64,000 nucleotides of DNA. It comes from Antedon mediterranea. Taxonomy: Eukaryota; Echinodermata; Crinoidea; Comatulida; Antedonidae. A model generated the notes under the pieces. That model ran no database searches. It worked only from the letters and a program-made list of their open reading frames with translations, and was not told the origin of the DNA. Location: the NCBI RefSeq assembly GCF_964355755.1, contig NC_092678.1, positions 5,740,922 through 5,804,921 of the forward strand, in the 5' to 3' direction. Below, piece after piece: positions 1 through 64,000 of the stretch. Position numbers and translations under genes: made by a program. Every line of letters begins with the position of its first letter. The first letter of the stretch is position 1.

Positions 1-126
1 GACTGATGAACAACATCAATAAATCAAGTCAACTACTCAACAAATCAAACATTAACGAAGTACACTTGAGTTGCATATCAGTTATAAAATGGGCATTGTT
101 AAAAAAATATTCCCATCAAAGTATCC

Positions 127-510
127 TCACAAATGCGTATCCTCGACTTCAAATTTTCCCTTGTCTCCATTTGCTTGATCCTCCATCGGAACCATAGCTG
201 TGTCAACTTTTATGCTAATTAGATGAGCGCCGTTTCCGTTCGTTCCTTTCTTCTCATTCATCATTGGGTTATCGTATCCTGTTACCTCATCGGATGCGTT
301 ATCAGTGATGTACTCACCTCTCCGCGCACGTCGCCTATCGTACAAGATGTAAACTAGGCCAGTAAATAGAATAATGAACGACAAAACCGCTATGATAATA
401 ACTGCTATAAAAAGACCATTGCTTTCATCATTGTCGTCTGAACTTTCTTGTGAGTCATTTTGCGTCTTTTCTGGTATTCCTGCGCTTATTTCTCCCAATT
501 TAATTCCAAT
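127..510 (-). CDS. Coding exon 7: membrane span, cytoplasmic tail and stop
   Basis: The terminal coding exon (acceptor TTTTCTGCAG ending 511; stop TGA at 129-127) encodes residues 636-762. An acidic Ser/Asp/Glu-rich juxtamembrane stretch (649-665) precedes the hydrophobic span GLFIAVIIIAVLSFIILFTG plus LVYIL (667-691). RRRARR follows (694-699), consistent with the positive-inside rule. The tail contains GYDNP (713-717), similar to but not matching an NPxY signal, and ends EDTHL, with Thr at -2 and Leu at 0 as in class I PDZ ligands. No AATAAA is seen in the 126 bases downstream, so the 3' UTR continues beyond the window. Confidence 0.9.
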   Translation of the reverse strand: MGIKLGEISAGIPEKTQNDSQESSDDNDESNGLFIAVIIIAVLSFIILFTGLVYILYDRRRARRGEYITDNASDEVTGYDNPMMNEKKGTNGNGAHLISIKVDTAMVPMEDQANGDKGKFEVEDTHL

Positions 511-3500
511 CTGCAGAAAATTAAGAAAAACAAAATTGTCTTACATTCGGATGACATTATTTTTAAAACAGTAGTAACAGGTCGGTTTCTGCTGCAAACA
601 AAAACAAAAAGACAGGACAAATACATAACCCAATATATTGGAAATTTTTATCGACAACCACCCACTGATTTTAATGGTTTTTGGGAGCACAAATATTTAG
701 CAGAAATGCTGTAGATATATATCTCCATTGAGATCCAGCCACTGATACCCACAGCATTGTCATTTTTTTCAGTAATTTGCCTTTGGATATATATATATAT
801 ATATTATCTATTTTTATCTATTTTGAAATATTCTGTCGGAAAAAACAGGCCCCTCATTTACTAAAATCAACATTTTTCAATACTTGTTTTAAAACATATT
901 GAAAGCAAATATTAAAACTGTTTATTCTGTAATTCTATGGCACCTTATACCACTGAATATAAAACTTGCAAACCCTAAAAAAGTTGACATGAGAACAGTG
1001 GATGTTGTTTCTCCTCACCTCCTCCTATGGAACCTCACAACAATATCATCAGCCAACAATATAATAATTAGTTATAGATTAAAATTTCATAGTTAATATT
1101 CCACTTGTCAATTGGAAATGTTTATGATAAATCATTGAATAGTTATGTTGCATCATATCTGCAGCCAGCTGGTATGAGGAGTGGTTAGAAGGTACTGGTA
1201 TCTGAGCACTTAACCCAGGTCAATAATTCAATGACGACATAATTAGTTTTGTGCAGTTCATTAAGGTTCAGTGGTGTTCAATTCTACTATAGGAACATCT
1301 TCATTTAAATACCCTATGGCAATAATACACTAACAGAAGAATCTGTGTTCTCACTGGAAATATTAGATTTGGGTGGTATAGCTTATCTTTCAGTCTATAG
1401 CCTTGTTCACACTGGATTTAAAAAAGGTAACTTTACCAAAGGTCATCAGCAAATTTGACCATTGTTCACACTGTGAATAATTTGACACAATGATTTTATC
1501 AAAATTTATCTGTGCCATTAAAAAATTATGATTAAGGTGCATGATGAAAGTTTGGACTTTTTGGCCAGCATGGTTAGTTTTATCAAAACCATTTTTTAGC
1601 AGGCAGTGGTCGGTAAAGTTACCCATAGCATTTGGATATGACTTTTCTTCGTCAAAATTGATCAAATTAAAGTCCAGTACCATCAAGGCTTATATAACAT
1701 CAAGAGAGCAAAGTTGTCTCTTTATTCCTGAACACAACATAATATATTTAATAAAAAAAGTTAGTTTTAAAAATTTAATTTATTATCTTATCTTTAATAT
1801 CTATCAAAATTAGAAAAGGAAATCAAGAACTCCTAGAGAATTCAAAATTACTATATTGTTAATTCTTCTATATAGCGCCCTCATATTCCACTGACAACAA
1901 CATATTGACTTCAACTGATTTCATTATTCAAACACATAAATGTGACATCCCACAGGTCGTACAGTAGGTCAAACAAGCATTTTCAATAAATCTTAACCAC
2001 AGTTTCAGCCAAACCTCAATAAAAATGTTAATTACTATTTCTATTAAGGTTACTATGGCAACATTGTATAAACATTGCTTCTCCTCTATATCAATACATT
2101 ATAAATTTAACTTCATCAACTAACAATCAGAAAATATATAGTTACCATATAAACCTATTAATTAAAAAGTGTATTATAGTATAGTTAGTAATACTACTAC
2201 TAATATATTTTTTAATTGAAAGACCCACATAATTAATCAGATATATTTTAACACTGCAGCCAAAAAGGATATTTTGTTGGAGCCCTTGGGTGCTACTGTA
2301 TTGAATTTACAATGTAACAACGTTTGAATAAAAAAGAACAAAAATAACTCTTGAATCAACCTGGCTTGTTCGGTTAAAAAAAATAATTCAAAAGTCTGTC
2401 ACAAACCCACATTCAGTTTGTGTACTCCTAAAAAATATCACACGCATTTTGACATAATTTTAGTAGAAAATGTTGTTCTTTTTAATCTTTAAAATTGATT
2501 CAAAAGCCAATTACAATTTTAACAGGTAGATCGTTTTAGCTGTTAAGTCTCTTTTACGTAGCCTAGGCTTATGTTTTTGTATTTTCTTCTGATTATATAT
2601 GGATTTCAGGTTTTGTGGGCTCAGATCATGGATTTGAAGTCAGTCCTTGACTAAGATTTTTGTTGTTGCCCTGAGAACAACTGGTGAGATTTGGTTGCCC
2701 TCAGCTAAAATGATCAAACATGATCTGATCTGGGTTGTATGGTTGGTTTTCCCAATTTGACAAATCTCTAGACAAGCATAAAACTTGTTTCAAGTGGGAA
2801 TATGATATTATGTGCGCTATGCTTTTCAAGATTCCACTATCTAGGAACAGACAGTTATTAAAATGTGGTATACCACAGCTTTAGCCCCAAGGAATTTCTT
2901 ATAACATAGGAATTCCAGGTCATGTGGATACCCCAAGGTCATCCTTAAATAGGCATTGATATAATAATATTCATCCTAGGCATGTCTATATTCAGCAGGC
3001 CTAAAGCTATATAACCGCTGCAAACATTATTTTTAAGTTGAGTCTAATGTAGAAACTATTTAATTTTGATATGTCACTAGTAATAGTATTGTGATAATTT
3101 TTCAAGTATTTGACATTTAATTTTGTATCACTTAATTCTAACACAAGGTAAAGTTCTGATCAACGGTTTTATTTTTACTGCACTGTAGGTTTTAAGTTTT
3201 GTAAACATTTTGAAAATCGTGTGTTATGCAACATACTGCAAGCCTGTAGCCAGAATTTTTTCGAGATATTTGTTTTTCTCTTTTGTTATTTAAACTTTGA
3301 CCCTTGGCTTGTGCTACTTTATTAGTTGTTGTTTTATATTTTATTCATTGGACTTGATAATGACCCCATGATGGAGTCGAAACGTCGTTCTCTTTTAAGC
3401 GTTATTTTTATATTATGAAAAAACAAAGCCCTTGTAAAAAAAGAAAACAACAGTTGATTATTTTTTCTGTGTGAATTTTTTTTATTAAATAAGCCTGCAC

Positions 3501-6500
3501 CATAGGACAACATCTGCAAGAAAGTATAGTAATCCAATAGATAAGATAACATTAGTTGGCCTAGAGGTGTTTCCAAATGAGAGTACAAATTAAGCCCTAT
3601 GGGGTAGTCTCATCTGAAGCAGTGAAGGTCAAACAACAGTAGCAGAAGAAGCCTTTTCATAATTTTAAAACCAGACCACTACTGTATATAAATGGGGCTT
3701 ATTTTCCTTGGAGAAATGTTCCTAATTACAGTAATGTTCTGTTCTTTGCCTGATACGTCAATTAACAATTTAGACCAACGCAAATGAATATGAAGGGAAA
3801 AACAAAATTTGTTACTGCCAATGATTGTTGGTAAAGTTATAGAAATTAAAGATAATTAATTAGGAAAAAAATGTAACACATTAAATAACCCTAAGAATCG
3901 AAAAAAGACCTATGCAGAGTGGAAAATGTTAATCAACAATAAAAAAGAAATACATTAATATCATTCAAATACAGTAGATTTAAAAGATTTTGGACATTTC
4001 TCGTGCATATATCATTCAAATAAAATTATTGTGGCATTTCTCGTATTAAAATATAGTACTACTTTGGTACTTAATACTACCATTTTCAGCCACATTAAGA
4101 AATCGTTTAATTCCCATAGGAGTCTCTTCAACCCAAATACTTCCTGATAGGGTGTAGGGTAGATTGATAACTTCCTAAATTTGAAAACTAATACCTTTGT
4201 ACGCACTGTAGCAATATTGGACACATACAGCAGATCAAGAGTATTACAATAGCTTATGAGACAATCCCATCGGATTAAGGTTTGCTGTGACCGAGCCACC
4301 CTTGGCCCTGAAATACATTCCAACAGTAGGCCTACAAATGCTATGTTTTCACCCTTGCAATACAGTTGCAATTGGATAAGAAAAGAAAAGCACTTTTTGG
4401 TCAGTTGTCCTATTTCACTGTCAGGAAAAAAAATGTAAAACTGTTTTTTCTTGGACACAGAAACAGGGTCACAGGGTGTGTACATTTAAATCCTCATAGC
4501 AGCTCAAATCACTATTATATCATTAGTTTTATTATAGAAAATAAAATAAAAATGATTTATTTTATGACTTATTTATGTCAAATGACATAACATACATCCA
4601 CACATACATTACCAGATGTCCTGATAACGTAAACAAGTTAATGACAACAGGTGTTTTAACACCTTTTTTGGCTACTACTTACTGTAGTGTAACAAATCAC
4701 AAACTTGCATGCATGCTACCTAAAGCCACAAACAGAAATGTTATTGAGATCCCTTCCGAAAATCCTGGTAGAAAGTGATCCCATCGGATGGTGATAATAA
4801 CTAGACATGGGCTTTGATTGTTTAGGTGATGTTTTTAATGGTACCTGTAATACTTTATAGGTAAAAGTCCACTACCTGTCTTAACAATTCTAATCACAAC
4901 TATTAAAGTCATGGCAAGACATTTTGACAAGATTCAATTTGAAGAACACACACAAGGAATAGACAAAGATAACCATTTAACAGTATATGTTGAATTCCTC
5001 AACCATCAATGTCACTTCCTCAAATTTAAACGATATAAATCATCACCAAAATCAGGAGAAAACTTTAAAAACATAGAAAATACTTGAAAACCAATTAAAT
5101 TGTTGACACATCTAGGTATAATTTGTAGTATGTAAAAAAAACACCTATATTTACATTTTGCCAGAAGAATCTTTACTTTATTTCGAAAGCACAAAGAATG
5201 AATTAAAGAAACAATATCATTATTTAGACTACCCTTGACCCTGGAGTTCTACCTTTAGTTCCACTTGGGTGGGCTAGATTCTGTACCTTCCCAATTGAGC
5301 AATGTCATCTGTTGTTTAAAGCCAAGATGGATATGAAACTATAAAAAAAAAGTATTAAGTTGCTTGAAGGACAAACAAAAGTAAAAGCCTAGGGTTGTTT
5401 TGTAAACAAATACCTCTAAAACAGAAACCTGCTCCACCCATAAATACCACTTTATCCAGGCAATAAAAACTGATAACTACTGAAGTCTGAAGAGAGTGTT
5501 CTAGGTATCCCTATATATCTTAAACTTTTAACCTGGTAGAATTGTTGGCATGGTATAGAAACATTCATATGATATAGGCCATGTAATTCAGCAGATTGAA
5601 AATGAATGAAATGAAAATTGGTTTCTGGTAATAAAGATAAAAGGCTAGAAAAAAAAAGGAAAAAACATTATGGCAGTAATATGAAGTTAAGAAAATAGAT
5701 TTCCCTTTCACAAATTAAAATCTACAATGCCCAGAATTTTTGACAAAGGCAGCAGTCCAATTTTGCTCCCGAAGTAGAATATAAACATAGAATATAAACA
5801 TGTTTGTTTTCAAATGCATAACAGACACCAGCTTGACATTGCACAACATTCTAAACATTTTCACAAAAAGCTAAATTAAATAGAACCATTGAATATCATT
5901 TTCATCTTTAAGCAAAATAACTAGAACATTGAAAAAAAAACCACATAATTTACTGTCAGACAGCATGTAGTTAACACCACAAGACAAATATTATTTCACC
6001 TTACACAGATGAAGACAACTTTGTAAACAAGAAAATGATTATGTTGACATAGCAACATCTGAACAACTGTAGGCTTACCTATAGGGAATGCCACGCGACA
6101 AGAATTACAAAACAAATTGGTAAAAACGCAATTTGCTGACTGTCCTGCACAAACAGTTGTGCAGAGAATACCAGGTTTAATATTTTATTAATTATTAATG
6201 TTACCACAGATGTTTAAACAAATTCACTCACAGATAATGTAACTTGCCTGCTTAATTTTTTTTATCTGTAATCTTCTTTAAATTTGTCCATTTTGTTTTC
6301 TTTTAATTTTCCAAAATCTTCACCCAAAATCAACAGAAATAATTACAAATGTTATGATGTGGTTCCATTTTATCTACCACCTAATTTGAAATAATGATAT
6401 ATTTTATATGTTATTTTTTTCAGGAATGCCACTTCCACTGCCAAAAATATACCATATATAGCATATTTATGAACTATTTATGTGGCAGCAGAAATATTAT

Positions 6501-9500
6501 AATTTTTTTAAACTATATGTATTTGCCTTGAAAATTATGTTTCAACACAGCTTTAGTTATAGCATCATATTTCTCTAACCTCTGCTTTTATCAAAAGTCA
6601 TCATAAATATTTTCATGCCAATCCAGTTCAGTACCTTTTGGAGGTAAACACACAGGCCATCTATCACCAAAACAATCCACCCAAGTTACACAAACACCTT
6701 TAGTTTTATCACAAAATTGCATGTAAAAACATGGTTTTTGTACATGGTTAACAAGCATTATTTGCCACTAAAATAACTGGTCACTGGGATAGGGGTCAGA
6801 GAAGCCTTTCGGAGGTCAACTTAAAGCTGTAGATTATAAATTGACATTTGGCAGATACAAATGAGATGTTGATACTGGTGAAAATAAAATGAAGATGCTT
6901 TTAAGGCTGACAATGTTAATCCAGAACATTTGAGAACAGCACTAAACTTTTGTTTTGATTTAATCATTTACACTAGGATCTCTTAGGGTATTGTACACTC
7001 TAAGAATTAAAGAACCCCCAGATTAATAAGGGTGTCCCCTGAAAAGGGGTTGGCCATAATATAAAGACATTTCAGTGTCCTCTTGATAGCCCAAGATGGA
7101 TCCTGATTATAGGTGTCGCCAAAAATGTTGTGATGGTGATGGAATTTTATCTTAGAGAATAAACCACGACCAAATTTTGGAGTAATTTTTCTAAAAAAAA
7201 TGATATTAGGCTGAATTAAGATTGGTGCTTTAGTTATATCACACCTCTAGATTGTACACTATCAAGTATAGGCTGGACTAGGCAACCTAGCTACTACAAT
7301 AATTGTTAGTATAAAATCTTAAATTATTTAAAATGATTAATTTTTTATTGGAGCCATTTCTTTTATCAAAATGGAGGTAATTTATTTACATAATAATAAT
7401 ATTCAACTGGTTATTTCTTTGCAGCTAGGTTTGATGAACAACAAAATATGTCCAAATTGTTACTGTTAATCAAACTAGGTGCTAATTAATTGGTGCTGAA
7501 ACCATAAAGTTCTGGTAGGGTCAATTATGATTACTTGATGACAATATCCTCATTATAAAATCAACGGCAATTGACTTCTCTGACCTAATCAACATTGTTA
7601 GCAGTGTTGAGTCGTTTTTTAAGGCTTCTGAAATACTTCAATGAACTAATCAATCAATAAGAAAATTAGCATGTTTTATAATTAAAAGACACATATTCAA
7701 TTCTGCTGCATAAAAAAAAAATTTAAAAACACTAATATTACTTTGTGAATTTAATGTCCCCAAATTTCTTGACAGCCGAAACAGGACAATATTCAATTAA
7801 TGGCATCAAATGGTTTAAAAAGTTAACAGGTTATTGCAGTCAACACCTGAATCCAGTGGCATAACGGCTATGAGCGCTCACTGACTAAACCCAGGCCCCA
7901 GAGTATAACCAATTTTAGCTTTAGAGGCCGGTCCCTTAGGAGTGCAAAACCCGGGCCTATTGCTAGTAACTGCCTGAATCAATTGCGGACTTTTTAAGAT
8001 TGCTTATTTTTTTGTGTGGACCTATTTTTGCTGGCAAAACCAGAAAAGCGGTCCTATTGAGCAAGTAATAAAAATCCATTTGAATATTAATAAACATTTA
8101 TAGTATGTTTTAAGTTTAGTCTCAAGTTCTGTTACTTAACCGCAGCAAAGTATTGTATTAAATGAATAATTCATTATCGTTACAACCAATATTGACAAAC
8201 TACTGTATTTTAGCATTTTGAATAAATCGTTACAATTAATATGACCAATAACTATATATTAGCATTTTGAATAAATCGTTATAATTATTATGACCAATAA
8301 CTATACTATTAGCATATTTACTTATTCATTAGCAAATAAAGCTGTAGACACAATAGAACAATACCAACCTATAGCATTAAACTAATTAAATATAAGTCTT
8401 TTGAACATAAAACAAACATGTGACTAATTCCAGAATATAGACACAAATATCTTTCATCTAGGACACACTATGCCAGCTGATATATTAATTAGTAGTATCA
8501 AATTAAGTACCGGTAGTATTATAAATATTTAGCTTGCTATTTTATTAATTTCAAAATGTTTTTAGTACTGTACAGCCAACAAAGACACCACAAAACACAG
8601 CAGTGTCCATTAGAAAAATAATACTCCGCATGATCAGAAAAATATGAGACTGTTAGACTCAATAGCTGCATAGTCGGGTGACATCCACTAAACTAATGTG
8701 GTTAAAATGCACTATTGAGAACACATGCCAGGCTGGTCTGAAGAGTAATAATTTTGTATTTGGGAATGTACCTTATAATTATTTGTCTCTATATGATTAT
8801 TATCATTATTGTTTAAAGAAAACTATAACATTTTTTCACATACCTCTTTTTCTATTTCATCACTGTTCATTCTACTGATAATAGTTGAAGCAGGAACATA
8901 TCCTGACCCTATAAGGGAAAAGATACCAATGAAGTAAAGAATAGCCAGTTTGTACACAGAGTTAAAAGTAACAAGCTATATTAAGGCAGTTGAATATGGA
9001 ACGCCAAAAAGGTAAGTATGTGCCCTTTTGCCATTTCCTAGAATGTGGTAGCATAAACTGAAAAACAATATTTTTTAGAAGAGAGATATATGTTGGCTCG
9101 GATCACAAATTAATGATGTGCTTAAAATTCATATTTTCAGAACTTTACATAATATTCTAATTTCAGGCTCAGCTTGAAAAAAATCGATATGCGATTTATC
9201 ATGAAAATTGCTGTACCAATTGTATCCATTATTCGTAATGCATGATATTGTGACCAATAATGAATTGCGACTACTAGCAACGGATTACCAACGCAACGAA
9301 TACAACATCATTGCATCAAGATCTCTCAAACCTACCTGATTCCACAACAAATTGAATCTCCAGATCTTCTCCTTTCTGTCGAGGCGTTGGATCAACATAT
9401 TTAACATCTTCAGCAGTTATGGTTGGTACTTCTTCTGTAGCTTGTCTTCGTCTCCTTGTCTTTGCTTCTTCATTGATTATATTTGCCATATAGTTGCGAA

Positions 9501-12500
9501 ATTCCAAGTCCTTTTCTGGCCAATCTGCTTCCTATAATTGAATTACACAACTATCGAAGTAGCTTTGTGGTCTTGGTATAAATTGTATTATTTTGGGTTT
9601 TTTTTTTTTGTGCCAAAAACAAAAGTGTAGACCAGTAATATTAATTATTTGTATTTTGTGAGTTTAAAAAAAAATTATAAAATTCTCTGAATTCTGTGTC
9701 GAGGAAGAGAAGAAGAGGAAGACAAATACAGTATATTAATATTTTATTTGCTCGTTCATGTGAATGATACCGACAGACATACAGTAAATCTATAATCATA
9801 AAAAAAAAATTTTGAAATGCGGTAACTTCTTATAAAAAAATTGACATTTTCTCACCGTTTGATCAGATAAAACAATAAAGGTTAGATCGTAATCTAGAGA
9901 TTTAGGAATTAAATCAATCAACAGCTACATCCCAAAGAATTAGAAAAAGAGCTATTTAATTTAATCGCTATGGATACAGTAACCCTGGTGACCCAAAACA
10001 CATTCTCCAAATCCTAATTGTAAACACATGGTGCTCTTAAACAATTTTCTAGACACCTGAATGTGAAAAATACACAATTAAGTTATGTTGTAGATTGGGC
10101 CATAAAACTATTATAGCATATTAAATAAAATTGCCATAAAGTTCACATGTTTATTTTATTAAGTTAAATTATTACATAATAAGAAAAACTGCAAGTATTA
10201 CTATTATAAATATGCTTTTATGTGTTTACCTTTGGATTTTAATAATAATTACACTTACAGAATTCTACTAATTTCAGGAAAACATATTTGGCTAGCACAT
10301 TTATTTATGGTTTTGGGGGCGTCTAATAAAAATATAAAAGAATTTGATTGGATGATTTTTTTATGACCACCTTGTTACAAGTAAACAATTTAAGATTTTT
10401 GTGCAAGTAACAGGTCTAAAGGTTACTGAGGATACAATGAGATTCAAGTGAGTTCTCCGCCTCCTCAAGTCCCCCTATATTTTGAAACTTGCAGTGCAAA
10501 AAGTAAAAACATTTAAAAATCTTGAATCCATCAATGCTATATAAATCAATACCGAAAACCAACCTGTTACATTCAAGCATCAATAATTGCATGGTTGATA
10601 TCCGATTAAAGATGGAAACATTAGGACAGTAGGTGTGAAAACAACTATGAATGTTTGTTCGTTAAATGGAGAGAATATTTTCATTCATTGAAAGATTTAT
10701 TAACTCATGAATATTCATGAGTCATTTATTTGTATATCTTACCGTCATTGATTTGACTTCAGTACTAACGACAGACGCCGTCTTATCTTCATCTTTCAAC
10801 GAATCAGGATGAATATTTTGTACAGCCTAAAAAAAGCAAATTCCATGAAAATCAATTGCAAATCTCGGTTTCAAATTGTTTTTTTTATCATACTCATCCA
10901 ACAGGAAGTAACTCGCCAATTACAGGATGGATAAACTATTTTATAATTTATCGTGCTTAAAAACTAAGTCTCATTTGAGACTTAGGGAGTGGAGTTGAAG
11001 GAGTCGTGAGATACAACCCTGGCACTAGGTCAGGAGTGAACCCTGGACCTTGGAATTGGAAGGCAAGCATGTTAAAATCTACAGCTCCACTACAATTTTG
11101 GTAAATTGGTGAATATCATGCAAATAGTATTGTTAAAATCTGAGTTGAGCTGTTAGATTTTAGTCCCACCTAGCAGATACTGTAAGTTTTATTGGAAGTT
11201 TACAAAGTAACTTTCACTTTATTGCAGTTTTAATAAAGTTATTCATTTCTGTTTAAAAAAAAACAACAAATAATTATTTCACTTATAAAGACAAATGAAA
11301 CGGTGAATTTTTATCAAAAACCATTGTCTGACAGACAATTTAAACATTTTGTGCTTTTAATTACATTTTGTTCAGGTAAATCATTTTTTAATCGATCCAG
11401 TTTTTGATCAAAGTGAATACCTATTACGTGACATTAAAATGGCATTTAACAAAATACTTGAAAAAAACAAACAAATTGGACAATGCATCTTTAAGTTTTT
11501 GATTAAATATTTATTATTTATTTATTTATTATTATTTATTTATTTATTTAGTACTGTATTTGTTGATATTTAGATCATGGATAAATAAATATCACTTCTG
11601 TTTTAAAATTTAAGTATTGTACAAATTTAAATCGCACATTTGAGTAAGTGGGTTACCAACCTTCCGTAAGACTGCAGTTTTATTGAGTAGACAGCTGGTC
11701 ATAATTTATTCTTTATTAACAGAAACATTGAGTTTGTAACAAATATTACATATAGTTTAATTTTATGTTTACAGTATTGTTATTTGGTAAAAGTTGTTTG
11801 TTGTAACCATGGGAACTATGGCGTGTCAGTTAAACTTAACCCAGTTCAAAACTTTGTGACATGAATTCCCAAGTTATATGATGAATTACAGTATAACAAT
11901 CCAATGTGAGCTACAAATAATGAATGAATGTTTGATCCCTGTTAAATACAACAGTAGTCTCTCAGTCAAGTTTGGAGTAGTTTAAATGCATTTCCAATTC
12001 TCTGTTTGAATAGACTTTACTATTCCAGTGGATTTTGATCAGAACATTTCTACTGCGAAAAAATAACAGATTATTAACTGGATGTGCAAATAAATTACCT
12101 TCAACGATTGGGTGACAGAACACAATTTAACCGATATTGCTGTGCGTCTTTTAGCTGCAAAACAAACGTTTTGATTGTCAGCTGTTGAACATTTGACCAG
12201 CACCTGAATACGTTTTTTGTTAACGATCCACCGCTAATTTAAACGGTTATTTGTGAGCACAAATTTATCATTAAATGTAGACGGTCTAAAACTTATATAA
12301 TTTTTCAATAAACGGTTTATTCAGCTCTATGCAGCAGAAACAGGCAACGGCCCTAGTTAAATACTCTTATTCCAGTGTTTTAGAATTTTGATCAGAAGAT
12401 TGTAGTGAACAAGGTGTAACCTTCATGGTAGAACTGAGACAGGATCACACTGATTGATGTTGATATAACTGTAGTTTGGTTTTGATTTCAACAGTCTTCA

Positions 12501-15500
12501 CTACTCATTTCTCAGGAATGTTTTAAACATAAAAGTCTTTGTTTATACTAAGTGAATCAACAGTTTTAAATCACTCTTATAGGAATTTGAAGATGAAACA
12601 TAAGATTCCTCATCTTTTACAATGACGGCATCTTTTTAGAAATTTTGTTAGCCATCTGAATTTTTTTTTAATTGGATTACTATTACCATGGAGGTATAAT
12701 ATACCTCCATGCTATTACTAACTCATTCAATCATAGTTGGTCATATTCTTGCTTAAAGCCCCATTCCCTACGTTTTTTAGATCTAATTTAAGATCACAAA
12801 CTATATTTAATGTAAAAATAATACTATATGGTCCTATTGCGATAACTTTTTTCGTCTTTAAACTGTTAAAAATGTGAAAAATAAGTCGATTCTAATAATT
12901 ATAGCGGCCCGCTATAAATCCCAAAATGCATTGCGCGCGGATTGATATTTTTGTTTTTCACCTGTAATTCGCCCACTTTTCGATCGATCGTGAGGCCAAA
13001 ACAAATGGAAGACTCCTAACTTTTCAGCGAAAATACCGGGTTTTCCCCAATTTGTATCAACGGAGTCTGGCAAAAATAGAAAGACAATTAATGCAGCAAC
13101 TATACAACGTCAGGCTAGGTATATAGCTCGCGTACGATGTTCGTACGTTACCGATGTTTACCAGCTAGGCCTACAAAACTAAGCCTAGCTAGGCTAGGCC
13201 TAAGACCGTCCACGAGAGGTCGATCGCCGCGAGCTACTTAGGTAGTGCATTGTTTCTCACTTTTTATCATAATTTACCATAAAACGTACATTTAAGACAA
13301 GAAATGACATGGTTTAATGTTTTTAAAGTGATATATATGTATTATTTTCCAAAAAACGTCCAAAATTGCAGGGAAGGGGTCTTTAAGCAATATATATGAC
13401 AATGCACTTGTAAGTTTGTGTTAAAATGTTTACCTTCGAAACACGTAAGCATAGTGAAATTACACATTTAATTTTAAAAACAGATGTTACAGTATTTAGA
13501 ATTATTTGACACCAAATTAACCAAATCATGACCATAAAACTCTATAACTGTTTTAGTCCTTTCAACTGAAACTATTGCTAAAGCAACTTTTGAAATTAAA
13601 AAGAATTACCCATCATTATCTTACCTTTAGCCAAATTATAAAAACCTGAAATCTTTTCGTCACTAAAACCGGTTTTTGTAGTTTGTATATAAATTGCTTT
13701 CTCATTTTGAGATCATATGTGTTTGGTAGGTTGACGACGACATTATTGTTCACAGAGAGTAGCCAAATGATTGTGAAATTCATTTATTTGTTGAGATACG
13801 ACAAAATGGAGAACGCAAATTAAAATTTCTCCCTGAAAACCAATTTTGACAGAATCAATTGAGATTTTTCAAATTCTGTTTTTTTTGTGGTTTTTAAAAA
13901 AACAGATTTCTTTTGGCAAGAAAATCGCGCTATTTTAAAATTCATTTTAAATAAAGGCATAATTATCTGTTTTGAGAATTGGTCAGTAAAACATTATAGA
14001 TACATTTCCATTCCAGGTAGTAGTTCTATGGAGTTCTTTGATATTCTTAAATTGATTGATTCGATAGCAAAGTAGTAACAACAATTTACAAAGGGCATTG
14101 TAAATTTCATTGGATTAAGGATCAGTTACGTTTAATTGTAATTTATGAGTTTTCTGATTTCACTAATGTGCTCTATTCCTGTTGATCTATCAATGTCTTT
14201 AAATTTATAATTGCGTAGGTGCCAGCAACTTCACGTTTCTGTTGTGAATTACTGTGTGTAAAAGGTGCAAGAAATGAAACCAACTGGGATGAAAAACAGC
14301 TTTCATGTTTTTAAGCAAATAGTGCTCATTCGTCTGCACATTTGACGCCAATGCTCTGTCATACAGAGAGAGGGTTCAATTCAGCTGTGTAAATGAATAC
14401 CTGGTTGAAAATACTATGGCCACCCAACCACCTAAATGGCTTAGTAAAATGAGCTCCTAACAGCTCATTTCCCTACGTTCAGTAAATGAATACTTGGACT
14501 TGCCTATTGTACAGTATGGCAACAAAAATAGAGGCAATGATGTTTATTATTTTTCTATAAATAAAGTAGGTAATAAATCTGAATACATGATCTGGTTTCA
14601 ACTTTGTTGAACGCCCAGGAAGTTATTATACAAATAATGAATATTTATGAGTTTGATGGTACAAATAATTTCATGAAGTGAAAATAGAATTTCATATTTC
14701 ACCATGAAGTTATTTGTACCATCACATGGATATGGATTGGTCTCTTTATAAAAATGTACACTGGATCCATTTTTAAGTCTTTTTCTGATAAGATTTGTTC
14801 TACGACCATATGGGTATGGCGATATTGGGAAAAAAAGTCCTATGTTAATCTTGGCTAATTGCATTATAATACATCAGTCTCAAACTTTTGCCTTTTTTAG
14901 AAAAATTTTACTTTAAATTACAATGCCATAAATGTTTACACCATTTATTACCAACCTTAAAATAATTTTAGTGAAACCACGATTGAATATAAACACAGAA
15001 ATTGTATTAAAATAGGAGTTTTCCATTTCTTATTTTTAACCGATCATTATAGGAAAATCTATTCTAAACCTGAGGGTACAATTGATTCAACAACGTTATT
15101 GTACAGTATCTAAGTTATAAGTCAATTTAAATATTGAATAAGTAATCTTATTTAGTAACAGTGAGAGGTATTTGTCTGAATTATCATACCAGATGCAAAA
15201 CCTTGCAAAGAAATTTAAAATACATTAGAAATTACTACAAATAGTGTACAGTATTGACAAGCCAAAACTACAAAACTGGTTTCCGTAATTCGGTTAGGAA
15301 GCAATTAATTATACATTAACTGAAGACAGCTAATTAGGTTGTCTTTATACCATATATGGAAACAGTTTAGGTAACAATTACTTTTTTGTTATTTAATAGT
15401 TATTGTAAGTGAATTATTTTTTGTCTTTGTTATTTAAGCAAAATCATTTGTTACCCATTTTTTTTACCAAAAGTCTACAACTTTATAAAATGGCATATTT

Positions 15501-18500
15501 TCTTCATCTCTATTTTTCATGTTTTGAGAGAAAATACTTTAAAGACACCTTCCCTACGTTTTTTAGATCTATTTTAAGATCACAAACTATATTTAATCTA
15601 AAAATAATACTATATGGTCCTATTGCGATAACTTTTTTCGTCTTTAAATGGTTAAAAATGTGAAAAATAAGTCGATTCTAATAATTATAGCGGCCCGCTA
15701 TAAATCCCAAAATGCATTGCGCGCGGATTGATATTTCTGTTTTTCTTCTGTAATTCACCCACTTTTCGATCGATCGTGAGGCCAAAACAAATGGTTTTCC
15801 CCAATTTGTATCAACGAAGTCTGGCAAAAATAGAAAGAAAATTAATGCAGCAACTATACAACGTCAGGCTAGGTATATAGCTAGCTTACGATGTTCGTAC
15901 GTTACCGATGTTTACCAGCTAGGCCTACAAAACTAGGCCTAAAAACCGTCCACGAGAGGTCAGTCGCCGCGAGCTACCTAGGTAGTGCATTTTTTCTCAC
16001 TTTTTATCATAATTTAACATAAAACGTACATTTAAGACAAGGAATGACCTGGTTTAATGTTTTTAAAGTACATATGTATTGTTTTTACAAAACTTCACAA
16101 ATAGTAGGGAAGGTGTCTTTAACATTCAACAATGACTTGTTACACTGAAACATAAAACACTATTCTAAAATTTATACTAGTGTTTAAACCGACACAATAA
16201 AAACTGCTCTGGAGAGTGGTACTAATCACATTAAGGACCTGATCATGCGCTTGTTAAAAATACCAATTACATTTTTATGCCAATGGGAAAGGTTACAGAC
16301 AAAGTAACATTCACAGTGATTTGTTATGGTGCCGTAGGTAACATTAGACAGTTTAATTCCAACAATACTCATCTTGAGTAATTAATCACATGACATGCAA
16401 CATGTGTGAAACACACCTATTTTGATCCTTTAGAATAAATGGGTTTACTTCAAACCTGAGCATACATTTTAAGGTAGTACAATGTTTAATCAGCAGCCAT
16501 CCACTGAAAGTATGTTTCGTTCCAAGTTTACCAGCATAAACCAACGACAGACCCTATTCCGAAGGTATACACTTCTCAAGTTTACTTCATTACATTCATT
16601 TAGCAATAGCAGAAATTTATTATTTTATTTTTCACAGTTATTTGACACCAATGCAACACAAATCTGTCCATAGTTTTTTTTTCAGTATAAATATTGTACA
16701 GTACATGATGCCAACAAAAATATATGATGTTGATTATTTTTCTGTAAATAAAGTACAGTATGTTATAAATCTGAATATAACATCTGATGCATGGTGGTTT
16801 CAACTTTGTTGAGGTTATCATTACTACGCCCAGGAAGTTATACTTTATCAACACTGTAATCTCATAAAATGTTCTGCTTTTTTCGAGTTTTAAATCGGTT
16901 TAAGATTAACTAGAAACTAATAGCCCATCTGGTAGGGATATCAAATTGCAGGCTGTTATAGTTAGACATGTTTATCTAAAGAACAATCGTAGAAAAAGGA
17001 TCAATAGAATATTCAGTATTATAATATATTGTTTAATCAGGCTACAAATTATGTCACATGATCTGTACTGTATATACCAATAGTTACCAAGCTGGAATAG
17101 CAATAATTTGAAAAACAGTGCTATAAATGTGAATCTTCCACTTGTTTAATTTTACTGTTAATATTATCATATGGAGAGTAGAATTCGTACAGAATCTGTT
17201 CTCCTATTCTAACTACTGGTTATTGGTGACCTACGGTAATACTTTATTAATTGGTCAGATGTTTGTCCTACTCTGACGTAATTGTACATTTGAAAAAGTT
17301 GCAACAAAATTTCCAAGTAATTCTCAGGCTGGACTAGAACCCACGACTTTCAGATCTGGCATTCCATACCTCTAGATCATTATTATTATTAGGAATTTAT
17401 ATAGATGAATTATCCCAAAAGTAATTGATATACTATTAATATCTTTTTTAAAAGTCATGCAAATTTAATTTTAGAATTATATATTTTAAATAGCATACAT
17501 TTACCAAATTGAAGATAGTATCTAAACAAATTTTTAAAATTATACCATGCCATTGGCTGCCAGACTTTAGTTATTTAATGCAATGAACAAATAGCATTTC
17601 TGTTTTTATTAATTTTTTATTCATTCAAAATACATTATCAGAAATATAAACGTCAATATTACAAAGAATATTAAAGTCTTGAGTGAAGAATGTGGGCAAT
17701 TTAACGCCTTTAAGCGTTGAATATTGCCCCAAGAGCGTCAGTTGCTAGGCACACTCCTTTGTTTTGATAGGAGTCATTAGCTCAGTCCCCACAGTCTTAT
17801 TGAATTCAATTAAGTTGTCTGAGGTTCTGTTTCGGGAATATCAAATTGTTAATTGACAAAGAAAAAAAAATTGATGACCTGGTATGACTATATAAGGTAT
17901 CCATTGTAATTTTCATCTAAAGGTTCATTTCTTCTTATTATTATTATTCATTATTATTATATCTTCACCCGAAATTACAAAGTTTTTTTATAGACAATTA
18001 CAGATTTCACCGAAATCATAAATGGTTGTCCAACTTGTAATTAATACAAATGTTGAGAAACCAACAAGACTGGAAAAACATGACTGCGGAAGTTTATTCA
18101 AGCTGTGTCGTTTTAACATTGGATTTCATCGGTAACTAGGTAAGTAAAAATTTGCCAAATTATCTCCACAAAACCTCTAGTCCACCCAGTTGGTTAATTT
18201 GACCCAAAAAAGCTAATGCAATACATTAATATTACCCCAAATTGAATCTTATAAGATGAAATTATATGATTTCTACATACTTTTGTTGGCGTTGTAACCT
18301 GGACTGTTGTTTCTTGGCCTGATTCTGTTGTTTCTGTTTGAAAAAGAAACTACGTATGAATTATGAAATTTCAACATCATTTCGGCTGCTATATTGGATC
18401 TATGATGGCAGATAATGTTATAAAACTTCTCAGTAAAATTCAGGTTTTTTTGATACCCCATGGGTTGAGTAGAGAAAATGTGTACAAGCAACAAACGTAC

Positions 18501-21500
18501 AAAAGATTTTATTTTTTTATTTATTTTTATTTATTTATTTTGATAGTGGTTTACACAGGCGTACAAACCAGGTCAATTTAAGAAACTGTAACAGTAATAA
18601 TAATCTAATGTTTATTTTTAGAATGATAACATTGGAAGTCGGGACAACATATGGAAAGGAAATTGGGATAAGAAGAACTTGGTAAGATTATCACAAAAGG
18701 CCTATAAAAAAGATCACTTATCACTGATATTTTATTTTTATATATTTTTTCACTGGATTTTAAATATTTAATATTAAGTAAATTAGTAATGGCTAAGTGA
18801 CATTAAAGAAACATGAACACTTTAGGCTACATGGGTTTTGCATGAACTCTCTGAGACTATTTTTAACTCCGTACCCTGGCAGTGGAGGCTACTGGCTCAT
18901 CAGGCAAAAATTTAGATTGAAATCATGATTCTTTATCAGTTTTCTAAAATAATTAAAAAAAATTACCTTTTGGAATATTATCACCATTAGTTGTGAAATC
19001 TGGTTCTGCTGTGGAAACTGGTTCTGCTGTGGAAACTGGTTCTTCTGTTGAATCTGGCGCTGATGTGGAGTCAGGTACTGCTGTGGAAAATGGTTCTGCT
19101 GTAGAAAATGGTTCTGCTGTAGAATATGGTTCTGCTGTAGACACTGGTTCTGCTGTGGAAACTGGTTCTGCTGTGGAAACTGGTTCTGCTGTGGAAAATG
19201 GTTGTGCTGTGGAAACTGGTGCTGCTGTGGAAAATAGTTCTGCCGTGGAAACTGCTTCTGCTGTTGAAAATGGTTCTGCTGTCGAAACTGGTTCTGTTGT
19301 CGAAACTGGTGCTTCTGTTGATTCTGGTACTGTTGTCATTTCTTCTGGTTCATTTGTGGTCACATCAATTTGTGAAGGAGTTGTGAATTGTGGTGGTAAA
19401 GTGGTATCTAGATTCAATGTAGTTCCAAAAGATGTTGTTGAGTCTTCACTCTCTGTTGTCATTGATGATGCAGTTGTTAATTCTGGAGCGATAGTAGTTG
19501 CTACATCATTACTTCCTAAAGTAGTTGCCATCATAGGTGTGGTAGCTTCGATTTCTGATACTTTAGTTGTACTTGCATCATCAGACAGTTGTGTTGTCAC
19601 AGACTCTGTTGTAACATGTGTTGAATCAGCAGTCGTTGTTTCAGCAGTTGTTGGCGCATCTGTTGTTTCATTTTCTGTCTCTGTTGTTTTGTCTTCTGAA
19701 CTAGTAGTAGTGTCATCAGTAGTTCCATCAGGTGCTGTTGTTGCTAAATTTGACGTACTAGACTTTGAAGATGTTACAGATTCACTGGTGTCTGTTTCTG
19801 TTGTTTTGTCTTCTGAACTAGGGGAAGTTCCATCAGGTGCTGTTGTTGCTAAATTTGACGTACTAGACTTTGAAGATGTTACAGAATCACTGGTGTCTGT
19901 TTCTGTTGTTTTGTCTTCTGAAGTAGGAGTAGTGTCATCAGTAGTTCCATCAGGTGCTGTTGTTGCTAAATTTGACGTACTAGACTTTGAAGATGTTACA
20001 GATTCACTGGTATCTGTTTCTGTTGTTTTGTCTTCTGAACTAGGGGTAGTTTCATCAGGTGCTGTTGTTGTTAAATTTGACGTACTAGACTTTGAAGATG
20101 TTACAGAATCACTGGTGTCTGTTTCTGTTGTTTTGTCTTCTGAATTAGGAGTAGTGTCATCAGTAGTTCCATCAGGTGCTGTTGTTGCTAAATTTGACGT
20201 ACTAGACTTTGAAGATGTTACAGATTCACTGGTGTCTGTTTCTGTTGTTTTGTCTTCTGAACTAGGGGTAGTTTCATCAGGTGCTGTTGTTGTTAAATTT
20301 GATGTACTAGACTTTGAAGATGTTACAGATTCAGTTTCTATACTAGTGGGTGTTACAGAGTCAGTTTGTGTATTTGTCACTAATGTTGTTCCTTCTGAAG
20401 ATGCATAGCCAATTATAAGCAAAACTAAAAGGCATTTAACTGAAAGGAAGTCTGGAAAAAAAAGGAAGAAGATTAATTATTTATTGGTATCATTTGTTAT
20501 TTTTTTATATTCTGTGATGAATACTGTCTGTAGTATGAACACGATAATTAATCTACCCAAAAAAAAAATGTATGGGGCTGGGCAGCAAAGTTAAAAATCT
20601 TACCTGCTTTCTCGTTGACATTTTAAGAAGTTTTATGTTAGAAAAGAATATTCTATTAAATTATAATTTAATATGTCACCTATATATTGTAATACAGATG
20701 TGTATGTATATACAGGAGTACGTTATGGCAATTTTAATCTACTATGCATATTGGAAGTTCTGTTTAAGTAACTGCTACTGAAGTAGTGACCTCATCAATT
20801 TGATCATGGAGTAATATTCCATTTGATTAATTAACCTTGATAATTAACACTTTGTTCAATTAATTATTAATGCTTAATTATCTGGCTTAATTGAGCAGAA
20901 ATCTACAATAAACTACAAATAACAATGTCTGATGGATTTTTAGTTTTCTTCAGGAGTAGGTAAATCCAGGTAAAACTGATCATGAAAAGTGACTTAAAAG
21001 CAGTACTTTTGTTGTACAAAAAAACATTTTAAAAGGCATTCCTTCCAAGAAAAATAACTTATTATAGAAGGATATTTAAACTTTTCTATGCAAATATCAT
21101 TTTAAATATTTTAGAATTCCATTGATAAGTCAGCTCTGGAAATATGACTTATTTGGACATAAATTGATATTTAAACTGTGCTAACTGCAACAGCATGCTT
21201 AGCATTGCTACAGGCTCCTGTCATAATCCCTATTTGATAATGTACAGATTAGGGGTCACAGCTAAACCCAGATTTTACTGGCTTACAAAAATATTTGAAG
21301 TAGAAATTTACATCCAATTAAAAAATGTTTAATTTTTCATCTAGGATTTTAAATTTTGATATTTGAAATAAAACGTCGAACGGCCGTAAATAAAAATGAT
21401 TTATTTAAAATCATAGTGAAAAATGTGTTTATCGCATGATTAATCACTAAAATTTAATAGAAAAGTAGGCCTATATAATAAATATTTTACTTTATCTAAT

Positions 21501-24500
21501 TATTGTTCATAAATGATAGGATTGTGTCATAAGAAAGAAGTGAAACACCTGCTTCAATCTGCAATTTGACATGACAATAGGAACAGAGTTCTGTATGGAC
21601 AAAGACAGTTCCTGACATCAACAATGACAACAACAATTCACAATAGCCCTCAGCATTGCTTTCTTGCATTGCAGAAGTTTTTATGGCATTATTACAAATC
21701 TTAATAATACAAAAAATATAAAAATAGTTTATTACTCGTACATTCGTGACACTAAAATGAATGAATTATTTTTAAATAATTAGTTTCACGACTTTTTAGA
21801 CATTATATTAAGTCTGGTTGCTATTTTACACACCTCAGAACATTCACGACTTGGATAATGATATAATAATTCTTTGCATTATTTTTAACTGAATGCAACC
21901 ATTTTTTTTCCAGTAAATTTTAGTTTAAAAAAATCATGCAGCTCCAAAATTGATTTTTGTCCTCTTTAAATGTCTTAAAGGGGAGCTCCGGTTATAACAT
22001 TTTTCTTGTTTATTATAAAATATACCCCTTGGCAACTACATTGATTAACCCACTTATTTTTCATCAACGAAATTTTATACTTTATACATTGAAGTTTATG
22101 GTTGTTTATATAAGGACCAGGATGTTGCGTTCAAATTTAAAGCTTCTAGTAGACAAACATTTAAGAGATTTCTCACAATCTTAACTATTTTAAAGAAAAA
22201 ATAATTTTACTTATAATATAAAAAAACTACAAATTGCAATTAAAAAAAATATTCAGAAGACATAATTACGTTCAAGTTCAAGTTCAAGTTCAAGTTCAAA
22301 TTTATTCACATAATGCAAACATATACAAAATATAAAAGATACAAGTGGATACGTAACATTAAGAAATAGACTAATGTCTAATAAACACACTGCAGTGAGT
22401 GAACACTATTTTAACAGGTTCAGTATATAATTAGACATGTATCTTGTGATAACATTATTCAAAATTACAATTAATACTTTGTAATAGAGTATATTCATAA
22501 TTAATAAGGAAATTTGAATCCATTAAATTGATATTTGTTGTTAAAATAAACCACTCGTATTCTTTGGCTATTAAATTACTGTAATAATCTTTGCTTACAA
22601 ACAAGTATCATAATATTAATAGTTTTTTTTTAAATATTAATAATATATGTATGGTAGCAGTAAACAGAAAGTAGTTAATTTACAGTTGAGTAAGGTGTCA
22701 TGGTGCAATAATGATTGTACAGTATAACATTAAGCGTGTGGCCTGGTACAGAGAGTCACATGGCTCATGAGGCAATCAGGTGATGATTCGTTTTGGATTT
22801 CACGGCAAACAATTGTATCGTGAAAACAGAATAGTTAAATTCATTGTTGAATGAAAAGTATTTCACTTTTAAATCAGAAACCATTTAGGAATTTCACTTA
22901 AGTGGTATTTTCATTAGATCTGAGAATGTTTTACTTTACTTACTAAAGCATTTCCCTTTAGCTTTAGTACGAGATGAATATGGCCATAATATAATACCAA
23001 TCACACACTTAAATTAAGTGATATATTTTCTTTAAACACCATTTCACTTAAGACAATAAAAGAATTTCTCTTAGGTGATATTTATTTTTTCTACCCTTTC
23101 GCCAGTGTGAATGTAGAATAAGGCCACAGAATTTCAGGTCAAGTTTGATTTACATTTTAAAAACATTTCCAGAATTTCAAACGTTAAATTGTTATAACTT
23201 TGTTCATTAAAATATCATTTGTATTAAAATCAAAGTATGTTTTAAGGAATTGGATTCTCAGTAAGCATACAACCTCAGATGACCTGTAAGAAACCGTCTA
23301 CCAGTGTGATGCCTTATTAAACGCATCTGAGGTACACTTTAGGACAAACATCACCCCGGGACTCATAGACCCTTGTCTGCTTCTATTAATACAAGCTAGT
23401 TGATCATAACATGATTATGATTAACTCATAGACAAACAGGAATTTGGCAAAAGAGTATAACAAAAGGATTGAACTATGTCTTTGTCTATGTACTTTGATT
23501 CCTGTAAATCTATCAACTGGTAATATTAATGTGTTTGTTATTCCAAGAAGTCAAACCCACAATCATTATTAATATTTTAACAAATAATATCAACAATATT
23601 GTCTATATTTGCAGGTCAATATCAGCAATATAATATATACAGTATATATATATATACAGTATATATACAGTATATATACAGTATGTATATAAATCCAAAG
23701 GCAAATTACTGAAAAAATGACAATGCTGTGGGTATCACAGTATATATATATATATATATATATACTATCATTAAATATATAATAATTAAATAAATGCTAT
23801 TTTTATCAATGTTGACGTTGGCAACAAGATAATTAAATCAAAATTAATTAATCCTGAGTTAACACTTTCTCTAATTCAAAGCTTGAAATTCAACTTTAGC
23901 AAATTTCGAGTAATTTTTCGTTATAAAACAAAAATAGCTATTTCTTACTGGTTTTAATTTGTGAAAATATATTTACTTTTAGTATTACTTTCTTATTCAT
24001 TACTAGTTACCTTTATGTTCAGACCTTACATCTATGTAAAGTTACGTCAAACATGAAATTAAATGTGCATGTTACTTCTGATGAACATTCACAAAATGCT
24101 TTATAAGGCACATTACACCATTTTCAAAGTTTGTTTCGTTTATTTTCCACTCATTAAAATGAATTTAAACAAACACACATATAGAGTGTATAATATAGGA
24201 GTGGAAGTAGGGCCTACAGTAGATGCAAATTTGGTGGAAGTGAACAGTGGCGACCATGTTTAACTCATATTATTTGCTGGTGAAATAACTGTGCCTACAC
24301 AATTCTAGTTCGCTAGCACGTATCCATTCCTTGTGTATGCAGTAATAGCATATTTACACCTAAGACTGTAGGAAGATTGAAGTAACTTAGTAACTTGTGA
24401 TTATGCAATACAGCACTTTGCGTTTCTGCGTTGCGATTATAGTGGGAACCACGCTTTAATCATTGCCAAAAAGTGCTAAATTGGGCTGCTAATTTGTCTA

Positions 24501-27500
24501 GAATAAGATTTCTATAAATGTCTAGCCCTGCTAATAAATATACAGTACATTTTAGGGTATGACAGTTAAATGGGCAAAGGAAGAACAGCAATTTAGTTAA
24601 TCCATTTTTTTCCCCACAAATAAATTTATTTATGATGCATTGCAACTCATAAAGTTACAACTCTTAAATAATTTGTAATAAAGAACAGTACTGTACTACA
24701 TATTACTACACCCAACAGATTTATCTACTACCGTCAGCATCACAGGAGAATGATTGTATTAAACTGTACCACTTTGGAACCACACCCAAGACAAGGTGAT
24801 TTTAAATAGGACAACATGTGCAGTGAAGGTTGCTCAATTCAATTTGTACAATACCTTACAAATGCTGGTACATCAAAACATGGTTCGTAGAAATTCATTG
24901 AACTTTGATGCAATTTAATTGACGTACTGTAAAAGGTAAATGACTTGATAGTATTGTACATGCGTTACTGTTTCTTGGTAACAAGTCTTCTCGCGATCCC
25001 CGGTCATCCAATATTACGAAACAATACATTCTACCCTTGGGGTCACGCTACATAGTTTAAACTTCCTCCAAATCAAGTTGAACACATTTTTTACATATGA
25101 ATCTATGAATGAAATTGTTATAGGGTTCTTATTGGTCGATTCAGATGACCCATCTAGGTGACCTAAGGATGATTACTATATTATTGTTAGGCATTGTGTT
25201 ACCTCAGCCAACTTTTAGTTAGGATCTACCATGTGATACAAACCCTGTAGGCTGTAGACATCAAATGGTTTAATATCATATTTTACAGTTTAAACATATA
25301 TGGACATGATGATGTCACACCACTACCATATTTGGGTATATCACTCCCATATTTTGGCTAAAATAGCACTTCCAGTGTACTCATTCTCTACAGTTAAACT
25401 TCTCTTAGAATTTGGAAAGTTGACAAATATATTTTAAAGATCAGCTCTATTTGTCTGTTATAACTACAGAGAATCATCTACAGTATTGTGATTGCCAAGG
25501 ACCATTTAAAATGTTTTTCCATGATTTATCGTGAAGTTTCTCTAAAACATTTAAACAGAAAATGTTGCGTCTGAATTTAGTATTGTATTAAGTCTTACAT
25601 GTAGGACAATGATTTTCTTGTAAATTAGGCCATAACACTACACTTGTGAAATGGTAACAATGGATCTACAGAGGATAAAATTACATATCAAATTTGAGAT
25701 AATTAATATACAAGATCAATAATTACAACCAATTATCACTTTCATGGTAAGGCCAAACATCTGAATGAAACCTAATTGTTTTAACAAATCTTAATCTTTT
25801 TTTCTTTCAAGTTACTTGATAACTTCAAATTTCTGTTATTCATGCCAAGAATTACCATAGCAACGTAAAAATCAACTTTTTGGTAAGTATGCAACGAAAA
25901 AGAGATGCTTCAACTCTGGAACATTTCGGCCCTGGATGTTTTTACCCAAACAGCTGGTATGTTTTGTCCCAATTTAGAGAGTTTTAGTTTTAAGGTGGTG
26001 ATTGGGGACAGGGGGTTGGGAGGCGTCATAATTAGGAAATCCTAAGCAAGCAGCAACCTCAAACTTGGCATCAACTGAAAAAGTGCAATGCAATGTATTA
26101 TTTATGGTATTGTACACATATAGGCCTACTGTAGCAGTATAATTAAATAGCAGGATGCTATTATTAGTTGATTACAATCATGATTTTATTCCATCACCAA
26201 CCAGGATGTCTGCTTTTCACATTTCTAAGAAGATGTTCAATTTTTTATGAACTACAGTATGAATTCCTGCCATCTGGCTTTGAGATGGAGTTTATTCAGG
26301 AGGTATTACAATTGAGATTAACTGAATTAGTAAAATTAATGTTATCTACCGTAACACTAACAGTACAATATGTTTATGTGACATGATTTTTTTCTCTAGA
26401 AGAAAAAGTACAGTATTCTCATAAAAGTGCTGACAATGACATGGAGTAAAAAATAATAATAAAAATAGTTGGTGACCTTTACCAATAATTAGATGCAAGC
26501 ACCCTACCAACCCTCTTTTACATCTATATCTATCTAGTAATCTACGACAAAATAATCCTTCTTTTAGTATGCCCATTTAATGATTGTCTATGTACAGTGG
26601 ACACATATTTGAATCAACACTCTCCCATGTCTCAACTTTTTATGTGATTAATTCAGTAGGCCAAATTATGATTTTAGGGTATTTGATCTGTTTATAAGGG
26701 TGTGGAACCATTATATAGAGGTGTACTTATTTCACAACTGCGTAATTGGAATATCTTAGGATTGAAGGTATCTCATTGACCTATGACACTCGCATAAAAA
26801 TGACACATGTTTAGAATTGGCTGTAATCTAGTCAAGTAAAACCAACTTAATTGAATTCTCGAGAGAAGGGTTTTCATTTATTTTAAACAGTCAAGCATGG
26901 TATGGAAGGCATGCAGATTACGATACTAAATGGCCGTATCACGTAGTTTAGGAAACAAAACAATGACTAAACTATACTGTTATTTTATATTCATGGGAAA
27001 GTAAATAATGATCATCAACACGCCAGGCATCAACAGCTTGCTGATAATATCAATGTACAACAATACCATTCATCTTTGTACGTATTGGTAGTAATTATTA
27101 TAGAGTGGATTTTTTACCACACCATCATTAGTGATAATGGTGGTGCAATATTAACCCAATCAATTATTTGTAATGGTAAGTAATGTATTTTATATAATAA
27201 ATCTGTTTATGTATGCATTTATAATCATTTTACTTGATAAATAAAAAGAAATATAAACAGTAAATAATTAATACAAAAGAATGGCTTGATTTATGAATAT
27301 TTTTGTTATAGTCAAAGATCAATACAAAAAAAGGTCTGGTACAGACAGGGTCACCCGTCCCATGAAATGCTTGATGGAATTTTGTGGGGTCGAGCCATTA
27401 CAATTCTTTCCTTAATTCATACATTGTATATACATTATTTTACAACTCCCTGGTATATATTAGTTGATATTGATGATATGCAGCAGAAACAGGGCCTATG

Positions 27501-28359
27501 AGTACGATCACCATATTTTGTTTTCTTGTGTGTATAGAACTGAGAATTTGTAGAGCTTTATTAGAGGTGATAAACTTTAAAAGGGAATCCTAGCTCCACA
27601 GAATTGTGAGGGTGGGGGAATGGGGGTGAGATATACTGTACTGTAATTATTACACACATGATATATGATTAATATGATTAACAGCAATACTTGGGCATAT
27701 TGATGATGATTATTAAAAAAAGGAATGGACTACAAATATTTTAGTACTTCATATTAAGGGTCTAATAAATAGTAAAATTATTAATATCAAGTTTAGATAT
27801 TTTGTTTAGTTAGAAGTGGAAATTAATTGCAATTTCAACCATGCTTAAACTTTTTAAATATCTGGGACATGTAAACAACATAGCAATATAGACAGGTTAT
27901 AATAATTAATATATTATTAATAGGCCTGCAGCATTTAATATAAAAATATTCAAATTTATATAATATATAAAATAATGTATGTAGAAGAATCAATGAAATG
28001 CACTTCAACTCCTTTCATATAAATAATTAATAGCAAGTAGGCCATGAGTACATTTTGAAATATAAACACTTTTGATAAGTTATCAAGTGATGCAACAACA
28101 AAAACAATACGAATATTGGAATATCGTCATATTGAGGTCAAACAAAACAAGACAGCATGTTGAGAGGATCGACGACCACCCGATGAGAGGTAGTCTGAAC
28201 GTCAACGACTTGAAGTCTTCCGACTAATCACATTAAAACAGGTTTTGGTTACTATGTGATTCGTGAAGCTAAATTTTAAATGATAAAGAATTTAATTAAT
28301 AGCCTAGTTAAAGAAAATTTATGAATTCAAAACTTACATAAATATCGCGAAGAATGCAT
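127..28359 (-). CDS. Seven-exon gene for a transmembrane mucin-like protein with an SEA-like domain (whole span)
   Basis: Joining minus-strand exons 28338-28359, 18967-20451, 18281-18333, 10743-10826, 9336-9531, 8844-8908 and 127-510 gives 2289 nt, 762 residues plus stop, with GT-AG ends and matching phase at all six junctions. Layout: signal peptide (1-24), Ser/Thr-rich mucin-like region (about 28-520), acidic linker (521-548), SEA-like module (about 549-643), membrane span (about 667-691), cytoplasmic tail (692-762). I read it as a cell-surface mucin-type glycoprotein, probably on an epithelium; that role is inferred from architecture, since no catalytic domain is present. The SEA-like module has a tetra-arginine stretch (574-577), which would suit furin-type cleavage, instead of the GSVVV autoproteolysis motif of classic SEA domains. 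The tail ends DTHL, which fits a class I PDZ ligand. I cannot assign orthology or a symbol. The polyadenylation site lies outside the window. Confidence 0.8.
731..805 (+). repeat. AT microsatellite with repeated flank, copy 1
   Basis: About 55 bp containing CCCACAGCATTGTCATTT and CAGTAATTTGCCTTTGGAT lie next to an (AT)n run. The same segment appears in reverse complement at about 23694-23750, also touching (AT)n. It behaves like a dispersed repeat, possibly a MITE that carries or seeds a microsatellite. Confidence 0.6.
1396..1694. mobile_element. Possible 300-bp MITE with imperfect terminal inverted repeats
   Basis: The left end (GCCTTGTTCACACTGGATTT) and the reverse complement of the right end (GCCTTGATGGTACTGGACTT) are about 75-80 percent alike, with an internal 'TTCACACTG' echo near 1464. 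There is no coding capacity and no clear target-site duplication. The call is weak because only one copy is seen here. Confidence 0.3.
4012..4485 (-). CDS. Unrecognised 157-codon open frame inside intron 6
   Basis: It starts MYTPCDPVSV at an ATG directly preceded by an in-frame TAA and ends NATIILFE. Residues are Leu-, Ile- and Phe-rich with scattered Cys. I recognise no domain, signal peptide or clear membrane span. At this base composition a random open frame of this length is uncommon in 64 kb. However, there is no upstream promoter sign or codon bias, and it sits on the host gene's strand within its intron. It may be a decayed transposon fragment or chance. Confidence 0.15.
   Translation of the reverse strand: MYTPCDPVSVSKKKQFYIFFPDSEIGQLTKKCFSFLIQLQLYCKGENIAFVGLLLECISGPRVARSQQTLIRWDCLISYCNTLDLLYVSNIATVRTKVLVFKFRKLSIYPTPYQEVFGLKRLLWELNDFLMWLKMVVLSTKVVLYFNTRNATIILFE
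8844..8908 (-). CDS. Coding exon 6: C-terminal helix of SEA-like module
   Basis: A 65-nt exon (acceptor CCCTTATAG ending 8909; donor GTATGTG from 8843). Joined to exon 5 it gives GSGYVPASTIISRMNSDEIE then KE (residues 614-635). The amphipathic segment fits the last helix of the SEA-like module, and the next exon supplies a strand-like IGIKLGEI. Phase 1 at entry and 0 at exit match both neighbours. Confidence 0.83.
8909..9335 (-). other. Intron 5 (427 bp)
   Basis: A short intron between exons 5 and 6 with clean GT-AG ends. I see no repeat or other element inside. Confidence 0.75.
9336..9531 (-). CDS. Coding exon 5: N-terminal part of SEA-like module with RRRR site
   Basis: A 196-nt exon (acceptor ATTATAG ending 9532; donor GTAGG from 9335) encoding residues 549-613. 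A helical start (EADWPEKDLEFRNYMANIIN) is followed by KTRRRRQATEE, then the strand-like segments AEDVKYVDP and GEDLEIQFVVES. The order of helix, strand, loop and strand, just outside a membrane span after a mucin stalk, resembles SEA domains. The expected G-SVVV cleavage loop is replaced by GEDLE, so self-cleavage is not predicted; RRRR at 574-577 is a plausible proprotein-convertase site. The SEA assignment is from pattern only. Confidence 0.85.
9532..10742 (-). other. Intron 4 (1.2 kb)
   Basis: An AT-rich intron with homopolymer runs (T near 9600, A near 9800) and a purine-rich GAAGAGAAGAAGAGGAAGAC stretch near 9703. A perfect 20-nt palindrome, ACTCATGAATATTCATGAGT (10703-10722), lies 20 bp into the intron from the exon 4 donor, and its right half forms an AP-1-like TGAGTCA. 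No other feature is visible. Confidence 0.7.
10743..10826 (-). CDS. Coding exon 4: acidic linker
   Basis: An 84-nt exon in phase 0 at both ends, so it could be skipped without a frameshift. The acceptor is TTTTTTTAG (ending 10827) and the donor GTAAGA (from 10742). It encodes AVQNIHPDSL, KDEDKTASVV and STEVKSMT (residues 521-548), less Thr-rich than the mucin region and more mixed in charge, leading into the folded juxtamembrane module. No known domain is recognised. Confidence 0.78.
10975..11095 (-). mobile_element. tRNA-derived SINE fragment
   Basis: On the minus strand TAGTGGAGCTG fits the RNA polymerase III A-box pattern, and about 45 nt downstream GGTTCACTCC is close to a B box, with CTTGCCTTCCAATTCCAAGG between them. 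This is the typical head of a tRNA-derived SINE. No tRNA fold was computed, and the tail is not clear. Confidence 0.5.
12753..13386. mobile_element. MITE copy 1, piggyBac-like TTAA ends
   Basis: A 634-bp segment bounded by TTAA at 12753-12756 and 13383-13386. Its ends (AGCCCCATTCCCTAC and GCAGGGAAGGGGTCT) are imperfect inverted repeats. The interior is closely similar to the second copy at 15539-16122, including a GCGGCCCGCTATAAATCCC block, TCGATCGATCG and runs of TAGGCCTA. There is no open reading frame, so it is non-autonomous. TTAA target duplication is the hallmark of piggyBac-type transposition, but the family is inferred. Confidence 0.7.
14300..14480 (+). mobile_element. Possible tRNA-derived SINE fragment
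   Basis: TAGTGCTCATTCGTCTG followed about 45 nt later by GGGTTCAATTCAGC, which contains a perfect GWTCRANNC B box, resembles a polymerase III promoter. A body with CACCCAACCACCTAAATGGC follows. A-box agreement is poor, so this is a moderate call. Confidence 0.4.
14501..14640 (+). repeat. Intron 3 direct repeat, copy A
   Basis: The segment with AACAAAAATAGAGGCAATGA, TATTTTTCTATAAATAAAGT and GGTTTCAACTTTGTTGA plus CGCCCAGGAAGTTAT recurs in the same orientation at 16690-16850. Immediately downstream, 14652-14726 contains an imperfect hairpin (GGTACAAATAATTTCATG against its complement). Confidence 0.65.
15539..16122. mobile_element. MITE copy 2, perfect 19-bp terminal inverted repeats
   Basis: The ends TTAAAGACACCTTCCCTAC and GTAGGGAAGGTGTCTTTAA are exact reverse complements including the TTAA target site. 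The interior is colinear with copy 1 at 12753-13386 but about 50 bp shorter, with several small deletions. The better-preserved ends suggest this copy is younger. No coding capacity. Confidence 0.78.
16690..16850 (+). repeat. Intron 3 direct repeat, copy B
   Basis: Second copy of the 14501-14640 segment, with an added GTTATCATTACTA near the end. The pair could be two insertions of one short element or a local duplication. Confidence 0.65.
17320..17400 (-). mobile_element. Possible tRNA-like SINE remnant
   Basis: On the minus strand ATGCCAGATCTGAAAGTCGT followed by GGGTTCTAGTCCAGCC resembles the anticodon-arm to T-arm part of a tRNA, with a B-box-like GTTCTAGTC. The upstream half is degenerate. 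Confidence 0.35.
18281..18333 (-). CDS. Coding exon 3: Thr-rich stalk
   Basis: A 53-nt exon bounded by acceptor CAAACAG (ending 18334) and donor GTATGT (from 18280). With the G carried over from exon 2 it reads ETTESGQETT then VQVTTPTK (residues 503-520), continuing the Thr-rich stalk, and ends in phase 0 as exon 4 requires. It is too short to be convincing alone; the evidence is the phase match on both sides and the preserved composition. Confidence 0.75.
18334..18966 (-). other. Intron 2 (633 bp)
   Basis: Intron between the mucin exon and exon 3, with a T/A-rich TTTATTTATTT tract near 18505-18540. No other element is seen. Confidence 0.7.
18967..20451 (-). CDS. Coding exon 2: signal-peptide core and mucin-like repeat domain
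   Basis: This 1485-nt exon (acceptor tract ending CCAG at 20452, donor GGTAATT after 18967) encodes residues 8-503. The first 17 residues complete a hydrophobic signal peptide with likely cleavage after GYA (residue 24). The rest is almost entirely Thr, Ser, Pro, Glu, Asp and Ala with no cysteine, as in densely O-glycosylated mucin stalks. Two repeat classes are visible. Residues about 49-262 hold six copies of a 33-37-residue block containing VTSSKSSTSNL, then TAPD and SEDKTTETD, in alternating longer and shorter forms. Residues about 379-494 hold roughly 20 hexapeptides of the type PVSTAE. The opposite strand is also stop-free for 471 codons, an effect of the repeat composition. Copy number is probably polymorphic. 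Confidence 0.87.
22271..22345 (-). mobile_element. LINE 3' end with (TTGAAC)n tail
   Basis: Reading the minus strand, GCATTATGTGAATAAATTTG runs into about five tandem TTGAAC units. A short AATAAA-containing 3' terminus followed by a hexamer tail, with no poly-A, is typical of CR1/L2-type non-LTR elements in invertebrates. Only the 3' tip is recognisable. Confidence 0.55.
23640..23765 (-). repeat. AT microsatellite with repeated flank, copy 2
   Basis: Runs of TATATACAG and (AT)n flank an inverted copy of the ~55-bp segment at 731-805. Both copies abut (AT)n, so the microsatellite is part of the repeated unit rather than coincidental. Confidence 0.6.
28338..28359 (-). CDS. Coding exon 1: start codon and first half of the signal peptide
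   Basis: This short exon starts with ATG at 28359-28357 and encodes MHSSRYL plus one base, ending at a consensus donor (GTAAGT at 28337-28332). Joined to exon 2 it creates Tyr8 and a continuous signal peptide, MHSSRYLYFLSVKC followed by LLVLLIIGYA. The phase (1 nt) is exactly what exon 2 needs, which is the main reason for choosing this start. Splitting a signal peptide over a very short first exon and a long intron is common in animal secreted and membrane proteins. RNA evidence was not available, so an alternative first exon cannot be excluded. Confidence 0.7.
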
Positions 28360-28830
28360 TATGCTGACAATCTGCACCGAAGGATCAGAGGATGATAAGC
28401 AACTTCCGTGCTCGCTTCTTTTCCACAGCTGAACTTATTGATTGGATAAAATTAATCCGTCATCGGTGGTACCACCACACTTTGAAAAAAAAGATGCAAC
28501 GATAATCCTATGGATGTAAATAAAATCCTAAGAAATCAGAACACAAAAGAGGTTTAGTCAAATTGGTAACATGAATTAATCCAACTTCGTAGGCCTATAC
28601 CGTCTCTAGTGTGTTCCCGCGAAATGAAAGAGCACTAACAAACTGCACAGCACAGCATGCTGCGCCAAATTAAAACAGGAGCGATATAGCACGATGGTTC
28701 TTTCTGATTGGTTAATATTCAACCAATCCGAATACAGAATACTAGTGTATAGGCCTAAAGTATTACGTAATATTATTATTACTTGTTAGTTATCCAAGCA
28801 AGCCTGCGGATAATTTTATTTAACAATTAT
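28360..28830 (-). promoter_or_regulatory. 5' flank and candidate promoter of the mucin-like gene
   Basis: The transcription start is not determinable from sequence. Candidate elements upstream of the ATG are a CCAAT box on the gene strand at 28441-28445; an E2F-like TTCCCGCGAAA at 28614-28624; and two CCAAT boxes in opposite orientation, GATTGGTT at 28706-28713 and AACCAATC at 28721-28728, which form a small inverted repeat. No clear TATA box is visible at a fixed distance. The flank is less AT-rich than the introns. All of these are inferences from short words. Confidence 0.3.
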
Positions 28831-29400
28831 GTCATTTCAACAATATTTCAAGAGGGTGGTCCATCCAGCCGAAGCTGATCATTAGGGACCTTAAAAAATA
28901 CAAAATGGCAACATAAACATTCAATTAAAATAAATATAATTTATAATATAAAGATACAAAAAAATAAAATAAAGCACAAAAAAAATAGAATACAAAATAA
29001 GATAATTAAATTAAATTAAATTGGCCATCTCAGAATAAAGGATAGGAAAAAGGAATTGAGCAAAAATTTGAAGGAAGAATAAGATGAAGCAAGTCGGATA
29101 TCTAAAAAAAGAGAATTTTAAAAATTGGAGCATTAAAGCTAAAAGACTGTTTGAAATGTTTCAAGTAAGGTCTGTGTATAAGGAGATCACCATTAGTGAT
29201 CTGCCGTGTGGCCATTCAATTGAGAGACAGACTAAGGAGCAAGGTTATGGAAAGCTTTAAAAGTAAGACAGCCAAGTTGATGTCGATATGTTTGGAAGAG
29301 AAAGGGTATTAGCAATGATGAAGTGAAAAGAAGTTAAATGAGTTGTAGGAGGAAGATGGAGAAGGATACGAATCGATTTAAGATAGAGATTTCTCAATTA
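28831..29400 (-). pseudogene. LINE remnant: reverse-transcriptase C-terminal tail plus 3' UTR
   Basis: On the minus strand, 29285-29230 encodes RHQLGCLTFKAFHNLAP and then a stop. In another frame, about 29220-29104 encodes GDLLIHRPYLKHFKQSFSFN and APIFKILFF. These match the conserved end of CR1/L2/Jockey-type reverse transcriptases (the 'TFKALHNLAP' and 'LKTFG-RSFS-AAP-WN' blocks). Downstream, GGTCCCTAATGATCAGCTTC and a GTTAAATAAAA end look like the element's 3' UTR. Stops and a frameshift make it a dead fragment; the 5' part is missing. Confidence 0.6.
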
Positions 29401-29799
29401 TTTTAATTTCACGTACGGTATCTACCCTGTCGGTCCTACTAGGTCTAGATCTATCTAATCATGGAGGTATGATCTAATCTATCTACAAACATTGTTTTAA
29501 TCATTTTGAACAACACAACCACAACAGTAATGCCGTCGACAACATGCGTATGCGCGTAAAAGTTCTCACAAATTAGCATATTTGAAGATTAAATAATAAT
29601 TTTATAGGCTACAGTATTGCGTTATGTCCACTATTGTAGTTGATAGTAGCCCTATTTGCTGAAACCATCCTAAGAATTTTTTCATTCACGATTGTATATT
29701 AATTCATTGTTAAATTTATATCTTAACCACAGAGTATTTCCAAGATGATATCTCATTGACTAGATAATATGGAGGTACGTTTGTATTGCATTGTTTTGT

Positions 29800-30010
29800 T
29801 TTTTAAACTAAATGAACGAACAAAGTATTTGAAAGAAAAATAAGTTTATTTGATTAGATTTTGATTTGAAAATCATCATAAAAAATACATATACAAAGTG
29901 AAATACGGACATTACAAATAATACATTTATAACAGATTTTCCAGGATAGCCCAAACAGCTTATTAGCTTATTTCTATTGGGACCCTTTTACAGCCTAAAA
30001 TAAAAAATAT
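29800..30010 (-). mobile_element. Second LINE 3' end
   Basis: Minus-strand GGGTCCCAATAGAAATAAGC, then GCTGTTTGGGCTATCCTGG and a T-rich terminus ending near AATCAAATAAACTTA, resembles 3' termini of CR1-like LINEs common in deuterostomes. No coding sequence remains. Confidence 0.5.
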
Positions 30011-30129
30011 AAAAGTTACAAAGTATTTCTTTAAACATGTAAATATAACAAAAACAATAATATAATAAAACAAGTTAAATTAAAAGACTATGATTGACTT
30101 ATAGTTAAAGCGATTTATGAATAAAATAC

Positions 30130-30300
30130 AATGGAGCCAAGTGATAGAATTTATTTTATTTCAACAGTATTTTAGCTGAAGCTGATCATTATGGACCCTC
30201 ACAAAAATACAATATGACGAGAAATACATATGTAACAATAACAATTAAATTAAAATAAATAGAATGTATTAATTATTAATTATTGCATCATTCGTCTTCA
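30130..30300 (-). mobile_element. Third LINE 3' end, same family as 28831-29400
   Basis: Minus-strand GAGGGTCCATAATGATCAGC followed by TTCAGCTAAAATACTGTTG and an A/T-rich AAATAAAATAAA tip matches the 3' UTR of the LINE at 28831-29400 (shared TAATGATCAGCTTC). Confidence 0.5.
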
Positions 30301-30858
30301 TTTGTACAAATTAATACTCTTTTAGTTGATGTGTATTTTTTTTAATGCATCTCTATTCGTTTTGAAACGTTATATTAATAGGGTGCTCCGTATATCCTGC
30401 CATTATTGGGAATAAAGCAGATGTCGCCGCATGCAAATCTGAAAGTGCTGTTTTTTGCGGGAAATTTGAAAGCTTTGTACGACGAGGGATTAAACAAACT
30501 GACATTTTGATTATGGCCTAGCATGGTAGCCGGCGTTTTGGAGAAAACAAACAATATATAATGTTTTGCCGGTTAAATGACTTAATTCCCAGTAAATAAT
30601 CTACCAGTTGAACTTAATGCTAAAGAAGATTTCCTCGGATGAGGATCTTCACATGGAATTTTTGCTTGTAAGTAGTGTAAATAAGTTATTCCTACATTAT
30701 GTACATGCTATGGATGGAATTAAATGAACCGTGCTTAAGTTGCAAAATACACCTTGTCTACTGTTGTGTTCTAACCCCCTCCCATTTTAGATATTTTTCG
30801 GCCTTCGGTGGATGGTTAAACTTTTGACCATTTATAACCAAAGAGCAACGATATAATA
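30301..30858. other. Intergenic stretch before the 54-bp satellite
   Basis: Mixed-composition DNA with no open frame, terminal repeat or RNA-like signal that I can support. The satellite starts at its right end. Confidence 0.6.
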
Positions 30859-30862
30859 GAAA

Positions 30863-32291
30863 TAGGTGACAGCAGAAGAATTGTACGAGCTGCAGATAGG
30901 CCGATCAAAATGGAGAGAATAGAGGACAGCAGACTTGTAGGAGCTGCAGATAGGCCGATCAATATTGAGAGAATAGAGGACAGCAGACTTGTTGGAGCTG
31001 CAGATAGGCCGATCAATATGGAGAGAATAGAGGACAGCAGACTTGTAGGAGCTGCAGATAGACCGATCAATATGGAGAGAATAGAGGACAGCAGACTTGT
31101 AGGAGCTGCAGATGGACCGATCAATATGGAGAGAATAGAGGACAGCAGACTTGTAGGAGCTGCAGATAGACCGATCAATATGGAGAGATTAGAAGACAGC
31201 AGACTTGTATGAGCTGCAGATAGACCGATAAATATGGAGAGAATAGAAGACAGCAAACTTGTAGGAGCTGCAGATAGACCGATAAATATGGAGAGAATAG
31301 AGGACAGCAGACTTGTAGGAGCTGCAGATGGACCGATCAATATGGAGAGAATAGAGGACAGCAGACTTGTAGGAGCTGCAGATAGGCCGATCAATATGGA
31401 GAGAATAGAAGACAGCAGACTTGTAGGAGCTGCAGATGGACCGATCAATATGGAGAGAATAGAGGACAGCAGACTTGTAGGAGCTGCAGATAGGCCGATC
31501 AATATGGAGAGAATAGAAGACAGCAGACTTGTGGGAGCTGCAGATAGACCGATCAATATGGAGAGAATAGAAGACAGCAGACTTGTAGGAGCTGCAGATG
31601 GACCGATCAATATGGAGAGAATAGAGGACAGCAGACTTGTAGGAGCTGCAGATAGACCGATCAATATGGAGAGAATAGAGGACAGCAGACTTGTAGGAGC
31701 TGCAGATAGACCGATCAATATGGAGAGAATAGAGGACATCAGACTTGTAGGAGCTGCAGATAGACCGATCAATATGGAGAGAATAGAGGACAGCAGACTT
31801 GTAGGAGCTGCAGATAGGCCGATCAATATGGAGAGAATAGAGGACAGCAGACTTGTAGGAGCTGCAGATAGGCCGATCAATATGGAGAGAATAGAGGACA
31901 GCAGACTTGTAGGAGCTGAAGATAGGCCGATCAATATGGAGAGAATAGAGGACAGCAGACTTGTAGGAGCTGCAGATAGACCGATAAATATGGAGAGAAT
32001 AGAAGACAGCAGACTTGTAGGAGCTGCAGATAGATCGATCAATATGGAGAGAATAGAAGACAGCAGACTTGTAGGAGCTGCAGATAGATCGATCAATATG
32101 GAGAGAATAGAAGACAGCAGACTTGTAGGAGCTGCAGATAGACCGATCAATATGGAGAGAATAGAAGACAGCAGACTTGTAGGAGCTGCAGATAGATCGA
32201 TCAATATGGAGAGAATAGAAGACAGCAGACTTGTAGGAGCTGCAGATAGACCGATCAATATGGAGAGAAATAGAGGACAGTAGACTTGTAG
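30863..32291. repeat. 54-bp satellite array, about 26 copies
   Basis: The unit contains GAGCTGCAGATAGACCGATC, AATATGGAGAGAATAGAGGA and CAGCAGACTTGTAG. Copies differ mainly at a few sites (ATAGACC, ATAGGCC, ATGGACC, ATAGATC; GAGGAC or GAAGAC). Because 54 is a multiple of three, frames stay open on both strands for hundreds of codons (for example repeated MERIEDSRLVGAADRPIN on the plus strand, and 480 codons on the minus strand). I treat these as satellite artefacts: there is no consistent start, no flanking splice structure, and both strands are equally open. Confidence 0.93.
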
Positions 32292-33536
32292 GAATCAATC
32301 AGTCGGCAGATTAAAAAATGTTAATAATAAAATACAGGCCCGTAGCCAGGGAGGTTTTATCCCTCCCCGCTTTACAGCGAATACCCTTAACCGCACTGCG
32401 AACCCTCATCCGCGACATGCCCAATACCTCACCCCATCTCTTAAAATCTTCCAAACACGTGCCCCACAGTACAAAAGGTTATTCGTAAATTGAATAATTT
32501 GTAAACTCGTTTGTGAATAATTCATAACCTTCTAGCTACTAGCGATACGTGTCTATAAATGTCTCCGATTTTCACCTGAAAAATAAATACGAAGTTTTGG
32601 TCCCTGATGTAACGTGACATTGCCGCGTATATCGTACTCACACAGTGAGCTGGGACATGAACGGTTCGTGCAAAGGACACCGCCAGACAACCGCGTACCT
32701 TGTTTAGATCTCTGGCAGTCTGCATGCATAAAGTATATATATATATATATATATCTAATTCCGACGTACATAAAAAATGGAACGATGCGGTTACCGACAG
32801 TATTTATGTGTGGCTATGAAGTATAGTGTATCATCTTTATAGAGGATTATAGTGAATATTAATATTAATATGACTGTGGTAATAATGTTCAGCACATTGA
32901 GAGCTTGCTTATATGTGCTATATAAGAATGAACTATTATTATTATTATTATTATTTTACACTAATAGTGTATAATATCTATGGTATCATGTACTGTGGTT
33001 TACATTACATCCGATTATATTTCTCTACAGCTCAGTATGTCTGTCGGTCGGTAAACACTAACTTGTATATGGCCTTGATATCAGTTTCATCTAGCTAAGT
33101 CAATTCTTCACAGTATATATTCCATGGCCAGGAATCGATGTGGTTATGTTTTCACGGTGCGCAATAAAAAATTACGCGGTCTACGCACGATTTAATGAAA
33201 TCACGTTTGTAATCATATCTTCACAAGCATGAATAACAATTAAATAAAATTTGGTACTCATAAATTTCAGGGCATAAATCATCATGGCAATACAATTACG
33301 TGCGTAGCGCATGTAACGCATGCGACGCGCTTAAAATTTTCAACATTTTCAACATTTATTTTCAATGAAATAAGAGTACGTTTCAGGCAATTTTAGACGT
33401 TTAAAAAAATGCACTTTTCTTTAATAATATCATCATGTTTGATTCACTTTTCAACTCAACATTACTTTATACTAGCACGTGTAAATTAAAAAAATATAAA
33501 TGTTTTTAAACATTTTTAAATATGTTCAGCAATTTT
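32292..33536. other. Repeat-rich intergenic DNA
   Basis: Contains GGCCCGTAGCCAGGGAGG (near 32338), which resembles a transposon end; an AT dinucleotide run (32733-32754); an ATT run (32934-32955); a partial match to the GGTCGG element end (33040-33075); and a CpG-rich stretch of the type ACGTGCGTAGCGCATGTAAC (33298-33335). No gene is supported. Confidence 0.6.
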
Positions 33537-34099
33537 GGTCGGTCGGTCGGTAAACACTAACTTGAGCACGCGACTGCAGCCATCTATATGGCCTTGTTTT
33601 CTAGGAACTAGCCGATACGTACTCAACTGTATCAATACCATCTATTTACATTGATATATTTAATTTCCTCAACAAATTGCTGTAAATAAATATAGATAAA
33701 GCTATAATAAGCATTGAATTTGCCTTCTCCTCCAATGTGAGGCTTTTTCCCTTAGACGTTAGTTCCGCATTGAACTTGAACGCAAAACAAAATACCGAAT
33801 GAATGATCAAACGATCGGCGGTTCCGCATAGAGCAGCACAACAACAAAGGAGATGCGTAAAAATACGCGAAAAATTGAGTAGCATTTATTATATGTTATC
33901 TATTAATAAGTTATGTTAAAGTTGAACCTTTAATAAAAATGTCCTAATATAATATTAATTGTACATAATTGTCAGTAAAACAAGTATATTGCATTTGCAT
34001 TTAATTGTCATTGGTTCACAAATAAAAACAAAGCCATTTTACACTGCAGTCGCGCGTGCGCAGATTTGAGTTAGTGTCTACCGACCGACCAACCGACCG
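33537..34099. mobile_element. Foldback-type element with GGTCGGTCGG terminal repeats
   Basis: The left end (33537-33580) reads GGTCGGTCGGTCGGTAAACA, CTAACTTG and ACGCGACTGCAG. The right end (34044-34099) is its imperfect reverse complement, with TTAGTGTCTACCGACC. The element is 563 bp, non-coding, and its outermost ends are tandem GGTC tetramers. Another partial end lies at 33040-33075, suggesting nesting or a second copy. Confidence 0.65.
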
Positions 34100-34627
34100 A
34101 TAATGAGGTATAGAGTCGCGTTGCACGCACTTGACTAAAGAGAGTCGGAGAACGTCGCCATAATACCATAAATAAAACATCCTAGGCCTACTGTATTGGT
34201 TACGGATGGAATTTTGTTAGAAATAAATACAACAGTAGGCTCATTAATAAACAAAATATAATCTGATAAATAAAATTAATATTGTGAGAGAAAATTGGAA
34301 TGAAAAATTTATGAACAAGAAAAGCCTACAATCTAAGTGTATAGGCCTCTGACGTCTGTAAAAAAACTTATTTTACAAAAAGACACAAAAAAACACAAAA
34401 AAACCCGTAACTGACACAATTTGACTGTTTTTTGATTGAATTTACAATTTTCAGTAAATAAAACAGAAAGAAATGTGTTAAAACACAATATTGTGTATTA
34501 TATTATGTGACGAGGCATTCGTGGAAATATACAAACGGACGGCTTTATTCCAATTGTTGTTTATAGGAGGCGTTTAATCGAATAAAAACGGTACGTAGCT
34601 GTACAGTAGTACGATCCAGGTGTATTG
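34100..34627. other. Intergenic, no recognised feature
   Basis: AT-rich sequence with an ACACAAAAAAACACAAAAAA stretch near 34383. I find nothing coding or repeat-like beyond that. Confidence 0.55.
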
Positions 34628-34960
34628 TTTCCGCTCCTTCCGGTATGATAATGATACAACACGTCAAGCACACATACAGGTGGTGTGGTGAGGCGCGGCA
34701 TACTGATTTCGCTTCTTCCGGTATGTTATACAACACACGCACACATACAGGTGGTGTGGTGAGGCGCGGTGTAATGATATCGCTCCTTCCGGTATTGTAC
34801 AACACACGCACACATACAGGTGGTGTGGTGAGGCGCGGTGTACTGATATCGCTCCTTCCGGTATGTTATACAACACACGCACACATACAGGTGGTGTGGT
34901 GAGACGCGGTGTAATGATATCGCTCCTTCCATATACAAAACGCACACACGCAGGTGGTTC
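34628..34960 (+). repeat. 68-72-bp tandem repeat, about 4.5 copies
   Basis: The unit contains CACACATACAGGTGGTGTGG, TGAGGCGCGG and TATCGCTCCTTCCGGTAT. The first and last copies are more diverged, as expected for an old minisatellite. Short open frames on both strands derive from the repeat. Confidence 0.85.
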
Positions 34961-35739
34961 GATCTACCGACCACATATGGACAGAAGACGATGGAAGTGG
35001 TGGCCTATAATTTTGAACTGTAGCCTATAGTATCCTTGTGAGTAGCGCCTGAGAGTATGCCTAGCATCAGAGAGTATCGCCTATTCTGATGTGCATACAT
35101 AAAAGCTAAAATAATATTACCTAGCATTAATTATATCACTCTGTGGTCTGAGCTCTCAAGGTGCAGGAGAGGCCTATGCTCACAGGTAGGAGCGCTTGTA
35201 CTTGGAGAGGTAGGCTACGACGTAGAGGTAGGCTTACAGAAACATGCCTATAATATCGAACTGTGACCTACCGTTGAGTAGCGCCGGAGAGTAGCGCCTA
35301 GTACCCGACAGTAGTTCGCAGATTATTTTGTTCCTGGCAATACCCCTCATCGATGATGTGGCAACGCAGTCCCATTATTTTCTCGTTCTTCTCGGAGGTG
35401 CACTTCAGAGGTAGCGCTTGATGGTACGCGCTCATGCGGTAGGTCCGACTTAGCGGTAGGCATACATCGCTCAGATGGTCACAATTCGTTGGAAATCGCT
35501 CCAAAAGAAAATATTGCGCCGTGGGACATCGCTCTGAAAATTGCACCAAGGTATATTGCTCGCCATTTAGGCATAATTTTTAAATAATTTAATTTAATTT
35601 ACCACCTCCCCCCCCCACCCCTTTAGCGTATTCTAATGGTTCTCATGTCCTTGCACAAGTATCTTATGCATTTTGTGAGGGTTGGGGACAACTTTTGTGT
35701 TATGGAAGCCCTTGACCACTTGTTGAATAATATGTTTTA
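34961..35739. other. Intergenic, locally GC-richer
   Basis: Short recurring words such as AGTAGCGCC and GAGGTAGGC (35040-35470) suggest degenerate tandem structure. A C-run lies at 35606-35621. No gene is supported. Confidence 0.5.
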
Positions 35740-35945
35740 AAAAAGGTCTTTTCCTCTGCAAGCTCTTCTTCCTCTGCCAGCTCTTCTTCCTCTGCCAGCT
35801 CTTAGGTGGCAGTTATTTGTTTGGTCCACATGTTGTCCTATCTTCTTGCTAGTTAATTTGCCCATTTTGCCATTGTCTCTTTGACTTGGATAATTTCCTT
35901 TCTTGTGCTTTGTCTTTTTGACACCAAGCATTTATCTTAATTCAT
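35740..35945 (-). pseudogene. LINE reverse-transcriptase C-terminal remnant (KWA..LARR.DN.WTK block)
   Basis: On the minus strand one frame reads KWAN-stop-LARR-stop-DNMWTKQIT, matching the 'KWAGHLARRTDNRWTK' region common near the C terminus of one class of non-LTR reverse transcriptases. It is followed by three tandem copies of a 21-bp GAGCTGGCAGAGGAAGAA-like unit. Two stops in the motif show it is dead. Related debris appears in both palindrome arms. Confidence 0.55.
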
Positions 35946-36654
35946 TTTTCTTCATGAATTAACAAGTTTTGTTACAAAAATGTGATTTAAACATTCTTAG
36001 ATGACAAAAACTGGACTGTAAAAAATGTCTATAGGCCTACTGTGTATTTTCTTTATTAATTTTAAATCTATTTAGTTTTAAAAAACTGTATTGCTTGATT
36101 TGTAGGATTGTGTAAAATGAAAAAATACACTATAGTGATATGTTGTGTTGAGACAACACATAATAAACATGAAATTATGAAAATCTTTAAAAAAAAAGAA
36201 AAAAGTCTTGTTTTATAGAAAATAAGGTAAAGCCAGTTAATGATTTTGATTCTCAAACATTGCTTTATCATTCTCTGTCATGTGATCAAGCATTTGTCGT
36301 TCAATTGTGCTTTGTAAAGTAAAAAGTCTTTGTTCTTGAAAGAAAAGTTTTTAAATGTACTGCAAAACAATGATAATTGTTCTTTGTAAAGTAACAATTT
36401 TTAGTCTACAGCTCACTATATGGCCTTTTTTGTTCTCGTTTTTTAAATGTACTATAAAACAGTTTTTGAATATTATACGAACATTGATAAGTAAATGATC
36501 CATACCATCCTGGCAACCATCATTTCAAAATTATGTCTCACAGTCACAAATATAGATCGATACTTGCAAAAACTAAAAGGTCACCAATCTGCACAATTAA
36601 TGAAGCATGTTTACGTATGTACTTCTCCAAAACCTTCAAATACCAGAATAGTTT

Positions 36655-36725
36655 TTACCAACCCCCCGAAACCAGTTCTAGAAGTACCGGGATGGTGTCC
36701 GGCGGGGGATAGTTTCACCATGTAG
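36655..36725. repeat. GC-rich block in the left arm
   Basis: An unusually GC-rich 70-bp island (CCAACCCCCCGAAACCAG through GTCCGGCGGGGGATAG) in AT-rich surroundings, conserved almost unchanged at 63478-63545. Its origin is unknown; a short frame across it (36495-36725) has no recognisable homology. Confidence 0.5.
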
Positions 36726-37344
36726 TTTAAGTTCTCATTTATTTGTTTTTAGTCAAACCGTTCATTTACTTAAAATACAAGAGCAATCAGAGGTTGCATA
36801 GCTTACAACAGACAAACAAAAAACAAATAAATATCGCAGAAATATAGAAAATAGAGGTAATCATGTGAAAAACACATATTCGAGTTTGATTTAAAAAAAT
36901 AAAATGAAAAGAATTATAATATTATTGCACACAGACACTGTCAAACAAAAAAGAAATTGCTCCAATATTCACCACAGCAAAACGTTTTTCTATTAAAACC
37001 ATGCAATTGGTTTCAAATCCTCTGACTATCTATAAAGTAATGTTTGATACATTTTGTCGACAAGGTTTATATGTCACAGTATTCAACTAGAAAGTATTCA
37101 ATCGATTACATATAGCTCGTTGGCGGAGGTAAATTAAATTCAAACCTATAAAATGTCAGTTATTGGTAGCCTAGCCTACATCATTCGCTGTTGCGCTTCT
37201 TGCTTGTCCATTAGCCAATCACCACTTTTCTATGGCTGTCCGTGCTTGTGCATTAGCCAATTGCCAATCGCCAATATCATTTTTCTTAGCCTGTTGTTTA
37301 TTACAAAAGTTTTAATCCAGTAAATTATTTTGATTCAGTCCTCT

Positions 37345-37610
37345 ACCTTTTGGATTTAGCGCTTGATTTACTTCCCAGACTGTTGTCCATTTCTCCATCA
37401 TTCTATGTTGGATGTACCCGTTCTTCTCTTCATAACTCTTCTGTAACTATGCTGCCCTTCTGTAACTATGCTGCCCAAATAGTTATAGGTCTTTCTGTTT
37501 TTATATTTTACCTCTTTTTCTTCTTTTGCCGTTGTCATTCATTTTGCCTACCTTTTGTCCTCACTTCTTGCTAGGTGACCTGTCCAAACATATCTGCATT
37601 TCATCTCCAA
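37345..37610 (-). pseudogene. LINE reverse-transcriptase fragment, left-arm copy
   Basis: The minus strand encodes VKYKNRKTYNYLGSIVTEG, matching the 'TYNYLGSIVTEDG' block of non-LTR reverse transcriptases, then a tandem duplication of GGGCAGCATAGTTACAGAA and a stop after TSNIE. It is preceded by a GHLAR-like remnant of the C-terminal block, so the fragment is rearranged. The mirror copy is at 62475-62720. Confidence 0.6.
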
Positions 37611-37974
37611 ATTTTTTTTTTTTTCGCGAATGTCTTATTCCATGTGCAGTAACAAGTTGTTATCACTTGGAAATTCTTTGATTTAATAAGTAGGGAAATA
37701 AATTTCAATGCTTTCTATATTTAGAGCTACATTAGTCGGACCATCAAAATGAATACAGGCGCATGGTCATGAAATGGTTCCTAACACTAACTTAAACACT
37801 TAATATACCTAGCTATGAGCATGCTCCTGTCTTTTTGACACTCCGAAAAAATGTCTCTGTCAGCATTGTTTATCTGTATAAATTATTATATAATTATTTA
37901 AACTATATAAGCGGAACACCACAGGCAGAACAAATTTAAACAGCCTGGTGATATACTGAAAATGTATTAATTAA

Positions 37975-38060
37975 TTTGAAACGATAAGATAAGAAAATCT
38001 GTGAGAATGAGAAAAAGTCGACTTTTCTCATTCTCACTGATTTCGTCATCTTATCGTTGC
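37975..38060. repeat. Hairpin centred on GTCGAC, left arm
   Basis: Inverted repeat with arms of about 35 nt (ACGATAAGATAAGAAAATC ... GTGAGAATGAGAAAA and their complement) around GTCGAC. The same hairpin is at 62003-62088 in the right arm. It could extrude as a small cruciform. No function is evident. Confidence 0.8.
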
Positions 38061-38999
38061 CAATTATATATATATCATATACAGTATAATTTTTTATTTT
38101 AATCCTTTTGCCTTCCGTTAAGGTACATTTTTTCCCCCCAATTCTTTTAGATAATATGGGAGAAAAAAAAATCGTGATAGCGTAAAAAGTACTGGCCCCT
38201 AGTATGTTAAATAGATTTAAAGAATACATTTTTTTTCTGCCTTTACCCTGTCTAGATATTGCCTGGCATATCCATAGACACTTACAGGTATGCCAAACAT
38301 TGTTTTTAATAGCATCATCGTTTAGTATGATGTTTTTTTTTTACAGCACCTTCTGTGGTTGCTTACAAAAATTATCCCAGTAAGAGTAGTTACTAATTTT
38401 AAAAAAGTACTTCAAAAAAAGTACTACCCTATGTTTGTTTTTTCAAGTAGCCTGACATCCCCTCAGTGAGGGCACTGTCTTTTATTAAACCAATGGCAAC
38501 GGTCCCCTCCTCTTTTCATAATCTCGCTAATTTTTCTTATCTAATACTATCAATTCTTTCACCCTTTAGTTACTGCATCGGTAACTAAAGTCTTCCAGTT
38601 CCCCTTGGCCTTAATGCCATCATAATGTTCTTTCAATGTTCATTATATCTGTTTTTCTTATCCAATACAATCAATTCAATCGATGACAATGGTCCCTTCT
38701 GGTTTCCCCTGGCCTTAATGCCATCATAATGTTCTTTAAATGTTCATTTGTCTTTTTAAAAAGTAACATTAGTCTCCGGTACTAAACTAAAATTGCTATA
38801 ACATGTAAAATGACAGTAGTAAATAGAAACAAACATTTTTGAAAAGTTTCTGTGAAATTTCGACACTTTTTAAAGCTTTTGGAGTTTAAAAAGAAAGTAT
38901 TTAATTTGAAAACAAAACATTTTATGTAAGTTAGTTAAAAAAAATATTTGTTGCTCCTACAGTATTGTTATTCTTGAACTGGAAAATGCAATTGATGTA
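38061..38999. other. Left-arm unique stretch with a local duplication
   Basis: The block CTTAATGCCATCATAATGTT occurs twice (near 38611 and 38713) with shared flanks, giving an approximately 100-bp direct duplication also present in the right arm (61345-61475). An open frame on the minus strand (37936-38229; mirrored at 61752-61946) has no recognisable domain. Confidence 0.6.
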
Positions 39000-41900
39000 A
39001 TGTTCATTGGAAGACCACTTTATTTTAAAAAACACTGCTTCAAAATTGTATTCAAAATATTATACAATGTTGTATTGAATTCATTAAAATCAACACTTTA
39101 TAAACTTAGAGGTTTGTGAAGAAACAAAGCTACTGTCCAGATAAATGTCATATCATAAACATTTATGGTTTAATAAAATGAAAAAATTTATTTATTTAAA
39201 GGTAGTGTAATTTGCATTTTTCTCAGGTAGTAAACTAAAAAAAGTTAATAGAAGATGCAAAATCATAGATTCAAAGGAAAATAACTTATAAATAAAATGT
39301 GAAAATTTAAAAAAAATTGTATTAGAAAAAAAATGCTATACTAAAATATGTGTAAACTTACTGTTGTAAGAATTTAAGTTATATGGTCCGAAAGTTGAAA
39401 AGTAACACCATTTAAGTTGTTCAAACATACCAAAATCTAATTTTTTTACAAATTTGGGAAAACATTTATTCATAAATTTGAAACATTTAAAAAAACAAAA
39501 TAATTGTTGGTAAAAGGTTGAATGACTTGCTTTTTATGGTTTAATCAAATCAAATTTAAATTCAAAGGTTGTGTAATATACATTTTTTTCGAGTAATAAA
39601 CTAAAAAAGTTGGTAAAAGGTTGAATCGCTTGCTTTTTATGGTTTAATAAAATTGAACAAATTTAAATTCAAAGGTTGTGTAATATACATTTTTTTCGGG
39701 CAATAAACTCAAAAAAGTTGGTAGAAGATGAAAAAAAATTAGTTATAAATAAAATATTTTGGATATTTTTTAATTTTATAAGAAATAAAATGCTATACTA
39801 AAATAATGTAAACTTACTGTTGTAAGAATTTGAATAAGGCATGCTTAAGTTATAAGGTCAGAAATTTGAAAGATACAATATTGTTCAAATATATCAAAAT
39901 CTAATTTTGTTTACTAATTTTGAAGGGAAAAAAAATGAATTTTTTACAGTAGAATGGAATTTTGCCTTTTAAACTATAAAATAAAGAAATGGAGATATTA
40001 TTTTTATGCAAAATATATTTGTGTTGAATATCTGTAAATACAGGCATTCTAAGTTAATGGGGTTTGTGGTCAAAAAGTTTAAATATTTATAAAAACAAAA
40101 GAATTAATTTTTGGTAAATGGTTGAATATTTTATCACTTGTATTTACATCCTACAATTTACAGTACAGTTGAATTTTTCAAATATACTAAAGTTTTGTTG
40201 TTTTTTTATTAAGAAATCATTCATAACAACAAAATTCATTTTTAATTCATTTTTTTTACATTTAAAATTGTTTTCCAAGCAGGAATTTTATTTAATTAAT
40301 ACAGTAGTTGAATATTATCATTTATATTTTAATTGGTAAACATTTAATTTTCTCATATACAGTACTTTGTAGTACTTTATTCAGGCAGTATAATAATTAC
40401 ATTTTCAAATATACTAAGTACTAAAACTAATTTTTGTTTTGCATTTCTGTTGAATGCATGCATAATAAATATTTATTTACATTTACAATTTGTCTCATGC
40501 AGGTAGTTTACAGAAATCTAAATTTGTAATAATTTTGAAAAAAAAAAGTAATTCTATAGACTGTATTTATTTATTTATATTGTAAAATTTTTTATATATC
40601 TTTTTCAGGCAGGTTTAATCATTTTAATTAAAATAGCAAAATACCATTTAAATATTTTTCTTACATATTTTTTAGGCATGTACAGTAGTATTACATTTTC
40701 CAAATATCAAAATCTTTCGTTTCTTAATTTATATATTTAATTTTCTTATTTTTTACCAAATAGGCCTAAAAAAATGTGAATGTAAAAATTAAGGTAAAAG
40801 ATTGAATATCATATCATTATTCAATTTAATTTATTTCCGCAGTATAATAACATACAGGATAAATACAATGAAGTAATCATGTGGGGAGTCATATATATAA
40901 TAATAACAATTTTTACTAATAGTTTTACTAATGTTACATACTTTATTTCAATACAATACTTGAATAATTTACTTTTTTTTTAATAGTTATACATTTCTAT
41001 TGGCATCTTCTATTGTATATTTTATCATTTATATTTATTTTTTCAGGCAGGCCAAGTAATTAAGTAGTTAAATCGTTCAAATCTCATTTATTAACACATT
41101 TTGAAAACTAATATCTTGCTTGAAATACATGCATTTTTATAGACTTACAATTTCCTTTTCCAGTTTAATGATATTTAAATATACCAAAATGTCATTTTTT
41201 TTAATGATTTTATGTAAAAATGCATTTCTAGGTGGTAGAATGTAGCCTACATACTAATTTGCATGTACAAATTGATGAAAACAATTAAATATTATATCAT
41301 TTATATTCATTTTTTAAACGTTTTTCCTACATAATTACTTACAACTGCTTATTTTCAGTACCAAAATCTCATTTTTTTAACCAATTTTAATCTGTTCAAT
41401 ATAAATATATTTTTATATTAGTTATATTCTTATTTCATATGACTGATAAAATTTTAGTTAAATATTATATCATTTGTTATTAATTTTTTGAATCTTTTTA
41501 TATTCATAACATTTTTTCAGGTAGGCTAAAGTTACATTTACTGTACCAAAATCTCATTTCATTTTACTTATTTAGAAAAACAATATGCATTTCTATAGGC
41601 TTCTGTTGAATATTATATAATTTGTTCTTATTTAAAAAATATTTTTCTAACGTGCTTACATTTTTACAGGCATGTAGTATAATAGTTGAACAAAAATCTC
41701 ACTTGTTCTACACATTTTTGAAAACAAATATGAATTTGTATAGACTGTTGATGAATATGATATTTTCTTTCTTATTTTTATAAGTTTTTCTAAAATTCTT
41801 TTTTTCAGGCAAGCTAAAAATAGTTAAACATTAAATTCACTGTACCAAAATCTCAAATAATTTTCCAAATTTTTTTTTAGGGATCGTCTCCTGGTGTGCT

Positions 41901-42327
41901 GATCTGGTAGGTGTAGTCCGTGGAAGGCCTAATTCGAATTTTCTCAGTGGCCAGGTTAAATACAACTAAACAAATATGCATTTGTTTTCTATAGATATTA
42001 AATATATTTATATATTTCCAATATTCTTATTTCATTCATATTTTAAATGTTATAACTTATAATGTTATACCAAAATCTTAATATTGACAAAGAAAATTCT
42101 ATATTGAATATTGTATCATTTACTGTATATTATTTTTTTTAATGTTTTTCTTGCATACAACTTTTTTTCAGACATGCTAAATTGTTCAAATATACTTAAA
42201 TCTCATTTATTAACACATTTTGAAAACAAATACTTTATGTATTTCTATAGGCTTCTGTTGAATATTATATCGTGTTTAATTTTTTGGTTATCCGCACTTG
42301 GCGGATAACCCCTTGTTATTGTCAGGA

Positions 42328-42366
<39 letters not shown>

Positions 42367-44650
42367 CTATGTTATTCTTCTTTCTTTCCCAAAATTTTGT
42401 GTCACGTGTATCTCAAATTCTGATCAACATTACATCGTATAACTTTGTCAGAAGATTTACCTCTATCTGTAGAAGTGCAGGACAGCTCGTTTTTTTTCTT
42501 TAGAGTCGCGCAGCGTAAGCTACGCGCGATTTTATGAATTTTGCGTATTTAACATAGACTAAAAACCAAAAGTCATTTTGTAATGACACTTGGTGAACAT
42601 TTAAGTCATATCAAGGGCAAACTTTCTATGGATTAAAAATGGCATGTTTGACATAAAGTTACGCGCGCACGCGCGTTTAAAATTTCAAATTGCGAAATAT
42701 CCATTTCTAATCAACTTTCTACGCGTTTCAGGGCATTTTGAGCATTTCAAAAATTCCCACGCGTGCGCATTTTTTTTACGCGCGCGTGCGCACGTAGCGC
42801 AAAAACATCTTTTTTTTGCTTGATTTTTGTTTTTTCAGCCTTTTCTAGTAAATTTACCAATTTTCAATCAATTTCGACTTAAAATTACGTCATACGAGCA
42901 CGTAGAATTCAACAATTTGCGCGCGTTTTTGAAGAAAAAGTTGAAAAATTCGTCAAAATTATGCCTTTTTTAAAACAGTCATAGATTGTAAACTACGAGG
43001 TGAACTTCTTTTAAATTACACATTCTGGAAGTTGATGATTTGTAGATATCGAATCATGCATCGATATGGCTAACAAGACATAGTGACGTCATCGTATGGC
43101 CACTCAAATATAAAATATAGGATTTTTGTCTCTTTCGTCATAGCTCATCACATTTAATAGAGCGCATCTCCACTTATCCGAATTCCATTTCCCCCCATTT
43201 TTTTATATTGTCTATGCCAATCAATTATCTTTCGCATAATCTACCATTTTTTAAATTGTGATGACGTCATCATGTCCAAAAGCGTCAATAACTTGGGTCC
43301 CTTATTTTCACCTATTCTGCACTGTATGTAGTACGTATACAGAATATAGTGTATACCGTATATACTTTGAGGTGACACAAAATAGAGAGCGCACTAACAT
43401 TTTTTCAATGGCATAATCGTTTTTCTGCGCGCAATATTCTAACGTATGACGTGCTGCGGATAACCTAACTCGTCCGTAGTGACGAGTTCAAATCTAGTGT
43501 TGTTTAATGTTTTTCTTACATAATTACTTTTGTTTGCAGGCAGGTAGTAAAATAGTTAAATTGTTCAAAATTTACCAAAATCTAACTTGTTTTACAAAGA
43601 ATGCATTTCTATATTCATTTTTAAAAATATTTCATTACATACTTATATTTTCTTTTTTTCAGGCAAACTTAGTTTAATAGTTAAATTGTTCAAATTTACT
43701 GAACTAAAATCTCATTTTTTACAAATTTCATTTGTATTTTATATTTTTCTAACTGTTCGTTCAAGCATGTCAACAAACAAATTTGCTTGTTGGACCAATC
43801 AAGTTTCTGCATTTATATTCATTAAAAAAAAATTTTTGTTAACATACATTTTTTTCAGGCAATTTAATTGTTCTAATATATTGTACCAAAATCTCAATTT
43901 TGTTAACAAATATGCATTTCTACAAAAATTGGTTAATTTTCATTTTTTTAATTTTCTTCTTACATAGTCACATTACAGAATTTTTTTTTTCTTACATATT
44001 TTTTCAGGCAGTATAATAATTAACTTGTTCAATTATACTGTACACTGAAATCTCAATTTTCAAAACAAATACTCATTTCTAAAGAAATAGGTTATTTTTT
44101 AATGTTTTTTTTTACATTTACACTTTTTTTTCAGGTTAATAGTTAATATGTCGAAATATAATAAAATCATACAAATTTTTTTTTTTTAACATACACTTTC
44201 TTCAGGTTTAATTGTTCATTATATACCAAAATCTTATTTTTTTACAAAATAAAAAATGAATTTTTAAGCTGTAGTTGTATCATTTTCATTTTTGTTGGAT
44301 AATTAATAAAAGTTATTTCTAGGCGGTATAAACTAGCCTACATAATAACACAAATGTGCATGTGAAAGTTGTATATATATATTTCATTTTTTAAATGTTT
44401 TTCTTACATACTTACAATTTTCTTTTCCAGTTTAATGATATTTAAATATATCAACATATTATTTTTTTTAATTTTATGTACAAATGCATTTCTAGGTGGT
44501 AGAATCTAGCCTAAATAATAACACAAATTTTCATGTAAAAACTGATGAAAAAAATTGAATATTATGTTTTTTTAAATATAGTACTTATATTTTCAGGTCA
44601 GTAGTATACACATAAAAATTGAAGATTATATTATTTATATTAATTTTCTG
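39000..44650 (+). repeat. Degenerate ~150-bp tandem repeats, left arm
   Basis: A diverged unit recurs throughout. Its landmarks, in order, are TTTTTTCAGGCAG, ATAGTTAAATTGTTCAAAT, ACCAAAATCTCATTTTTT, GCATTTCTATAGGCTTCTGT, GAATATTATATCATTTATAT and TTTTTCTTACATA. Spacing is roughly 100-200 bp, with many truncated copies. Each unit contains a pyrimidine tract plus CAG, resembling a 3' splice site. One non-repeat island (41879-41955, GTCTCCTGGTGTGCTGATCT) interrupts the repeat in both arms. No coding sequence is present. Confidence 0.75.
42281..43500 (+). mobile_element. Helitron-like insertion present only in the left arm
   Basis: About 1.22 kb absent from the mirror site near 57850. The left end has a perfect hairpin GGTTATCCGC-ACTTG-GCGGATAACC (42286-42310) followed by a ~40-nt poly-T. 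The right end repeats GCGGATAACC (43456-43465), then has hairpin ACTCGTC-CGTAGT-GACGAGT (43468-43487) and, six bases later, CTAG followed by T. A hairpin shortly before CTRR-T is the signature of a Helitron 3' terminus. The interior is non-coding with CpG-rich ACGCGCGTGCGCACGTAGCG. A TGTTTAAT is found on both sides, which Helitrons do not normally produce, so the class is uncertain. Confidence 0.55.
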
Positions 44651-45640
44651 ATGTATAACAATCTAAACTCAGTTGCCAAAAAACCAAATCTGTAAAGATT
44701 TATGGAATAATAGTAATTAGATAGGAACAGTCTATGGATAATAGTTTTGGTGTTTGAAAATATAATTACAAAGGCCGCACCATTCATTTTTATGTAGTAG
44801 GCTGAAAAGGCAAATTTTTTCTTTTAACATTTGGTAACATAATTGTAGCATGCATCACATGAATGTGAAATGAATTAGCATAAAGTTTGATCACTTGAGC
44901 AAAACAATTACAATTTCTAATTTGTAATTAATTTATGGTTTTGAACTTCTCTTTTAAGAAATGTTATTGTTACATTTGATTAGCTTGTATTGAGTTTTAC
45001 ACATAGTGACCGACCACATATTATAACAAAATTACAGCTAGCAACATGATATAAAATTGTAAAAAAAAAATGTAAGAGTTACAAATGTACAATATTTGTG
45101 GGAAAAAACAGAATTGTAGAGTTCAGTATGTGTACTTAAAAACAAAGAGTAGAACCAGGGAAGAGTAGTAACATTACATGTATACAAAAAAACAAACTTT
45201 AGGAAAAGTTACAAATATTCACACTGCCAGACTCGGAACTTTTTATTTTTAAGAAATTCCAAACCGCCCGGTGATATACTGAAAGGTAATTAAATCATTT
45301 TAAAACAATAAAGATGACAAATCTGTTTACAAAAAATTTTGTGAGAGATACCTCATTAATTGTCAGTATTTTACTCTTTAATCATTATGACCGATGGATT
45401 TTCATATAAGATCATTTTGGAGACTAAGGGTTAATTCTTTTATTAGTATTTTTGTCCTATGTTTTACAATACAAACAAATCGTTTCATTGAAAGTTATTT
45501 AACCAATTTAGATGCCAAACAAAATGTAAAAACTATTTTAATGATGAAAATATAGATTGGGTAACATGGAAAAGAAATATAAAAAATCGTACATTTTTTC
45601 CAAATAAACAATTATGGTATTGAAGCCATTTTTAAGAATA
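44651..45640. other. Left-arm spacer between the ~150-bp repeats and the short arrays
   Basis: Non-repetitive AT-rich DNA mirrored at 55560-56690. Relative to the right arm it lacks about 128 bp near 45610, with short AACA-type homology at the breakpoint. No gene is visible. Confidence 0.65.
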
Positions 45641-45649
45641 TATTGATAT

Positions 45650-45955
45650 CTTTAGTGTTTATTATCACCAGTGTTTACTATCGCAAGTGTTTACTATCGC
45701 AAGTGTTTACTATCGCAAGTGTTTATTATCGCCAGTGTTTATTATCGCCAGTGTTTATTAACTCCCAGTGTTTATTATCGCCAGTGTTTATTATCGCCAG
45801 TGTTTATTATCGCCAGTGTTTATTAACTCCCAGTGTTTATTATCGCCAGTGTTTATTATCGCCAGTGTTTTATTATCGCCAATGTTAAATTTTTAGTATT
45901 TATTATCACAAGTATTTATTATACCCAGTGTTTATTATCGCCAGTGTTTATTATC
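45650..45955 (+). repeat. 16-bp array, left arm
   Basis: About 19 copies of GTGTTTATTATCGCCA with variants (TATCGCAA; a TTAACTCCCA variant seen only in this arm). Mirror array at 55262-55560. Confidence 0.9.
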
Positions 45956-45960
45956 GTAAT

Positions 45961-46960
45961 ACTGTGAATGACATACTGTATTGTGGTGTTTCTATAAGAA
46001 AATTAAGTATAAATGATATTGGAAAACATTAATTTTCATTAGTTAATCAACGCATGATTTTCAAAAAATATTGGATGAACTTTTCATATCAAGGTTTATT
46101 ACTTATTAGTGTTACTCATCGGAAATTTAAAAACAAGATTTACAATCTAAAGAGAGTGTCTATATCTTAGTTTGATTTTCAGACTGACTTTTGAATAGTA
46201 AAACTTTTTTGACAATTGAAAATTAAAATCCATTTCTTGTGCGCATCGATAAAAACTAGCCTTCATACAGTAATAACAAAAATGTGCATGTAAAAAATGT
46301 TTATTGAAAGTGTTTATCGCAAGCATTTGTTATCGCAAGCGTTATATTACAAGCGTTTATTATATTTCAAGCGTTTATTATATTACAAGCGTTTATTATA
46401 TTACAAGCGTTTATTATATTACAAGCGTCTATATCGCAAGTGTGATCGAAACAGTAATGTCTGCAGATTGGATAATGGGTGTATGTCCTGCTTAACTGGC
46501 TCAGCCTATATATTGTGCCAGTTCTGCAGTACATATCATTCCAAAACCTGAGCTGCACTGACGAGATCTAATAAGATCGAAACAATACTGTCTGCAGATA
46601 GAATATATATACATTTTTATTATATACTACAAAACAAAAATCAGATTAAATTTGTTTTTAACAAGATCACCACTTTTTGTCAGAATGGGTTTAGACTCGT
46701 AACCGTGTGTCGATGGGCTAAATAGTAGTATTTAATCTTTATCCTGAAGCAGCAGCAGTGATTATGATTGCATTCAATTATTTTTCAAATGATATTCAGT
46801 GATTGCAAAATAATGAATGTTTTAATAATACTGTTGAATCCTCTCTTGGTTTTGTGTTATGTTATAATGTCAGAAGAAATTGCTAAGTGGTGGTACATAC
46901 TGCGTAATTATTTTTTTTAAGGTAACGCGTACCAGTGTAAGCTTTTAAATGTATTGCTTC
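45961..46960. other. Left-arm segment with a small 20-bp array
   Basis: Mostly non-repetitive, with about six CAAGCGTTTATTATATTA units at 46315-46440 and an island CTGCAGATTGGATAATGGGT (46460). Mirrored at 54300-55260. No gene. Confidence 0.7.
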
Positions 46961-46974
46961 TCAGTGGAAATGTA

Positions 46975-47590
46975 TCCGTTTATTATCAGCGCTTATCGTC
47001 GCCAGTGTTTATTATCGTCGCAAGCACTTATCGTCGCCAGCACTTATCGTCGCCAGTGTTTATTATCAGCGCTTATAGTCGCCAGCACTGATCGTTGCCA
47101 GCACTTATTATTATTATACTTCAAGCGTTTATTATACTTCAAGCGTTTATTATACTTCAGGCGTTTATTATACTTCAAGCGTTTATTATACTTCAAGCGT
47201 TTATTATACTTCAAGCGCCAGTGTCTGCTATCGTCGCCAGCATTTATCGCCGCCAGTGTTTATTATCAGCGCTTATCATCGCCAGCACTTATCGTCGGCA
47301 GTGTTTATTATCAGCACTTATCGTCGCCAGTGTTTATTATCAGCGCTTATCGTCAAGCGTTTAATTATACCTCAAGCGTTTAATTATACCTTAAGCGTTT
47401 ATCTATACCTCAAGCGGTTTACTATACCTCAAGCGGTTTACTGTACCTCAAGCGGTTTACTGTACCTCAAGCGTTTGTTATACTTCAAGCGTTTGTTATA
47501 CTTCAAGCGTTTGTTATACTTCAAGCGTTTGTTATACTTCAAGCGTTTGTTATACTTCAAGCGTTTGTTATACTTCAAGCGTTTGTTATA
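46975..47590 (+). repeat. Composite 18-bp arrays, left arm
   Basis: Interleaved units: TTCAAGCGTTTATTATAC (47110-47215), TATCGTCGCCAGTGTTTA types (46980-47105 and 47220-47355), CTCAAGCGGTTTACTGTAC (about 47410-47465) and TTCAAGCGTTTGTTATAC (47465-47598). All share a core close to AGCGTTTAT. Mirrored at 53512-54240. Confidence 0.85.
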
Positions 47591-47593
47591 CTT

Positions 47594-47724
47594 CAAGCGT
47601 CCAATTTCAGGTAGCGCACGTCCAATTTCAGGTAGCGCACGTCCAATTTCAGGTAGCGCACGTCCAATTTCAGGTAGCGCACGTCCAATTTCAGGTAGAG
47701 CACGTCCAATTTCAGGTAGAGCAC
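47594..47724 (+). repeat. 21-bp array, left arm (6 copies)
   Basis: Unit CGTCCAATTTCAGGTAGCGCA, with the last two copies changed to GTAGAGCAC. The period is a multiple of three, giving repeated PISGSAR- and LPEIGRA-type frames on the two strands; these are not genes. Confidence 0.9.
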
Positions 47725-47734
47725 CAGACACTTG

Positions 47735-48540
47735 CGGCGATATATCGGTATTACTTAGGCGATATATCGGTATTACTTAGGCGATATATCGGTATGACTT
47801 AGGCGATATATCGGTATGACTTAGGCGATATATCGGTATGACTTAGGCGATATAGCGGTATGACTTAGGCGATATAGCGGTATGACTTAGGCGATATAGC
47901 GGTATGACTTAGGCGATATAGCGGTATGACTTAGGCGATATAGCGGTATGACTTAGGCGATACAGCGGTATGACTTAGGCGATACAGCGGTATGACTTAG
48001 GCGATACAGCGGTATGACTTAGGCGATACAGCGGTATGACTTAGGCGATACAGCGGTATGACTTAGGCGATACAGCGGTATGACTTAGGCGATACAGCGG
48101 TATGACTTAGGCGATACAGCGGTATGACTTAGGCGATACAGCGGTATGACTTAGGCGATACAGCGGTATGACTTAGGCGATATAGCGGTATGACACCTGT
48201 GGCGAAATAATAACAATATAACAGACACTTGCGGCGAAATAATAGTGGTATGACATAGGCGATATAGCGGTATGACTTAGGCGATATAGCGGTATTACTT
48301 AGGCGATATAGCGGTATTACTTAGGCGATATAGCGGTATTACTTAGGCGATATAGCGGTATGACACTTGTGGCGAAATAATATCAATATAACAGATACTT
48401 GCGGCGAAATAATAGCGGTATGACATAGGCGATATAGCGATATGACTTAGGCGATATAGCGGTATGACTTAGGCGATATAGCGGTATGACTTAGGCGATA
48501 TAGCGGTATGACTTAGGCAATATAGCGGTATGACACTTGC
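47735..48540 (+). repeat. 22-bp array, left arm
   Basis: About 21 consecutive copies of AGGCGATATAGCGGTATGACTT (47736-48190) and then two shorter blocks, separated by spacers of the type CACTTGTGGCGAAATAAT. Ten adjacent copies (about 47949-48170) carry GATACAGCGG, a variant absent from the right arm. Confidence 0.92.
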
Positions 48541-48845
48541 GGCGAAATAATAACAATAAACAGACACTTCCAACGAAATAATAACAATAAAAGACACTTG
48601 CGGCAAAATAATAGCAACAGTACTTTTTCAATGGTTAACAGTAGCATAAGCGTATCAGGTAACGCGTACCAGTGTAAGTTTCTCAATGTATTGCTTCTCA
48701 GTGTAAATGTATCCATGTAAGCGTCTTGGTATGACTGTCAGGGTATTATTAGTCATTTTACAGTATGTGTTCCAAGAGTTTATTATTGCAAATATTGATT
48801 AATGCAAGTGTTTAATATTGAAAGTGTTCATTATATTGCAAGTGT
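48541..48845. other. Left-arm spacer with a duplicated block
   Basis: Contains GGTAACGCGTACCAGTGTAA plus the following ~45 bp (48657-48722), which also occurs at 46921-46985. The pair is therefore an internal duplication and is seen again in the right arm (52500-52575 and 54245-54300). Confidence 0.75.
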
Positions 48846-48849
48846 TTAT

Positions 48850-49306
48850 TATTGCCAGTGTCTATTATCGTCGCCAGTGTCTGTTATCGTCGCCAGTGCC
48901 TATTATCGTCGCTAGTGTCTATTATCGTCGCCAGTGTCTATTATCACCACTTATCGTCGTCAGTGTTTTTTATCACCGCTTCGTCGCCAGCATTTACAGT
49001 GTTTATTATTAGCGCTTATCAGCACTTATCGTCGCCATTGTTTATTATCAGCGCTTACCGTCGCCATCGTTTATTGTCGTCGCCATCGTTTATTGTCGTC
49101 GCCATCGTTTATTGTCGTCGCCATCGTTTATTGTCGTCGCCAGCGTTTATTGTCGTCGCCAGCGTTTATTGTCGTCGCCAGCGTTTATTGTCGTCGCCAG
49201 CGTTTATTGTCGTCGCCAGCGTTTATTGTCGTCGCCAGCGTTTATTGTCGTCGCCAGCGTTTATTGTCGTCGCCAGCGTTTATTGTCGTCGCCAGCGTTT
49301 ATTATT
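48850..49306 (+). repeat. 19-bp array B, left arm (about 13 regular copies)
   Basis: The regular part (about 49066-49306) is CGTTTATTGTCGTCGCCAG: four CATCGTTT copies, then about nine CAGCGTTT copies. The preceding 200 bp hold looser related units. The unit has no stop codon in any plus-strand frame, which accounts for the long open frames here. Confidence 0.92.
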
Positions 49307-50045
49307 ATCGATACTTCAAGCGTTTATCGATACTTCAAGCGTTTATCGATACTTCAAGCGTTTATCGATACTTCAAGCGTTTATCGATACTTCAAGCGTT
49401 TATCGATACTTCAAGCGTTTATCGATACTTCAAGCGTTTATCGATACTTCAAGCGTTTATCGATACTTCAAGCGTTTATCGATACTTCAAGCGTTTATCG
49501 ATACTTCAAGCGTTTATCGATACTTCAAGCGTTTATCGATACTTCAAGCGTTTATCGATACTTCAAGCGTTTATCGATACTTCAAGCGTTTATCGATACT
49601 TCAAGCGTTTATCGATACTTCAAGCGTTTATCGATACTTCAAGCGTTTATCGATACTTCAAGCGTTTATCGATACTTCAAGCGTTTATCGATACTTCAAG
49701 CGTTTATCGATACTTCAAGCGTTTATCGATACTTCAAGCGTTTATCGATACTTCAAGCGTTTATCGATACTTCAAGCGTTTATCGATACTTCAAGCGTTT
49801 ATCGATACTTCAAGCGTTTATCGATACTTCAAGCGTTTATCGATACTTCAAGCGTTTATCGATACTTCAAGCGTTTATCGATACTTCAAGCGTTTATCGA
49901 TACTTCAAGCGTTTATCGATACTTCAAGCGTTTATCGATACTTCAAGCGTTTATCGATACTTCAAGCGTTTATCGATACTTCAAGCGTTTATCGATACTT
50001 CAAGCGTTTATCGATACTTCAAGCGTTTATCGATACTTCAAGCGT
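49307..50045 (+). repeat. 19-bp array A, left arm (about 39 copies)
   Basis: About 39 nearly identical copies of ATCGATACTTCAAGCGTTT. The unit has no stop in any plus-strand frame, so three overlapping frames of 340-400 codons run through arrays A and B. They share a repeated 19-residue cycle and are not credible genes. Confidence 0.95.
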
Positions 50046-51345
50046 CAATCCACTTAATTATAAAAGGATTGTCAAAATTAAGTGGATTAATTTTTTTAGC
50101 ATTTAAAAAGCAGGAAAATTTAATCCACTTAATTTTAACATAATATTAAAAGGATTGTCAAATTAAGTGGATTAAGTTAATCCACTTAAATTTTTTTAGC
50201 TTTTGAAAGCAGAAAAATTTAAGTGGAAGGATTGTCAATTAACTGGATTAAGGTAATCCACTTAAATTTTTTACCATATAAAAGCAGAAAAATTTAAGTG
50301 GATTAACTTAATCCACTTAATTTTAACCTAATATTTAAAGGATTGTCAAATTAAGTGGATTAAGTTAATCCACTTAAATTTGTTTAGCTTTTGAAAGCAG
50401 AAAAATTTAAGTGGATTAACTTAATCCACTTAATTTGACAATCCTTTGATTAACTTAATCCACTTAAATTTTTCTGCTTTCAATGGTAAAAAAATTAAGT
50501 GGATTAACTTAAGCCACTTAATTTGACAATCCTTTTAATATTAGGTTAAAATTAAGTGGATTAAGTTAATCCACTTAAATTTTTCTGCTTTCAATGGTAA
50601 AAAAATTAAGTGGATTAACTTAAGCCACTTAATTTGACAATCATTTTTTAATATTAGGTTAAAATTAAGTGGATTAAGTTAATCCACTTAAATTTTTCTG
50701 CTTTCAAAAGCTAAACAAATTTAAGTGGATTAACTTAATCTACTTAAGTGGATTACCTTAATCCACTTAATTTGACAATCCTTTAAATATTAGGTTAAAA
50801 TTAAGTGGATTAAGTTAATCCACTTAAATTTTTCTTTTAAATGGTAAAAAATTTAAGTGGATTAACTTAATCCAGTTAATTGACAATCCTTCCACTTAAA
50901 TTTTTCTGCTTTCAAAAGCTAAAAAAATTTAAGTGGATTAACTTAATCCACTTAATTTGACAATCCTTTTAATATTATGTTAAAATTAAGTGGATTAAAT
51001 TTTCCTGCTTTTTAAATGCTAAAAAAATTAATCCACTTAATTTGACAATCCTTTTAATATTAGGTTAAAATTAAGTGGATTAAGTTAATCCACTTAAATT
51101 TTTCTGCTTTTAAATGGTAAAAAATTTAAGTGGATTAACTTAATCCAGTTAATTGACAATCCTTCCACTTAAATTTTTCTGCTTTCAAAAGCTAAAAAAA
51201 TTTAAGTGGATTAACTTAATCCACTTAATTTGACAATCCTTTTAATATTATGTTAAAATTAAGTGGATTAAATTTTCCTGCTTTTTAAATGCTAAAAAAA
51301 TTAATCCACTTAATTTTGACAATCCTTTTATAATTAAGTGGATTG
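50046..51345. repeat. Self-complementary core of the palindrome
   Basis: Roughly twenty units of TTAAGTGGATTAA and TTAATCCACTTAA, often adjacent with one base between them and so able to form 13-bp stems. They are separated by markers GCAGAAAAATTTAAG and GGATTGTCAA. Markers face one way up to about 50406 and the opposite way from about 50435, placing the axis near 50424. The right half carries an extra direct duplication of about 290 bp (compare 50730-51010 with 51010-51300). Confidence 0.9.
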
Positions 51346-51632
51346 ACGCTTGAAGTATTGATAAACGCTTGAAGTATTGATAAACGCTTGAAGTATTGAT
51401 AAACGCTTGAAGTATCGATAAACGCTTGAAGTATCGATAAACGCTTGAAGTATCGATAAACGCTTGAAGTATCGATAAACGCTTGAAGTATCGATAAACG
51501 CTTGAAGTATCGATAAACGCTTGAAGTATCGATAAACGCTTGAAGTATCGATAAACGCTTGAAGTATCGATAAACGCTTGAAGTATCGATAAACGCTTGA
51601 AGTATCGATAAACGCTTGAAGTATCGATAAAC
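51346..51632 (-). repeat. 19-bp array A, right arm (about 15 copies)
   Basis: Reverse complement of array A (AAACGCTTGAAGTATCGAT), only 15 copies. The three copies nearest the core have ATTGAT in place of ATCGAT. Confidence 0.95.
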
Positions 51633-52400
51633 GCTGGCGACGACAATAAACGCTGGCGACGACAATAAACGCTGGCGACGACAATAAACGCTGGCGACGA
51701 CAATAAACGCTGGCGACGACAATAAACGATGGCGACGACAATAAACGCTGGCGACGACAATAAACGATGGCGACGACAATAAACGATGGCGACGACAATA
51801 AACGATGGCGACGACAATAAACGATGGCGACGACAATAAACGATGGCGACGACAATAAACGATGGCGACGACAATAAACGATGGCGACGACAATAAACGA
51901 TGGCGACGACAATAAACGATGGCGACGACAATAAACGATGGCGACGACAATAAACGATGGCGACGACAATAAACGATGGCGACGACAATAAACGATGGCG
52001 ACGACAATAAACGATGGCGACGACAATAAACGATGGCGACGACAATAAACGATGGCGACGACAATAAACGATGGCGACGACAATAAACGATGGCGACGAC
52101 AATAAACGATGGCGACGACAATAAACGATGGCGACGACAATAAACGATGGCGACGACAATAAACGATGGCGACGGTAAGCGCTGATAATAAACAATGGCG
52201 ACGATAAGTGCTGATAAGCGCTAATAATAAACACTGTAAATGCTGGCGACGAAGCGGTGATAAAAAACACTGACGACGATAAGTGGTGATAATAGACACT
52301 GGCGACGATAATAGACACTAGCGACGATAATAGGCACTGGCGACGATAACAGACACTGGCGACGATAATAGACACTGGCAATAATAAACACTTGCAATAT
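51633..52400 (-). repeat. 19-bp array B, right arm (about 29 regular copies)
   Basis: Reverse complement of array B (GGCGACGACAATAAACGAT), about 29 copies up to 52173, mostly the ACGATGG variant that is in the minority in the left arm; looser units follow. Open frames of 278-377 codons on the minus strand are repeat artefacts. Confidence 0.95.
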
Positions 52401-52729
52401 AATGAACACTTTCAATATTAAACACTTGCATTAATCAATATTTGCAATAATAAACTCTTGGAACACATACTGTAAAATGACTAATAATACCCTGACAGTC
52501 ATACCAAGACGCTTACATGGATACATTTACACTGAGAAGCAATACATTGAGAAACTTACACTGGTACGCGTTACCTGATACGCTTATGCTACTGTTAACC
52601 ATTGAAAAAGTACTGTTGCTATTATTTTGCCGCAAGTGTCTTTTATTGTTATTATTTCGTTGGAAGTGTCTGTTTATTGTTATTATTTCGCCGCAAGTGT
52701 CTGTTTATTGTTATTATTTCCCCGCAAGT

Positions 52730-53352
52730 GTCATACCGCTATATTGCCTAAGTCATACCGCTATATCGCCTAAGTCATACCGCTATATCGCCTAAGTCAT
52801 ACCGCTATATCGCCTAAGTCATATCGCTATATCGCCTATGTCATACCGCTATTATTTCGCCGCAAGTATCTGTTATATTGATATTATTTCGCCACAAGTG
52901 TCATACCGCTATATCGCCTAAGTAATACCGCTATATCGCCTAAGTAATACCGCTATATCGCCTAAGTCATACCGCTATATCGCCTATGTCATACCACTAT
53001 TATTTCGCCGCAAGTGTCTGTTATATTGTTATTATTTCGCCACAGGTGTCATACCGCTATATCGCCTAAGTCATACCGCTATATCGCCTAAGTCATACCG
53101 CTATATCGCCTAAGTCATACCGCTATATCGCCTAAGTCATACCGCTATATCGCCTAAGTCATACCGCTATATCGCCTAAGTCATACCGCTATATCGCCTA
53201 AGTCATACCGCTATATCGCCTAAGTCATACCGCTATATCGCCTAAGTCATACCGCTATATCGCCTAAGTCATACCGCTATATCGCCTAAGTCATACCGAT
53301 ATATCGCCTAAGTCATACCGATATATCGCCTAAGTAATACCGATATATCGCC
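52730..53352 (-). repeat. 22-bp array, right arm
   Basis: The mirror of 47735-48540 with about 13-14 copies in the main block (53050-53350) and none of the GATACAGCGG variant. Confidence 0.92.
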
Positions 53353-53365
53353 GCAAGTGTCTGGT

Positions 53366-53511
53366 GCTCTACCTGAAATTGGACGTGCGCTACCTGAAAT
53401 TGGACGTGCGCTACCTGAAATTGGACGTGCGCTACCTGAAATTGGACGTGCGCTACCTGAAATTGGACGTGCGCTACCTGAAATTGGACGTGCGCTACCT
53501 GAAATTGGACG
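53366..53511 (-). repeat. 21-bp array, right arm (7 copies)
   Basis: Seven copies of the reverse-complement 21-bp unit, more homogeneous than the left-arm array. Confidence 0.9.
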
Positions 53512-54240
53512 CTTGAAGTATAACAAACGCTTGAAGTATAACAAACGCTTGAAGTATAACAAACGCTTGAAGTATAACAAACGCTTGAAGTATAACAAAC
53601 GCTTGAAGTATAACAAACGCTTGAAGTATAACAAACGCTTGAAGTACAGTATAACAAACGCTTGAGGTACAGTATAGTCAAACGCTTGAGGTACAGTAAA
53701 CCGCTTGAGGTATAGTAAACCGCTTGAGGTATAGTAAACCGCTTGAGGTATAGTAAACCGCTTGAGGTATAATTAAACGCTTGAGGTATAATTAAACGCT
53801 TGACAATAAGCGCTGATAATAAACACTGGCGATGATAAGTGCTGATAATAAACACTGCCGACGATAAGTGCTGGCGATGATAAGCGCTGATAATAAACAC
53901 TGGCGGCGATAAATGCTGGCGACGATAGCAGACAGTGGCGCTTGAAGTATAATAAACGCTTGAAGTATAATAAACGCTTGAAGTATAATAAACGCCTGAA
54001 GTATAATAAACGCTTGAAGTATAATAAACGCTTGAAGTATAATAAACGCTTGAAGTATAATAAACGCTTGAAGTATAATAATAATAAGTGCTGGCAACGA
54101 TCAGTGCTGGCGACTATAAGCGCTGATAATAAACACTGGCGACGATAAGTGCTGGCGACGATAAGTGCTTGCGACGATAATAAACACTGGCGACGATAAG
54201 CGCTGATAATAACACTGGCGACGATAAGCGCTGATAATAA
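53512..54240 (-). repeat. Composite 18-bp arrays, right arm
   Basis: Reverse complement of the left composite (46975-47590). It has one more TTCAAGCGTTTATTATAC-type stretch (eight units at 53940-54080 against six on the left) and eight TTGTTATAC-type units near 53512-53660. Confidence 0.85.
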
Positions 54241-55261
54241 ACGGATACATTTCCACTGAGAAGCAATACATTTAAAAGCTTACACTGGTACGCGTTACCT
54301 TAAAAAAAATAATTACGCAGTATGTACCACCACTTAGCAATTTCTTCTGACATTATAACATAACACAAAACCAAGAGAGGATTCAACAGTATTATTAAAA
54401 CATTCATTATTTTGCAATCACTGAATATCATTTGAAAAATAATTGAATGCAATCATAATCACTGCTGCTGCTTCAGGATAAAGATTAAATACTACTATTT
54501 AGCCCATCGACACACGGTTACGAGTCTAAACCCATTCTGACAAAAAGTGGTGATCTTGTTAAAAACAAATTTAATCTGATTTTTGTTTTGTAGTATATAA
54601 TAAAAATGTATATATATTCTATCTGCAGACAGTATTGTTTCGATCTTATTAGATCTCGTCAGTGCAGCTCAGGTTTTGGAATGATATGTACTGCAGAACT
54701 GGCACAATATATAGGCTGAGCCAGTTAAGCAGGACATACACCCATTATCCAATCTGCAGACATTACTGTTTCGATCACACTTGCGATATAGACGCTTGTA
54801 ATATAATAAACGCTTGTAATATAATAAACGCTTGTAATATAATAAACGCTTGAAATATAATAAACGCTTGTAATATAACGCTTGCGATAACAAATGCTTG
54901 CGATAAACACTTTCAATAAACATTTTTTACATGCACATTTTTGTTATTACTGTATGAAGGCTAGTTTTTATCGATGCGCACAAGAAATGGATTTTAATTT
55001 TCAATTGTCAAAATAGTTTTACTATTCAAAAGTCAGTCTGAAAATCAAACTAAGATATAGACACTCTCTTTAGATTGTAAATCTTGTTTTTAAATTTCCG
55101 ATGAGTAACACTAATAAGTAATAAACCTTGATATGAAAAGTTCATCCAATATTTTTTGAAAATCATGCGTTGATTAACTAATGAAAATTAATGTTTTCCA
55201 ATATCATTTATACTTAATTTTCTTATAGAAACACCACACTACAGTATGTCATTCACAGTAT
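54241..55261. other. Right-arm segment mirrored to 45961-46960
   Basis: Non-repetitive DNA plus a small CAAGCGTTTATTATATTA array (54790-54900). No gene is supported. Confidence 0.7.
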
Positions 55262-55560
55262 TACGATAATAAACACTGGCGATAATAAACACTGGGTATA
55301 ATAAATACTTGTGATAATAAATACTAAAAATTTAACATTGGCGATAATAAAACACTGGCGATAATAAACACTGGCGATAATAAACACTGGCGATAATAAA
55401 CACTGGCGATAATAAACACTGGCGATAATAAACACTGGCGATAATAAACACTGGCGATAATAAACACTGGCGATAATAAACACTGGCGATAATAAACACT
55501 TGCGATAGTAAACACTTGCGATAGTAAACACTGGTGATAATAAACACTAAAGATATCAAT
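55262..55560 (-). repeat. 16-bp array, right arm
   Basis: About 18 copies of the 16-bp unit (TGGCGATAATAAACAC on the plus strand), more uniform than the left array. Confidence 0.9.
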
Positions 55561-56689
55561 ATATTCTTAAAAATGGCTTCAATACCATATTTGTTAAAAC
55601 AATGTTGTTTTATATGATCCCATAAAATATTTGCTGCAGTACATTTACTGTACTAATGCTCTAGAAAATTAATTCACATTAACAAATCTTCTAGGAAAAT
55701 GTTATATAATAAACTCATGTGTTTATTTGGAAAAAATGTACGATTTTTTATATTTCTTTTCCATGTTACCCAATCTATATTTTCATCATTAAAATAGTTT
55801 TTACATTTTGTTTGGCATCTAAATTGGTTAAATAACTTTCAATGAAACGATTTGTTTGTATTGTAAAACATAGGACAAAAATACTAATAAAAGAATTAAC
55901 CCTTAGTCTCCAAAATGATCTTATATGAAAATCCATCGGTCATAATGATTAAAGAGTAAAATACTGACAATTAATGAGGTATCTCTCACAAAATTTTTTG
56001 TAAACAGATTTGTCATCTTTATTGTTTTAAAATGATTTAATTACCTTTCAGTAAATCACCGGGCGGTTTGGAATTTCTTAAAAATAAAAAGTTCCGAGTC
56101 TGGCAGTGTGAATATTTGTAACTTTTCCTAAAGTTTGTTTTTTTGTATACATGTAATGTTACTACTCTTCCCTGGTTCTACTCTTTGTTTTTAAGTACAC
56201 ATACTGAACTCTACAATTCTGTTTTTTCCCACAAATATTGTACATTTGTAACTCTTACATTTTATATCATGTTGCTAGCTGTAATTTTGTTATAATATGT
56301 GGTCGGTCACTATGTGTAAAACTCAATACAAGCTAATCAAATGTAACAATAACATTTCTTAAAAGAGAAGTTCAAAACCATAAATTAATTACAAATTAGA
56401 AATTGTAATTGTTTTGCTCAAGTGATCAAACTTTATGCTAATTCATTTCACATTCATGTGATGCATGCTACAATTATGTTACCAAATGTTAAAAGAAAAA
56501 ATTTGCCTTTTCAGCCTACTACATAAAAATGAATGGTGCGGCCTTTGTAATTATATTTTCAAACACCAAAACTATTATCCATAGACTGTTCCCATCTTAA
56601 TTACTATTATTCCATAAATCTTTACAGATTTGGTTGTTTGGCAACTGAGTTTAGATTGTTATACATCAGAAAATTAATATAAATAATAT

Positions 56690-59600
56690 AATCTTCAATT
56701 TTTATGTGTATACTACTGACCTGAAAATATAAGTACTGTATTTTAAAAAACATAATATTCAATTTTTTTCATCAGTTTTTACATGCAAATTTGTGTTATT
56801 ATTTAGGCTAGATTCTACCACCTAGAAATGCATTTGTACATAAAATTAAAAAAAATAATATGTTGATATATTTAAATATCATTAAACTGGAAAAGAAAAT
56901 TGTAAGTATGTAAGAAAAACATTTAAAAAAATGAAATATATATATATATTTATATTCAATCTTTTACGACAACTTTCACATGCACATTTGTGTTATTATG
57001 TAGGCTAGTTTATACCGCCTAGAAATGACTTTTTATTAATTATCAAAAAAAATGAAAATGATACAACCGGCTTAAAAATTCATTTTTTAATTTGTAAAAA
57101 AATAAGATTTTGGTATATAATGAACAATTAAACCTGAAGAAAGTGTATGTTAAAAAATAAAAATTTGTATGATTTTATTATATTTGGAAATATGAACTAT
57201 TAACCTGAAAAAAAAGTGTAAATGTAAAAAAAACCATTAAAAAATAACCGATTTCTTTAGAAATGAGTATTTGTTTTGAAAATTGAGATTTCAGTGTACA
57301 GTATAATTGAACAAGTTAATTATTATACTGCCTGAAAAAATATGTAAGAAAAAAAAAATTCTGTAATGTGACTATGTAAGAAGAAAATTAAGAAAATTAA
57401 AAAAATGAAAATTAACCAATTTTTGTAGAAATGCATATTTGTTTCCAAAATTGAGATTTTAGTACAATATATTAGAAAAATTAAATTGCCTGAAAAAAAT
57501 GTATGTTAAAAAAAACATTTTTAAAAATTAATATAAATACAGAAATTTTATTGGTCCAAAAATGAAATTTGTTTGTTGACATGCTTGAACGAAGTCATAG
57601 GTATACACAAATACAAATAAATTTGTAAAAAATGAGATTTTAGTACAGTAAATTTGAACAATTTAACTATTAAACTAAGTTTGCCTGAAAAAAAGAAAAT
57701 ATAAGTATGTAATGAAATATTTTTAAAAATGAATATAGAAATGCATACTTTGTAAAACAAGTTAGATTTTGGTACAGTACATTTTGTACAATTTAACTAT
57801 TGTACTACCTGCCTGCAAACAAAAGTAATTATGTAAGAAAAACATTTTAAAAAATTAAACACGATAGAATATTCAACAGAAGCCTATAGAAATACATAAA
57901 GTATTTGTTTTCAAAATGTGTTAATAAATGAGATTTAAGTATATTTGAACAATTTAGCATGTTTGAAAAAAAAGTTGTATTCAAGAAAAACATTTAAAAA
58001 AATAATATATAGTAAATGATACAATATTCAATATAGAATTTAAAATATGAATGAAATAAGAATATTGGAAATATATAAATATATTTAATATCTATAGAAA
58101 ACAAATGCATATTTGTTTTGTTGTATTTATCCTGGCCACTGAGAAAATTCGAATTAGGCCTTCCACGGACTACACCTACCAGATCAGCACACCAGGAGAC
58201 GATCCCTAAAAAAAAATTGGAAAATTAATTGGAGATTTTGGTACAGTGAATTTAATGTTGAATGTATTACCTATAGGCCTCTCCTTGCCTAGAAAAAATG
58301 ATTTTGGTACAGTAAATTTAATTAATATTTTTAGCTTGCCTGAAAAAAAGAATTTTAGACAAAAATATCATATTCATCAACAGTCTATACAAATTCATAT
58401 TTGTTTTCAAAAATGTGTAGAACAAGTGAGATTTTTGTTCAACTATTATACTACATGCCTGTAAAAATGTAAGCACGTTAGAAAAATATTTTTAAAATAA
58501 GAACAAATTATATAATATTCAACAGAAGCCTATAGAAATGCATATTGTTTTTCTAAATAAGTAAAATGAAATGAGATTTTAGTACAGTAAATTTAACTTA
58601 GCCTACCTGAAAAAATGTTATGAATATAAAAAGATTCAAAAAATTAATAACAAATGATATAACATTTAACTAACATTTTATCAGTCATATGAAATAAGAA
58701 TATAACTAATATAAAAATATATTTATATTGAACGGATTAAAATTGGTAAAAAAAAATGAGATTTTGGTACTGAAAATAAGCAGTTGTAAGTAATATGTAG
58801 GAAAAACGTTTAAAAAATGAATATAAATGATATAATATTTAATTGTTTTCATCAATTTGTACATGCAAATTAGTATGTAGGCTAGATTCTACCACCTAGA
58901 AATGCATTTTTACATAAAATCATTAAAAAAAATGACATTTTGGTATATTTAAAAATCATTAAACTGGAAAAGAAAATTGTAAGTCTATAAAAATGCATGT
59001 ATTTCAAGCAAGATATTAGTTTTCAAAATGTGTTAATAAATGAGATTGAACGATTTAACTACTTAATTACTTGGCCTGCCTGAAAAAATAAATATAAATG
59101 ATATAATACACAATAGAAGAAGCCTATAGAAATGCATAACTATTTTAAAAAAAAGTAAATTATTCAAGTATTGTATTTAAAAAAAGTATGTAACATTAGT
59201 AAAACTATTAGTAAAAATTGTTATTATTATATATATGACTCCCCACATGATTACTTCATTGTATTTATCCTGTATGTTATTATACTGTGGAAATAAATTA
59301 AATTGAATAATGATATGATATTCAATCTTTTACCTTAATTTTTACTTTCACATTTTTTAGGCCTATTTGGTAAAAAATAAGAAAATTAAATATATAAATT
59401 AAGGAAAAAAAAGATTTTGATATTTGAAAAATGTAAAAATGCCTAAAAAATATGTAAGAAAAATATTTAAATGGTATTTTTCTATATTAATTAAAATGAT
59501 TAAACCTGCCTGAAAAAGAATTATAAGTATGTATATAAAATATTTTACAATATAAATAAATAAATACAAACATTTTTTTTTTCAAAATTATTACAAATTT

Positions 59601-60980
59601 AGATTTCTGTAAACTACCTGCATGAGACAAATTGTAAATGTAGAAAAATTAAATGTTTATTATGCAGGATAAATTCTTTTAAATGAAATAATATTCAATA
59701 GATATGCAAAAAAAAAATTTGTTTTAGTACACTGTAGTATAAGAAAATTAAATGTTTACAAATTAAAATATAAATGATAATATTCAACTACTGTTTGGAA
59801 AACAATTTTAAATGTAAAAAAAAATGAATTAAAAATGAATTTTATTGTTGCATTTCTTAATAAAAAAAACAACAAAACTTTGGTATATTTGAAAAATTCA
59901 ACAAGTGATATAATATTCAACCATTTACCAAAAATTAATTCTTTTGTTTTTATAAATATTTAAAATTTTTGACCACAAACCCCATTAACTTAGAATGCCT
60001 GTATTTACAGATATTCAACACAAATATATTTTGCATAAAAATAATACAATTGACTTAGATATCTCCATTTCTTTATTTTGAGTTTAAAAGGCAAAATTCC
60101 ATTTTTATAAATAATCACATTCTACTGTCAAAAATTCAATTTTTTTTCCTTCAAAATTAGTAAACAAAATTAGATTTTGATATATTTGAACAATTTAAAT
60201 ATTGTATCTTTCAAATTTCTGACCTTATAACTTAAGCATGCCTTATTCAAATTCTTACAACAGTAAGTTTACATATATTTTAGTAAAGCATTTTATTTCT
60301 AATAAAATTTAAAAATGTCCAAAATATTTTATTTATAACTAATTTTTTTTAATCGACTTTTTTTAGTTTATTACCCGAAAAAAATGTATATTACACAACC
60401 TTTGAATTTAAATTTGTTCAATTTGATTAAACCAAGCGATTCAACCTTTTACCAACAATTATTTTGTTTTTATAAATGTTTCAACTTTCTGACCACAAAC
60501 CTTATTAACTTAGAATGCCTGAGTTTACAGATATTTAACACAAATATATTTTGCATAAAAAATTAACTGTGATTTCTTTATTTTTTTTCGAGTTTTACTT
60601 ATTTCTAGTTTAAACGACAACATTTCAATTTTAGGAATAATCATCACATTCTACTGTCAAGAAAAATTTTTTCCCAAATTTGTAAAAAAATTAGATTTTG
60701 GTATATTTGAACAACTTAAATGGTGTTACTTTTCAACTTTCGGACCATATAACTTAAGCATGCCTTATTCAAATTTAGTCAAATTCTTACAACAGTAAGT
60801 TTACACATATTTTAGTATAGCATATATAGCATATAAAGTTATTTTCCTTTGAATCTATGATTTTGCATCTTCTTTTAATTTTTTTAGTTTACTACCTGAG
60901 AAAAATGCAAATTACACTACCTTTGAATTTAAATTTTTTCATTTTATTAAACCATAAATGTTTATGATAAAAGACATTTA
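56690..60980 (-). repeat. Degenerate ~150-bp tandem repeats, right arm
   Basis: Reverse complement of the 39000-44650 block, with the same landmarks and the same island at 58133-58205 but without the 1.2-kb insertion. Homopolymer lengths differ often between arms. Confidence 0.75.
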
Positions 60981-62002
60981 TCTGGACAGTAGCTTTGTTT
61001 CTTCACAAACCTCTAAGTTCATAAAGTGTTGATTTTAATGAATTCAATACAACATTGTATAATATTTTGAATACAATTTTGAAGCAGTGTTTTTTAAAAT
61101 AAAGTGGTCTTCCAATGAACATTACATCAATACTGTAGGAGCAACAAATATTTTTTTAAACTAGCTCCAAAGCTTTAAAAAGTGTCGAAATTTCACAGAA
61201 ACTTTTCAAAAATATTTTACTGTTTTTATAAAAACAACGTTTTTGATGTTTCTATGTACTACTGTGATTTTACATGTTATACCAATTTTAGTTTAGTACC
61301 GGAGACTAATGTTACTTTTTAAAAAGACAAATGAACATTTAAAAGAACATTATGATGGCATTAAGGCCAGGGGAAACCGGAAGGGACCATTGTCATCGAT
61401 TGTATTGGATAAGAAAAACAGATATAATGAACATTGAAAGAACATTATGATGGCATTAAGGCCAAGGGGAACTGGAAGACTTTAGTTACCGATGCAGTAA
61501 CTAAAGGGTGAAAGAATTGATAGTATTAGATAAGAAAAATTAGCGAGATTATGAAAAGAGGAGGGGACCGTTGCCATTGGTTTAATAAAAGACAGTGCCC
61601 TCACTGAGGGGATGTCAGGCTACTTGAAAAAACAAACATAGGGTAGTACTTTTTTTGAAGTACTTTTTTAAAATTAGTAACTACTCTTACTGGGATAATT
61701 TTTGTAAGCAACCACAGAGGGTGCTGTAAAAAAAAAACATCATACTAAACGATGATGCTATTAAAAACAATGTTTGGCATAGGTGTCTATGGATATGCCA
61801 GGCAATATCTAGACAGGGCAAAGGCAGAAAAAAAAATGTATTCTTTAAATCTATTTAACATACTAGGGGCCAGTACTTTTTACGCTATCACGATTTTTTT
61901 TCTCCCATATTATCTAAAAGAATTGGGGGGAAAAAATTTACCTTAACGGAAGGCAAAAGGATTAAAATAAAAAATTATACTGTATATGATATATATAAAA
62001 TT
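60981..62002. other. Right-arm segment mirrored to 38061-38999
   Basis: Contains the duplicated CTTAATGCCATCATAATGTT block in reverse complement and a short unrecognised open frame (61752-61946). Nothing else is visible. Confidence 0.6.
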
Positions 62003-62088
62003 CGCAACGATAAGATGACGAAATCAGTGAGAATGAGAAAAGTCGACTTTTTCTCATTCTCACAGATTTTCTTATCTTATCGTTTCAA
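62003..62088. repeat. Hairpin centred on GTCGAC, right arm
   Basis: Mirror copy of the 37975-38060 hairpin, with minor substitutions and the same GTCGAC centre. Confidence 0.8.
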
Positions 62089-62474
62089 ATTAATTAATAC
62101 ATTTTCAGTATATCACCAGGCTGTTTAGAATTTGTTCTGCCTGTGGTGTTCCGCTTATATAGTTTAAATAATTATATAATAATTTATACAGATAAACAAT
62201 GCTGACAGAGACATTTTTTCGGAGTGTCAAAAAGACAGGAGCATGCTCATAGCTAGGTATATTAAGTGTTTCAGTTAGTGTTAGGAACCATTTCATGACC
62301 ATGCACCTGTATTCATTTTGCTGGTCCGACTAATGTAGCTCTAAATATAGAAAGCATTGAAATGTATTTCCCTACTTATTAAATCAAAGAATTTCCAAGT
62401 GATAACAACTTGTTACTGCACATGGAATAAAACATACGCGAAAAAAAAAACAAACAATTGGAGATGAAATGCAG

Positions 62475-62720
62475 ATATGTTTGTACAGGTCACCTAGCAA
62501 GAAGTGAGGACAAAAGGTAGGCAAAATGAATGACAACGGCAAAAGAAGAAAAAGAGGTAAAATATAAAAACAGAAAGACCTATAACTATTTGGGCAGCAT
62601 AGTTACAGAAGGGCAGCATAGTTACAGAAGAGTTATGAAGAGAAGAACGGGTACATCCAACATAGAATGATGGAGAAATGGACAACAGTCTGGGAAGTAA
62701 ATCAAGCGCTAAATCCAAAA
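62475..62720 (+). pseudogene. LINE reverse-transcriptase fragment, right-arm copy
   Basis: Plus-strand GHLARSEDKR, then VKYKNRKTYNYLGSIVTEG and stop codons, as in the left arm (37345-37610). Its presence in both arms means the LINE had inserted and decayed before the arms separated. Confidence 0.6.
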
Positions 62721-62921
62721 GGTAGAGGACTGAATCAAAATAATTTACTGGAATAAAACTTTGTAATAAACAACAGGCTAAGATTGGCGATTGGCAATTG
62801 GCTAATGCACAAGCACGGACAGTCAAACAGTGAATGATGTAGGTTAGGCTACCAATAACTGTGACATTTTATAGGTTTGAATTTAATTTACCTCCGCCAA
62901 CGAGCTATATGTAATCGATTG

Positions 62922-63063
62922 TGTGTTTGTTTGTTAGTGTAGTGAAAATAGCCTAAATCACACACAGCATTAAGACAACAATTTAAAACATTTTTTTCTT
63001 TTTTCAGTGACATCTTGTGTAGGAGAATTTTACACTAGGCTGAGGTATGCACTCTCCGAGTGT
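62922..63063. other. Right-arm-specific insertion (about 142 bp)
   Basis: Between AATCGATT and CTTTCTAGTTG the right arm has about 142 bp where the left arm has only about five bases (near 37090). It contains TTTTTTCTTTTTTCAGTGAC and GTATGCACTCTCCGAGTGTC. The origin is unknown. Confidence 0.7.
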
Positions 63064-64000
63064 CTTTCTAGTTGAATACTGTGACATATAAACCTTGTCG
63101 ACAAAATGTATCAAACATTACTTTATAGATAGTCAGAGGATTTGAAACCAATTGCATGGTTTTAATAGAAAAACATTTAGCTGTGGTGAATATTGGAGCA
63201 ATTTCTTTTTTGTTTGACAGTGTCTGTGTGCAGTAATATTATAATTCTTTTCATTTTATTTTTTTAATCAAACTCGAATGTGTTTTTCACATGATTACCT
63301 CTATTTTCTATCAAACATTGGTGTTTTCCACTATAGATTTTCATTGTTTCGACGATATTTCTGCGATATTTATTTGTTTTTTGTTTGTCTGTTGTAAGCT
63401 ATGCAACCTCTGATTGCTCTTGCATTTTAAGTAAATGAACGGTTTGGCTAAAAACAAATAAATGAGAACTTAAACTACATGGTGAAACTATCCCCCGCCG
63501 GACACCATCCCGGTACTTCTAGAACTGGTTTCGGGGGGTTGGTTCAAACTATTATGGTATTTGAAGGTTTTGGGGAAGTACATACGTAAACATGCTTCAT
63601 TAATTGTGCAGATTGGTGACCTTTTAGTTTTTGCAAGTATCGATCTATATTTGTGACTGTGAGACATAATTTGGAAATGATGGTTGCCAGGATGGTAGGG
63701 ATCATTTACTTATCAAAGTTCGTATAATATTCAAAAACTGTTTTATAGTACATTTAAAAAACGAGAACAAAAAAGGCCATAGAGTGAGCTGTAGACTAAA
63801 AATTGTTACTTTACAAAGAACAATTATCATTGTTTTGCAGTACATTTAAAAACTTTTCTTTCAAGAACAAAGACTTTTTACTTTACAAAGAACAATTGAA
63901 CGACAAATGCTTGATCACATGACAGAGAATGATAAAGCAATGTTTCAGAATCAAAATCATTAACTGGCTTTACCTTATTTTCTATAAAACAAGACTTTTT

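Follow-up and report, generated by a model that had tools for sequence, protein, structure and literature searches.

An inverted mirror with a self-complementary core in a contig of Antedon mediterranea: joined haplotypes as the favoured reading

Layout of the locus

The window, by which we mean the whole stretch of 64 kb that was analysed, consists of a left part up to 36.2 kb and a mirrored part that fills the remainder. On the minus strand of the left part, a Thr/Ser-rich, mucin-like open frame (18956-20476) is built of 222-bp repeats followed by an 18-bp coding repeat; it had no Pfam match and no relative at E 1e-5 among the best 8,000 candidates scored. An exon-like frame on the same strand (130-540) includes a stretch resembling a transmembrane segment and a tail that closes with VEDTHL. 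One distant protein relative with 41% identity retains the VEDTHL tail, and comparison of this frame with the PDB gave no match. At 30873-32293 a 54-bp unit is repeated about 26 times with 96% matches and leaves several frames open on both strands, and a direct repeat of about 0.55 kb, at 12753-13329 and 15539-16069, is 4.5% diverged over 531 aligned sites.

Pfam was searched with 114 of the 156 frames of at least 60 aa, 83 of them from 1-45.9 kb and 31 from 46.3-63.7 kb, and among these no transposase or other mobile-element gene was detected. Several matches fell into array frames: Polo_box_2, COX5B and TBCC into those of the 54-bp array, and KTSC, AMG1_II, HTH_Tnp_4, VraX and SAM_KSR1_N into those of 19-bp arrays. 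Some exceeded their curated cut-offs (Polo_box_2 with 51.6 versus 31.9, KTSC with 42.4 versus 25); HTH_Tnp_4 matched over 13 residues and stayed under its own. In none of these array-frame families did a stretch pass by itself, and among the 14 rows of the rescan of the 19-bp arrays only Zein did. We read these matches as repeat noise. Further matches were a second CdaS_N match (E 0.00039) in the frames from 46.3-63.7 kb and a single weak NMD3_OB match in those from 1-45.9 kb.

Self-BLAST of the window on the minus strand gave a colinear inverted chain running from 36,200/64,000 inward to the core, with the following blocks (identities include gaps):

36200-37094 against 64000-63064, minus strand, 93.3% identity
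37099-39467 against 62921-60664, minus strand, 88.5% identity
39598-42285 against 60469-57849, minus strand, 86% identity
43506-45956 against 57846-55375, minus strand, 91.4% identity
45607-48414 against 55595-52681, minus strand, 92.3% identity
47890-49893 against 53352-51346, minus strand, 89.2% identity

The size and score of these blocks are far beyond chance, and when the left arm is aligned globally with the reverse-complemented right arm, the alignment keeps to the mirror chain throughout. The palindrome of at least 27.8 kb (36199..64000) proposed in the initial annotation is therefore present. With the exception of one-sided stretches, 36,200-50,045 is the mirror of 51,346-64,000 around a core of 1.3 kb, and the segment is divided as follows:

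36199..44723, plus strand: outer left arm, the divergent zone; its left edge is fixed by the window end
44724..50045, plus strand: inner left arm, with unique stretches that are nearly identical (measured up to 48,770) and minisatellite units of 16-31 bp; 48,770-50,045 is array
50046..51345, no strand assigned: core, clustered short inverted repeats with the orientation flip inside
51346..56592, minus strand: inner right arm, counterpart of 44724-50045, with differing copy numbers of some arrays
56593..64000, minus strand: outer right arm, counterpart of 36200-44723, continuing past the window end
42288..43505, plus strand: left-only stretch of 1,218 bp, without counterpart in the arm alignment
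55596..55723, minus strand: right-only stretch of 128 bp, without counterpart in the arm alignment

The left edge at 36199 holds in so far as the mirror starts there within the window; it is the counterpart of base 64,000 and no true boundary. Since this position only mirrors the last base, and since 10 of the outermost 499 aligned arm pairs are mismatches (about 2%), the end of the palindrome is not in the window.

The self-complementary core and the axis

Exact matches to the core word GGATTGTCAA begin at 50066, 50152, 50229 and 50340, and nine exact copies of its reverse complement are found from 50435 to 51316. With four copies before and nine reverse complements after, the orientation flip is located between 50,349 and 50,435, which agrees approximately with the axis first placed at about 50424/50425. 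The core is lopsided, as its outer ends at 50,046 and 51,345 centre on 50,695 and not on the flip. One 29-base core motif gave nine matches at up to 3 mismatches and none in 100 shuffles. The fold predicted for the core as a single strand is a long stem that branches toward its middle, a prediction that at a length of more than 1,000 bases stands without a shuffle control. Rfam returned no structured RNA at gathering scores.

Arms built of tandem repeats around such a middle raise the question of a foldback element. In FB of Drosophila and TU of the sea urchin, the inverted arms contain tandem repeats and lie around a middle domain. A transposon of this type, or in the style of Tetris or Galileo, would here extend over about 44.7-56.6 kb, with its inverted repeats built of minisatellites, and would either lie within the larger mirror or have caused a misjoin. 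The long inverted repeats are indeed there, since short tandem arrays make up the inverted arms on both sides of a middle domain, and Tetris (PMC4079207) has the same layout, with terminal inverted repeats of up to 1,735 bp that contain internal tandem repeats. The mirror, however, continues beyond the arrays, by another 8.5 kb on the left side and as far as the window end on the other. No element end was seen in the 64-kb window at which a target-site duplication could be compared, and the 114 frames scanned showed no transposase. None of seven short motifs (five from the arrays and one core motif in two forms) was counted in the window left of 36.2 kb, and the core motif had no exact match in collections of prokaryote genomes and viral contigs, neither of which is a set of animal genomes. 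We consider such a transposon quite improbable; the initial annotation found the arms to resemble foldback elements, but membership is not supported by a mirror that outruns its arrays and leaves the window. The array block may fold back like a foldback element, but we do not class it as one.

Differences between the two arms

Substitutions between the arms were counted at sites where 17 or more of 20 colinear neighbours match, with the arrays excluded. In the outer arm (36.2-44.7 kb) 109 of 5,703 clean sites differ (1.91%), compared to 3 of 1,875 (0.16%) in the unique parts of the inner arm (44,725-48,770; Fisher P = 1.5e-10). The filter removed one unique inner mismatch, at 45,612 next to the 128-bp stretch, and the raw unique inner mismatches number four. 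By segment, outer-arm divergence amounts to 1.35% (36.2-39.25 kb), 2.30% (39.25-42.3 kb) and 2.53% (43.5-44.7 kb). In a change-point scan the best position for the break was 44,682, where the log-likelihood gain was 22.1, versus a maximum of 9.5 in 500 permutations with every tenth site scanned. Exact matching of the arms starts at 44,724/56,592, and the longest exact arm match, of 803 bp, flanks the core region. The full arm alignment contains 554 mismatches, many of which lie in arrays, in the core and in badly aligned degenerate repeats (39.25-39.75 and 41.75-42.0 kb), and 89 indels; 41 of the indels are at least 10 bp long, 24 of these being in the outer arm. The outer arm at 39200-44725 contains old degenerate repeats, pairs of which are 65-97% alike among the matches listed, with the closely similar pairs spaced by about 105-173 bp.

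The sharp change between two zones could be displayed by a palindrome that is real in the chromosome and has arms 14 kb or more in length, if an old inverted duplication had been kept alike in its inner unique stretches by arm-to-arm gene conversion while the outer parts drifted by about 2%. Near-identical stretches beside divergent ones are the pattern that gene conversion is expected to leave. The tract lengths needed are on record: for the human Y palindrome P6, minimum conversion tracts average 2,068 bp and reach up to 9,023 bp (PMC3723533), and partial conversion of arms is known, as the regions undergoing conversion are described as limited in the willow W palindromes (PMC7023750). We regard this origin as a serious possibility that nevertheless falls short of being probable.

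The arrays bear on the same question. They are mirrored at 45.65-50.05 and 51.35-55.55 kb, with units of 16-31 bp in mirrored order, and a theme like AGYGTTTATTATCG is, as judged by eye, common to several of the units. Copies of eight units were counted at up to 2 substitutions. Three differ clearly between the arms, namely TTATCGATACTTCAAGCGT with 39 versus 15 copies, a 22-mer with 28 versus 20 and CGTCGCCAGCGTTTATTGT with 16 versus 31, and the other five are near-equal (25/24, 10/12, 13/16, 6/7 and 1/2). A variant of the 22-mer is present in 10 copies in the left arm and in none in the right arm. Conversion acting over 44.7-50 kb should have levelled the arrays as well, unless they re-diverged fast, yet some differ in copies and variants. 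A palindrome with arms of more than 14 kb, seeded at the hairpin core within the minisatellite block, in which conversion evens out the inner unique DNA and some minisatellites escape levelling, would accommodate this and appears to us possible but unlikely.

The left-only stretch of 1.2 kb has a G+C content of 0.35, a CpG observed/expected ratio of 1.67 (computed on 42,287-43,506) and a run of 37 T. Inspection of its flanks by eye yielded no clean target duplication. A short hairpin followed by CTAG is located near its end, which may resemble a Helitron end. Judged by eye again, the flanks of the right-only stretch of 128 bp point to DNA lost from the left arm by deletion at a short shared motif. 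The one-sided stretches and the unequal array copy numbers rule out a single molecule read twice. The long stem predicted for the core would suit a strand that was read twice through a hairpin, by a missed adapter or a strand switch; with arms that differ by 1.9% outside, with stretches of 1.2 kb and 128 bp on one side only and with some arrays unequal in copy number, we consider this very improbable and largely refuted.

Finally, the substitutions lean toward transversions. The outer-arm differences comprise 32 transitions and 77 transversions, 33 of the latter being A/T, and in stricter blocks the ratio between the arms is 22:44. Other repeats of the window gave 11:13 (27:41 for the same pair at a wider cut), 9:13 and 13:16. 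The excess of transversions is thus stronger between the arms than in these repeats, which lean likewise.

Origin of the mirror and comparison with known systems

In our judgement, the most likely reading is a fusion of haplotypes, and a real palindrome with gene conversion is its main rival. False duplication and haplotype misjoins are known in assemblies of heterozygous genomes. That two haplotypes of one locus were joined head to head by the assembly at the self-complementary core seems to us somewhat more probable than its converse. We favour it because the arms, as far as they are visible, are colinear with differences of the allelic kind (substitutions at about 2%, numerous indels and arrays resembling VNTRs), because copy numbers clearly disagree between the arms for three of the eight array units and the 22-mer variant is left-only, because the outer end is absent from the window and divergence does not rise toward the window edge, and because the axis sits in a self-complementary core flanked by arrays and the 803-bp exact match, the kind of place where an assembler would be most prone to turn round. 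The initial annotation had offered such a fusion as an alternative; it fits the allele-like differences best, but a gene-converted palindrome fits too. The sequence shows two distinct versions of the arms; we infer that they are allelic and that the two outer arms do not occur together on any one DNA molecule.

According to this proposal, each haplotype would run from outer DNA through the minisatellite block into a core nearly equal to its own reverse complement. As the haplotypes would be almost identical beside the core, the assembler could have entered along haplotype A and, forward and reverse being indistinguishable within the core, have left along the reverse complement of haplotype B. 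On this view the 1.9% of the outer arms would reflect the ordinary divergence of alleles, the steep fall to 0.16% would mark a past recombination break between haplotypes, and the array differences would be VNTR alleles.

Several observations count against the fusion of haplotypes. The near-identical zone and the core together measure 11.9 kb (44,724-56,592), which accurate reads of more than 12 kb would span, and the window contains no Ns, as is compatible with reads that span the axis of a real palindrome. A sharp drop in divergence beside the axis is also expected from arm-to-arm conversion, and five of the eight array units are near-equal in both arms. The colinear arms with their allele-like divergence, indels and VNTR differences are as expected of joined haplotypes, but the transversion-rich spectrum is atypical, 32:77 being below the transition to transversion ratio expected for alleles. 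Among the matches listed in a literature search, no description of a head-to-head misjoin through a self-complementary core was found. On the other side, a real palindrome has to contend with the absence of its outer end from the window, and a gene family context was not found.

If haplotypes were fused, the contig would contain a false inverted duplication and genes of the mirrored part might enter gene counts twice; in heterozygous assemblies, minisatellite cores that are self-complementary would in that case deserve a check. If the palindrome is real, it would provide a system for measuring the distance from the axis to which arm-to-arm conversion extends.

Among known systems, foldback elements such as FB, TU and Tetris share with this locus the middle domain and inverted arms in which tandem repeats are contained. 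The inverted repeats of Tetris, up to 1,735 bp long, compare with arms of the mirror that measure about 14 kb or more, and no ends or target duplication of such a transposon were seen in the window, nor a transposase in the frames scanned. The human Y palindrome P6 and the willow W palindromes are alike in their long inverted arms and, in willow, in near-identical stretches next to divergent ones; they are sex-chromosome palindromes with arm-to-arm gene conversion, whereas no gene family was found in the mirror described here, whose outer limits are not within the window. Closest to our favoured reading are false duplications and haplotype misjoins, which likewise present two colinear copies with allele-like divergence, the difference being that the copies here stand head to head through a self-complementary core.
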